A DNA stretch of 64,000 nt from Dacryopinax spathularia. Its lineage: Eukaryota; Basidiomycota; Dacrymycetes; Dacrymycetales; Dacrymycetaceae. The position numbers and the translations under genes were made by a program. Position 1 is the stretch's first letter. Every line of letters starts with the position of its first letter. Positions 1 through 64,000 of this stretch are shown here, piece after piece. Below the pieces are notes generated by a model. The model saw nothing but the letters and a program-made list of their open reading frames with translations. It made no database searches and was not told where the DNA came from. The stretch lies in contig JBBPFI010000005.1 in assembly GCA_037974965.1 (NCBI GenBank), positions 310,001 through 374,000 of the forward strand, in the 5' to 3' direction.

Positions 1-520
1 TCCAACTGTGAACAATATATGAAGTTGTAGTGAGATGGTGCTGTGGACTAGTTGACTTTGCTTCATAGTCTCCTCATCATGAATGTATGCGAAATACAAT
101 TGCTATGCAGCAACACTCATCCGGACACGAGTCGGCGATCGGCCTGCTCGTTTCGGCAGGTTCACCTTCCTTGGTAGCCAGAGGTGCAAATATGCGATCA
201 ATACCATAAACTCCCATCCCCGCAACACATCACAGTATCATCACGATATAAATGAACGTGCAACCTAACGTAGTTATCGTAACAAGAAGCTAGTCCATAG
301 GTCCGTTCCGAACCCAAAGCCAAATCCAAATCAAACGAGTCCTTGCATAAGCATTAAACCAGGCCACCTCCAGACTTCCTCCGCACTCCTTCCAGGTCAG
401 TCATAGATAAAATCAAGCACTTTCCTCCTTCTGAGAACTCGAGAGGATTAGGTTAAGGCCGAAAAGTCCGGCTCGTGCGTGGGTCGAGCGCATGGGGTCG
501 GGATCGGGAGTGGATGGGAG
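1..520. other. Non-coding flank, no gene seen
   Basis: The short open frames here have no start context, splice structure or recognisable protein. The stretch lies downstream of the stop of the membrane-protein gene on the minus strand and is probably its 3' flank. Confidence 0.5.
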
Positions 521-2910
521 TTACCGCCCTTTCTCCCTCAACATCCTCACCCTACTCCGACTCCCCTCTCCCTCCCGATCCCGGATCTGGTCATACCTCG
601 GCGGCAACTCCTCCACTCCTCCATCTCCATCTCCCATCCCTCTCCCGCCAGACCCAGACCCAGACCCAGCCGGATCCGGTAAGCGGCCCCCATCCGTATG
701 CTGCACGACCGTCGGGCTCCTTCCCCCATCCTCAGCCTCAGCTCCTTCCGCGTGCTGCGGTAAATGAGAGCTTAGGACGGTAGGTGGGTATGCCGATGTC
801 GGGGAAGTGAGAGTCGTGCTTGTTGGTGAGAGGAGGGCGGTGGAACCGGCGGAAAGACGGCGTTGACGACGTTCTTCGGCTTGAGAGGCTAGGATGCTTG
901 CTCGTTCGCGCTGTTTTGGTGTCATCTGTGGCCCGGGTGCAGCGGCGGGGATGCTAGCTCCAGCGGGGCCAGAGCCAACGGCGGCCCCGGCGCCAACAGC
1001 GGACAAAGCGGCATTCGCACCATGTCCCCAGCTCCCCGCCGACTGCCTCCACCCCTGCGCAGCACCAGTAGCAGCAGCAGGATCGTCCGAATACGCCTCT
1101 CCAACCCCCGCCCCCGCTCCAGCCCCAAAGCCAGAAAGACCCTCAGACCCAGCACCAATCAGACTCTCCCCCTCCCCTCCCCCAAACTCCGCATCACCTC
1201 TACTGCCCAGACTCCCCGATGTGCCCCTTACGTGTCCTCCTTGTCTCGTCCCTGCTCCCATTCCGGCTACGGCAGCGGGAGGGAGAGCTGCTAGCGCTGT
1301 ATATGCTTGTGTGGGCGTACTGGGTCCACTACTATGAGTGGCGGGGAATGAGGAAGGGGGTGGCCAGACTCCCTCTTCGCGGAAGATACTGCCGCTGCTG
1401 GATGCTTCGCGGCGCATGGCGACTTGGCCTGGGTGGGCAGGGTAGGGGTATGCGCCTGTCGCGTATGCCGCCGCGCCTGCTCCAGGGGGGAGCGCACCCG
1501 CTGGAGGTGGAGGGGCTGGCGGATGCTGGCCATACGGCGACGCAGGTGCTAACGGCGTTGCAGCTGCCAAGTAACTCGTCGCACTTGTGCTCCCCGACGG
1601 CGAATGGCTCGCAATACTGCTCAGCGTCGCTTCATGACTCGGCGGAGCCAACCCCCCCACCACACCATATTCATACGGCCCCGGCGTGGTGCGCCCCACT
1701 CCCGGACCCAGAGGATGGCGTTGAGTCATCTCCTCCTCATCGTCATCATCATACATCTCGTTATCGAGCTGCATGTCCCTCCTCCGCCTCGTGTACGGCA
1801 GCGCGGCGAGCGCGGAAGAACGACGCCGTATACGGAAGAATATGAAGAGGAGGATTGCGATCCCTGCTACGGCGCCTATGACTGCGCCTGCGATGGCGCC
1901 GGGCGAGGACATGGGGTTGTGCGAGGGCTCGGCGGGGCCGATGTTGAGTGTTGTTGGGATGGGGATCTGCACGGGTGGACGCATATAAGTACCTTCTTTC
2001 TCCCAGAAGAGGGAGTAGGAGGGGACGCACGGTGGTACTTTGCCCATTTATCTCAGTGGTGACGAGCGTATAGGTCTGCCAGTAACTGCTCCCTCCGCTG
2101 ACTGTTGCGCCAGTAGCGAATGACGAGCTGACCCCAGAAGGAAGAGGGGTAATGGATAGGCTTCCAGTGCGGGACACGGAGCCGGAGCCGGAGCCGCTCG
2201 CTGAGCCCGAGCCTGAGGGAGAGGGAGAAGGGGAGGGAGTGGTAGTCGTTCCTGAGGCGGAGGTCGTGCTCGTATTGCTCGTCGTGGAGGATGTGGTGGA
2301 GGACGCTGTTGAGAAACTTATATTAGCAGCTGTGCGGGAGAGGAGAGAGTAGAGGACGTACTCGTCGTGGCCGACGTTGTTGTACTGCTCGTCGTTGAGC
2401 TCGTAGTCGACGAAGTAGTGGTGGACGTATCGCTCGACGTGGTAGTCGTTGAGCTACTCGAAGTGGTCGTGGTGGTACTACTCGTCGTAGTGGTAGTTAT
2501 GTCATCACTACTAGTAGAAGTAGGGCTCGAGGTGGTGCTGGTCGGTGGATCTCTGTTTCTTTGAATCAGTATCTCGATAGAGTAGGAGATAAAACGGTGC
2601 GTACGTGCTGGATGTGGGCGGTAGATCGGGGGATGGGGTGGAGACTTGTCGGCCTGACTGACCATTGGCACTTGAGCTCGGGGTAGGCGTCGGGGTTGGG
2701 CTGGGCGAGGTCGGCGGTGGAGTGGAGGTCGACATGGGGGAAGAAGTTGTCCCCGGGTCTGAGGACGTAGACGACGGTGAGGGTGACGATGATGGAGATG
2801 ACGATGGACTCGACGAAGATGGCGACGGGAGAGAGATAGGGATTGTGAAAGTGACAGACCCGGAGAGGGAGAGGGAGATTCCGTCCGCTGCTGACGACGC
2901 CAGAATGGCA
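521..2910 (-). CDS. Ser/Thr-rich single-pass membrane protein with long cytoplasmic tail
   Basis: The order is a Ser/Thr/Pro-rich, probably O-mannosylated ectodomain with long ST and SP runs (about 2910 to 2031), one membrane segment (SPGAIAGAVIGAVAGIAILL, then IFFRIRRR) coded near 1850-1910, and a cytoplasmic tail of roughly 430 residues rich in Gly, Ala, Pro and Ser. A reasonable splice chain is 2362-2552ish, then 2031-2305, then 521-1966, with donors GTACGT and GTGCGT. The last exon is 482 codons in phase. The layout (Ser/Thr stalk, one helix, basic stop-transfer, low-complexity tail) is that of fungal wall-stress-sensor or Mid2-like proteins, but no WSC or other named domain is visible. 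The N-terminus, with any signal peptide, is unresolved; coding character starts near 2910. A role at the cell surface is inference. Confidence 0.7.
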
Positions 2911-3225
2911 GCTGTGTGCTCCTATGAATACGTGCTTTCTGTGAGATGCTGAGCTGACAATGGCGAATATTTTCGGGAATGAGCGGGCGAAGTACGGTAC
3001 GGGCTTGCTTGGCTCAGGGTTGTGCACGTGAGCGGTCTGTGCGTCGAGGAGCAGGAGCAGCTCGTCGCTCTTCAGTAAGTTTCCACAGAGCAGCAAGAGA
3101 TAAGAGTAAGAGATGCGACCCTCGCCTGCCCGTTACCCCAATGGCTTAAAGAGCGTCGTCGACCGGAAAGACAAGGAGTATGCCGGGAGAGGGAGGAGAG
3201 AAATTGAGCAACGGGAGGAGGGGAA

Positions 3226-3260
3226 GGGAGGAGGAGGAGGAGGAGGAGGAGAAGGAGAAG
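3226..3260. repeat. Purine microsatellite (GGA)n
   Basis: An imperfect GGA/GAA run lies upstream of the Ser/Thr-rich membrane-protein gene. It resembles the long purine tracts (on the plus strand) of the introns at 47-54 kb. Confidence 0.8.
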
Positions 3261-3534
3261 TGAGGCGCAGCGGATCCATCCGAGTCGTCCTCCATTCCCC
3301 GTTCAATCACACACCCATTACGGCAAGCGAGAGGTGCAAGCTTGACGGAGGCAAGTGCGCTCCCCTCCGCGTAGGAGGACGACCGAGCGACAAGGGACCA
3401 CAAGTCACACGTTAGCCCCTTTCCCCATTCCATCTCGACCACATCCCTCGCCTCAGACCATTTCCCCGCTGCTACTCGTCTGGTTTGATCATGGCAAGCT
3501 CCGTTATCCCTGCCATCTCCACAGCTTCTAACCC

Positions 3535-4644
3535 ACGGACAGTCCTCCCCCATTCAACTTGAAGACAGCGAGGAACTACGGGACTCCTTCTATGGGCGTG
3601 GGGAAGGGCCGCGCCATCGCCTGGAAGTACGCGCCGTTGACCCCGCCAATCGTTTGCTTGCGTATGATGTAGAAGTACTCCATGACGAGGTGCGCATTTG
3701 CCGCCTGTCATTTGATACTCTGACGAATGCTCGCTTCATAGCAAGGATTGCCCGTTGAGCGAGACGCGTCCGATCTGCCGGCCGACTACCTTGAATCGTG
3801 TCCCGTCCGAGTCCATGACTCCTTGCACCCGGACGATCCGCCGCTCAATCATTCAACAGATATCGGTCACTGGCAGGCTCCTCATTCTGTAAGTCTCTTC
3901 CAGGTGGCTGGCCAACCGTGTATATGACGGTCGTCCCTATATCAACGATCCTTCGGCGGCTGATCTTCCACCGGGCCAGGCTTATCGCGTAAGGCTCCAC
4001 ATTTCTCCGTAAGTACATGGTCACATATGCCTCCTTCTTCCTCTCCTCCGACAGGCGCCGTCAAATGGCTCTGAAGATGACGCGGGCAATCATGAACACG
4101 TTGGCCATGGTGCACATGTGGGCAGTGGTGAAGACGTGAGTCGTTCCCCCTCCCGCCGTAATGTATGTTCAACCCTGGCTAGGTACAAGCGCCTGCTACG
4201 TTTGATAGCATTCTCTGCTTCCGGGATTGCTTGGAATCTCGTCGCGCCGGCGAATCATGCCCCTGGCCACACGAACATATAAGGTTCCAGTTCGACATTG
4301 ATTCGGACAGCATCGATGAGGCCGTTAACATGTATTGTGCGTGGGCACCGCTCGGTACTCAGTCCTCTTTCGATGAAATATGCCGCAAATCTGTGGACGA
4401 ACAGCGCTGTCGCTATGAAGGTTTGCGAGGATTGGCAAGTCTCGGGCATGCACTGCTGCCTCGAATTATTGCGCAACGCGACGAGTACATGGAGGTCGCC
4501 AACAACCGGGGACAGGAGGCCGATCGCCTTCGTCGCCAGCTGGCTGACGTTGTTGAGGACCGGCGTTCACTGCAAGGGGATATCGACGAACTTCGAGTCA
4601 TGCTTGCCCGCATGCAGGCAATCGTGGCCCGCCGCACTGACTGA
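3535..4644 (+). CDS. Unclear coding-like stretch ending in a coiled coil
   Basis: Several open blocks look coding: about 3535-3689 (charged, GRGEGPRHRLEVRAVD), 3742-3888 (acidic, LPVERDASDLPADYLES), about 3905-3990, and a last exon ending at 4644. The last exon, from the ATG at 4330 (MYCAWAPL), has a heptad-like segment of about 60 residues rich in Arg, Glu and Leu (EADRLRRQLADVVEDRR), a likely coiled coil. I could not join the blocks into one frame: the gap near 3889-3903 is too short for a normal intron here and the 5' end has no convincing ATG. It may be a decayed gene or a gene I have mis-spliced. No family is recognised. Confidence 0.35.
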
Positions 4645-5269
4645 CTGATGCCTTCTCTGGTCATAGTTCTTTGCCTCGCAGGCGTCGTCTCCTGTGATGT
4701 TTTCTCCGTGCGATGATCCTCGTCTTCATCTAATGTCATGTTCTTCGGCTGATCGTGGATGGGAGGTGGAGGTGCTGTAGCATTGCGACCATAGACTATG
4801 GACCTGCGAGACCTGTAATATCATGTGTTCCTTGTCTGACCTGTGCACCGGTCTCCATAAGCTTCCAACACATGATTACTTTACAGGGATTCGCTAAGTC
4901 TCCCTCCCCTTCATACCCAATATCCCGCCTTAGAGACTGACAGATTGAGGTCTGAAGGTCGCGACTTGGCTCTCATATATTTATTGTGGGACAGGTAGAC
5001 GAGCCATTTCTTCGACACCCCAAGGATCATGGCGGTCACCAAAACAGCTACCCTTCCCTCGTTGCACTTTGCTACGCTCGAAACAATTTCTACTCATGGA
5101 GTCTTTGGTCTTTCGGCTTGCCAGCTAATCGGCAGCGAACGATGGGCTTCCTCCACTAGTTGAGCCTCATTGGACGTTTCTCTTTCGCATTTTGCTCTGA
5201 ATTATCCCAGAGCGCTCACTCTTTCTCTTGCCATTACGCTGAGCACAATGCAACAGCCTGGTCTCCCTT

Positions 5270-5427
5270 GGGTTTTGGAGTTTTCACGTTTTAGGGTTTC
5301 CAAGTTTTGGGGTTTTAGGGTTTCCAAGTTTTGGGGTTTTAGGGTTTCCGGGTTTCCGGGTTTTAGGGTTTTAGGGTTTTCAGGTTTTGGGGTTTTGGGT
5401 TTTCAGGTTTGGGAGTTTTGGAGTTTC
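5270..5427 (+). repeat. Telomere-like GGGTTT(T) minisatellite, G-rich on the plus strand
   Basis: About 20 degenerate copies of a 7-base unit GGGTTTT occur, mixed with TTAGGGTTT and TTTGGGG variants. The composition is like an interstitial telomere array but not a clean (TTAGGG)n tract. A second array of the same kind, in reverse orientation, is at 35321-35498. Confidence 0.85.
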
Positions 5428-6276
5428 GCGCTTGGAGGCCTTTCCGGTGTGGTCGGTTGGGATTTGGCCTTTTGAGGTTCAGGCTTCGGAGTTATTCATG
5501 TTCTGTAGTTGTAGACTTGGCCGCATCGGCGGTGTGCATTCGGATGAGTCCACGGTAAGCAGTATGGTGAGCCGTCCCGGGTCCAGTACCAGCGCCAGAG
5601 TTGGCAAGACTGATGACCACTGAAGAAAGGGCGGACAAGGGCATTCTGGGACGCGTGGGGATGCAAGATACTCGCTGGCATGCTCTCGACGCCGTCCAAC
5701 TGTGCTCGGCAACATGAGAGGGTCGCCGCAAGGCCTATACTTGTGGCCTGAGTGATGGCGCGGTGCCGCGCGTCAAGACCGGTTATCTCTGCTACCCGCG
5801 ACGAGTGCATATTCTAATCGCAGGGTGGGGACTGTCAGAGCGATATCTACGGATAATATTCTGCTGTATAGTCCGTCTTGTGCAGCACGCCAGCGCGGCG
5901 AACATGTGAAAGTAGAACCATCCTGAACGTATGGATTGTAAACCCTGGCAGGCTCTGCCATGCACGATTGGTATGTCTGCATACGTATGTTGAGCCAAGT
6001 AAGCAAGTAGCAGGCTGCAGAAAGTATCCGTCATTGATTCAAAAGACGCAGTGTGGCGGACGAAGCGAGAGACAGGGAATAGTCGTGATGGAAGCCTTTT
6101 GATTCTTGTGACGTCTGGGGAGATATCGCCTTTGCCGACGGTTCTGTTCCATCATGGCTTTAGACACCCCGGAGTACTCTCGTTATAAAACTTAAACTTA
6201 CCACCAGATGGAGATGCGCCGAGGGACCAAGTTATGTCCTGACGGCATTCGTTCTGCGCCAGACTGACGGGAAATG
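5428..6276. other. No gene recognised
   Basis: Three overlapping minus-strand open frames of 70-100 codons lie here, but none has a recognisable motif or sensible splice sites. The 3' end of the neighbouring minus-strand gene could extend into 6190-6276 if a GTACGC donor near 6312 is used. Confidence 0.4.
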
Positions 6277-7188
6277 TCAACCGAATTCAAAAAAGCAGCA
6301 AAGAGGCGTACCTGCCTTCTGCCATATCATCAACCCCGCGAGAATAGCACTGAGAGCACAGGCAACTATAACCCGCCTGATACCGGCACGCAGCAGCTCT
6401 TTTCTCGCGGTATACACGAGCAATGCCCCCATCGTCGTGACGTTAACCAAGACCACTTCTGTGACATGCGCCACAGTGAGGAATGTATAGGATAGAACGA
6501 GGAACAGCGTCAAGAGGATTGACGCTAAGAGGGCGCGCGGTGTCTGCACTCCATCAGCCTCGCTGTTGCCGGGAAGGCCAGCTGCAGTATCTTCTCCTGC
6601 AAGCCAGTTGTAGATTGGGACGCGTTCGTACTGCACGTATGTGCCCTTGAGGTGTGGCGGAAGGAAGAGCTGAGTCATTTGACACAGAAACCGTCGAGGA
6701 ACACTGCCACTGCGTACTAAGATGGGTCAGGAGAGTTCATCGGCCGTCTAGCTCGACTTACCAAGTGGAAGGCGTTCATAAGGCGACAGGTGGCAATTGT
6801 ACTCGTCCACGGCGTTCTCGGAGATTGGGGTGAGGAGATCCAGGAGCTGGACGGCCGGCTGTTGAGATGGTGCGGCGGGCGTGTATGTCCCCCTCCCCTC
6901 AGGTTGCAGCGACGTTCTCCAATCAGGGCTTTCTGTCTGCAGCACCGACGACGGAAATACCTCGCCATCTGCATGATCGGATACCGTCGTGGAGGATAAA
7001 TCGTCCATGGATGTCCTCTCTACAAACAGAGGGGAGTGGAGGGGCGATAGGTCATCGCTGGTTGGTTCCTTCTCCAGGAAATCCTGCTGCATGGAGCGAA
7101 CGTTGACCACGAGAGGGGCATGGATTTCTGTTTGCCTGGAGGTGCAGCTTGGAAATGGGCCAACAGACGGTGATTGTTGTTCGGCCAT
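6277..7188 (-). CDS. Small multi-pass membrane protein, unknown function
   Basis: Two exons fit exactly: 6762-7188 and 6277-6716 (GTAAGT donor, TTAG acceptor), giving 288 residues from the ATG at 7188. The first 140 residues are polar, acidic and Ser/Pro-rich, probably disordered and cytosolic. Hydrophobic segments follow near residues 185-205 (LLASILLTLFLVLSYTFLTV), about 210-230 (TEVVLVNVTTMGALLVYTA) and 240-260 (VIVACALSAILAGLMIW). I do not recognise the family. It is divergent from the membrane-protein gene at 7673, with about 485 bp between the starts, so the two may share a promoter region. The exact C-terminus is uncertain, since a GTACGC site just before the stop could be a further donor. 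Confidence 0.65.
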
Positions 7189-7672
7189 TATGAAGTAAAA
7201 GGGTGGGTGGACAAAACCAGGCAGGTTGTTGAGTGGAAGCAGTGGATGAGGGGTTCAGAGTGGCTGTATGGCTGTCCACTCGCCTGCCCGTCCGCTTCTT
7301 TGGTTCCGCTCTTTCGCGGGCACCAGCGGCTCACCCCCATGATGTCACTGCAAAGCTTCTTTTCCCGGCAGAAAGTCCTGCTTGTAATGCTTGTAACCCC
7401 AATCTGCATATGCCGGATAGCCATACAATTCCCATCTCAATATTCTATAAGTCAGCCCTTTCTGGCGGTATACCTTGACAGCGGGATCGGATACAGAGTG
7501 AGACATGCGCGCGTGTGGTCCACCCTTCACGCCCCTGAAACCGCCAGCGGTCCCCGGCGTGCCTCTCTGCCAATAACCACCGTTAATACCAAACCGTCGC
7601 CATTACCCACAAACTCAGCTTAGCCACAAACCTAACACGCAACGGCGTCGGGGAGGGGGATACGAATGAACC
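7189..7672. promoter_or_regulatory. Shared upstream region of a divergent gene pair
   Basis: This is the intergenic gap between two ATGs facing away from each other. No defined binding site is claimed. A short plus-strand open frame here lacks coding character. Confidence 0.4.
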
Positions 7673-9229
7673 ATGGACGGGTCAACGCGTTATACTAGTC
7701 AACCTGCGCCGAGCAATATCGGTACTTTGTTGACACCCGAAGCGTCTCCGCACGTAGACGCAGCCGACACCTACACCCCAGGCTGGAGTTGGGAAGACGG
7801 AGAACATCCAACCTCGAGAGGCGATCAGCACGTTCTTTCACACAACCATATTCCCGACATCGACCTTCTTTCGTGGTCAGCTGCGACCACTTCGTCAAAC
7901 ACGGTGTCGCGCAAGACCAATCCAAGTCCGGTCTCGTATTCACCTTCTCTCACCGATCCTTCCACTTCAACCTGGTCAAGTTCGGCAACGGCCACGCCCA
8001 AAGCCCTCAGAACTGGGAGCATTGAAGCAGAAGGCAGTTTTCTGCTTCACTGTTTGCACCCGCTGCCTCGCCCAAGTTTGGACCATTCTCCTGGCGCGCC
8101 GTCCATTTCAATCCCTTGCCCGCTCGCCACAGAACCTAGCAGACCTCCTATCCTTCATACATCTCCCCCGTCCGGTGAGAATTTTCTTCTAGTGGACCTT
8201 CGAGATCCACTCAAACCCGGCTCCCTACATTCTCCTACCTCTCCGACTTCCTCATCTCCGCCACTGAACGACATACTCCCCCTTGGTCAGGGTCCGACCT
8301 CATCCATTCCACCTACCGTCACTTCGAACTCGACTACTCCCACCACCAGCACGAACGACAAGATGCCTCGATCGTTGAACAATCTCACCTCCGATATTGG
8401 TGGGCTCTTCACTGCCCTCAATGACTTCGTCAGGGGCGAACGTTTCGACTTCAACTGGTCACTCTTTGGGAAGACGCCCACGAACGCTCGTCCTACCCAG
8501 GTTCCCGCGGCCGCACCAGTCGAAATGGGCGACATGTCTTCCGCCACTCCCCTTCCAAACGATCTGACTGCGAGAGATCTCGAGGCCAACGGGGCTGGTA
8601 CAGTTGCCAATGAGCAGGATGCGGAGAAGCCCGGTGAGAGCTCGGGCGGAGAAAGATTGGACCCGGCCATCATAGTACGAAACCTGAACGGCGACCAGGT
8701 GGATGAGGTGCGCCCACTCTGCACTGACCACATGCGCGGTACTTACCTATTGCCTTAGCTCGTCGATAACGCGTCCTTCCTCCAGAACGCTCGTATGCTG
8801 GTTCGCATACTCGTTCATACCGCGGTCCTCATCGTTATCGTCTGCGTGGGCGGGGCCCTGAGTATCATCTACATCATTCTCTGGATCCTCTACTGGGCGA
8901 TCACCGGGTTCGTCGAAGTCCTCGCGTTATACTTCAAGGGCAAATTCGCATCTATCGCGAAGCTCACGGTCGCGACACTCGTCATGGGGGTGGGCCTGCT
9001 ATACATCCTCCGCCTGAGTACGTCTCAATGTTTCGTCTTCGTTGCTTCCACTGACGCTCGACTAGTCCTCCAATCCACGCATCAGGTCGAAGCCGTAGTG
9101 GACTGGTTGGAGAACGGCCAGTCCAGCTCTTTGAACGTCGCCGCTACCGTCACTGCTACCATTGTTGTCACCGCCGCTCAGAACGTATCGTCCGCTCTCG
9201 TCACGCCTTCCCCTACCAGTCTTACCTAG
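7673..9229 (+). CDS. Membrane protein with disordered N-terminus and hydrophobic hairpin
   Basis: The exons 7673-8707, 8759-9017 and 9066-9229 add up to 485 residues in phase (donors GTGCGC and GTACGT). Residues 1-345 are Ser/Thr/Pro-rich and largely disordered. From about residue 358 a hydrophobic stretch begins (RILVHTAVLIVIVCVGGALS, then IIYIILWILYWAITGFVEVL), consistent with two membrane segments. A third follows after a short loop (LTVATLVMGVGLLYIL). The last 55 residues are Ser/Thr/Val-rich. No known domain is seen. Its divergent neighbour is also a membrane protein with a polar N-terminus, so a shared membrane role is possible but unproven. Confidence 0.7.
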
Positions 9230-9622
9230 TGTCTTATGGTCCTCATATTCTGTGCCTTGTCTCTCTGTCATTCCTTTCTACGTCTCTCTGCGTCTTCGGG
9301 CTGGTGGAGAATCTTACCATTTAATTCTCAGCTTTACTTCATCGGTTCAGTTATGACGAGCTAATTCCTCCCATCCACGAAGGTTGTATGGACTTAGTGC
9401 AGATTAATGAATCATTTTACCTGCCATTTGGCAGTATAACAAGACTAATGCCTGTCGTCTGTCGAATATGGCAGTAAACTATTATTAGCTTGTTCCCTCA
9501 GGAGGACCCTTGGACGGGCGCCTCACTCAAGCCCTACTCCTGTTTCCTCTTGACCACCATCTCTCGGTTAAAGTCGCCACATCACACCTATCCTAACCGA
9601 CTACGGTGAAAGTATTGTTATC
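9230..9622. other. Intergenic, no gene seen
   Basis: AT-richer than its surroundings, with no coding frame of note. It separates the ordinary membrane-protein pair from the accessory block that starts at 9623. Confidence 0.5.
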
Positions 9623-11026
9623 ATGGCGATCGATCAACAGGACACGGGACGAGCCATGCATCATGGCGGCAAGAGAGGTGCAGATGACCCTTCGGAGGTG
9701 AGCGAACCTCGTCGTCCCCAGCATTTCAGTAGCCAATCATTCGCAGCAACGGCCTCGTAAGACACAGAAGGCTACAGTTCTCCCGAATGCCGCGATTAGC
9801 AGCTCAAGCAGGGTACCCTCACTAGGGAAAGTCGCGACTGGAGCTGGAGTACCTCAGGCAGCACCTCGTCCTTCTCGTTGGAGCCAGCCCGATTGGCTTC
9901 CAACGACTGAGGCAAGTGCATATACAAGACGAGAAGCCGAGCTAACTCATTGCTCGCAAATAGCCTGAAGCATCCACTTCAAAATCTGTCCCTCTCCCTC
10001 CCACCGTCGTCCCCAGCCGCCGCCGACCGGGACCGCCAGCTTTCGTCCTCCCTGGCAAGCAGGCGAACCGAGACGGGCGCAAGTATCAGACTCTGTCCAG
10101 TGAGCCCCTGATGTCCATGACTGGGAAGCCTGGCGGCAGCGGATCTTCGCAGAAACCTGCGAAACCGGTCTTTAGTGTCCCCATCGACGACGATTTCGAT
10201 CTCGAACCGGTTATAGTGGACGAGTTGGAAAGTGGGTTTATGGCAACTCCAGAGAAGCCCGAACCCTTGCTCCCAGAGTGAGTACAACCAAACCAGCTCT
10301 ACTGTACTGCACATCTGCGCCTGCCTCATGTGCGAGCATGCGCATATATCATGCATCTATCAGCGTTTCTGCGTGATATGATACTGACACGCTGGCAGAA
10401 TCAACTTGGCGGATCGCGCTCAGATCGTCCTCGCCAATCAAGCTCTGGCCAACAAGCTTTGGGCCTTGTCCTACGACACCGTACCATTGGTTCCAGATCT
10501 TACAATGGTCGTTGCATCTGTTCTCTCCGTTTTGTCCGGACGCATCTTTACTCGATGTCGGCTTATCAAAGGTCACTTGCCTTTCGGCAATGGAGACGCA
10601 AACGAGATCCCCGTGCTGTTTGCAGCTGGCAGTCAGCAAATAGAACAAGGCGTAACTATCGGCATCTGGAAGCCATGGCACGAGGTCCCTCTGCCACCGA
10701 TTGAAGCTCTCCCATCGGCATCCCCCCCTCTCAACGTCGAACTCCCGGCTTCTGATGTAACTCGAAAATCCGCCGCAGCTTTGCTCACCCGGCGATCCGG
10801 CAAAGCAGAGACGATTCTGCCCGGCTCTTCCGGGGGCATACCCATGTCGGAGCGAAGCAATATCAGCAAGGGCATGGATGAAGGTATGATCGGCGTTGAT
10901 GAGCTTTCGAGCCACAAGGCGCCCATCGGAACCGGCCAGCCGACCACGTTAGGAAGCCGTCCGTCTTCGCTCCCTATCGCACTGCTCGTCACCAGGTATC
11001 GTATTCTCCTCTCCCTACCAGTTTAG
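9623..11026 (+). CDS. Unknown 393-residue protein of the accessory block
   Basis: The exons 9623-9697, 9747-9911, 9964-10277 and 10399-11026 close in frame at 393 residues. The intron at 9912-9963 has a GC-AG border (GCAAGT donor) with a GCTAAC branch motif. Residues 1-185 are basic and Pro/Ser-rich. Residues 186-290 look folded: LANQALANKLWALSYDTVPL, a hydrophobic VVASVLSVLSG segment, FTRCRLIKGHLPFG, then IGIWKPWHEVPL. The W-x-P-W motif sits where some OB-fold nucleic-acid binders carry a similar strand, but that is a weak resemblance and I assign no family. An alternative ending splices at 10996 to 11155 and stops three residues later. It converges on the 1000-residue gene at 11226, and all three genes at 9.6-18.6 kb may be related in function. 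Confidence 0.65.
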
Positions 11027-11041
11027 TTTTTTCTCTAAGGG

Positions 11042-11097
11042 CATGGTCCCCATTCTACGACTCTATGCACATGGCTCCTATTCTACGACTCTAATTA
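11042..11097. repeat. Two-copy 28-bp tandem repeat
   Basis: CATGG...ATTCTACGACTCTA occurs twice head to tail with few differences, in the gap between two convergent genes. No function is apparent. Confidence 0.7.
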
Positions 11098-11225
11098 TGT
11101 GCCTTCCGCCTTACGGACTCTCTCGCCTAACTTTCCTGTAATTATGGTTCGCAGAAAAGCATTATGATCACATTGGCCGTCTATCTTGCAAGCTGCAGCT
11201 ATGCGCGCATATGAGGGCATTGGTT

Positions 11226-14200
11226 TCATTCCTCTCCCCCACTATCACTCTCCTCAGATATATGCAACTCGTCATCATCCTCAGCAGCATAGACCTTATT
11301 ATCGTCCGGCATGTCCACCTCCATTGCCTTGTCATGCTCGTCATCGTCATGGCCATCATCTCTGCGATCGAGCTCGGAAATTCCATCTACCGTTACGCCA
11401 GCCCGGTGGTCTTCTTTGTCGCAGCCGCCCAACGGATCCTCGTCTTCAAGAAGATGCTTTCTCCGCTGAGCTTGCTTGACGTTTTTCGACATCGGCAGAG
11501 GCTCATTGATTCCCAATCCGGGTCCGAGCAGCTCCTCAATAATTTTGGGATCAGGAAGCCGCGGCAAACGCTTGTCGCCCACTAATGGGTGATCCCAGAT
11601 GGCAGGTGCAACTAGTCTGCAATCAGTAGCACTTACGAGCACTTGGCAGATGTCTCTTACTTTTATCGCACTTGTCGTTACGAAAATCGCAGGTTTTGTT
11701 CTTGATCTTGCAGGGGTGGCAACTGTCGCCAGAAACTCTCCAGCAGAACTCGAACCAAGGCGAATCCAGCGCCTTTCCCCGTTTCCCTTGGCCTTGCATG
11801 CAGCGCGTGCAGCGATAAATGCCATGGGAGACCTGAAGTCAACTATTAGTGAGTGCGTGCAGCATATCTACAGACAAGCATACCTCAAGGATTGCGCCGT
11901 TCGAGCACGCCAGTAGGACTGTGCCGTATTTTCGTACCCTGGCAGCCAAGAAGTCGCCTGGCTTCTCTAACATCACTGGCATCCATAGTCGATATCCAGA
12001 ACGCCCCATCTTGGCTGTGTAAGGCGGCAGTTTACCTCTGGCCCCCTCCTTAGCAGTGGCGCCTACTCGAACAGCACGATTGGGCACGTTCCATGGACCT
12101 CGTTCGTAGTACGATTTCCATCGCTGGTCCTTTCGTCTTGGGTCATCGAGCACTGGCCGTAGTGGCGAGATGGGCACAAGCTTGCAGGTCACTATGCTCC
12201 ATCTGCCATGTTCTCCAACCCCATGTGTAGATGGCGTCGTATTCTCGACGCCACGTCCTCGTCGCTGGACCTTCCGTTCCTCCTGGGCTGAAGATGCTGT
12301 CGTGTCTGCTTCTTCCGGCGGACGATGTTTGCCTGGAACCCTGAGCTGGGCAAGGGCCGTGGCTGAGGCGTCCCGGTGGGAGGTCTCGGGCATCGTCTGC
12401 ATCATGGGATCGTCGTGTTCCGCGTTCTCCGCTGTCGTCCATCCGTCTGTCGCAACCCGGTCTGGGACAACAGGAGGCGGAGAATCAACGTCCATAGCGA
12501 CCGACTCCGGTTCTAGCCTAAACGCAGTCTGTGTTCCAGAAAGGGAGGATGAGGCCTGCATTGGATCGTCGTCTACGTCCATCATGTGCCATGCTCCTCC
12601 GTCACCCGCCGCTGGGCCAACATCTGGCTCTTGCATAGTGACTACTGCATCCTTCGGTTGACCTGCCTTCCGGAGGGGCGCATCCACAGGTTCGCTTTGA
12701 AAAGCACGCTTCACTGAGCGCGAGCTGCGACCTTCGCCGCTGCGAGTTGTCCGCAATGCCTCTGCCTTCCAGACTTCCAGAGATACCAAATTGAATCGCA
12801 AAGCCATCTTCTGTAACCAGAACTGGGGAATTACCCGGCGGTCAGGAATAGCGTCCATTAGCGACGGATAGTCTTCGCAGGCATTGTTAGCCGTTTGGAG
12901 AAGCTCCATGACTTTGACCTGAAGGTCGTCCGGAGCTCTGTCTAGCGCATCGGAGGCGAAGGACATGAATATTATGCCCTAGAACGAATTAGCAACCTGC
13001 TGAAAGGGGCTTTCAGACTTACCAATTCACCACAGGCACGATGGAGAAGATCCAGGGTCTGGATGTCATCCACTAAGTCGTTTCTTGTCGGGGCACATTG
13101 TTGAAGGCGTGTGAACCAATAACCTGGCTCTAGATGAACATGGGATTGCCTTGCCATACCACCAATGGTTCCGCAAAACCATTCAGCTGATGACGGAAGG
13201 AATCGTGTCGGCAATAGGTCTAGAGGTATGGTTGGCACCAGGGGGCGAGATTGAAACAGCTCCCTTAGTTGATCGAGAAACCTCCCGAACATGAGCATGA
13301 TTGGTATCGAAGGTGGGAGGCGATTGATGTAGCACTGCAGGAAGTAGATGATCTGGCAAAGACAAGTCAAACTCTGTGCGGAGACCTCTTAGTGATCATA
13401 CTCACCCAGGTGTCACTCCTTGATTGCATGTACCATAGCGCGGAGCGGGGATTAACTTCGCCCTTCCACGTTCCATCTTCCGGCAGGATAGTGTTGGACA
13501 ATCCATCGACGAATTCCGCGCTCAACGCCTGCGATATTCGGTCGGCGACACGCTCATCGAAGGCTTGCCACCAAGCTGGGCGCGCATGTGGTTCCATCTT
13601 CCGCTCGACCCTCCGTAGGAGCGCGGGGCTTCGACCAAGGACATAATCAGTGATATCACGCGGGATCCAGTCCCTGGACAACAGTGTGTCCGCTTTGTCG
13701 ATGTCGAAAGCCCATATTGCGTCTCGTTCGTAGTGAGCATGTTGTAACAGTCGAGCGGTGAGACGTCCCGCCCACTCGCCTAGTTTCAGTTGATTCCCAC
13801 TCCGGTACGCGATGTCCTAGATGACGACCGATTAGGCAAGCTAGTTGGCAGGACGTGCAACGTACCCAGAGCCTGCGATGGACGCAGAGCACCTTCTCCC
13901 CTCGCCCCTTCTCGCGACGATCGAGTGCCGGTAACGTTGGCGCACTTTCCAATAGATTGAGAAACAGGTCGCAGTGCAGCAATCTCATGCGATCCACCCA
14001 TGGCACGATGAAACCGACGCGGCGCTTGGATATCTGATAAGAAAGCCCAGCCAACCGTCCGTCGCGTTCGGCAATGTGTTGCGGGGAAGCCAAGAACGTC
14101 CAGTGCACGCATGGCAGAAACGAACTGAATCGTTCTTTTGGGATCCATTGTAGTTCCAATCCGATAGCATCGCTCGGAGCCATGCCCTGATGCTCGATAG

Positions 14201-14553
14201 CATATTGGCTCGATGTCATGACGCGTTCAATGAGCGACGCTAGAGCAGGCGGGAGTTCACCGATCCAGCAGCTGTTGTGCAAGAAAAGCAGGAAAGCATT
14301 CTAAAGTAATTGAGACTGGCACGCAGAGCGTGATGGAGTTCACACGCACAACGACGCTCTCCCACTTCCGCCTTGCGATGGTGTCGAACCTGACAGAAGA
14401 CTTAGATGCAGCGGCTGTATCGGCCTCTAGGACGTGTATCACATCTTGAACGATGTCATCCAGATAGATGAGCAAAGCACATGCAGCGTCTGAAGCATCA
14501 TAGGTATCGATAGAGAAGGTGTCCCCTTCGTCGCCAGATGTTGAGCCGTCCAT
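11226..14553 (-). CDS. 1000-residue unknown protein with C-terminal cysteine cluster
   Basis: Seven exons close exactly in frame: 14350-14553, 13866-14300, 13406-13816, 13023-13352, 11884-12978, 11661-11832 and 11226-11581. The first half (about 460 residues) is a folded helical-looking region with conserved-type Trp and Leu (NAFLLFLHNSCWIGELPPAL near residue 70). Residues 500-800 are disordered and acidic with Met-Asp-Val repeats. Near residue 870 comes a cluster with spacing C-x2-C-x19-C-x7-C-x2-C-x6-C-x6-C (from CTRCMQGQ to NDKC), reminiscent of fungal zinc-binding modules in which two CxxC pairs hold a metal. The tail is very acidic. It is divergent from the PIF1 helicase with 243 bp between the starts. 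Metal and nucleic-acid binding are inference. No family name is offered. Confidence 0.8.
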
Positions 14554-14796
14554 GAAGCATCACAACCATTTACAGATTCTAGTAGCAGCGAATCTTATGC
14601 AGGAGGAGCGGCGTTGCCTGAATAGGCATTAGGGCCCAAGGCGGAGCCATTTGTCGCGTGGATATCAACAACGCCACTTGGAGAGGAGCGCGACTCTGAA
14701 CAACGCGCCGTGACACCCTTTGAAGCGGCAGGCTGGTACGGATAGAGCACAAACACATCTCATTCCCTCCCGTCCTTCTCTTTCTCTGACGCCAAC
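14554..14796. promoter_or_regulatory. Bidirectional promoter region between Cys-cluster gene and PIF1 helicase
   Basis: A 243-bp gap separates two ATGs pointing away from each other. The arrangement suggests co-expression of the pair. No specific motif is claimed. Confidence 0.5.
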
Positions 14797-17700
14797 ATGC
14801 TGCACGAGCCACCCTGGCTCTTTCAGCGTGACATGCTGGAGAACAGTACGTCTATCCGTGAAGAACTATCCCGGCGCGCCCGGGTCGTCAACTCAGCCAA
14901 ACAACTAAGCCATGGGTTGGGATTCCACTTTCTCGAGATTGAGTTGCGCTCCCATGCGCCCCAGTTCTCTTTAAACCCTCATTGGGTGCGAAACGAGAAG
15001 GTGAAGCGGAAGGAGTTAGCTCGACCAGCGACGGACGCTGCCCGTGACGGTGGGCATACGAATGGTATGGCTGTGAGCCTCCAGTCTGATGCCTGGTTCG
15101 TCAGCGGTTATGGAGACATCAGGCGTTAGCGGCGGACGTGCGTGCCCCTCTATTCAATCTTGTATCGCTGATTTCTAATATTCTCTTTATGCCAGCTGTG
15201 GAGCATCCTCCAGGGCGGGGCACAAGCGAGTCAACGGCGACACGAGCTGAAAGTAACAGCAATGTCATCCGGCAGACACGGCTCGATCATGATGTGAGAG
15301 CTGAAAAGCCAATTGTACCCCGCGATAAGCGTGCGTGCGACTTCTTTTCTCGAGTCGGCATTGAAAGCGCTCCAGCAGATCAACCCTCCGACCTGACCCA
15401 AGTGCCCAATCACGCTATGGTACCTCACCCACCACTCGTGCATCTCGAAGAAACTGCGGATGCTACCAAACAAGACCTTTTGGGTGCGGCTGAATCGATT
15501 CTGCGGCAGACGGTCCATATTGACGCTGGTTGTTAGATCCACCTCCGCCTCACTTATCAGGTGCCCGTCCACAAGTGTCAGAAGAAGCGATGGACCCTAT
15601 CGAACAGGATCAAGCCGCCGTTGACGTTGGCTTGACCAACGTCCTCGGTATCAAGGCGGGGGAATCAGGTCTGGGGATTGTCACAGCTGTGACTCCCGTG
15701 CCACCTGATCCACCAGAATTGCCCCACTCATTCGCGCCACCGTTGTGCCCTGGTACATCCAGCCAACGTACGACCATCGAAATCGAGAGCCAGAAAGCTC
15801 TTACAACGCCTAGTGACGGTTCGTCGGCCATCCTTAAGCGACCCACCTCTGTCTAACGCTTAGCTTTATCCAAGGGAATGCCCAACAGAACCACTCACCT
15901 GCCCGTCCGGTCGGCCACGGATCCCAAATTCGATCAACGCAGCTGGGACATGGCGGCGCTGAGCACGCTCGCACACCACTCATCGCTTCTAGCAGGGAAG
16001 GGGCAGCTGAAGATGATGTGTCCGTCTTGGAAACGCTCAAAATCGGCCCGGCGAACCTTCTCCCAGGTCAGTTTTCGGATCGCGCTTGTCATCACGCTGA
16101 CGATTTTCTAGATGGCGTTCTTACTAAAAATGCTCGTCCAGAAGCAAGCTCACCGAGGTCCACCGCTGCGGGGTCGCAACAGGATGCGCCAAACGCCCGT
16201 CCTGGTTCTGATTGGCCGTCCTCTTTCAGTTCCTCCCCTAAGCCCCTTCAACGGTCAACGGTGCATGGCAAGGCAGCGGGCGAATCGCAGAGTATGCGGG
16301 ACAGTCGTTCAGCCCCTGCGTACTCTCAGGTCAGGGATACTACTGGCACGTCTTACTTCACTCTCCCTGCCTCCTCCCATTGAGCTCACTTCGCTGAGTA
16401 CAGAGCCTGTCGCAAGTATCCCCCAAGCACTCACCCATCTGCCCGATAAGCGAGGACCAAACCCGTTCGGATCGAACGGAGACCTAGCCCGTCCGCCCGC
16501 GGAAGACGTTCTGCATCCTAAGCCGTCATCTCAGCGCCTGTTTTCGGATGTTGTTGCTGGCCGCAATCCTCCGTCACCTGGGACAGCACACGGAGCTGTG
16601 CCGGGGAAGGATAGGGGGTCGTCGTTGACAAGCAACCCCCAAGGGGAGCCTTGCGCCATAAAGCCGGCCGCCCTTCCTGAATCGACCGTGCCTCATTCAA
16701 CGAGAGAATTCGTAGCTCCAGACAACAGTACGAGGACGGATCGCTTGGGCGGTGCTCCAGCCACTTTGAATCTTACCAAAGGTGCGGCTATCATGACCAG
16801 GCTGTATCACGCTGTACATCCGTCCCCAGGCAGGATCAAAAAGAAGGCTCCTCCCCGCAATGTGATCATTGGCAACTCGAATAGCGACGGCAGCAAAGCA
16901 CAGGCGCCGCCCAAGCCCAGCGAACCCGTGCTCACGTTTGAGCAGGAGCAAGTGATCGCCAAGGTGTTGGCTGGAGAAAATGTTTTCTTCACGGGACCGG
17001 CCGGTACGTACTCAACATGGCCTGAGCGTGTCCATCCTCATGTCGCATGCTAGGCTGCGGCAAGTCGTTCCTGCTGAAGCATATCATCCAACTGTGTCGC
17101 GAGCGCTATGGTCATGACGCCGTTGCCGTGACAGCATCGACGGGCATTGCGGCAGTGCCTTTGGGTGGCTGTACTCTGCATTCTTTCGCGGGCATCGGAT
17201 GGGCACAGGACAACCAGTACCGTCTAGTGGAGCGATTAAAGAAGAAGCCGTCACTTGTGGCCAAGCATGTTGGAACGAAGGTCTTGTGCATTGATGAAGG
17301 TAGGTATCTCCCTCCGCCTAAAAGGCCTGCGTCTGAAGTCGTAAAGTATCACCCATATCTGCCAGTACATTCGGCATGTGCAATTATGTAATCAGCCATC
17401 TACGTTGTCGCCACCGTTTGCCATTTGGTGGAATCCAAGTAAGGTAGTTTATACTCTCTACGCAGGTTTTTGACTCTCCACAGATCATTGCCACCGGTGA
17501 TTTCTTCCAGCTGCCGCCCGTTGCGAAGAAGCACCAGCCGGTATCATATGCGTTCGAATCCACAGACTGGAAAGAGACCTTTTTGCCAAGAAATCAAATT
17601 AGGCTCACTCAAATCTTCCGTCAGACAGAACCCGGTGCGCATCAATATATCCTGCTTATTTGCTGCTTGACAACCAAGCAGACTTCCTTGAAATACTTGA

Positions 17701-18624
17701 AGAGATGAGGATGGGCAGAATTGAGAATGGGCGGGGTGCGGGACTCATTTCTCGCGCAGGACTGTTGGAACCGAAGATCTATCGGGACGGTATCCCGCCG
17801 TTGGAAATGTGAGCCACACTTCCGAGGTCGATCTTGAACTAATTCCGCGCAGGTACAATACCAAGGCAACGACGTTTGATGCCAACATGCGCTTTATTGA
17901 AACTCTTCCGGGTGAGATGTTTGTCTTCCGAGCTACGGACACATCTTCGGCTCGAATGAGTTACGAGGCGCGATTGGAACTATTCGAAGACTTCATGACT
18001 CCACCCCGATTATACCTCAAAGTCAATACACCGGTCATGCTCGTGATTAACCTCCCGGGTGACCGTGAGCTGGTCAACGGGACGCGTGGCATCGTCCTCG
18101 GCTTCATGACGGAGGCTGAATGGGCCGCTTGCGGCGGACGCTTTCCCGGTGGCTATCCACCGTTTCCGCCGAATGAAGATGGTGGTGTCGCAGAGCGATT
18201 GCCTGTTGTGAAATTCCTCGTCCTTGGGTCAAGAAAGACGCGGGTGGAGTTGGTCCGGCGTCACCTTTTCCAAAATGGGGACGACAGGGGAATGGTAACA
18301 AGAGAGCAGGTACGTCCGGTTTGATCAATCAAAGCAAGTGCATAGTGTTGACGCGTTGCGCAGATCGCTCTCATACCGGCATATGCTCTGACAACCCACA
18401 AAGCACAGGGTCTGCAAGTAGAGCGCGCGAAGATAGACCTGGACAAGACCTTCAGTGTCGGTGGGTTGATTATTGACCTCGCTTGAGATTGTCGGTCACG
18501 CTCCTTGTCAGGACAAGCGTACACGGCTTGCTCGCGCGTCACCTCGATGGCAGGGCTACAAATAGTCAACTTCAATCGCAAGGCAGTCAGTAATCTTTCG
18601 CCCTCTCTCATGGGATGGCCATGA
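14797..18624 (+). CDS. PIF1-type DNA helicase with long disordered N-terminus
   Basis: Thirteen exons close in frame at 1057 residues: 14797-15064, 15196-15528, 15561-15850, 15889-16066, 16112-16329, 16385-17003, 17054-17303, 17366-17438, 17484-17634, 17682-17808, 17853-18309, 18364-18460 and 18512-18624. The first 600 residues are Pro/Ser/Ala-rich without a domain. The helicase core has a Q-like lead-in (LTFEQEQVIAKVLAGENVFF), Walker A GPAGCGKS, motif Ia TASTGIAA, Walker B CIDE, PFGGIQ, motif III GDFFQLPPV, the IFRQ stretch, a 2B-like insertion and the C-terminal TTHKAQG ... GQAYTACSRV motifs typical of Pif1. The usual ISM after Walker B is missing in this splicing (CIDEGS). Pif1 enzymes are 5'-3' DNA helicases acting at telomeres, forks and G-quadruplexes. 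Mobile-element copies are also common in fungi. Confidence 0.88.
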
Positions 18625-18868
18625 GCTGACCTACCTGGCAGTTCAGGACAAACCCGATCGTGATAAAGTACTACCGCAAACTAACCACGATTCCGCAACC
18701 TGCGCACTAGAGCACATATCTTATTAATAGGTTAGGTATATTTTCTTCATGTAAGTTACGAATAAGGCGAGTTTACAGTCCTTGTGCGGCCGTCCGCGCG
18801 GATGCGGATCCTCTGGATATAGTTCCCACTGAGGCACCTGAAGTGATGCCCATGCTCGGAAGTCCACG

Positions 18869-20190
18869 TCAAGGGCCATCTGCTTTGCCCCTCTTCAACT
18901 CATCCCGCCATATAAGCTGATCGGTCCCGCACTGGCGTAGATAGTCCGCCGCGTCTTTGAGCACCTTCCCTTTCTGAACGTTACCCAGCTCTAGTATCAA
19001 CCACGGAGGTATACGACGGAGGAGGACGGCCGCCTCCAAGCAGGACCCTATCGGTACGTCGTCACGGATGGTAAGCCGGAGAGGTCGTCTTTCGATGGCA
19101 GGAAACAGGCAACTCGGTACCTTCATGGCTTCCAGCGTGCTTAATGTGACTTGCCGCAGGTGAGCGTTGGTCATGGCCATGCGTATGACTCCATGTAGAC
19201 TGAGGGAGGGACCGACGGACCGCGTCTTGGTAGTCTCCATTCCTCCTTCCTCAGTGCGCTGCCAGTCGCACATGAAAGTCTCCAGACGCGGACACGACCT
19301 GGCCAAGTGCAGGAGATCGGCGTCTTGGATGTCGGGCACGCTGTCGCAGCATTCAAATACGATGTGAACATGAATAAGTCGAGGACATTGAGCCAGCATT
19401 CGATACAGCTCCCTCTCTCGGGTGAGACAAGTGATGGACGGCTGACGTGTCAGGACGACAGTAATTGACAGCAGGCTACTGCCTGATTCCATCTCTTGGA
19501 TGACTGATATCGCTCGGTCCATCTGCGTACAAGAGGAGATAATGACAAGCTGCTCGGAGCGTGTGGCCATCTCGTGAATCTCTCCATTAACGGGCACTAC
19601 CAAGTGCTGGGGTCGTATTCGAAAAAGGCATTGCGACACCAGACGTGCGGGAATGGTCACAGCTTCATGTGCGTAGGCATGATCCTCCATGGGGCGGGTA
19701 CAGCAAGCTGGCTCCATCAAATGCGCAAGCATGGAGTGCGGCCGATGGGCACACATCGATATTTGGGGCGACTCCAGATTCATGCTTGACTGCTCGGCTG
19801 GAAGGCGCGTTGCATAGTGCGCATCCGGAAAAACGCATTGAAGGTGGAGATATTCGACCGAGGGATGTTGGGCACCGTTCTGCCTATGATGGTCGACCTG
19901 GCTAATGCCGGTCAGACACTAAGGCATATTAGTGCATATACCGCCCTTCTCGTGTGTTGTACATACAATGATGCAGCCAGAGTGGGGATAATCGGAAGTG
20001 TGTCTCCCACCCACGCGTCGGTGTAGCCCAGAATCAAGGCTCTCGTGATTGTTGAGTGCAGTAGGTTGAGCGCTCTGATCAATATTAAAAGCATGGCGTG
20101 AGGTAGTGTGTACGCCTTGGACACCTTGCGATACGCGCATGATGGCAGAGAGGCGCATACATCTCGACTTGTGTGTGGGCAAGGCAACCA
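18869..20190 (-). CDS. F-box/LRR-like protein, N-terminus unresolved
   Basis: An open exon runs from about 19897 to 18869 and contains leucine-rich segments (HPSVEYLHLQCV, AQCPRLIHVHIVFECC, LLHLARSCPRLETFMC). The C-terminal motif RRPLRLTIRDDVP...AAVLLRRIPPWLILELG closely matches that of the gene at 30499-31777 (RRSPLRLHVQQAV...ALILRRLPEWLNLEID), so the two are paralogues. An upstream exon within about 19917-20190 carries a hydrophobic helix-rich start (LLILIRALNLLHSTITRA) where an F-box would be expected. The joining intron (donor near 19919) and the true ATG are not certain. The family is expanded in Agaricomycetes. The presumed role is a substrate adaptor for an SCF ubiquitin ligase, but the F-box itself is weak here. 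Confidence 0.6.
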
Positions 20191-20551
20191 AGGACAGCCA
20201 AACGTCGTCGATCACGTGGGAACTGCCTGATGCCGACCCAGCTTCTCAACGGATGCTCGGCACGGGAGCGCATCCTTCTGCCAGGCTATACACCGGAGAG
20301 TACATTTACTCGCCCTATTGGCTCCGACAGGGTCCACCCGCGTCTACCGCTTCTACCAAGGGTCCACCCGTCCCTATCGATCGATCTCCACCAGCGTCTA
20401 CCAATACAGGATAACGACGGTATTGTATGGCCTGCGTCACCACTCCGTACCCCCTAACCTATTCTGAACTTTCTCAGAAGCCGCACATAAGCTCTCAGCC
20501 CATAAATGTTTCTCTGAATAGGTGGTCGTCGCTATTGAGTAGGTGAGTCTA
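20191..20551. other. Intergenic with imperfect GGTCCACCCG repeats
   Basis: No gene is seen. Near 20330-20400 the string GGGTCCACCCG with a following CGTCTACC is repeated twice in loose tandem. Confidence 0.45.
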
Positions 20552-22116
20552 CTACTGTAGCCCTGGCCTATGGTTACGCTCGCACAAATGTAGCATTTGA
20601 GCGTAAACGTCCCAAGTGTTGAGCACCGTCAGTGACGGCTCCCCGACCTCCTTAAACAATCGCAGGGCGAGCTGTTCCATGTCATCCGTCACAAACTGAA
20701 AAAGCCCAGGCGGGCTGTGCTGGTCGATGAGAGCGTCCAAGTCGGCAACGGGGACTGGAATGATGCAGTCTTGCATACCGTATTCGTGGGGGTGTTCCCA
20801 AAATTGATTCGGCTTGTTCCCACTCGGAAGATGACACTTCCTCTGACGCCGTATGCGGGCGTTGTTGCGTTCTTCGGAATATGTGTCGAGCATCTCTTGC
20901 ACGAGCCGTGCCCAGAGCCACCTGGCCAAAGAACTGAGAATGGGGGTGAGGAGATACCCGGCAAACTTGGCAAGACGGCTCTCACAATTCTAGAGGAACA
21001 GCTTCGTGATATATTCCTGAACGAACACCTATATCCCAGGCGTAAAGGATAGATGACAGTTGATTCTCCAGCAGCTGCCTCCAAGACCGCTCGATAGTGA
21101 TGTTATAAACCGACTTGATAGCGGCGAAGGAGGGGAGCAGGTCTTCCGAGATATCAGGAGCATATTGCGCGCTAAATTACTCTGCCGCTTAAAACCACTC
21201 GGAAGCCAAAAAAGGTTTTGAAACGTACCGCAAGGCGGTTTGAACTTGCCCTAGCAAGATCCCCTCCGATCCTTTATCCAAAACCAATTTGAGTGGGATC
21301 CCTGAGTCGGTCAGTTAGCCAGTCGCCTCGCCTAACAGTAGGACGCTCACCTCCGGCCCGGCGCGCAGCTCTTAGAAACAGAGCCACTGGCACGGACTGA
21401 ATACGAGAGTTCGGTACAACCCAAAGACCCAAGATGCGTCTGGTGGCTTTATCCCTCAAGCCCCAGATGGGCAAGCCCATGCGGTGCAGCTTGTCGTGCC
21501 CGTCCCCGCTCCACTCTTGACTGGGACCGATTGACCACAGGGCGAAGCGATGCAGATGTCGCTTGCCATGAGGACCTCGGGAGGCGACGGCGTCAGCATC
21601 CATAGTGCGCAGGAACTGCCTCACAAAGTCACTGGAACTCATCAACCAGGTTCTGCGTCAGGCGAAGAGTCAGGGCGTACTACTTCGTGCTAGTGAGGCC
21701 ATGCTGCATCTTCAACTTGTGGACCACCCGTTCGGCTCCCCATCGCCCGACCAAGTCCTCGTCTACCAGCGACAATATGGCTTCTCCAATCTCCATCTCA
21801 CTGTGAACTGGCTTTCGCGCGGTTCCCAACGACAACCGACTCATCCAATTATACAGAGTGCGCTTCCTGCGGAGCCTTCACATTAGAGAGGAAGCCAGCC
21901 GTTTGGGAGCGAGACGCACTTGATGTGGATACCATGCTTCTCATTGAGATCTCGGAGCATCTCCTGGCGGCTCAGACCCCTCCGTAGCATGTCATGCAGT
22001 AAGGCCGATACTACCTCATAATTATGCTTCGTTACTGCACGTTTCAGGTATGAGAAACCTGTCAGACGGAACTGCCCATTCCTCACATCTAGGTCCGCCC
22101 CACTGATTGTTGCCAA
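20552..22116 (-). CDS. DDE integrase/transposase of basidiomycete type
   Basis: Six exons close in frame at 435 residues: 21920-22116, 21684-21866, 21351-21637, 21229-21301, 20986-21171 and 20552-20933. An N-terminal helix-turn-helix-like region (LLHDMLRRGLSRQEMLRDLN, then KRTLYNWMSRL) precedes an RNase-H-fold integrase core. Visible catalytic candidates are the Asp in SGDGHDKL, the Asp in LVLDKGSE and the Glu in ITIERSW. The motif SLARWLWARLVQEMLD and the NARIRRQRK...PSGNKPN stretch match the integrase-core proteins expanded in mushroom-forming fungi. The frame looks whole, with the DDE triad kept. It cuts and joins DNA in related enzymes; whether this copy still moves is unknown. I saw no clear terminal inverted repeats around it. 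It could also be a domesticated copy. Confidence 0.82.
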
Positions 22117-23328
22117 GAGGATTAGGTGCCCGAGTGCTTGTCAAAGCCGGATCCCCCGCCGCATCCATCTCTTCCAATGGAAGAGACATAGGGAGCCTTA
22201 AGGCGTCCGCAGGTAAGAGTCGAGGGCGACGTAGAGGGTATTCGAGGGAAGGGGAACCTGTGGGCCAGTGGAGGCTCGGCATCTCTTGAGTTTGAGGTCC
22301 CCAACATTCTGTCATTGTGCTTCCGCCGTCCACGTATGGGGACTCCTACTCGAGGCCGCACCTCGCATCATTCTGCTCAGTAAAGGAAAACTTGCCATTG
22401 GCTCTTCAGCTCCCCTGGGGAAGCTGCGCGATACGTCAGGCCGCAAATGAGATAAGAATACCAAATATACGATTCCCCAAGTGCAAGACACCGCCATGAG
22501 GGTGGACCCAGGGTGCCGCGAACTCAGCGCTTGATCCGATAGCCTGTCGCGATCCACTCTGCAGGCTTATTGCGCTACCTCGACCCCACCATATGCCGAA
22601 CACGCTTTTCTCCCTGATGTAAGCGGGCCGCGAGGTGGGAAGGGGCAGATGGTGACTGTCCGCATCACATTTGTCCTCCCCATCCCCGTCTATTGATCGT
22701 TGCGATGCTTCCAATCGTGTCCTGACTCGGGCTGGGACGCCAGATCATCGGTTCTTCGATGGATCCAGGCCTACTTTCTTTCATCACGATCCACGTTCTG
22801 TAATATGGGAACATCCTCAATGATGATCAACGGCACGTATCTGAACCCGTCCGTTGCGTGATCATCTTTTTGACGGGGTTCTGCCCGAGGTATTCGCTCC
22901 CGTTGAACGGCTATTCTCGCGGATTCCTGATTGCGGATGCAAGGCCACAGGGTTTATGCCTCCGGCAGCCAATCGGGTTACTCGAGCGAGTAGGCAAGGA
23001 AACCAAGGGAAGTGAGGTGCTATACCGAAGGACGGATTGCGGGCGCTGATTTGCAGCCGTCCATCTTACGGGGCCAAACCATGTTGATTTCCGTAGTTTC
23101 AGCTTGTCTGCTCTTACGCTATTGGTTCCAGCTTTTCTCTGCTCTCCGGAGTGCTGGAGTTCCGACGTGATGCTCCTCGCCAAGTACGGGATGTGGCTTT
23201 TGAAAGCAGCGAGGGCATCTTAGGACGGAGAGAAAAATCGAAATGGCCGAGACCGCGCGAGGGCATTTAAGACGTTTGTCTGTCCCAGAGAGAGGCGTCA
23301 CCTGGTTGAGCTCCCTTTGCCCCGGAAG
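22117..23328. other. 1.2 kb without a supported gene
   Basis: This gap separates the ATGs of the integrase (minus) and the alpha-kinase (plus), so it is a divergent upstream region. Several 60-100-codon frames exist on both strands, but none has coding character that I trust. Confidence 0.45.
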
Positions 23329-25673
23329 ATGTCTAGTCAAACTGGAGTCTGCCGCTGGTGTCAGAAAGGATTCCCTTACCTGAACGGCAATATATGCTCG
23401 CGGTGTCGCCAACGCGAAGAACGCCAGGAAACGCCCCTCAACACTCAATGTGGTGGCTGCGGATCAACCTTCCTGTACATGGATGCTTCAGCTTTATGTC
23501 ATGCCTGCGCTAGCCGTGACTCCAGCCTAGGTACGTAGATACTCCCAGGCTTGGCATCCAGGCTGATACGGAAAGACAGGACAGCGAGAGGGTCTCCTGG
23601 CGCATACAGCCCGGAGCGTGGCTCAGGAAGACACAGCGACTTCCTCTGCAGTGGTTGCACGGCCACCGGTGAGCCCGCTCTCGTGAGTAGGATGTTCTGG
23701 GTGCGTCGCTCACTTACGAGTTCCCAAGATGATTTCCCACCGAACGGAGTCTATCGTACAAGCCATGCGACAGACCGAGGTACAAGCCCGTGCGCACTCG
23801 ATGAGCCGCGGAAGTGCACCTCCCGCGAAGTCCGGCCTTCCAGCTCACTTTTCCCTTGCGGGTCCACTGAAACCACTGGCGCTGACTCACATTACGGTAC
23901 GGGTACGTGGATCCGTTTCCAGTTCATCGCCACGCTGACCGGAAAGCAGATTTCCAATATTGTGAGGGAGCCCAAGCGCAAGGAACAGCTGTCGAGCGCT
24001 ATCATCATTCACCGGTACGCGGTAGAGCTGCCCTGGAAAACTATAGAAACACAGCTTGCGGGGCATGTGCAGTATGCGATACTCCAAAATCGAGTCAACC
24101 AGAACGAACTCGTGGAATTGTGAGCTCGTCATGACAGCAACAACCTTTAGTCAATGGCTCACCCATCTGAGCAGGCCGAACATCACTTTTATTTTTGCGC
24201 CCAGTGGGTCCGATTACTTGGCTGGTTCAACCGGAGGTACTCTACTGGAGTTCTGGAGAAAGCATACGGCGGAAGACGTGCGATATATCCATGTCACTGC
24301 CAAGCAGTTCCAGCCACCCACCCTGGATCTCAAGGCCTGTGTGTGGATGCGGGCGGAGCTTGCGCAAATTGAAGCCGAGCAGGACCAAGTGAGTCCGTAA
24401 AAGATCCCCACTTCAATAAACTCATGTAAGACTTTAATGCAGTTGCCGGCAGTCCCGTCCACCCCGGAGAGGCAGTGGTATATGAGTAGCGCTGAACTAC
24501 AGTCACCATCACCCGCTGCCCGGACGCGCTCTGCTCAGGTCCTTCCAGATACCCCTAGTCCCAAGCGGCGATTGCCAGGCGCACCCGGCGGAGATCTGAA
24601 GCGATTACGGAGCCCCAGCGGTGCAGTCGTTGCGGTATCCGGCCCTCAACGCTATCGCACACAGATCCGACCGGCAATGACCATGTTAACCTACGTCGTC
24701 GCGGAGTTGCGCTGCATTCTCGATCCCATCGACGGGACAGCCAATATCGTATCCAGCGGCTCGCCGTTTTCGATCCAGATTGCTGAGACGCATTTTGCTG
24801 AAGGTACTTCGAAGCGCGCCTACAAAGTAGGCCCTCCTTCCCAACCTGACCTCCGATGTAATGCTCATTCAGAACTAGATGCTCTGTCGCAGTAACGGCA
24901 AGGAAGAGATGATGGTAGCGAAGCGTGTTTTTATTGACGAACAGAATCAGCAGCCTTCACGACTGGGGAATATCATGCATCTGGAACAGGAGATGGCTAG
25001 GGCTGCTCGAGCACGCCACATACTGAGTGCGTTTGAAGCGAGATGCGAGGAATACAATGTCAAGCTCTACCGTGCGCGTTTTCTGTGCGACTCTGTGGGC
25101 AAGCTGAGGGCTGACTGGCGCGATATGACAGCCATCGAGATCGTCCAACCGGTCGTCTACCGTGTACAGCTCGGCGAAGGAGAGGATCTCGCCTGGCTTG
25201 TGGAGCCATATCTAGGAGCTGACCCGCCGACCAAGTTTTCCGGTACACAGGAAGCAGGGAAGGCGCCGGGGAACGACCCAGTGGGCGCAGCGCTGGATGC
25301 ATTTGCCCACTTTTCCTTGCTGCAGTCTCTGGACTCATTAGTGCTTGTTGATCTGCAGGGTAGGTGACCGGTACTTTTGTCTTCTAGACGAGTCCGACGA
25401 TGATCCCCGACTTTCAGGCATCTTCAGGCGCTCGACGGCCGGAGGACCGGCAACCGTGGAGCCGATTGTTCTATTTGACATCCAGACTCACACGTGAGTG
25501 TCGCAAAAGCGGGCTAAATGAAAATCTGACTCTTCACGAGCGAGGACGGGGACTCTGGTCTGGGGGACCAGGGACGGCTAGGAATAGCAGAATTTCGGAC
25601 CCAACATCAATGCCGTGCACTGTGCAACGCCTTGCGCCTTGGTGAGATGTCTGCAGAGTACGTGGTCGCCTAA
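23329..25673 (+). CDS. Alpha-type protein kinase with N-terminal zinc ribbon
   Basis: Nine exons close in frame at 639 residues: 23329-23530, 23580-23668, 23729-23902, 23950-24066, 24125-24388, 24443-24826, 24879-25359, 25418-25493 and 25541-25673. The start is MSSQTGVC. A zinc-ribbon-like CxxC series (CRWC, CSRC, CGGC, CHAC) fills residues 7-62. The alpha-kinase domain covers about residues 410-635: EGTSKRAYK, the Lys of VAKRVF (ATP-binding candidate), DAFAHFSLLQSL...VLVDLQG, VLFDIQTHT, a Gly-rich GLGDQGRLGIAEF loop, and the terminal H-Q-C-R-A-L-C zinc-binding residues. These are the hallmarks of the myosin-heavy-chain-kinase/eEF2-kinase type, which phosphorylates Ser/Thr in helices. The exon 4/5 border is the least certain. 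The open frame may splice on into the next module. Confidence 0.85.
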
Positions 25674-25723
25674 CGGTTCCTGACGCTCGGGACTCACAAC
25701 ATCTCAGGACTCGCCCTACTCAG

Positions 25724-26886
25724 TCTGTGCCATATGGACGCTCTCCCAATAAGATCAACGCCTCGACGGCAAGGAATGACAAGGTTGTGGACGAGGCATC
25801 GAACTCCGCTAACCGAGACCAGGAGTGCGAGAATGGGGATATACGTAGCACCGTCTCCAGGAGCACCTTGAACGATGCCTCGCTAGGCCGAACCACAGAG
25901 CCAGATGAGATTCCCGACTTTACGTACGTTCTTACCTTCTGAACAGTATCTGAACCTCCTGGCTGACAAATGGGACACACTGCTAGGCCGGAGATAGGGA
26001 GCTTCCTCATGTTCAAACTCTCGGAGAAGCGGCCTCATTATTCTCCGGCTCGGGTGGTGGAGATAGACAATACCACTCGGACAGCGGTACTGGAGTGGTA
26101 TCCCGACATGGTCTGGGACGGCCAGCGAAGGCAGCCTCGTAAGAATCGCTTCGAGGCAGACTTCCACCGTTGCGGCTTGGCCAAGGATCGGACCATCGGA
26201 AATAAGTCCAAGGTGCGCGGTATCTCCTAAGGGCTCGACACGTCGTAAATCTGACTCTCGTGGGGTAGATTGCAGTGATCAAATGGCCTGAGCGATTCGA
26301 AGAGAGCGTTCCGGGGCGGGACATCAACCTTTCCGCTTATTTGGCGACAGCCACCGCCTTGGTTCTCGAAATTCTTCACGGAAAGCAGACGCACCCCGTC
26401 ATGGAAGAGTGGAGGATCTACCAGGCTGGCGTAAACGGCTCTCGTCAAGGTAAGCAGCCCGTGTCAGAGATTACCTATAGGTTCCTTCAGGACCGTCAAG
26501 TCCCGCTGGCGGATAACGAGCAAAGCACCGTCGAAGATTGGCTATGTGACGTATGTCGCATTGGCTCAACTTCGATCGCCACAGACATGGATCCTGTCGA
26601 TTGGCGAAGTCTCTGTCAAGGTCCCGGCACTGTCCTCGGCTCGGTCGCGGCGGCGTGCTACCTTCTTGGTCCTACTCAAGCACTCGACCTCCATCACGTG
26701 TACTCCATTAGACACCAATTGGTGTCTGGGCCGCGACCGCTCGTAGAGCGCGCTTGGCAGTGCATGTATAGGGCGTACGCCCCAGTGGGACGGAACTCCG
26801 ACAAGTTCGAGCGAAGTCATCGCAGCATCGTGGCTGGTTGGAAGGAGCCATCAGGGGGATTGTCTATCAAAGTACCTGATAATTAG
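25724..26886 (+). CDS. Tudor/PWWP-like module, possibly the kinase's C-terminal part
   Basis: The exons 25724-25922, 25988-26212 and 26270-26886 read in one frame. After an acidic linker comes a small domain of chromatin-reader type: GSFLMFKLSEKRPHYSPARV, VEIDNTTRTAVLEWYPD and RKNRFEADFHRC, the pattern of Tudor/PWWP-like beta-barrels seen beside fungal mobile-element proteins (family resemblance only). A helical region follows, ending in a C-terminal 150 residues rich in Trp and Cys (WLCDVC, WRSLCQGPGTVLGSVAAACY). The first exon has no in-frame ATG, and only 50 bp separate it from the kinase stop. A splice from 25660 (GAG TAC then GTGGTC) to 25724 would make one long protein. Otherwise the start would be the Met within the second exon. 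Confidence 0.6.
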
Positions 26887-27097
26887 CCACAGCCATCATA
26901 TCTACCATGTGCTGTATTGCCGCGCCTTCACGCCAATGATAATACACTTATGCCCCCGAATGATGGTTGCCCGATATGGCGGGAGCAATTAATCCGCGCC
27001 ATGCGGGTCGGAGCCAAGTAACAACCCCGGCGTTGGCTCCGTTATCCCTTCACGCATCTCGCACGGCATTGAGACAAGCTGCTTGCCCACCACCAAA

Positions 27098-27682
27098 ATG
27101 CCCGATTCTGGCATGGTTCAAACCGAGCTATTCTTCACAGGTCGCAACGTCTGGGCCGGCCGGTTCACACCCAGTACGACGGTATTCGCTCAAGTGCAGG
27201 TCCATGTTCCAGGCAGGACGGTGTGTCACAAGACGGGAAAGGTTCGAGCCCCTGACTAACCTCCGTAGGTCTTTGCATTTTCTGCAGTGCAGTCGATGTC
27301 TCTACCTCCGAAGGCGCCCTGGGTACACCTGCAGCTGCAGGGGCAGCATTTGTTTGCTGGCATTTGGACGCCGAATGTGAACGTCTTGCTAGACGTAGAC
27401 GCCCCTGCGGGAGGTATACTGGTGCGCCCATCCCGAGACGGCTTGTACGCCTCACTAACTATGGGAGCACAGTATATCACTTTCGTTGTCCTCAATGACT
27501 GCGAGGAGATCTATAGGGTGCCCGGCCCCTTTGTTTGGAGATCATTTGCCACACCTCCGGTTGACGATCAGTTACCAGTCGCCAGTCCCCGCAAGCGAAC
27601 TCGACGGTCGACGCCGAATGGCTCATTCAACCCACCTGGGATGAGCGGTACGATAAGGCCGCGGCCCCTGCGTTCAGCCTAG
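27098..27682 (+). CDS. 171-residue protein with two similar halves
   Basis: The exons 27098-27199 and 27269-27682 close in frame (MPDSGMVQTELFFTG...). Two segments align with each other: RNVWAGRFTPSTTVFAQVQV near residue 15 and QHLFAGIWTPNVNVLLDVDA near residue 60, sharing an (aromatic)-A-G-x-x-TP-x(3)-V-x(3)-V pattern. Both look like beta strands, so a duplicated beta-sandwich or propeller-like piece is plausible. The C-terminus is basic (PRKRTRRS). A shorter 27-bp intron is formally possible but too small for this genome. No family is recognised. Confidence 0.5.
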
Positions 27683-28619
27683 CGCTGGCGTTGGGTCTAT
27701 TGATGCTGAAGCGTCGTTGCCCGCGACTGGACCCCGTCTATTGCGTGTTGCGAATGCACGGGGAACCTCAAGGAGCAGGCGGGGTGTAGCTGCTTGTCGT
27801 TGAAAGGAAGGAGAGGAGGTGCTTGCATTTGGGGGACACCGGGCACGCTGGAGTCTACCAGGGGTGTCCGATGCTTTCCTAACCCTTCCGGAAGGGCTCA
27901 GCCTAACTCAAGAGAAAGACTTTCCCTATCGGTTCACAGTACAACCGATGACCGACAACCGTCCCGAGATGCGCACGGCACGCGCTTGTTCAACCATAGA
28001 CTGAAGCACGAAGTCGTGGAAATGCTGGATGGCGCGTGTCCGCACGGACTGTGAGGGGGTGGTGTGGCTGCCGGAGAGCCAATAATGGTTTGCAACTGGT
28101 TCATCACGTACAATCTGTTGCATCGATATAGGCCATGTACTGCAACCTTCTAGCCACAATAAAGGAGACGTTCCATAGCGCTGGCCGTCGATGCACCTCA
28201 CTTCGTTTCAACTGGAGAGAAAGATTCTCGGCCGTGCGGATCTTACAGGCACAAGGCGCCGAAACAGTCACGGAACAAGAAAATGAGTAATCGGGCCGAA
28301 GATGCTGACTGCTCTATCACCTAGTGGCTATGCCTGGAAAGAGTCCCTGTCAAGCAGTAAGTAAATATTCGTCGAGTTACTAGGGAGCTCAACCCGGTAA
28401 TGCTTTTGAGGCGTATCGAGGCAGTTAAGCATTGCTGATGAGCTGGAGCGCGCTTCATCCTGTTGGGACGACCGCAAGGCGATACGGCCACCTTCGGAAT
28501 CGATGTGGACCCGGGAGGGAAGGCGGGGAGCCGTGGCAGAGATTCCAGACAGAGGTGTCTTGGTCGCGTCTCCGTTTTGGTTGCTTCCGGCCACCTCTTT
28601 CCTCTTCTCTCCCTCCATC
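27683..28619. other. No gene recognised
   Basis: Short frames on both strands only. The last 150 bp are the upstream region of the F-box gene that starts at 28620. Confidence 0.45.
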
Positions 28620-30295
28620 ATGCATCAAGCCTGGCTTATACCGGAGCTCGTCGAACTTTTCCTAGATGCATTAGAGATGGATCGCCCTACTCTGGCAGCA
28701 CTTAGCAGGGTTTGCAAATGCCTTTCACTGCCGGCCATCGCAAGACTGTATGAAACGCTGGACCAGGCCGTGATTGAGGCTATATCACGGATCGCCGTCA
28801 TGAACCGGGGATCTGACTACACGCACTTGGCTGGACCACATGAAGTGCATTCAGTACGTGCGAACAGCGATCCTGTCTTTATCGGCTGCACATAGACTGA
28901 AATCCGCAGAGAACGGACGTCCTTCGTGTCTACACGAATTGCTGCCGATCTGGCTGCCTAGATGTATGCGCTTCGTACGAGTTCGCCTCTTGGAAGTCCG
29001 CGCTAGCATACATTCAAGCTGCTGGTGTGAAAGGCGATGATGGGCTGTTCCCGAGCTTGGACACGCTCTCTGCCAACGTGAATACACCCGGCGGCATTTT
29101 GCTGGCAAGCTATCTTTGCCATCCTCAACTCGAAGACATGGACCTAGTCGTTGTACGGAATGGGAGCTCCGCTTTTGCCGATCTAGACTGGGATCCGTCG
29201 GTCACATCGCTCTTTCACGCGTTGCGAGCCCCTGCACGCAACCTTCGGACGCTGCGGGTGAAAGGCCACGTTGATCTCGGCGAAAGAAGCATGCAGGCAG
29301 TCGAAAAGACCATACGAGAGCTGCATGCGGTGGAGGACGTATCCTTGGACATCGAATGGCTTACGCCAATCGCTCTTACCGCATTGGGCCGTCTCCCAAG
29401 ACTGATTACTCTCTCATTGTGGCGTCCGCCTCCTTCTCCAAGTGCCGAACCGTGTGATCGTCTTTCTGCCTCTCTCGGCCGAATCCCGTATGAGCAAAGA
29501 CTTGTCCACCTGCAAGGCCTTCACCTGCAGACCGACGTCCAGACCGCAGCCAGTTTACTTCAGTGTCTTCTTTCACCGCTCTCTTATCTGCGACTTACGG
29601 TCCAAATGTCTCCTGAAGACACGTTTACCCTGAAGAGCCTAGCAACTGCTATTGCTCGTAGCTTCAAGGATACGCTGCTGTATCTGTCTCTCCGCTTGAA
29701 GATGGCTCCGGACAGTCACTTGCGCCAACTGGAATGGTTTGAATTTCGCCCGCTCCAAGATTGCAAGAAACTACTGGAAGTCTCCTTAAAGTATCGTATC
29801 TTTGGCCGGTTTGAGTTCCATCGTGCTCAGCTCCTAGCGCTTGCAAAGTGGTGGCCACGGCTAGAGTATTTACGGTGCGAATGGTGGGGCTGCCTGGGAC
29901 ACCCTCTTACTACTCTGACCATTCAAGACGTTCTGGAGCTGGCGAAGCGGATGGTCGATCTCAAGGTCATCGTACTTACGGCCATCAGCTGGCTCGATCG
30001 GAGCTGCGTGCTGCCCTTAGGCACAAGATTGCAAACCATAATACTCGGTCGTGCATTCTTCGAGGGAGCTGAATCGTGGGTGGCGACTATGTGGGCACTG
30101 GCTTGTCCGTTTACTGAGATTCGTGTCGGGGAAGCGGCCACCCAGCACGCTTGGAGGGCAATAGAGGAAGAACGATCGGTCCTATTGCAAGGTGCTGTTA
30201 CCGACGGTTGTGAAGAAGCTGAAACTACTGTCCAGCGCTCTGAGGCGGATTCGGAGGCACTGACGCTCACGGAGAACATGGAATGGGAGGTTTAG
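28620..30295 (+). CDS. F-box protein with leucine-rich repeats
   Basis: The exons 28620-28853 and 28910-30295 give 539 residues. The N-terminus is an F-box of the mushroom type: MHQAWLIPELVELFLD, then LAALSRVCKCLSLPAIARLY. Leucine-rich segments follow at regular intervals (LRTLRVKGHVDLGERSMQAV, LTALGRLPRLITLSLW, WPRLEYLRCEWWG, LAKRMVDLKVIVLTAISW). F-box proteins bind Skp1 and bring targets to the SCF ubiquitin ligase. It is a clear paralogue of 33545-35126: both begin MH(Q/R)AW(L/R)IPE, have one intron at the same place and share LEYLRCEWWG/LRTVRMEWYG and the (A/E)SWVATMWALACPF-type ending. The target is unknown. Confidence 0.85.
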
Positions 30296-30498
30296 TCGGC
30301 AGCTGAGTGGGACTGAGCTCCCGGAACTGCCGTACTACGTATCTATGTCGGTGTACAAGCATATCGCGGCTATGGAGGAGTCGATCATATGGCTTATGTC
30401 TCTTCCTTTCAGTAACTTAATCTAATATAATGTTGTCCTATATTCTGAGTGCGTTACCTGTCCAACGTCCACCGGGCTAACTGCTCTACGGACGCCTA

Positions 30499-31777
30499 TC
30501 AGGATATCCATCCCCAGCTGAAGGACGGTGTGGTGCTTCCTCCATCGCGTTTCCATTCAATCTCGTGGGTCCTCGCCTCACTCACGTAGGCTTGCGTCTG
30601 TGACAACCACTCCCTGCCTGTATAGTCGTCGATCTCGAGGTTCAACCATTCAGGCAGGCGCCTTAGAATGAGTGCAGCGTCTAACATCGCAAACGAGACT
30701 GCTTGTTGAACGTGTAGTCGCAAAGGAGAGCGTCTGGTGCGCAGAAACCGCAGGCTTGGAGGTCGTTCGAAGATTGCTTGACCCACACTAACGAAAACGA
30801 GCTGGGGGTGGGCCTGTGCCACATCCATAACTCCATCGAGCGTGATCGCGGCATTAGCCGCATGCAGAGAAGTGGTCGCGGAGTTCGAACCGTTCGCTTT
30901 CCATCGACAAATCAATACCTCTAGGTTGGCTCCGCAAGCATTGGCTAAGCTGGCCAATATGCGATCAGAGAAGGTGAAGGTGACGTTCAGGATGTTTATG
31001 TCAATCTTCATCGTCGTCAGGCCGCCGCAGGCTAGGGCCACAACCTCAAGCGCTCGCCATTCTAGGGTCATCGATCCGACGGTGCCGGCCGAGGCATCGG
31101 CAGACAGGGTGATGGAAAGATGTTGTACTCCGCGCACGTTCACATTGCGGAGTATAGACTGGGGTACATCTTCGAGCGCAAAAGGCCCGCGGGGATTGAA
31201 GGACAGCCAGCTGAGGGCTGGCGAGACGAGACAATGCAACTGTAGACCGGTGATTGTTCCTGTGATGGCTTGGGAGGCGAAGACAAGATCCACGACGGTA
31301 GCGACGACCATCTCGAGGGTCTGCAAGTTGTTGAAGATGGGAGCAACTGTGACAAACGCGTACGGCGATATGGCTCGTTGAAGCTGCAGTGAGGCGGAGG
31401 CACATATAGCGGTGACAGAGTCGCGCAGTCGCAGATGGCGTATAAGGGCTCGGCAGGAAGCGTCCATCTCCCCGGGCACCTGGGAGCGGACAGTATTGCA
31501 GCGATGAGATAAGCCACGCTCTCATCGAGAAAGTGATGACATTTACAGATGAACCAGGTTGCCCTATCGCGTCTATCACATCTAGAATGATTGACTCATC
31601 AGCTAATTCAGACCGCAGGTGCGGTGCCAGCGCCTTGGCAACCGCCGAGTTTGCGCTAGCCAGTTTGATCACAGCAGGCCAGCCAGCGGTGTCGAGTACG
31701 ACGTGAGCCAGACGTTGCATGATGCTAGGGAAAGGAACAAGCGTAGATATCCCAGCACGGCCGGCGATGGTATCCAT
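30499..31777 (-). CDS. F-box/LRR-like protein, divergent subfamily
   Basis: The exons 31547-31777 and 30499-31479 give 403 residues from MDTIAGRAG. An in-frame ATG at 31858 would add 27 residues. The first 90 residues are helical (LAHVVLDTAGWPAVIKLASA, SLQLQRAISPYAFVTVAPIF) and may replace a classical F-box. Leu/Ile-rich strands follow (NVRGVQHLSITL, CGGLTTMKIDINIL, CGANLEVLICRW). The C-terminus (SPLRLHVQQAVSFAMLDAALILRRLPEWLNLEI) matches the gene at 18869-20190. An SCF adaptor role is inferred from the paralogues. Confidence 0.7.
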
Positions 31778-31895
31778 GGTGGAGAAGTGTAGTATGTAGA
31801 TGAACTCGAGCAGGATGCTTCCCCTGTCAGCGACGCGTGTATTTGCCTCCGTGCGCATCTCTCACAAGTCTGCTTCTGACCACGATCTTCCTGCC

Positions 31896-33058
31896 ATGCC
31901 GAACAGAATCCATCCTCAGGACGATGCTTGGGAGCATCTAGAAGCCTGGTACCAGAAGGCGAGGAGAGAAGGATACGAAGAACAGTTTTTGAACCAGATT
32001 AACCCGGACTTCATGCTGAGATGGGCTCCTCAAACTCCCCCGCCTCCGGGAGACGAATCTCGTTACAGACTACGGACTCGGGCGGAAAAGAAGGCTTATT
32101 GGGCACAGAGTGACGTTCTCTTTCCTGCTGTGTTCAAGCTTCGGCGTTTGAATGAGGCCGGACGACGAACTTCGGTGTCTCCTGCCATCGTCCGTGCGTC
32201 ATCTGACGGTCCCAAAGCCAACGAGGGCAGTAGCCGTCGCCGTTCCGGGACACGTGGCTCGCAACCGTACCTCACATCCTCGAGAGCGTCTGATACAGAC
32301 CCATTGCCGGCAGTCACTCGAACTGTCGATGAAGAAGAATCCGAGTGTAATGAGCAAGAAGCCGGATGTGAGCAGGTATGCGTTTTATGTTTATGCAGAG
32401 GCGGGCTGAAGCACTGAGACTCCTTGGCAGTATATATGCGCGGATGCATCGCTCATGGAGGACGCGGATGCTACAGACATAACCCTCTCGCCTCGTTCCT
32501 CTCATAGCAGCTCCAGCATGATATCGGCTGCACTACAGTCCAGCTCAGGTTCTGTCGGTAGGGAAAGCGCGACTGACATGGGAGAAACTGAGTCCTGTGT
32601 GTCAACGACTGATGTGTCGATGTCTGAAGAGATGGCACCCGTTCTGTCTATGTCCCCAGTGAGCACCCGCCTCCTAGCCATGGCTCGTTTGATGCTTTTG
32701 CTATATCAAGGACACGTTCTAATCGGGACTGCAGAGCGCTCCCCCGGACGGCATGCCGGCCGCTGCGGAGTCTACTGGCGTTTGCACTGTTCGAGTCCCG
32801 AAGATCAACGAGGACACGCTGAAGAGCTGGATGGACAACCTCGCCGAACACCCTCACTTCGCTGATCGCCTCAGACGGGCGCTGCTGACGGATCCGCGCA
32901 TCTCTGTTGACGGCGAACATCGTCTTATCTCCGGTGTACTGGAGCTAGTCGATGCCTCCAAGCAGCCAGGCTCTTCACTGGGCCATATCCGTCAACTCAT
33001 TCAACGCCTTCACAATGAGGTTAAGGACTTTGCTCTACACCTGCTCTCGGCCGACTAG
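31896..33058 (+). CDS. Disordered Ser-rich protein with helical C-terminus
   Basis: The exons 31896-32375, 32431-32658 and 32735-33058 give 343 residues starting MPNRIHPQDDAWEHLEAWYQ. The first 70 residues are helical and aromatic, the middle is acidic and Ser-rich (PRSSHSSSSMIS), and the last 90 form a likely helical bundle (NEDTLKSWMDNLAEHPHFAD...RQLIQRLHNEVKDFALHLL). No known family. It is divergent from the F-box-like gene at 30499-31777, with 118 bp between the starts, and embedded in the F-box cluster. A regulatory partner role would be speculation. Confidence 0.6.
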
Positions 33059-33544
33059 GGTGTTATCAGATCGCACCTGCTCTGGTCCAGTCTCCCAGCC
33101 ATCATTGCGAAGAACGCTGCTCTGTCCCCGTAACTCTAATACAGCACCGCGCTCTTCTTGGGACTGCGTCGCTCATAATGACCTTTAGCAGACCGTGTCA
33201 TAGCAACCGTACCGTATTACTCCCTTTCCCTTCGGCCGGTCGTGTCCAACCTGTATTCACGAGCCCCGGCGCAGCCGGATGTCATGTATATTCGCTGCCT
33301 GTACCTCTTTGAGCTCAGCGCATCTGCGCATATGACTAGAACATTAACGAAAGCCGTGTAATTCAACCATGCCATCATCGGCACGGGAATCTCGATTGCC
33401 TTCGGTTCCCGCAGGCGTGCGCCCGAAGGGCGGAAGAAATTAGCCAAGCGCGTCTGATCCCATCAGCGTAAATAGCGTCGCGTTCGGTCACATGACCCGC
33501 CGTCTTCCTATCGTTTTACGCCTGTATACGCGCTGCTGGGCAAT
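33059..33544. other. Intergenic, upstream of an F-box gene
   Basis: No gene is seen. One short minus-strand frame has no support. Confidence 0.5.
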
Positions 33545-35126
33545 ATGCATCGAGCATGGCGGATACCAGAAGTTGTTCTCATGATTTTGGAGTTCTGCTC
33601 TCCTGGCACGCTGTCTATGTTGGCACGAGTCTGTCGGCTATTTTTGGGCCCGTCGCTGAGACTGCTGTACCATGAACTTGATACGCGGGTCGCCGCAGCC
33701 GTCACTACGACAGCGATGAGGTTGAAAGGAGATAGCTCAACTCATATCACGGGCATGGGCATTGTAAAGGTATGTGTGCGCCTGGGCCACTCGTTTGAGG
33801 ATATGCTTAAAGGCGCTGTCTGTCGACCAGGGAGAGCATGTGGCCCGCTATTACTTGCACCAGTGCCGCGCCATCCACGCGCATATATGCTCGCCATTCC
33901 AGGCCAGTGTATGGAGTGCTGCCTTTCGCACATTCGCGGAGATCGGGGGGGACATTCTTTGCCTCTTCGAACGTGTGCGACGGGTAGCTGTCACTGTGCA
34001 CGATCCGAGCGGCCTACGCATTGCCACCGCCGCCATTCTACCCGGCATCCTACACCTCGAGATCAATCTATTCTCCCGCTCTCGATCCGTCGGCAGCGAG
34101 TGGTCCGAGGCACTCATTATGGCCATGAAGGCGGTTGAAAGTTGCGCGCCATACGTGGAGCATTTCAGCTTGCGTCTCAATTTCCGCATACCTTCAGCTG
34201 TTCTCCCGGCTCTCCATGAGGCATCTTCGCGCATATCGCGCGCACAGCAACTATCGCTGCCGGAGGAGGCGATCACGCCTACGTTCAAAGCGCATCTGTC
34301 TCGACTTGGCTCCCTTCGGCACCTGCGGATCCTTTCGCCGCAGACGGGTCCGAATTTCGGAACGGGCCAGCGCTTTCAAATCCTTCTTCCAACTCCTTCG
34401 ATACGAGTCGTGGCAAACGGATTGCTAGCTCTCACATTGCAGGGCAACATCGCACGAGCGGTTATGACGATAGGGGAGATCTCCACGGATCTGCAATATC
34501 TGGATGTCGACTTGGTGTTAAATAGTGAAGCTGACGCGCAAGTACAAGATCTGGCACTCGTCATCGCGAAGCAGTTCAAAAACACTCTATCCTTCCTCAA
34601 GATCAGATTAGAGTTAAGGCCTCATCATCGCTCGCGCTCGCTGAATTGGTCTGAAATGATCAGCCTTCTACAATGCTCTCAATTGACGCACTTCACCCTT
34701 CTATATGCGACGCGGGGCGGTTTCCCGCTCACCGCATCAAGTATATTGGCGCTGGGCGAATCATGGCCGTTGCTCCGAACCGTTCGGATGGAATGGTATG
34801 GCGAGCGGCAGCCACCGTCCACGACGCTAACGTTTCAAGAGCTGCTGCTTCTTGCCAGTCGCCTTCCGAACCTCACCAATGTCGTGCTCACCGCACTCAG
34901 TTGGGAAGATCAGAACACGCTACCTCCTCTTGGGGGACATCTACAAAATCTTACCATCCAACGGCTCATCATGGACCGCGATAGCCAGGAATGGGTGTCG
35001 ACCCTTTGGGCTCTAGGATGTCCTTTCACCGCGATAGAGGTCACTAGTCCGACAGACGCGGTGCGCTGGGCCCAAATCAAACTGGATCACGACCTTCTGC
35101 TCTTCCAAGGACCACCAAAGTATTGA
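33545..35126 (+). CDS. F-box protein with leucine-rich repeats
   Basis: The exons 33545-33769 and 33813-35126 give 512 residues. The F-box is MHRAWRIPEVVLMILEF, then LARVCRLFLGPSLRLLYHEL. Repeats with Leu/Ile spacing follow (LGSLRHLRILSPQTGP, LLQCSQLTHFTLLY, WPLLRTVRMEWYG, ASRLPNLTNVVLTALSW). It is the paralogue of 28620-30295, with the same intron position after about 75 codons. The intron is only 43 bp. Its 3' end lies 195 bp from the telomere-like array at 35321. Confidence 0.85.
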
Positions 35127-35320
35127 GGTATAGTTACGGCAACTGACGCACAATTGTGTAAGATGCGCCGGTCGTCAGAGAGGGAAGGTATTTCTGCTCG
35201 TGATGTGACACAGCGGAGTACGTAGGTAGAGGTTCCACGGTTCTCCCCTTCGTATGTATTATGCAACCACGCGCACGTAAGCGGACGCTAAAATGGATGC
35301 TCCAACCCTTGCACTCGGTG

Positions 35321-35498
35321 CAAAACCCAAAACCGCAAACCCAAAAACCCCAAACCCCAAAACCCAAAAACCCAAAAACCCCAAAACCCAAAAACCCAAA
35401 AACCCAAAAACCCCAAAACCCGAAAACCCGAAAACCCGAAAACCCAAAAACCCAAAAACTCCAAAACGTCGAACCACGAAACCTGAAACCCAAAACCG
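35321..35498 (-). repeat. Telomere-like minisatellite, G-rich on the minus strand
   Basis: About 25 degenerate copies of a CCCAAAA unit occur (GGGTTTT on the minus strand), with CCCCAAAA and CCCGAAAA variants. It is the same repeat class as 5270-5427, in opposite orientation. Long open frames of Pro/Lys or Phe/Gly on either strand across it are artefacts of the 7-base unit. Confidence 0.88.
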
Positions 35499-36241
35499 TA
35501 TTTGAATATTTGGAAAAGGCACCGCCAAGTCATCAAACGTAAGCATTTCAGATCGCGAAACTCTGGGAAGCCAAGAAGCGTACAGATGTGAGGAAAACGT
35601 GCACCTGAAACGGTTCTGCCTTCTACATCCCCCGATCATGTCCACGATTGGATCAATTTATTGGTGATGGGCTATTAATGGGTCCGGCAATCGTCTAGGC
35701 TACGCGGAGGTCCCTTCTCTGCGCCACAAGGACACGTGTTTTGCGGGCAGAACCTCGGTCATGCGTGTTTTCTGCTTCTTTCATCTGCACAACCTTGATG
35801 AAGATTGATGACGGTTGTTCGTCGATTTCACATTGTTTGGGTTGTCTCCTGGATCGGCAGCTCTACAGCAAGCCCTCCTGAGAGCCCCGTTTGGTAGATT
35901 GGGGTTGGACTGCGGACAATCTGGTGCGGCTCAATCTGGTGAGAGCCACCTCGCTCGGGGCTTGAGGTCTTTTCCAGCAAACGTGTCGAGCAGTTTCGGG
36001 CGGATCCAGCCGCGATATCGTCACTCCCTCACCGCAGACCATTGGCCTTCTTCTTGACGCATCTCCTATATTCGTGCTTCGATTCACACGTTGACAACTT
36101 ACCGGTCGCTGAACCCTCATAACTACAATCTGAGCAGTGTCCATCACACGACAAAGCCGCTCGCGCGAACCCCTGATTGCGCTTAGACATCATCCAACCA
36201 AGCCCAGGCATCCAAACGGGCTCTTAGGTCATCCGTCACCG
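35499..36241. other. No gene recognised
   Basis: Only short frames without motif. The region joins the minisatellite to a small open frame at 36242. Confidence 0.45.
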
Positions 36242-36601
36242 ATGCATAATCTGCCCTCTTGGTCCGCCCACGATGAAGTGTTGACTTACGTCCTCCTAAG
36301 GGAGCGAGAGCCCGGTACAGGCCTCTATTCAGAATCGGCATGGGAAGTGTACGATGCTGTGATGAGGCATTGTCTCTTTACCCGCCTGGCACACCCCCAC
36401 ATTTGGAAAGGCTATATTTCGACCATCAAGACTATCTTGTGGTGGGAGGACACAGAATATAGTCGACTGGCGCCAGATGAGCGGGCATACAGAATTCAGA
36501 TTGTTGTATCCGACCTGCTCGCTGCTGCCGAAGCGTACGAGCTCGAGAGAGATATTCGTAGCATTGAAGCGCAAGGTCTGTTCCCCCTCGAGCTCATATA
36601 G
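36242..36601 (+). CDS. Small 119-residue hypothetical protein
   Basis: A single uninterrupted frame, MHNLPSWSAHDEVLTYVLLR to FPLELI, with balanced composition and amphipathic helices (TRLAHPHIWKGYISTIKTIL; RIQIVVSDLLAAAEAYELER). It looks like a real all-helical protein or a fragment of one. No family recognised. Surrounding DNA is gene-poor. Confidence 0.45.
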   Translation: MHNLPSWSAHDEVLTYVLLREREPGTGLYSESAWEVYDAVMRHCLFTRLAHPHIWKGYISTIKTILWWEDTEYSRLAPDERAYRIQIVVSDLLAAAEAYELERDIRSIEAQGLFPLELI

Positions 36602-37167
36602 AAGCACTATGCTTAATCCGCTCGGCCTCTTTGTGCCAGATCACTCGGTCTGTCGTAGAACACGCTGGCAAGGGTGCTTTAGAAGTACGACAGACGACGA
36701 AGTAGAGGAATGGTGGAACCTTCATGGCTCGGATTGCTAGGAAGCGATATGAAAGCAATGGTAGGGTCAGGTGCTTGTAATAACGGGTTCCCGACGATGA
36801 CGAGAAATCGCTCTTAATAGATTACTGTCTGACTATAGCAGAGAAAACATTGTACATAGAGAGAAATTGTATGTCATAAATGCCGATCTAGAAGTAACTC
36901 CCGATATTAAGCAAGACCTTAATCGGTCCCTGGTTGATTGGAGCTGCGAGCAGGAATGAACCGCAGGATAGCTAGCCCATACCTTACTCCTGCATAGTGG
37001 CATTGACGAGCCATATAAACGAAGGTTGGACGTGCAGGGCTACAACAAGTGGGGGATGATGAAGCTTGCGAAGTAATAACTGAAGCACACCCTACCCGGT
37101 GCCTTCTGCTAAGTGCGAGCGGCAAAGAATGGGCGTGCAGTCGAGAAGCCGTGGTCTGTACCAGGGC
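36602..37167. other. AT-richer intergenic stretch
   Basis: No supported gene. This is the 3' flank of the minus-strand gene that ends at 37168. Confidence 0.5.
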
Positions 37168-38976
37168 CTAGTGACGAGCCTTCTTCGAAGTTGATGGGTG
37201 AGTAGCCGACTGGAAATGTCTGACAACCCTCTTTCCAAGGCTTTTCATCGAAGTTCTAATTTCCTCATCGCGGGTGAGTTTGTTGGAAGAGACGGACCCA
37301 CGAGCGGAGAGAGCCACAGTAGGCGGATGGCTGAACCGCGACGGCTCGAAGGGATGGGGAGACGGGGTTGCCGACTGATCTTCTTCACTCTCATAATCGT
37401 GTTCCATGGGCTGGCAAGCGGTCTCGCGGCAGTCGGATGACACGGTGTCTTGGTGATCATGTCCGGGGGTATAATCATGCTGTTCTTGGTTCGCGTGGGA
37501 TGTCTCAGACGGTGTGGGTTCCGAAGAGAGTCCAGTTGTAGCAAGAGCCAAGGGCGACACGGTTTGATCGGTGACATAGTGCACATGGTTCTTGGTGTTG
37601 ACGGGAACTTCTCGCCAGTTGAACGCGACGACGTCGTTCACGTGCTGATAATTAGGAACGCCTTCAAGTGCCGCAGGTCCCAAGATGACAGCCAAGTGAG
37701 AAGCGCGAACGACAGGGCCATCGTCATACTGAGCGATGGGCGGATCACGAACACCCTTCTCTGGATTTGTCTTTGAGTGATTACGATGGAGGCTGAAATG
37801 GGACACATACCCTCCACAGATAATGCCCGGACGTACAGCTTGCCTTCATAGATACGATGGAGTATAATGAACGAGGGAACGCATGAGAAATTCCAGGGAT
37901 GTTGACGGCTTCCTGGAAGCGGGAGGATTTTGTGGAGCCCCATCAGCACGCATTGTTTCTGAAGGAGGGCACTTGCCAGCTCCGCCCAGCGTCACGGTAC
38001 GTAGGCACCCAGCGGTGAATCAGCTGTGTTGAAGATAAGCTTTGCATGTGAGCGCAGTAGAAGTAAAAGAACACTAACCCATCCATTTCGGAATAACTGC
38101 TTGCAAGAGTTTGGAATGAATCTCTCGGTTGAGGAACACTGGAGGTGGGTCATGCCACTTCAGACGCTCAGGACTGTCCAGGTCAATCTTCATAAGATGG
38201 CGCATCAAGTGCTTCGGGTATGTACCGGTTCCATATACTACAATCGGCATCCCTTTATATATGACAAGATCTTCTCCGTAGGCACCTTGAGCTTCGAATG
38301 CGTGGCCGAGTTGAGCCCAGGCGGTCTCGTCGTGGACGGTCGCAAGCATGGTAAGGCCATCCTCGGGTATGGAAGGAAGGGTCGCAGGGGAAGATTCCGG
38401 TTGACTGTCATGTCGGAGAGCAGATAGAAGACGATATGTAGAGGGGTGAACAGCGCTGCCAGAGAGAACCCGGTACGGGTCACATGCGAGACGACTGATA
38501 GACACGAAATAGGATGCAGCGGCGACATTAAGGACTTCACAAAGCAGCTTGGCTATGGAGGCAAACATTTGAACCAGATAAACGTCAGATCTGGGAAGCT
38601 TCTTACCACTTTGCTCGGGATCAGCAGAGTCGATTATTCCACGGACGGCCCCACATATCTTGTCATGGTCTCCCTCAAGGAAGAGAGAGGATGGGACGCC
38701 TTGCAGCGAGGGCCGGGATGTCCGAAGATTCGATTGTGGACCAGAAACATATACTTCTTGTGCTATATCACGCTTAGAGATGGAGCCTGCGTGCGTGTCG
38801 CCTGCAGGAATTGGATCATTGAGCAGGAATTGGATCATTGAGCAATCACGACAAGGGGGAAGCTTGCAGGGCGAAACGGGCACGGATGGGACAATGACGT
38901 GCGTATATGCATATATGCGCCCAAAGTACAGTGAAACAACGGCCGCAGGAAGTGAAGATAACATTACCTTGCACAT
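37168..38976 (-). CDS. Unknown protein with disordered, basic C-terminus
   Basis: A long open exon runs from 38976 to about 38079 (MCKVMLSSLPAAVVSLYFGR...), followed by an exon near 38000-37815 (ELASALLQKQCVLMGLHKIL, HPWNFSCVPSFIILHRIYEG) and one from about 37770 to 37168 (GPVVRASHLAVILGPAALEG...) that ends in a basic tail (GKRVVRHFQ...SKKARH). The second exon border is unresolved. The middle contains a conserved-looking block, LATVHDETAWAQLGHAFEAQ followed by DLVIYKGMPIVVYG. Not recognised as any family. A 19-bp tandem duplication (38804-38841) lies inside the first exon, so the true start could lie downstream of it. An upstream open frame to 39229 lacks an ATG. Confidence 0.5.
38804..38841. 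repeat. 19-bp perfect tandem duplication
   Basis: GCAGGAATTGGATCATTGA is present twice head to tail. The unit is not a multiple of three, yet the minus-strand frame stays open through both copies. Confidence 0.9.
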
Positions 38977-40412
38977 TATTCATAATGCCTAGCGCTCGCG
39001 ACTCACAGTGAGGGATAAGTAGGTCGAAGTGGTCGAGGCAGAAAGGCTGGTCAGTTCCGACGCGTCGTGCTAGGCGTCTGGTAAGGCGCGATGCCCGCTC
39101 GTATGGGCGGCGTGAGGGTCCCCTGACCGGGAGACGCGGCACGGGGCCAGTGCATTTGTAACCTTGCACTTCTCGCCAACCGTAGACCCATTCACTCCGC
39201 CGGCACGCGTTCGGGTCACCGCTCAGCACCGCAAAATGAGCGAATGGGCGATGGGAGACCCTTGAACACCGGGTTTGCGGGAAAGTTGATCATTTTAGGC
39301 GCTCAACAAAGGAACATCGTAGCTTATTCGTCCTATAACAATCAACCAATATCCTATCTTTCCTATCACATCTTGCATGCATTTATCCAGCTATCCTCTT
39401 CCAAAGGCTGTTGAATAACCTAGCCTACCGCAATCCACCCATCGAAGAGGCCGCACAACCGTCACCGCCCACACCCGACCACGCGGTCCCCTCCGCACAA
39501 TCAGCTTGGCGCCCACCGTCCCTGACGTCTTCTCCCCAATTCCCGCACAGCCTCGACGACCGCTGATTCTCCGAGTCCGCTCTGATCTACCTTGTCTCTC
39601 GTCAACCATCATCCCTCTCGCTCCTAGAGATGGAGCAGCATGCGCTTGCAAGACAGTTATCAACTTACCGAGCAAGCTTGTTTCGGAACTTTTCAGTAGT
39701 GGGAGGAATGGAAAGGATAGTTGGCTGCGAGGTGGAGAACCGCTACTAGCGAAGTCCGATAGACCGGAGATGATCAAAAACCCAAATCACAAGTCATATT
39801 CACCCTGTGAAAATTGAGCAAAACCGGTCGCTGCATCTTCTTCTGTCCGTTGGTCCCTGCGTTCGCGCTGAACAGTACGATCCCGGTAGCGCCTGCAAGT
39901 GTACGGTTTACTGTTCAAGCTCCATGGCTTGTGCTTCGTTCACTGCTGCAGCCAGGTTGCAGCTCGAGACAGACGCTGCGAAAGGCATCCGAGCGCGAGG
40001 ATAATCGCAAGACCCGTGGCTCCCTTCCGCTGCCCAATCCGGACGCCCACATCCCAACTTCGGCACCACCCCCGGTCCTTCGCCTAACTGTGTAACAACA
40101 TACCAGTCTGCCGACACCCTACCCAACTCCGCCGATCTGAATCCTATAATGGAGTCGTATGCCGGCCCTCCTCGGCAGCCGGCATGCGGAGCAGCCAGGA
40201 TCGGCAGCTCGGTGAAGGTGCTTGGCTTTGTCTGGCTTTGTCTGAGAGTTCGGGCCGATTTGGGTTGGCTTGGCGGGTGTTCCGATGACCCCTAACTTGC
40301 CTGGCTGTTCGTTCGCGAGAGTGTAGTTCTCTCGCCCTAGATTCTGTCTAGTATTACTGAGGATAATGCAATATATGTATTACAATATAGCTAGTTCAAG
40401 GGAAAGCGAGCC
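38977..40412. other. 1.4 kb without a supported gene; one short palindrome
   Basis: Open frames at 39391-39777 (minus) and 39506-39817 (plus) overlap and neither has a motif. At 40159-40185 there is an 8-bp inverted repeat, ATGCCGGC...GCCGGCAT, with an 11-base spacer, followed by a doubled GGCTTTGTCT. A polyadenylation-type AT-rich stretch (40350-40400) fits the 3' end of the hydrolase gene. Confidence 0.45.
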
Positions 40413-41682
40413 CTAACACCTCGCCATCCATTCCCCAAACGCCTTCCTCAACCCCTCCATCTCCCTCCCTTCCGCAAATAAGAACCCACCATGGGTCATA
40501 TCCCTGCTCTCGACATACACCACCCCATCCTGGCCATTATCCCTCATCATCCGATCCCTAAACAGCCTAATAGCGTCCAACGCCAATTCCGCCTCCCCAG
40601 CATGTACAAGCGTCGGCGGCATATTCCCATAAAACCCTTCTTCTGCCTGTGCAGAGAGAGAGCCAGGTGACAAGATGGGGTCGGAGGCGAAGGCTTCTCG
40701 GGAAAGGTGGCCGCGGAGGGAGTCGAGCGAGTATTGGGATTCGATCACTGCTAGTGACAGGTCTGAATACCGGTTGCGGTCCAGGGACGACCCCGGCTCT
40801 CGGTGCGTGAAGCTAAAGTCCACAGAAGGGGACATCAACAACAACCCCGCCGGTCTTCCCAACCCTAATTCCGGGTGGTGGGCCAGGTAGTGGCCTAGCG
40901 CGAAAGCGAGATGTCCGCCGGACGACTCGCCAGTCAGGATAATGTCTTCTGGCTTGAAGCCGAGCGAGAGGAGGTAGCCCCAGCCGGCGAGGGCGTCGAT
41001 CAATTGCGCTGGGCAGGCGTTCTTCGGCTGAAAGGGGGCAGACTGGGCCGTGCGGAAGTCCAGGGCGAAGAGACGGTTGTATCGCTCATCAATCGAAAGA
41101 AGCCGCTTGGCCATTTCCTTTATGGTGCTGCCGTCGCTCGTTCCGAGCTGTGGGGTTGTCAGCCATCTATTGGTCAGGGATAGAAGCGGCGAGGGGACCT
41201 ACAGTGTACCCGCCTCCATGGAAGTAAAGCAACACTTTCTGCCCTTTCTCTGCCCTCTGGCCGGCTTTCCCTTCCGGGCCTCGCTGGCCATACCAGGTCC
41301 CACTAACCTCGTACTCCAGCTCGACCCCATTCTTCTTCGCCAGCTCCACAACCTCCGGAGCCAACTTGTCCGCCGTTAAAGCGGGAACGCGCACCCATCC
41401 AATCTTCTCCGCATCCTTCGGCGCCTCTTTTGGGTCTCTCCGCAGCGGTTCCAACCCTGTCTGAAGTAGGAGTCCAAAAGCGACATTATAGAACCAGACC
41501 TGCAAACTGTGCCCGAAGGACCAGGAACGCCGGGGTCGGCCAGCAGGGAGAAGGAAGAGCAGGATATGAGAGGGCAGCTGGAGGAAGAGCAGGTTTGGGA
41601 CTGCTAGCAGGAAGTAGAGCGTTTTCCAGGGTTGGGAGGCATAGCGGAAAGGCTTGAAGGGGCGGAATACTGTCTTAGCCAT
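40413..41682 (-). CDS. Alpha/beta-hydrolase (esterase/lipase, HSL/abhydrolase_3 type)
   Basis: The exons 41203-41682 and 40413-41147 give 404 residues from MAKTVFRPFKPF. An N-terminal hydrophobic segment (TLYFLLAVPNLLFLQLPSHI, then LLFLLPAG) suggests a membrane anchor. The catalytic core shows the oxyanion motif HGGGYT at the exon end, the nucleophile elbow GESSGG, and a C-terminal catalytic His in MTHGGFLF. The acid is probably the Asp in ALDAIRLF or nearby. These are the marks of hormone-sensitive-lipase-like fungal esterases. The substrate is unknown. Neighbours do not form an obvious metabolic cluster. Confidence 0.85.
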
Positions 41683-42289
41683 ATCTTTTTTCTCGAGGAT
41701 GCGGCAGATCGTAGACCAAGTTGACTCCAAGCTAAAGAGAGGAAGTTCGCAGGTCTTCCAGCTTTTATTCCAGAACAGAAGGCCAAGATCGAGATACTTT
41801 CAGAGAGCGATGCAGTTTGTAGTCATCAACAGAGGGAGAAGAAGAGCCGCAAAACGTCGTTCCCATTTCAACATTTTCGGAACCTCATGGGTCCCTTCCG
41901 GAGCAAGAACCCGCCGTCACAAATCCGTGGCGAAACGTGAAAATCGCCGATCTGTGCACGATCGAACTAAACGTCGAAGCCGCACCAATTTGGATTTGCA
42001 GATGGGATGAAGGCGGGTGAACGTGTTCTGCAGAAGAGTTTCGGCGGCTTGAGGTGTAAGCGATAATTGATGGTGCAGCTCTACGGAAGGGCACGCAGAA
42101 TCAAGCACACCCTACGTCTCAGGATCTCGAGAGCATTGTCTTCCTTCGACCGGAACAGATGAGAGGCATCCAGGTGATCTCGCGTGCGTCGTCCAATAGG
42201 TAGCTTACCCATGGTATGTAACGTCCTGTATGCATTAGTCGTACCCATCAACCCAAGAACATGAACGCTCTGCTAAACCATGCCATCCC
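41683..42289. other. Intergenic, upstream of the hydrolase gene
   Basis: No gene is supported. An upstream minus-strand extension of the hydrolase frame lacks an ATG. Confidence 0.5.
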
Positions 42290-43556
42290 TCACTTCTGCT
42301 CGTACCCCTCAGGCTCATACTCCCGATGTCTCTTCAACCCCCTCTCCTTCCACCCCGTCAACCCCTTCCCCGCCGGCCAAATCACGTCCCCCCGCTCCTT
42401 CCACTCCCTCCAATAAAGATAATCATGCGCAACAACAACCATAACATTGTCCTCCTGCTCCATCCGTTTTGTGCGCAGGATGCTGTCCCATGCTTGTTCT
42501 GGCACGAGGTGCATCGTCCGGATTGGAGCGGAGGGACCTTCGGAGGGGCGCCGGAAGGAGGTCGAGATGTGTAGGTTGGCGTGCTGCTGACAGGGACAGA
42601 GGAGCGCGGGGTGGTGCGCTGTGTCGCCGCCTAGGAGGACCCAGCTGTCGGGGGAAGAAGTGACGCGTACGAGCAGGGAGACATGGCCCATCGTATGCTG
42701 GATTCACATTCCTGATCAGCCATCTTCTTCAGGACCAAGGAAGAAACCCCGTACGCCAGCGGTTTGTACGATCCACACGCTGCCATCTCCGAAATAGTCA
42801 ACACCCCGCTGGAAAGCACCAACCGGCCTGGTCGGGACTTTCTCAAAATCTATCGGACTTGTCTTCCTCTTCCCCTGTTCGACCTGCTCGATGATGTCCC
42901 CCCTGAACCCGCCCGTCTCTCCGCCTCCGAGCGTGCCAGGTCCTCCGATCAGATCCGCATTCGGGAAATGAGAAATGTTGCCCGTATGGTCCCAATGGAA
43001 ATGGCTGCCATTCACATTCTCAGTCTCGAAGTCACAATACCGCAGTGCAAGGCCAGACGTACCTAAAGACAATCGCATCCACGCTCTCTGGATCCACCCC
43101 TCCCTCTCTCAGCAGATCAGCCGTCTCAACGTGCGCATCAGCAGCCCACATATCCCTCGCCATCTCCATCACCGGCCTCGGAAACGCCTCCTTCCAGTCC
43201 TTCCTCACCCCCAAGTCGTACATCAGCTTCTTCCCACTTGGCTTATGCTGTACTAGGAAGGAGAATGCTGGAACGCGGTAGGCGGCTGTGGGGCTCGAGT
43301 ATGGGGCGACGACGAACGCTTCGGGGATTGTGAGTGTGCTGTTCACGAGCGGGTGGACGGTGCAGGTCGCGCTCCCCTCCGGAAGAGGCACGAAGTCGAT
43401 GGCCATGGTGCGTGGAGCGTCCTCTCCGGCTACGGAGCAGGGGAGGTGAGCATACTGCACGACGACCGAGCTTGCTTTATAGCTCGCTGGTTGACCCGAG
43501 TTGGTGGAGGCGAGTTCCGGGTCATGCGCCGCGTTGTAGGGATTTAGAATACCCAT
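42290..43556 (-). CDS. Metallo-beta-lactamase-fold hydrolase (lactonase-like), copy 1
   Basis: The exons 43063-43556, 42755-43004 and 42290-42697 give 383 residues. Metal ligands: SHFHWDHTG (HxHxDH) at the start of exon 2, HTMGH at the start of exon 3, and the Asp in GGDTAHH. The layout matches the quorum-quenching-lactonase-like branch of the MBL superfamily common in fungi. The N-terminal 60 residues precede the conserved LPEGSATCTVHPL. It is about 50% similar by eye to the gene at 62725-63829, with the first intron at the same place just before the HxHxDH motif. Cytosolic, since no signal peptide is seen. The substrate is not predictable. Confidence 0.88.
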
Positions 43557-43821
43557 TTATACAGTGTTCATCCATTCATCTGGCGGAGTTTGCACCATAC
43601 CAACGAGTCGGTAACACCTTGCTCGAATAAGTCGTGTCCAAAACAAGAACGATGGGTCAAACTCGACAATATGCGAAGCGTAGTCCTGATCGACGCGTCG
43701 CGACGCGCATCACACATGAGTCGATGATGCCCTCCAAATACCTCATTGGCTTACTCCGCAAAGACCACTTTGCTACTTTCAACCCAAATAGATAACCATG
43801 CCCATATTCACACCCCCAACA

Positions 43822-46386
43822 TCACCTAATCAACTCCACATAATTAGCCGGCACAAGCCCCTTCCGTCCCCCACTCCTCACCTCCCACCACCCCGGATCC
43901 TTATCCCCACCCTCAGCAAGCTCATACGTCTTCCCCTCTTCCAAATCCAGCTCATCCTGCGTCTGAGCCTGATAATCAAACAGGGCTTTGACCTTCTTCG
44001 TTGCTCCTGCTGCCCCTGCACGGGGCTTGGGGGGAGGTGGGGCGGGGCCGCGTTTCTTTGTTCCGTTGGAGGGCGGGAGGATCTTGAGGTACGACGCGGG
44101 GACCAGGCCGGATGCACCGGCTGAGGAACGGACTTCGACCCAGCCGGTTCCGTCGTCTGGGTCTACGATGGTTACTGTGTCGCCTTCGTTCACCGAGAGC
44201 TCATGTGGTGAAGAGCCTTGGAATGTGAAGATCACTTTGGCTTGCTGTGCTCCTCCTGGTGATGAGGGACTGCTCGGCGTTGCAGGTGAAACGGCCTTGT
44301 CTTCCGGTATGGCGACAGAAGCCTTGGAGACCGAGGTTGTTAGGCTCGGCATGGACGAGGTGGACGCTACCGATGCGTTGGATGACGCCCGCGTTCGCGA
44401 GGCTGGCGTGCCGGTGCCGGACTTGCTTCGTACAGTGTCGGACTTCTTGATGCTCACATTGGGGTCGCCACATGTTGCGGGCACTTTGAGTTCGCATTTG
44501 TTCTGTCCAGCACTTAGCTCGCCTTCCTTGTCGCAACGTATACAGCGGACTCACGTGTACGGATATCCCACACGCCTTACACGTCTTCCCCTGCTTGCTC
44601 AGTCCCCAAATCGACGTCTATCCCCGTCATCAGCACACCCATCCACGCCCAGCAAGAAAAAAAGGTAAGAAAAAGAAGACGCACATCACAATAAGCGCAA
44701 GTAGTCGGAATGCTAAAACTCGAGCTCTTCCAGCTATGCGGTTTCCCGCCCCCCTCATCCCCTCCGAGCGCGGCTTGAATACAGGCGACTTCGGCCTCGA
44801 GCGTCGCTACTGTCGTGCTGAGCATTGCGAGCTGATGCGAGGCTTCGGCGAGCTGGCGGGCGACTTCTTCGGGGTCGCCCATCTTGGGGTTTTCGCGGTA
44901 TTTGACGAGCACTTTCTGGAGGGAGGCGATGTCTCGTTCTGCCGTATCTCGTCAGTCTCGTGCGAGGCATGAGGAAAGAAGGAGGCAGGCAGGGAGGAGG
45001 GCAGGGAGTAGGAGAAGGACGACGTACGTTTCGCCTCCGCCTCAGGCTTCGTATTCGCCAACTTCGCCCTCGAGCTCGCCAGCCGATTCTGCAGATAGAT
45101 CTTCGGCTGCATCTCGAGACTCACATCCGGCGTATCATAATGACTCGCGCACGGCTCGAACGTCCAGTCCTGCGGGAGAGAGAACGGCCGCTGGTTGTAT
45201 TGGATGAAGAGGGCTTGGTCGTTTGCCGGGTTGACGGACTCGAGCGCTTTTTTGTTCGCGGCTTGGTGCGTTGTTATGCGTTGGATGTGGGCGAGGTGGA
45301 GGGTTGTGCAGCCTTGGAGGATGCTGGTGAGTTTGGTTGTGAGCGACGTTTGGAGGTCTTGCAGCAGCTGGACAACGCGTATTAGTCATCCGCACAAACG
45401 CAGTAGAAGATACAGTGACATACATCTTCGTAAACAGGCAGGTCCTCCTCAAAATACTTGTCTTTCTCCCGATTCGACACAGCGATAGAGACGATATATG
45501 CGCTGCACGCAAATCAGCATCTTGAGATCAGCGAGAACTTGGGCAGGACGCACTTCTTCGTAGTAAGCATCTCATCCGTCAGCGCATCAAACTTCTCCGC
45601 CGAATGCTTCCCGGACTCCTGTTTCCTCCTCGAATTCTCGACCGCCAAGCAGGCATCATCGTACTACCCTTCTAATCAACGTCACTCGCCTATCCATTAA
45701 ACCATCAAAGCGCACCTTTTGTTTCGCCTGCGCGGGCCCATCAGTCTCTGCCTATGATGTTTGACAGACAGCAGGACAGAGCACGCACCTTGATCCTCTG
45801 CTCGTATATCCCGTCCCGCTCCTCGAGCAGTTTCTCGTAGTTCTTCACCTCGAGCTTCCGGAGGTCGTCCTTCCGTTTCTCGAGCAATGCGAGCCCCGCC
45901 ACCACCTCAGAGTCGAGCGAATCAGCGAGGGTGATATGGTCCCTCGCCGTATTCTCCAATGAAGCGAGGAAGGTCTGGAAAGCCGTGTCGAACGTACTGT
46001 CCCTCCCTCAGCGGCCATCCACTAAGAAGGGAAGTAGGGAAAAGGCACGCACTGGTTCTTAAACGTACTCTCATTCCACGCCCTGCTCGGCTCGTCCCCC
46101 ACCACAAGACTACTCGCCCTCTTCGCCCGTTTCCCCACCGCCTTAAAAGAGATCTCGCGGAGCTTAGTTGCGTACTCCCGCTCGAGAGCGGCGCGCTCGC
46201 GGATCATCTCGCGCGTGTCGGCTATGAGGGAGAGGTGGGTGAGGAGGTGGTTGGCGATGAGGTGGAATTGGTCCTTGTTGGGTGTTTGTTAGTTATGCCG
46301 TATTGGGCGGAGTGGGCAGGGGGAGGGGGAGGGGGACGTACGGGTAGAGCGGAGCCGTACGTCTGTACGGTGGTTGTGATCGCCAT
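43822..46386 (-). CDS. BZZ1: Bzz1-like protein (F-BAR, C1 zinc finger, two SH3)
   Basis: Order from the ATG at 46386 (MAITTTVQTYG): an F-BAR coiled-coil domain over about 400 residues (DQFHLIANHLLTHLSLIADT; ERAALEREYATKLREIS; EVVAGLALLEKRKDDLRKLE), a coiled-coil linker, a C1-type zinc finger (HSWKSSSFSIPTTCAYC ... KTC..C), a Ser/Thr-rich spacer and two SH3 domains: AKVIFTFQGSSPHELSVNEG...GLVPASYLKIL, and KVKALFDYQAQTQDELDLEE...GLVPANYVEL at the C-terminus. This is the exact architecture of yeast Bzz1, a Las17/WASP-binding protein that drives actin assembly at endocytic sites. At least seven introns, one of which splits the C1 finger. Confidence 0.92.
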
Positions 46387-46847
46387 GCTGTCTCTACCCG
46401 TCTAGTATCCAAGTCTTTCGAGTTTAAAGTGTTATGGGTAGCAAGCAAGCAAGGCCAGCTAGTAAGAGAAGCAAGCTCCAGTATGGCCCAAGTCGAGGCT
46501 CTGTATAGCTTGATGCAAGTTCGTCAGAGGGAAGTCGTTAGAAGGTGGGTCGGTGGGACGTCAGGGTCGGAGGTCGGCTGTGGCGTCACGACAAACCCGG
46601 GTTCCCCGGATACGGCGTAGGGATGAGATGGTGGAGGAGCGGAGCTGCGGAGATATGGTTCACAACCACAAGGATTCAACAATTTCCAATCCCATCTCAC
46701 AGAAAGGGTAGCGGTAGGCGGCGAGACGTGAATAGATATGATCGAAAACTAGTGCTACAACGCTGACCATGCGTATATCTTCCAAACCATTCTCCACCAT
46801 CTATCACCACACCGTCACCCGCTCATTACCCAAGCCCCGCGCTCCTT
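46387..46847. other. Intergenic between BZZ1 and AVL9
   Basis: 5' flank of BZZ1 and 3' flank of AVL9. Nothing else seen. Confidence 0.5.
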
Positions 46848-49800
46848 CTAAACAGCCCTCGCACCCTGCTGCCCCTCCGGCATCCCATCCCCCATCCCAG
46901 CCTCTCCGCTTTTGTCCCCACCCACGCTGGCCCCGCTACTAGAACTTGTCCTGCTCAGCCAACTCCAGCTACTCCCTCTACTTGCCGCTGCGGGCTTCTC
47001 CCCCTCTAGCTCGCCACTTGAAGGCCTGCTCTCCCGCTGGGTGTCCGTGCTCGTCCTAGTGCTGGAGCTCGCAGTGCCGGCACTTGCGCTCAGCAAGCTG
47101 GGATTACTCGCTCCACTGGTCGCTGACCCATCAGCGGACTTGCGTTCCCATAAACTGAACGCCCTCAGACTATTGGGCGGCGACTTTGCCGCCCTCGGTG
47201 TGGCAGGAGCAGGCGCAGGCGCAGTAGGCGTAGTAGGCGACGCCTGACCCTGCGTGAACGCTCCCACTCTTCCAGCTAGAAAGCTCCCCCAACCCCCCAC
47301 GACCCCCGCAACACCCTTCGCTCCCTCCGAGGCCACTGAAGCGCCCTGCTGTAAAGCCGGGCCGAAACTTTCCCTCACTAAGCTTAACTGCCTCAGACCC
47401 GTTGTCGGTCTCGGCGTCTGTTGTTGGGATTGCGGTTGTTGCTGAGCTGATTGTTGAGGAGTCGAGTTGCCAGCTTGGTCGGGAGCGTTCAGCCGCTGGA
47501 TACCGGCTGCTATGTTCGCTTGTAGTCCTTCGGCGGCTTTTAGACCGGATGTCCAGGCTGTGTTGAGTACTTCTCGGGCGGGAGCTATGCGTTCTTCGAG
47601 GTTGAGCTCGTGGAGGCCTTCGGTGAGGCGGACGCCGATATCGGATACTAGGGAAGGGGGGTTGTCGCATGGGTGTCTGCGGGTAAGTGTCAGCACACGT
47701 TGGGGAAAGCACAGCGGAAGAGCATTGAGAGGGGGAGAGATCCCACGGGAGCGGGTAGGAAGGGCGAGAGTGACAGGGGGAGGGAAGAGGATAAGGAAGA
47801 GGACGCACCTCGGCTCGCAAATATCAAACAAAACCGGATCAGTCGTGCGATCCCACAGCTTCCCACACCTGGTCTGCTTAAAGTCCCTAATGAACGCTTC
47901 TCCAAACCTGGCAATCACGTCGTTCGGGCTCGCTACACAATCCTACATCAGTACGCTGCTCATAAAGGAGGGAGGAAGGGAGGGGAGGGGGAAGGGGGCG
48001 GGGTGGAGTAGAAGGGAAGGAGGGAAGCAGGGGGGCGAAGAGAAAGGACGTACGAGCACCAGAAATGAGAACGTCGTTCTTCGCCCCTTTGGACAAAAAG
48101 TCGGCATATTTGATCCCCGACAGTGCAGAACATATATAGTCTTCGAATTTTGCACGGAGGTAGTCGTCGCTGCCCAGGAACCTGTCTAGTGTCAGCATCA
48201 CCAGGCACGGCAATCCGCACGGCAAGCAGGAGAGAATGAGCAGGAGAGGGAGACGGAGGGAGGAAAAGAGACAGAGGGGGAAGGCGGCAGGCAAAGAGAG
48301 GAAAGAGAGAGAGGAGGAGGAGAGAACGCACTGCATCCCCACCGGCCTCCCCGGATCCCCCTCGACCCAAGTCTCCTGCACACTCCTAACAATCTCCTCC
48401 ATCCACTTCCTATCCGCCGACGTAAGCCCCACAGTCCTCTCCGTCCTCGCATCCGAAAACTCAAAGCTCATGCTCTCGATATTGACCAACAAGTCCGGCC
48501 TTGCGTCCCGTTGCTGGGTGACGATGTTATTGGTCGTGCCGCATAAGTAGCCGGAAGCTTGTTTGAGCATGTCGACTTCTTGCAGCGGGAGGTAGGGCTG
48601 GAAGAAGCTGTCTTTCCCGAAGACGTTTAGCGGTAGCCCCAAATAGCGCAGGAGAGAAAGTCGGTCGGAAGTGCGGAGTTCGGAAGGACGTTCGAAGTCG
48701 TTTTCGCGTCTGTCGTGTAGTGGGGACGCGCAGTCGCTGAGATGGTCGAGCAGGCCGGGGATGAGAGAGACGAGCGAGTATTGGTACGTGCAGAGGGTCT
48801 CGACGGGTTGGCCGAAGAACATGATCTGCAGACACTGGGGTTAGCGTCTGTCCTTTCTCACTTGCGGCTTGCCCGTTCGGGTTTCGGAGCAAGCCAAAGT
48901 AGCGCACCTTCTTCTGCAACAAAAGCATCTTGAGCAAAATCAACGTCTTATGCCTGAACTTATGCACCAACTCCCGCCTATATGCGTCCCATTAACCATC
49001 CATTCCACGGATGAGGAGAACGGACAGGGGACGCACAGACTTGTACCCATATACAGCGCACTCTCTGTCAGCTGCCCACTCAAGCTGCCCTCAAGACTCT
49101 GATAAAAGTCTACAAGGATCTGGGTCTCGTCGAAGTTCCTGTCCGTTCTGTCAGCACCGGTCCAACATCATCACTGCTTCTTCCCCGCTCATCAGAGCCC
49201 AGCAGAGTGAAGAGGACGAGGACGAGGGAGAGGGAGGAGAGCAGAAACGTACAGCTGATTAAAATAAGCCCTTGTAACAACCCCCAACTTATCCCTAATC
49301 GGGCCAAAGATCGGTTTGCTCGCCAGGACCACCACGGCCTTCTGGACCGTCGATCTCGTAACATCCGCAGATTTCTTCGTTAGCTGGGACGCTTGAATTT
49401 GGCGGTTGCAGCTGGTTTCTTGTTAGCCAGGGGCCAGGAGAGAGGAGAGAGAGAGGAGGTGCAGGAGGGGGGGAATGGGATGAGGTGGGGAAAGGTGGGG
49501 TGAGAGGAAGAGGAGAGGCGGACATACGAGATCCCGAATACCGTTTGTGGTTGTCCGTCCGGCGAGATATGCGACGACGATAGATGGAAATAACAGTAAT
49601 CCTCACTACTCTGCCCCGTATGTCAGCACCCACTCTCTCCGCCCACCTCGCACAAAGCCAAACAGCGAGCACGCAGACAGAAAGAAGAGCAAGACAGAAG
49701 GGGGACGCACCAAATGCGCCCCATCGGGCAGCGCCAAAAACGGCAGAATCCCACACATCTCCTCATCCGCGCCTAACATCGGCGGGACAGTAAACTCGAC

Positions 49801-50634
49801 TTTCGGCCCAACGAGGTGATTGAAGTCAATCACCACCACTCCTAGAATCAGTTCTCCTTTCGTGTATGTCAGAGGGAGGGAAGCCGGGCGGGGTCGGGGG
49901 ACGGGCATCGTCGCTATTTGTGGGGAGGGGCTGCCGGAGAGGATCTGGGAGAGACGGGCTGAGAGGGGTGTTTTGGGTGTTTGCTGTTGGTTGGTTGGGG
50001 GAGGATAGGAGGAGGGGGGAGGGGTTTGCTGGAGTTGTTGTTGTTGAGTGTGCAGCTCGACGGCGGGGCCGAGGACGTTGGACGAGGAGGAGGGGGTGAT
50101 GGGCGTAGTTTCGTTGCCTTCGAGAAGACGGGACATGGACGTAGCGCTCGTTATGGTCGTTGCGGTCCTCAGAGCTCCTACCTCATCGTCCTCTTCCTCT
50201 TCCCCTCGTTCTCCCTCTTCTTCTCCCTCTTCTTCTCTCCTGCCATACCCGTCCGAAGCGGAAAAAGACGCCCACTGACTCTCCCTCCGCAGCCCAGGGC
50301 TCAGCTCCCCTTCTTCTCTGAAGAACTCCCTGCTAGCGCTGACAGGCACGGGGATCCCATCCTCCCCCGTTTCCCTGATCAGCGTGCTGCTCGGTCTGCC
50401 GGACTTGGACGGGCTGTGGGAGGTTGTGGTGGGTGAACGGGGTGGGGTGGAGAGGGATATTGATTGGGCGTCTGAGAGGGATAGGTCGACGTCCGGATCT
50501 GTTGGGTCGAGGTCTTCTTGTGCGTAGTCGTGGGAGGAGATATGTTCAGTATTGGTATTGCCGGCGTGGGAGGAATGTAGTGGGTGAGAGTAGATATCGT
50601 CTTCGTCCGGAAGGGTTGAGGGGTCTAACGCCAT
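46848..50634 (-). CDS. AVL9: Avl9-like late secretory pathway protein
   Basis: The start is MALDPSTLPDEDD at 50634. The first 230 residues are acidic and low-complexity. The Avl9/DENN-type region begins GVVVIDFNHLVGPKVEFTVP and continues CGILPFLALPDGAH, DVTRSTVQKAVVVLASKPIF, GPIRDKLGVVTRAYFNQ, LVHKFRHKTLILLKMLLLQK, GQPVETLCTYQYSLVSLIPG, FLPLQEVDMLKQASGYLCGTTN-type motifs, and SDDYLRAKFEDYICSALSG. A 280-residue Ser/Ala-rich tail follows. Avl9 acts in exit from the Golgi in yeast and belongs to the DENN-related group. About nine introns; those near 47680-47808, 47935-48053 and 48186-48331 are packed with pyrimidines on the coding strand. The tail is longer than in yeast. Confidence 0.9.
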
Positions 50635-51070
50635 GTTGCCAGATATCCAAACAAACTGAGGAGGTCTAACAATGAGCACCACTAGCAGTCAAAGACTACG
50701 AGCTGCATAGAGTCGATGATGACGATCGCCAAACGTATGCACCAAACGCAGCAAGGGAGTGAAGATGCGATCGAAACGGTTTGCTATATGCAGAAACGCG
50801 CGAAACGCGTGCTATGCCCTTTGGTTCTCCGCGTCGGAAGCGAACGATCGTCGTCATAGCGCTTCGTGGGACTTCTCAGACATTCCTGATGATCTAGTGG
50901 AAGAAGAGGATACGTTTCATTCGAGTTTGTACTGGTACAGTTGGCCAACGGTGTATGGATCTACGGTCGGCTCGTTGAATGTACAGTAAGGGCCTGGACC
51001 CATTAGAATTACATCGATCGCACTCCTCCAACCCTCCCGCACAACCCCGCACCCCGCACCCAGCGAGCAG
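50635..51070. other. Intergenic between AVL9 and URC1
   Basis: Upstream region of AVL9 and 3' flank of the Urc1 gene. No gene seen. Confidence 0.5.
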
Positions 51071-53599
51071 CTAATGTTCCGCCTCCTCCCAAGTCCTCCC
51101 CACCGTCCTCTTCAGATCCTGCTCCGTGACCTTCCTCCCGCTCGAGAAATACCCAGCGGCAATCTTGGCGTCTATCTCTACCCTCGAGTCGGGGGGGATG
51201 AGGTGATCGGGTATGTCGTACCGCTTTAGGATCTGGATCCCGGAGGAGGTTATGGCGTCGTATTTCCTGCGGCACGGGCGTCAGGCGTCAGCTCGTGCAC
51301 TGCTCGTTGTCTCTCCAACAAGTCTTGTGCGCAGGGTGGAGCGGGGAAAGGGAAGGAGTGAGGAAGGAAGCGGAAGGAGGATGAAGGAGGGGGAGGGAGA
51401 GGAAGGGAGAAGGAGAAGGAGAAGGAGAAGGAGAGCAGGAGACACGGACGCACATATCACTCATCGACACCATATTATCCACCTTCCTAATCCCCAACCA
51501 ATGCAGCACATCCGGCATAAGCGCCTGAAACCGCATATCCTTCACGCCCGCAATCATCTCCGTGCTCTTAAAGTACCTATCCGCACTATCGCCCCCCCTC
51601 TTCCTGAGATTATACACCAGATACTTGGTCACTTCACCCAGCGCGCGTCCTTCTTTCCGGAAGTAGACTATTACGCCCACCCCGCCACGCTGCGCGCACC
51701 GGACCGCTTCTTCGATCGCGAATACTAGGTAGGGCTTGCACGTGCAGATGTCGGAGCCGAAGACGTCGGAGCCGTTGCATTCGTCGTGTACGCGGAGGGT
51801 GAGCTCTTTGGAGGTGTCGTACATATAGTGCGGGGGGCCGACTGTGAGCAGGGTCAGCATACCGTCTAAACTGCCGCCTTACTCTCTACGTGTACTGTGG
51901 CAGACTCGCGGAGAGAGGCCGGAGAGAGGGAGGGAGAGGACGCACAGATGTAGACGGTCAACCCCCCAATAGGAGGCAGGAAGACCTTGATATCCGGCCG
52001 CGTAATCAGCTCGGGGTACATCCCGCCCGTCTCCTCAAACAGCGCCCTCCTGAGGAGCTGTTCCGTTCTACAATATCACGATCAGCATACATCCCAGTCC
52101 CACCCCATCCCTACGCAAGAGAAACCAGGAAGCCACAAAAGAGAGGAAGGGAGGGAGAAGGAGAGCAGCATGAGGAGAGCAGCAGGAGAGCAGCAGGAGG
52201 AGCAGCAGGAAGAGGAAGAAAGACGCACATCCCAAACCTCGCCGCCACCCCCGGCAACCACCACACCGGCTCCACAGCCGCCTTACTAACGACCAACTCC
52301 ACGCCCGGCTCCTCCACCTTCCCCAAATACCCCTTAACATCCACCCTATGCTCATTCTGCTGCGCATGCACGCCCGGGTCCTCCAACACCTCCTTCGGGA
52401 TCTCCAGCGGTCGACTACGGAGGACGAACTTCCCATCCACCGGCAGCCGGCCCAAGCGAGCAGCCTCGTCGATCTCGCTCATCTTGATATGCGCCTTCGT
52501 AACCGCAATACTCGGTCTTATATCCAGCCCCGTGGCGATCTCCTTACTAAACACCTGCGGCGCCAGATGACCCCACGGATCCAAAGAAACGATCTTTGAC
52601 GGATCGGCCCAAGCGGGCTGGAAAGGGATCTCAACGGGCGGTTCGGTATGCGTGTAATCTGGCCGATGTGTGGGGGAGAGGGTGCGCAGGGCGATGGCTA
52701 GGGCGCGGTAGGTCGCGTACCCGCCGGAGTGGGCGCCGATCGCGTTCCTCAGCTTGATGTTCCCTTGGAGGCGGGAGCAGAGGATTGGGCCGCGGGCGAG
52801 GGGGGTGGGGGCGCCCCAGGTTAGGGGGACGGGGTGGATGCCTGTTTGGTCTGGGTAGGCTGGGGGAAGGGGGCGTCAGCGGCCAACCTCAATCCGGGGT
52901 CGAGTGCGAGAGCAAGCAGAGAGGGGGGGGAGGAGGAGGGGAGGAGAGGGAAAGAGAAGGGAGAGAGGGAGAAGGAGACATACTAGTTATAATGACCCTA
53001 TGAGGATACAGCTCCTCGCTCTTCTTCTTCTCCCTCTCCTGCCTCCCCGCCGCCCCACTCGCAGGCGAAAACGGTCCACTCAAAGGAGGCGGCGACCCAT
53101 GTGGGATGCTTTGCCCACTTAGGCTACTGGAGTACCGGCGTGCTTGGAGGGAAGGGATGGGGATGGGGGAGGAGGAGGGGGAGCCGTCTATTGGTCTGAG
53201 GGCGGGGGAGGGGCCGGGGGAGTGGGAGTGTTGGGCTGTTAGGGCGTCCACCTGCGCGTTGCGAACACATACAATTAGTATCACAGTCTGATTGCGGAGG
53301 GGAGGTACCGGTGGGCTGGGGAAGCGCACCTTAGCAGCCAACTCGGCATTCTGCTTTGTTAAGATCGCCAGCTGCTGCAAGATCTGGCTCAACACCTCCG
53401 GTCCCGCCCCTACACCACCTGCAGCAACACCATTCGCAGTCGCAGAAGCAGTCCCGTTCGTATCGCCCATATTACCGACACTACCAGCAGCAGAGGAAGG
53501 GAGGGGCAAGGGGGGAATATCAGGCGTAGCGGTTATATACTCTCTCCCTTGCTGGCCGTCAGTAACACGGTCTCGTGCGCTGCTGTTCGGGTGCGGCAT
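51071..53599 (-). CDS. URC1: Urc1-like uracil catabolism protein (GTP cyclohydrolase II domain)
   Basis: From MPHPNSSARDRV at 53599. Residues 1-75 are low-complexity, then a short leucine coiled coil (VLSQILQQLAILTKQNAELA), a Pro/Ser linker, and the Urc1 body: YPHRVIIT, HPVPLTWGAPTPLARGPILC, GAHSGGYATYRALAIALRTL, IEIPFQPAWADPSKIV-like and DPWGHLAPQVF. The C-terminal half has the GTP-cyclohydrolase-II-like core with zinc-type Cys ligands (HDECNGSDVFGSDICTCKPY) and the YFRKEGRALGEVTKYLVYN motif, ending EEAEH. In yeasts Urc1 belongs to the URC pathway that uses uracil as nit­rogen source. At least five introns, with pyrimidine-rich ones at about 51266-51454, 52064-52229 and 52861-52982. Confidence 0.88.
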
Positions 53600-54351
53600 T
53601 CAAGGAGAGATGAACAAGTTGAGGCAGATCGCGGTGTGACGCTGATAATGACGCTGAGGACGATAGAGCGGATATGGAGATTGGCTGAGGTGATACGGAG
53701 ATAGCCGACCAACGTGCGCTCCCTCTCTGTGCGGGCGCGGGGAGATAGGGGAACGTTGCGGGAACGTTGGGAACCGGTGGCGGGAGGGGGGTTGCGTTGC
53801 ACATGCCCGGTCGCCCGATCGGCCCGATCTGGAGGGTCGGCGCGAGTGCCGATGATCTGGGCATAGATAAAAGGCTAGTGTGCTCTGATCCTCCTGTTGA
53901 CCCTCTTCGCTCCATGACCATCTTTTTTTCCTTTTGCGCTCTGGTTGCTGTGATGATAATACTCTGATCTTCTGTGAATACCTTCCTCCTCACTATCACC
54001 TGTAGTGAAGAGGAGGGTCTTCAATAAAGAGCTCCTTGTCAATCAATGCTGGAAACTGCTGGCTGGAACCGTGCCGCAGGAAATCAGCTCGTGCACAATA
54101 AGATACATGATCTTTGATGCTCCTGCACTCATGCTGGCTATCAACCTTTGAACAGAGTTCTCATCTTCCGACGGGTCCGGTTCAAGATGGGACAGGTGGA
54201 TTGGCCACAACTAAAAATGGACAGAAGAAGAGGTGCCCGTCCGCGACAAGAGCTCTTAGCATTGTTCTGGTCTCTAGTCCACAACCAGGCTCACACGGAT
54301 GAGATTGCACGCCATCTACACGACAGGAGCATCCATCTCCCCATGACTGGC
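53600..54351. other. Intergenic between URC1 and the GH3 gene
   Basis: 5' flank of URC1 and 3' flank of the GH3 gene. A minus-strand frame at 53559-53999 overlaps the URC1 start and has no motif. Confidence 0.5.
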
Positions 54352-57300
54352 TCAAGAGCCAACGGAGAACGTCCCGTTCAGTCGAACCATATCGCTCGTC
54401 CCCACCCGGAGCGTATAACTGCCACTCTCGAACACCCAGCTGTTGTTTGTGCCCCATACGGCTAGGTCGGACATGGGGATGGTGATCGTTACGTCCTGCG
54501 ATTCGCCCACCCTGTGCATTCAATATCAGCGCTACTCCTCCAAAAAAGCAGGGCGAGAGGAGAGGGAGAGGAGGGACGGAGGGAGGAGACAGGCAGGGAG
54601 AGAGGGAAAGATAATGGGGTACGTACGTAAGGAAAACCTTCTTGAACCCCGCCAAAACCTGGTTGGGCATAACGACACTACTGACCACATCGGTCACATA
54701 AACCTGCACGACCTCTCCCCCCTCATACGGCCCCTGATTCCCCACTCTCACAGTAACACTCAGCTCATCCTCCCATTCCAGCCCCTCAGTCTTGGACAGC
54801 CTCAGGTCAGAGTACGTAAACTCCGAATACGACAGTCCGTGTCCAAAGCTCCAGATCGGCTGAGGGGTGGAGAGCACGTATTGGTGCCCGAAGACCAGTG
54901 TCCCGTTTGGGGTGATATAGCCGGGGTCGAGGGGCCGGCCGCCTTTCAGGTAGTTGTAGAATGCTGGTGTCGTGCCGACCGATTGGGGGAATGAGACGCT
55001 TAGTCTTCCGCTGGGGTTGTAGGCGCCGTACAGGACTTCTGCTAGGGCTGTGCCGCCCTTCCCTTCATAGTCAGCATTTCTGTCACTGCTTCGCACTGAG
55101 TAAGGGGAAGTGGGAGGAAGGACGTACGAGTTCACCAGGGTAAAATTGCTGCACCACTGCATCCGCGTTCGCGGCTATCCACGGCTCGGAAACGGGTTTG
55201 CCGCTGATAAACACGACTACCGTCTTCTTGGCTACCTTTTGCACGGCTTGCACGAGCGGGAGCTGCGCGCCGACGAGGGAGAGAGAGGAGAGGTCGACGT
55301 GTTCCCCTGTTGTGGCGTTTGCGCCTTGCCATAGGAGAGTTTGGTCGCGTGACCTGGGGCATTCTGGTCAGCAGGTGCGAAGGATTAGCGAAGACGATGA
55401 CTCACCATGTGCCGACCATGACGACTATAGGGCTTTGATTAGCATTGTTGACATTAGAGAACAAGAGAGACGTACCAGCGACGTCAGAAGCAGCGGCTGC
55501 ATCGATCGCCTCCTGGAATCCGCTTTGATCGTTCGACCAGAGCTGGCAGCCTTGAGCGTAACTAGAGAGTTCCGTTCAGCCCAGATTCGGAACAGATAAT
55601 CCAGGGTTACGTACTTGATCGTGGTATTGGAGCCTTCGAGGAACTGGGTGATCCCGTCCAGAGGGGATATTCCGTTCCTGCGGGATGTGTCAGATCAGAG
55701 CAACTGAACAAGAGATGTCCTTACAATGTAGCATTGAAGAACACGTAGTCGCTATTTTGGCTCAGTGCATGCCCATTTGCCCCTTCAAACGATCACCTAC
55801 CCGAACTACCAAGCGAGTCAGCCTGAAGGACGGCGAATGGAGTGAAAGATCTCACCAGCACCTGCCCAGCACTCGGCCCAATAACCGCCACCGAACCGCC
55901 TTTCTGCAGAGGAAGGACGCCATCATTCTGCAGCAACACGATGCTCTCCCGCTCCATCTGGTGCAAGATCTCGCGCGTCTCCGGCGTACGTATCGTCGCA
56001 TTATAGTCCGCGTAAGGATAAGGATCTGGCTTAGCATCAGTTTTTGGATTCGGAGACGGGAAGTTCGACGGACTTTCGAACAGCCCAAGCTCGAATTTGG
56101 TCTTGAGGATATAGCTGACTGCTTGATCGAGGTAGTTCATCGAGACAGATCCGTTGGCGATCGAGTCTACCTTCCTATTAGCAATTACGCCTCATTCATT
56201 GCAAGAGATCTTTACCAGGCAGGGTCAGATACGTATACGTCCCGCCGCCCATCTCGCCGCTCAGACCGTTTTCGAGTGCGATCTTGGCGGCTGTGGCTCG
56301 GTCGCCGGCAACAGCGTGCTCTGTGATCAGGAGATCTACAGAGCCGGCATCGGTCGTCACGAAGCCTTGATAGCCCCATTCGTTTCGTAACTGGCGTATG
56401 CCACGCACATGAGCGCATGGCGACGGTAAGACGAGAAGTGGAACTTACGATGTCGGTCAGAAGATGGTAGTTCGCGACAGCCTGCGGTTGTCACATGTTG
56501 TTCACTTGAAAAGAACGGAGTACTAACGGGAATACCATCATACGACGAATAGGCAGTCATGATCCCCCATGCTTGTCCCTGCACACAAGCCCGATAAAAC
56601 GGCTTGAGATACATAGTCCGCAGTTCACGCTCGCCTCCTGTGACTGGAGCTAGGTTCCTGGTTCCCTTCAGTCGATGAGGCAACGAAGCATTCGAAAACC
56701 ACTCACAGTCCACCTTGTGGAGAACCAAATGCTGCGAAGTGCTTGCAGGTTGCCGCCAGGCGAGCCGAAGCGCTGGATGACGTGTTGCGGCGCGTCCCAG
56801 CTTGAAGACCGGTAACGTAGGCATAACCCATTTCTGTCCATCATCAGACATGCCTCTCGGCTGGGGAACATAACTCACCTCCCGTCAAGAAAGGATCTTC
56901 TCCGTAGTTCTTCGATGTTCAAGACCAGTTGTTGTCGCGGAACACCCAGCCACTCACCTCCTCAACCCGTCCCCATCGTAGCTCACGAGATAGATCAAGA
57001 ACAGGGGCGAAGAGCATGCTGAAGCCCAAGCCTTCAGCCTCACCTCCGATAGACTTTGCAACATTGTACATGAGATCCGTGTTGAAGCTGCAAGCCATGC
57101 CGATGGGGGATGGAAAGATAGTTCCTGCGAGGCGTTAGATATCGTGTCGAGGTATGGCATAGGAGTGCACACCATTGTTCGTGAAGCCATGAAGACCTAT
57201 AGTCATGGTCAATACTGACAAGGGCGAGAAGATGAAACAACACCTTACTTTCCGATTGAATCAACGCAGGGATCCCCAGAGTCGTATTTTCCATAAGGTA

Positions 57301-57718
57301 CTTCTGGCCAACAGTGACCGCGAAGCTGAGAAAGCTTGAATTGCGCCTCAGAGAAGGCCTTATGTCTTACATCGACTTCTCGTAAGGCATCTGATAACCT
57401 GCCCAAATGGCTCCGCTTTTCGTAGCCATCATCTCCACCAGGCCGGTATAGTTGTAGGTCAGCGTGTTGTCCAGAGGATCCGTCATGTTCATCCATCCAT
57501 CGATATCGCCTTGGATGCTGCACGTGCACATGAATAAGACGACTTTAGCCGACCCCTCAGACTCACAGTTGAGACACCTTGTCCTGGACGGACATGCGAG
57601 CCAACAAGTCCGCAACGCGGTCATCGACCGGAGCATTCGGATCTTTGTACAGAGGGGTATCTGCCGCAGAGACCCGAAGAGCAACACCGACAGCACAAGC
57701 AAGAACGGAAGCCAACAT
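54352..57718 (-). CDS. Secreted GH3 beta-glucosidase
   Basis: The start is MLASVLACAVGVALRVSA at 57718, a signal peptide. The GH3 N-domain follows: VDDRVADLLARMSVQDKVSQ, GIPALIQSE-type substrate strand, CKHFAAFGSPQGGLN, GIMTAYSSYDGIP, and the nucleophile region QGFVTTDAGSVDLLI (Asp of TTDAGS). The second domain has EILHQMERESIVLLQNDGVL and VAVVMVGTWSRD. A fibronectin-III-like C-domain ends NGTFSVGS at 54352 (WSFGHGLSYSEF, VRVGNQGPYEGGEVVQVYVT). About 11 introns; the one near 54511-54627 is pyrimidine-rich. The enzyme hydrolyses terminal beta-glucosides (or xylosides) outside the cell and fits with the GH28 gene nearby in plant wall breakdown. Confidence 0.9.
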
Positions 57719-58832
57719 GATGGGCGATTCGTAAGAGGGCAACTACTTTGCTCATTTCGCAAGGTCTTTATGCCCATCTCGTCGCAAGCCTAATCATAAG
57801 CATGCGCTCCCATACTGGTTCGCACTCTTGCCGAATGCGACTGTCGGTCCGAACAACGTGCCGACCGCGAATGAAGGTCGAGACTGGGAGAAAGCGCGTG
57901 TTCTTCCGAATTTCTAGCGCGATGTTCACCGGCCGGCCGAACAAGCCAGGGCCAATTAACGGATGTAGAACTCGTATGAACTGCCCAGTCGCCGAGATTG
58001 CGGTCCCATAACGCGGCAATGTGCGTGTGCTGGCATCCTAGGATTGCAACAAGCAGCGACGACTGGCAGGTGCGGGGAAAGAAGACAATGGTAAGAGACC
58101 AAAATGGAAGAGGTCCGAACAAGCACACCGCAGGCTGTGCAGAAGCAACAATAGAGAGTTTCCGCACGCGCGTGAGGACGGCGACCTCCCGGACCCTGGC
58201 CTGCTAAATTACGATTTTGAATGGGAAACATAGTGACTGTGCCAACGGAAATCTCTTTGCCGTCCTAATGAATCATAGCCTGTACTTGGTCAGATGGAAG
58301 TTCAGGTTGTAGCTCAGGCGGTATTCGAGCGGAAAACTCTTCAGGAGGCATAACAGGTGCTTTGCGTTGATGACAATCTCCTACCCAAAGTAACACTTCT
58401 GATTGGTCAGTTTGGGGTGCGAGGTGAGCCTGATTGGCAGCGACAAAGGGGGCCAAAGTTGACTTAAGTGTCCCCTTGTGGGCTTAGTCCCCACCAACTA
58501 CATAAATAAGGGGGCTTAGTATGTGTAAAAGGGTAGCAATGGTACCCGCAAGTTACTATGTACGACATATAAAAGTCGCCCACAAGGGGTCCAGGGTCCG
58601 TGAGCTTGCTACCCTCACTGGCAGTGCGGAATCTCTCTAATCAGTCGCCTCCGTCCCTTCCCCTGACGCGCGTCACCAACCCCTTGGCAACGCATCTTTG
58701 CTGCTCTTCCCCGCCTTTATTTGCCAATATTTACTGCATCTAATCCTGGTTACACTGCTTGATTCTATAACTATACTGGGACTACGTATACCAGCTTATA
58801 CCTGACTTATTCAAGAACCTGCTCGGCTCGTA
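57719..58832. other. 1.1 kb between divergent GH3 and DHHC genes, with interleaved inverted repeats
   Basis: No gene is supported. At 58472-58614 two inverted-repeat pairs interleave (CCCCTTGTGGGC with GCCCACAAGGGG; GGGTAGCAA with TTGCTACCC), with a TATA-like ACATATAAAAG at 58564. This may be a small non-autonomous element, a worn solo-LTR-like fossil, or a promoter. Confidence 0.5.
58472..58614. repeat. Interleaved inverted repeats (pseudoknot-like order)
   Basis: Pair A is 58472-58483 with 58578-58589, 12 of 12 complementary. Pair B is 58531-58539 with 58606-58614, 9 of 9. Each B arm lies on a different side of A's right arm. A hairpin GGGTA-GCAATGG-TACCC sits at 58531-58547. Confidence 0.75.
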
Positions 58833-60335
58833 ATGTCGACATTACTCACACGGCTCAAATCGCTGTCGCTCTTCCCACCGAAGGTTAAGCCTCTGGCAGG
58901 ATATCGGCGCCTTGCCGGAACTACGGATGTCGAGCCTATCCGTGCTTCGCATGATGCTCCACCTCCAAAGTCTCTTGTAGCTCAACTTCCAATCTTTTGT
59001 CAGCGTTCCGGATATATCTGCTGCTTTGCTCGATCTGACGTTATGTCTAGTACTCGAATTCCTCCTGCTCCTACCTCAGCCATCCATGATATCTGTACCG
59101 ATAATCCTAATGAAGCACGGATTAATGTCTCGGGGCCGACTTGCTGGTCGAATCTTCGTATCCTCAGCCCTCTTCCTCATTTGCAACGTGTTCTTACTCA
59201 TGTGCCTGGCACGTGATCCTGGACGACCAAAACGGGCGAATCACTCAAGAGGGGGCTCGTTCTCCTCACCTTCGGTTCCAGCCGCACCACCTCCAACATC
59301 CATACAAGAACCGGAAGAAGAAGAGGAAATGTCTCTCTCCGACTTCCTGAAGGGACCGCCTCCGCCGCCCGTTCGCAAAACAACCCCGCCGCCTCAAGGC
59401 AGGTGGTGCAGGATATGCGAGGCGCCAAAACCAGAAAGGACGCACCATTGCAGCTCTTGCAATCGTTGCTACCTCAAGATGGATCATCACTGTGTCTGGC
59501 TCGCAACATGTGTCGTAAGTATTTTTGGTACGAGCTGTCCATGGGAGACTGAACGTCACGCACAGGGATTCCGCACCCTCCCCTGTTTCTTCCTCTTCCT
59601 CTGCTCTGCAACCCTTTACGCAGCGAATGGCTTCTCGGTCGGCGGACCGCAGATGTACAAGCTCATCTTCACCCGCGAATTTGAGTTTCAGCTCGAAGGC
59701 GACGGCATCGCGATCCTCGTGCACTCCGCCATCCTTACAATGCTGGGCTTCGTGTTCAGCCTCAGTCTGTTCGGCTTCGCAGTATACCACGCATATTTGA
59801 TATCGTATGCTCATCCTGATTTTGCGTCGAACATTGCTGACATTGTGACTAGGACCAATCAGACCACAATCGAACAGCTTCATCCTTATATCCTGGTTCC
59901 CTTCCTCCCTCTTCCCAAGCCGTACGCTTTCGACCCGCCGGAGAACCAGGATCCGCACCATGCGCCTCTTCCACCTGCAAGGTGGGACGAGTACTACATG
60001 AACCACGATCAACGCCGAGCGCTCAGAAGTGCGGGGAAGAAAATCCGTATGTGGGATCTCGGATTCCGCGAGAACTGGCGGTCTGCATTTGGCGGAAGGA
60101 GCAAAAGTGGGTGGTACACCTTAACCGGGTCAGTCACCCAATTAGCAAGGTCCATGGTGATGTTGATAACATCCATAGGAGAGGCGATGGTATGACGTTC
60201 CCGCATAACCCCAAAGCCGAGCAGATGCTCGAGCGTCTCGTTGCCAAGCTGGAACGATTAGGTCCGACCCCCGAACAAGCGAGAGGAAATGGCTACGATC
60301 CTCGCCGCGGCGAAGACTGGGACAGCGACGAGTGA
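58833..60335 (+). CDS. DHHC-type palmitoyltransferase
   Basis: The exons 58833-58998, 59051-59514, 59566-60128 and 60179-60335 give 449 residues. Hydrophobic segments flank the Cys-rich domain. DPGRP (DPG motif) precedes it, then [20 protein letters not shown], and [14 protein letters not shown] across the second intron, with the catalytic DHHC. Two more membrane segments follow ([34 protein letters not shown]), then a TTxE-type motif (NQTTIEQL). The enzyme attaches palmitate to Cys of membrane proteins. The layout is closest to the Pfa3/Pfa4 group in fungi, but I do not assign a member. Confidence 0.9.
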
Positions 60336-61013
60336 CGGCAGGGCGTATGGACGAACCTTGCGCTAGCCCTTTCTTGTTGAAGACAGTATGTTGTATATTT
60401 TGCCTTGTGTGTGACAGCTCAGTGGAAGGAGTATCCGCTAGCCTACATATTGTCATAATCATCTTTGCATTCAACGCCGCACGAGCCATCACAAAGCATC
60501 TGCTTAGCGACCAGGAACCTCTTGACGCGCTGCGCAAACGCTATTGTCAATTCTCGAATGTCTATTCGATCACTACTCCAGGAACCACACTCAATGATCC
60601 CCACCATTTACCCCAGATCTCCGCATAGGTTGTCCCGGAGAAGGAAAACAGTCTGACGGCATTCGTGCCTCGCGTCCATATGGAAACGCATGCTTCTTGC
60701 CCGGCCCGCTGGCGGCCCGGTACTGTGGCGTCACGATTCCCCGCTTTTCGCGTCCAACGCGTGCAGCAAACCGTACACCGTCGCCAACCGCCTGACCAAC
60801 GGTCGGATTCCTCCCATCCGTTTCAACAATGCATCTGTCATGTTCGGCTTCGATCGACGTGTCTACCGCTCGGCAGAGCTTTGCGCCAGGATGAACGTTG
60901 TTTCTGTCAAATCTTCTGCTGTAAGCTGGTCACTTTGGCTAAAGAGGCTATAAAAAGCTGGAACAAATGAATGGCCTGCTGGGCACGGACTCAGCGCTCG
61001 TCCAACATCCAAA
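60336..61013. other. Intergenic, upstream of the GH28 gene
   Basis: Short frames only. A TATA-like TATAAAAAG stretch at 60949-60957 lies about 60 bp upstream of the polygalacturonase ATG. Confidence 0.5.
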
Positions 61014-62562
61014 ATGGCCCCTCTCGCCTTACCTCTCTTGCTCTTGAGCGGGCTGCAGCTTGTCGTGGGTGCTACATTGCCGAAGCGTGCTGAAGGCTTC
61101 CCTGTCTCAGCGGCGGACCGCGAGGCCGTCCTTTGCAGCATTAAGACCTACGGAGACGCGTCGCTGTGGCCCGACAGCCAGCTCGACATCGTTCAAGATA
61201 CTTTGGAGCTTGAGGTGGAGAACTATGAGCCGCAGCCAGCGACTCCGTGCGTTCACCCTTATGTTGCAGAAACGCCGCGTTGCTAACATTCGCACTTAGA
61301 ACCACGACATCCACGAGCGCTGCATGCACCGTGACCGCGTACTCCCAGGTCGCAACGGCTGTCTCGCAATGCACGGACCTGCACATCCGCGATTTGACTG
61401 TGCCGGCCAACATGACTCTCGATCTGTCGAAGGTCAAGGCGAACACCGTTGTGACGTTCGAGGGCCGTACTGTGCGTCTTTTCATCTTTCACGAGCCTGA
61501 ATTCTGCCTAACGAGATTCTCAGTTCTGGGAGTGGGGCAACTCCTCGTACGATTTGCTCAAGATTGGAGGCACGAACATTACCGTCCAAGGCGCGGCGTG
61601 CTCTGTTCTTGATGGGAACGGCCCCGCTTGGTGGGACGGCATCGGCTCGAACGGTGGTGTACCCAAGTATGGTACATCTACCTCCCCCACCGTTCAACCT
61701 GCTGACGACTCCATAGGCCAGACCACATGTTCACCGGCTCCAAGCTGATCGGCAACAGCGTTATCAAGAACCTGTATATCAAGAATGCGCCAACGCATGT
61801 GTTCTCCATTTCGGGCGCATTTGGGTTGGTTATGAAGGCTATTGTCATTGATATGAAGGAGGGGTATACTCTGCTGTCCAACGGTCTGGAGGCAGCGCAC
61901 AATACCGACGGATTCGACGTGTCCTCCTCCACTGATGTAAGTGTGCTCTTACGATGGTTGCTACGGATGAGGCTGATTTTGGTCGTGGAGATGCTCATCA
62001 CCAACAACGTCGTCTTCAATCAAGACGACTGCATCGCCATCACCTCCGGCGGCGGCCTAGTCGCCACAAACATGTACTGTTCCGGCGGACACGGCCTCTC
62101 CATCGGCTCCATCGGCGGCAAATCCAACAACACAGTGAACGGCGTCGTGTTCAGCAACTCCAAAGTCCTGAATAGCCAGAACGGCGCGCGGATTAAGTGT
62201 AATTCCGGGACGGCGGGGGTGGTCAATAATGTGACGTATGAGAATATTCAGGTGTCGAATATTAGCATATATGGGATCGATATTCAGCAGGATTATCGTG
62301 CGTCCCTCCCTTCCCCTCCTGTCATTATGTACTGACCGGGTGGGCAGTGAATGGCGGCCCCACGGGCATTCCCACGCCAGGAGTGAACATCACAAACATC
62401 ACGATGAAGAATATCCACGGCACGGCCCAGTCTCAGGCGGAGAACTACTATATCCTCACTGCGCCGGGTACGACGGCGGATACGTGGTCCTTTTCGGATA
62501 TCAGCATTACCGGAGGGCACAATAGCACTTGCTTGATTCATCCCAAGGGGTTGAATTGCTGA
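61014..62562 (+). CDS. Secreted endopolygalacturonase (GH28)
   Basis: The exons 61014-61246, 61300-61471, 61524-61666, 61717-61936, 61991-62297 and 62348-62562 give 429 residues. A signal peptide (MAPLALPLLLLSGLQLVVGA) is followed by a Lys-Arg-type propeptide (LPKRAEGF) and the parallel beta-helix. The four GH28 motifs are visible: NTDGFD, NQDDCIA, GGHGLSIGSIGG and ARIKCNSG, holding the catalytic Asp residues, the His and the RIK substrate contact. The enzyme cuts homogalacturonan in pectin. Six exons with 48-53 bp introns. It is tandem with GH3 and other secreted-enzyme-scale genes, but no co-regulation is shown. Confidence 0.94.
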
Positions 62563-62724
62563 GCGTTCGTGGGACAGCGTGGACTATACGTCCTGCATCG
62601 TACTGTAGTCATCCGGGGAAGGTCATATCAACGAATCGCTCTACATGCTCGTTGTCACATCAAAACCCATTGCATTCCAATTCAACCCAAGAATAGATCT
62701 GAGATCTGACCCGACCCAGCCCAC

Positions 62725-63829
62725 CTAATTCTCATACTCAGTCACATCATACACCCTCGTCCCCTTCAAACCCTTCTTCTTCCACTCCGTCAGCTCCTTC
62801 CCAGGGAACATAACCCCCTCCCTGGCCCTCCAATACCTCCAATACCCATACTCGTGCGCCATGACACACATAACGTTCTCCTCCGCTTCCATGCGTTTCG
62901 TCCGCTTGATACTGTCCTTCGCCAGGTCGGCGTCGAAGTGCATCTTCACCTCTGGCGCATCGGGCGGTGCCAAGGGGTTGCGGAAAGTCGGCTTGAGCTG
63001 GAACTTTGCGTGACTCGCGTGTGTGCAGAGCAAGCAGGGGTGATGCGCCGTATCCCCTCCCACAAGGACGTAGCTCGCGTTCGGGCTCGGAGTAACACGG
63101 ATAATGGCGGACATATGATCCTTTGTGTGTCCCGGAGTGTGCACAAGCCAGACGGAGCCATCGCCGAAGTAGTCGTATCCTCGCTCCAACGCGCCGACGG
63201 GCTTGATTGAACCGTCTGTGCTGTGGAAGTCGATTATGCGCGGCGTCTTGCCGGATTCGGAGACTTGCAGGGAGAGGTTGGCGACTGCTGCGAACGTTTC
63301 GGGGCCGCCGACGAGCTCCGCGTTCTTGAAGGGGGCTATGTAGCCTGTGTGGTCCCAGTGTTCGTGACTGTGCGCATGTCATTAGGTGTGAAGTGTAGTA
63401 TGCATGCAGAGAAGCGTACCTGAACAGCAGCCCATGCACCGTCGCTGGGTCAACACCGCCCTTCTCCAACATCTTCCCCACATCGTCTACGATCTTCGTC
63501 CCAAAAAGCTCCTCAAACACATGCACATGCGCCGGCTCAAATGCAGTCTTGTAATCATACCGAATGCCCAGGTCATACAACAGGCTCTTGCCCGTCAGCT
63601 GGTGCGTAATATGGAAGACGAAGCTCGGCGCTCGGAAGGAGGCTTGCGGGTTTGGAGACGGGTAGAGAACCATGGGCTCGGCGAGGGAGACGAAGGAGTT
63701 GATTATGGGGGATATGGTGCATGTTGCGGTGCCTTCTGGCATACCGGCGTAGGGCATGGAGAGGATGGATGCATCGAGTTCTGGTGCGCCGGTGACAATT
63801 GGAGCTTCGGAATTACTGTTGGCGGCCAT
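62725..63829 (-). CDS. Metallo-beta-lactamase-fold hydrolase (lactonase-like), copy 2
   Basis: The exons 63420-63829 and 62725-63367 give 350 residues from MAANSNSEAPIV. The HxHxDH motif (SHEHWDHTG) opens exon 2, HTPGHTKDH follows and GGDTAHH gives the third ligand set. It is a paralogue of 42290-43556 with the same first intron but without that gene's second intron. Shared blocks include RGYDYFGDGSVWLVHT, LLCTHASHAKFQ and RTKRMEAEENVMCVMAHEY. Function as lactonase or esterase is a family guess. Confidence 0.9.
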
Positions 63830-64000
63830 GTTTGCAGTTCGGGAGAAAGAGAGTGAGGAGCAGGACAACCTGGAGACGTGTAGCGGTTTATAGCATTCTC
63901 CATCGCCGGTTGTAGCCCGAGACTGTTACATGATACGGAGTAAAGCAGCACACGCCCAACTGATCCCCGGTCGTTTCCCTATTCATTTCAGCCAAGCAAC

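Follow-up and report, generated by a model that had tools for sequence, protein, structure and literature searches.

Among giant fungal transposons with cargo genes, the best known are the Starships of Pezizomycotina, and the En/Spm and Ac elements of plants carry many short binding-site repeats clustered subterminally. The IS3EU DNA transposons have hosts that include basidiomycete rusts (PMC12730594, PMC10045372), and in their TET+ fungal families the transposase and an alpha-kinase gene are oppositely oriented (PMC12730594). Further reports describe highly expanded alpha-kinase genes in rusts (PMC4469406), a Starship classification that centres on the tyrosine recombinase (PMC12134995), and an HUH nuclease and a helicase encoded by Helitrons (PMC12730594). 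Among the literature matches listed, no title or abstract opening describes a 30-kb array-bordered IS3EU element.

The window considered here, the whole 64,000-nucleotide stretch of Dacryopinax spathularia DNA that was analysed, contains an island that is probably (probability roughly 0.6) an old, giant (~30 kb) IS3EU-like DNA transposon with array borders, a PIF1 helicase, and F-box/LRR genes (Table 1). A large inserted element had been one of three explanations proposed in an earlier note on this DNA, and it is the one now supported, because a second array-bordered copy lies on contig C1 and the core gene pair has the layout of a known transposon.

Table 1. Features of the island and its borders (positions in the window)
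Feature	Position	Strand	Remarks
Gene outside left array	4183..4641	+	Homologues outside C1 arrays
Left array	5270..5427	+	8-bp unit GGGTTTTN / GGAGTTTT; G strand inward
Two ORFs, second hydrophobic	7670..9226	+	No match in copies compared
Gene A, large, conserved, several pieces, without assigned function	11229..14300	-	Cys-rich piece at 11656-11832 highly similar to C1 copy
Short ORF	14746..15126	+	Conserved at C1, 37% aa
PIF1-type helicase	16904..18606	+	7 matched pieces; Pfam E 1.3e-13
LRR-like ORF	18872..19918	-	Conserved at C1, 34% aa; no Pfam match
DDE integrase/transposase (rva_4)	20585..22035	-	6 matched pieces
Zinc-finger-like + alpha-kinase gene	23320..25667	+	Divergent from transposase; alpha-kinase E 1.2e-11
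Gene g27, without assigned function	25979..27670	+	Matches at C1, C17, C4, C5:307 kb
LRR gene	28512..30292	+	Strand-helix solenoid in structural model of 28901-30292
LRR-like ORF	30502..31521	-	Related to ORF 18872-19918
Short ORF	32723..33055	+	Conserved at C1:112.2 kb, 37% aa
F-box/LRR-like gene adjoining right array	33506..35123	+	C1:98.8-100.4 kb, 43-48% aa
Right array	35321..35498	-	Reads AAAACCCN on +; inverted relative to left array

The inverted telomere-like arrays are both present as previously claimed, 30 kb apart and with their G strands inward, and their repeat unit is 8 bp long (GGGTTTTN). TRF assigns a period of 8 both to the left array (5270-5410, consensus GGGTTTTC, 17.8 copies, 73% matches) and to the right array (35322-35466, consensus AAAACCCA, 18.4 copies, 87% matches), whereas the exact period-7 (GGGTTTT)x3 has 0 matches in the genome. 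A repeat search of the window recovers the two as an inverted repeat with 137-nt arms that are 78% complementary, and the array-to-array alignment scores 143 against means of 100-110 for arrays with shuffled 8-mers, a value matched by 1 of 2000 shuffles. The left and right flanks, whether outside or inside the arrays, resemble each other only at the shuffled level; a 12-mer flank comparison excluded two-letter words and thus counts too few words from the arrays of the window itself. Neither Rfam families nor tRNAs were found in the window.

Three gene identifications made from the sequence alone, those of the PIF1 helicase, the alpha-kinase, and the integrase, have been confirmed. The rva_4 match of the integrase has an E-value of 0.086 on one window exon and 7.1e-12 on the exon-joined C1 copy, and the motifs GDGHDK, LDKGSEG, and IERSW, which hold the catalytic D, D, and E, occur in all three aligned copies; searching the PDB with a profile built from the aligned integrases gave nothing meaningful. 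Zinc-finger Pfam matches of the alpha-kinase gene fall below the cut-off. Gene A, scanned piece by piece, has no Pfam family, and the structural model of one piece is poor and of low confidence, yet a Cys-rich piece of 59 amino acids (11656-11832) is 85% identical to its C1 counterpart. The four F-box/LRR genes of the earlier note stand in part: the gene adjoining the right array has a weak F-box match (E 0.0072, under the curated cut-off), one LRR-type structural model (28901-30292) reaches a pTM of 0.67, and the ORFs form two related pairs (28901/33768, E 8e-43; 18872/30502, E 2e-10), with relatedness found within each pair only.

The transposase and alpha-kinase genes of the island lie back to back. 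An alpha-kinase is found within 10 kb of the transposase at 11 of 13 transposase loci, the window among them, against a random expectation with a mean of 0.17 and a maximum of 4 in 20,000 trials, and 10 of these 11 pairs are divergent. Counted from the other side, 11 of the 19 alpha-kinase loci in the genome lie within 10 kb of a transposase. This linkage suggests a route by which alpha-kinase genes can multiply.

The gene set occurs a second time at C1:95-123 kb, with 35-72% amino-acid identity per gene to the window. The core genes of this paralogous block keep the window's order, and the F-box block is inverted between the two copies. Related arrays border the C1 copy, likewise with the G strand inward; the left one is a different repeat, made of 142-bp units that contain the motif, and the genome-wide GGGTTTTNGGGTTTTNGGGTTTT search did not find the GGG version of the unit on C1. 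Between window and C1, pN/pS ranges from 0.25 to 0.60 with synonymous sites saturated, and the aligned pieces contain three stops in gene A, one in g27, and none in the remaining six island genes of the comparison. Over the 20 kb of C1 covered by blastn, matches to the window are confined to gene pieces; the array motif is nonetheless common to both. A DNA search with window positions 15600-35330 found no near-identical copy. Smaller copies occur at C4, C17, and C5:301 kb, where these arrays, PIF1, and gene A were not found. Two further copies, at C3:1.63 Mb and C6:1.63 Mb, have transposase and kinase matches with nearly equal scores. Next to the left array of C1 is a permease-like gene, one exon of which alone gives a Pfam match (E 3.6e-5); the proposal that an insertion had cut this gene was dropped because its joined exons gave no Pfam match.

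The exact ends of the element are less clear than its borders. No match was found for a 6-bp target site duplication (TSD) at the array edges, and a search of the window and the C1 copy for a TSD and for TA..TA or TAYGG..CCRTA ends yielded none that was convincing. The best end pair in the window (5930/37015), one among 3572 pairs tried, has 5 of 6 TSD letters and 14 of 25 end letters, of which the search itself had fixed 5, and lies away from the arrays; its ends show no similarity beyond these letters (17 of 60 letters, with 54 of 500 shuffles scoring equally high). The corresponding C1 scan gave one weak TA..TA pair against 0.59 expected. The motif CCGTA lies at the outer edge of the right array (35496-35500), and a partner is absent at the left array edge. 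Any IS3EU-type ends of the island may be old and decayed. Homologues of the gene outside the left array lie at C1:124340-123903 (minus) and C1:93003-93248 (plus), such that in both copies a homologous gene sits about 0.5-0.6 kb beyond the array on the gene-A side. Because of this gene, the arrays may be subterminal, and are better regarded as candidate than as exact ends.

These observations bear on the strongest competing explanation, an ancient segmental duplication in which a gene-rich region included, by chance, a small IS3EU-like element (transposase, kinase, and g27). On this view the 30-kb unit as a whole has at no time moved, and the arrays are local repeats present by coincidence. The continuation of homology beyond the arrays, the want of a convincing TSD, and the small versions lacking detectable PIF1, gene A, and arrays all suit such a history. 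It is nevertheless an unlikely one, since array classes scarcely found elsewhere in the genome lie on either side of both copies with an inward orientation, and since the core gene order persists despite saturated synonymous sites, a divergence over which neutral duplication would hardly preserve it. Rather improbable is a large element retained by the host, now immobile, with its genes kept at two loci as a functional cluster. Saturated synonymous divergence, few stops in the aligned pieces, a pN/pS below 1, and the failure to find a near-identical copy would agree with retention, but conserved inverted arrays would have no need to persist under it, and two lineages of the element that separated during a period of activity, with insertion afterwards, would explain the observations just as well.

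Genome-wide searches place the array classes at element borders, rather than at random as would have spoken against an inserted element. With up to 2 mismatches, the three-unit pattern of GGGTTTTN, GGGTTTTNGGGTTTTNGGGTTTT, has 20 matches in the 29.2-Mb genome, all 20 within the two arrays of the window (the backward-read control gave 24, unlocated, and no inference is drawn from it). A search with GGGTTTNNGGGTTTNNGGGTTT gave 35 matches, including 21 with 0-1 mismatch, all inside arrays, and 14 with 2 mismatches, 6 of them outside (backward control 30, unlocated). All 10 matches of the GAGTTTTR class lie at the right border of the C1 copy (control 0), and of the 12 matches of the 13-mer GAGTTTTGGAGTT, 10 lie at large-copy borders (control 2). 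Allowing 1 mismatch, GTTTTGGAGTT has 41 sites in 194 kb, 37 of them bordering the two large copies, where all 14 left-border sites are on the plus strand and all 23 right-border sites on the minus strand; the motif was derived from the arrays themselves, and its frequency in them is therefore no independent evidence, but its orientation and its absence elsewhere are. Two independent minisatellites, another suggestion of the earlier note, are therefore not supported, given that the classes sit at large-copy borders with the G strand inward.

The remaining suggestion, two old chromosome ends (telomeres) around captured DNA, accords with a GT-rich unit and with G strands that point inward, as when two ends meet. 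The arrays resemble telomeres, but are not host telomeres, because TTAGGG caps both ends of C5, the window's contig, and also ends of other contigs. Three units of TTTAGGG have 0 matches in the genome, and the 8-bp class is found only at these borders, with C1 having its own version; for these reasons a chromosome-end origin is very improbable. Slighter still are the chances of an integrated virus or virus-like (Polinton-type) element, which the inverted borders of the 30-kb unit and its DDE integrase and helicase might suggest, but whose viral hallmark families, including DNA polymerase B, packaging ATPase, and capsid genes, had no Pfam match in 47 island ORFs (short exons being covered in part), whose integrase is partnered by an alpha-kinase, and for which a viral contig collection gave 33 pattern matches to the integrase, 0 confirmed, from two short query peptides.

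If the island is a giant IS3EU-like transposon, the arrays are putative groups of sites bound by the transposase or by the large Cys-rich protein, and their inverted orientation would allow both ends to be brought together when the element moves by cut and paste. The PIF1 helicase would help to open or copy the G-rich ends, and the kinase and F-box/LRR proteins would influence host factors to the benefit of the element. A more specific and more tentative proposal, which we consider possible but doubtful, is a giant IS3EU-type lineage in which telomere-like tandem arrays of a lineage-specific 8-bp site have replaced the ordinary TIRs, a PIF1 of its own serves the G-rich ends, and the arrays are under selection and change with the transposase. 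Such selection and joint change would give each large copy its own version of the array and would let the orientation and the core GTTTTGGAGTT outlast neutral sequence. The locus also carries a warning that intrachromosomal telomere-like arrays can be element borders, not relics of chromosome fusion.

Compared with known systems, the island shares with the TET+ IS3EU families a DDE transposase and an oppositely oriented alpha-kinase gene (PMC12730594, PMC10045372). It differs in its length of ~30 kb and in its PIF1, large gene A, and F-box/LRR-like genes; the island ORFs scanned had no TET/JBP match. IS3EU elements are described as having TIRs of more than 30 bp ending in TAYGG..CCRTA, whereas the island has tandem-array borders and no convincing TSD. 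Many short repeats near both ends are reminiscent of En/Spm and Ac, although those elements use other transposase families and the island repeats are tight 8-bp tandem arrays. Like Helitrons, the island is a fungal element with a helicase, but no HUH domain was found among the ORFs scanned. With Starships it has in common the form of a giant fungal element with further genes, but its enzyme is of the DDE type where their classification centres on a tyrosine recombinase. The Pfam scan of the 47 island ORFs, which covered the family-less gene A piece by piece, gave no match to a tyrosine recombinase captain. A giant element with a DDE transposase and array borders, if true, would represent a different route to a Starship-like outcome.

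The island between the two window arrays has a second large copy on contig C1, at C1:95-123 kb, and this copy has repeat arrays of its own at its borders (table). A DNA search with window 15600-35330 as query returned matches on C1 and C17, and translated comparison matched the C1 block to the window gene by gene. Common to both are gene A (a large conserved gene with a Cys-rich piece), a short ORF, PIF1, an LRR-like ORF, the DDE integrase, the alpha-kinase gene, the gene g27, and two F-box/LRR-like genes. The core order from window 11.2 to 27.7 kb is the same on C1, the F-box pair is inverted relative to the core, and the short ORF of window 32.7 kb is displaced, lying at 112.2 kb on C1. Pooled identity per gene is 35-72%, and blastn of the window against 20 kb of C1 gave matches confined to gene pieces. 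Because synonymous sites have reached saturation or come close to it (pS 0.73-0.80) and pN/pS is 0.25-0.60, the island proteins appear to have been long under purifying selection. Stops in the aligned pieces occur in gene A (three) and g27 (one) and in no other gene, and may be intron read-through.

Coordinates of the island, its C1 copy and nearby motif sites
Feature	Location	Strand
Left array	window 5270-5427	
Right array	window 35321-35498	
Gene A	window 11229-14300	-
PIF1	window 16904-18606	+
DDE integrase/transposase	window 20585-22035	-
Alpha-kinase gene	window 23320-25667	+
g27	window 25979-27670	+
142-bp repeats holding GAGTTTTGGAGTT	C1:95.4-95.8 kb	
118-bp repeats holding AACTCCAAAACTCC	C1:122.25-122.7 kb	
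(AACTCTAA)n array	C1:123.3-123.4 kb	
TTGCTGCCTGTCA	C5:303333, 303413	+
TTGCTGCCTGTCA	C5:307762	-
TTGCTGCCTGTCA	C17:348681	+
TTGCTGCCTGTCA	C17:353277	-
TTGCTGCCTGTCA, additional	C5:291694, 298138, 298262, 313698; C17:363855	

Both window arrays lie where the earlier note had placed them, inverted as claimed and with their G strands facing inward; the measured unit is 8 bp (GGGTTTTN) rather than seven letters. The left and right arrays align with a score of 143, against means of 100-110 for 8-mer-shuffled sequences, a score reached by 1 of 2000 shuffles, and their 400-bp flanks show no further similarity to each other. On C1, all ten genome-wide matches to GAGTTTTRGAGTTTTRGAGTT (up to two mismatches; control 0) fall at C1:122058-123389. 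The 13-mer GAGTTTTGGAGTT has 12 matches in the genome (backward control, 2), with six at the C1 left border, three at the C1 right border, one in the window left array and two elsewhere. Across 194 kb (the window plus fetched sequence), GTTTTGGAGTT with up to one mismatch occurs at 41 sites, 37 of them at borders of the two large copies, and 37/37 of these face inward. Because this motif was taken from the arrays themselves, its abundance in them carries no independent weight; the independent evidence is its near-absence elsewhere and its orientation. It forms no clusters at the C4, C17, C5:301-kb or C5:981-kb loci (1, 0, 1 and 0 sites, with 10 kb covered at C5:981 kb).

The strongest objection to the arrays as exact ends is a homologous gene outside them. 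The gene at window 4183-4641 is homologous to C1:124340-123903, each directed inward and about half a kilobase beyond the array of the gene-A side, and to C1:93003-93248, 2 kb past the other C1 array; this family has no Pfam hit. Either the element extends past the arrays, which would then be subterminal, or the duplication involved a larger block. A search for target site duplications (TSDs) and terminal repeats at the window and C1 copies gave nothing convincing: the best window pair, 5930/37015, has 5/6 flank letters in common, no end similarity past the letters searched for, and positions off the arrays. CCGTA occurs at the outer edge of the window right array, with no partner at the left edge. 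A permease-like gene (about C1:93.4-95.3 kb; one exon hits Transp_cyt_pur at E 3.6e-5, slightly below cut-off) adjoins the C1 left array, and ordinary-looking genes lie right of the island, including an alpha/beta hydrolase (window 40416-41198) and a glycosyl hydrolase family 3 protein (54185-55174).

The suggestion that the arrays mark old chromosome ends is not borne out: in this 29.2-Mb, 24-contig genome (window, C5:310001-374000), TTAGGG repeats cap both C5 ends and occur at ends of other contigs listed, three-fold TTTAGGG is absent, and all 20 matches to three-fold GGGTTTTN (up to two mismatches) lie inside the two window arrays, which are not telomeres. A looser pattern gave 35 matches, comprising 21 with 0-1 mismatch, all inside the arrays, and 14 with two mismatches, of which six lie outside; these are solitary except for two on C13 that lie within 450 bp of each other. 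Backward-read controls (24 for three-fold GGGTTTTN, 30 for the looser pattern), their places unlisted, were left out of account.

The D, D and E motifs are present in 3/3 aligned integrase copies, and the C1 integrase hits rva_4, the Pfam integrase core, at E 7.1e-12. Genome-wide, tblastn placed the transposase at 13 loci (34 rows, several distant); the alpha-kinase family occupies 19 loci (23 rows). A kinase lies within 10 kb at 11 of the 13 transposase loci (random placement: mean 0.17, maximum 4 in 20,000 trials); the two that lack one are C1:197 kb and C15:645 kb (a single 30-residue match). No transposase lies near eight of the kinase loci. Except on C4, the paired genes are divergent (10 of the 11 pairs). 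Many short introns, together with the LRR and alpha-kinase content, point to a fungal and probably basidiomycete host.

Several observations concern the smaller copies. About 3 kb from the C4 copy, inverted 10/20-bp tandem arrays lie 5.5 kb apart (first and last 55 bp of C4:1431864-1437438), possibly marking another type of element with array borders. In the C5:301-kb and C17 copies, the half holding the kinase and g27 has TTGCTGCCTGTCA on either side in inverted orientation, in both about 200 bp after g27; the motif is absent from the examined C1, C4 and C5:981-kb sequence. Around the C17 copy, inverted repeat pieces within about 100 bp (C17:348512-348612 and C17:366176-366300) lie 17.6 kb apart. 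Equal or almost equal transposase and/or kinase scores at C3:1631795-1635604 and C6:1632597-1636405, and at C5:142879 and C5:191490, suggest recent duplicates, which could be useful for locating true element ends.

Beyond the observed anatomy, copy pattern, motif distribution, orientation and signs of selection on the proteins, a mechanism can be proposed in which the array units would be bound by the transposase or by the Cys-rich product of gene A, the inverted clusters would let the element ends pair, and the DDE enzyme would then perform cut-and-paste. PIF1 helicases help replication proceed through G-quadruplex DNA (PMC8998199). GGG tracts occur in the window arrays and mostly GG in the C1 arrays, so a G-quadruplex role is plausible, though speculative, for the window arrays only. 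Any part played in the element by the kinase or the F-box/LRR-like proteins would be a guess; one structural model is similar to F-box/LRR proteins and to LRR proteins of other kinds.

IS3EU is among the closest known systems. TET+ IS3EU transposons carry oppositely oriented transposase and alpha-kinase genes, and in rusts these elements show 6-bp TSDs and terminal inverted repeats >30 bp ending TAYGG..CCRTA (PMC12730594); IS3EU termini are given as TA..TA, with usually 6-bp TSDs, in PMC10045372. The island shares the divergent layout, seen in 10/11 pairs, whereas the expected ends and TSD were not convincingly found at the window or C1 copy; since layout matches but ends do not, the element is graded IS3EU-like, short of IS3EU membership. 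No giant, array-bordered version of such a transposon was met among the literature matches listed.
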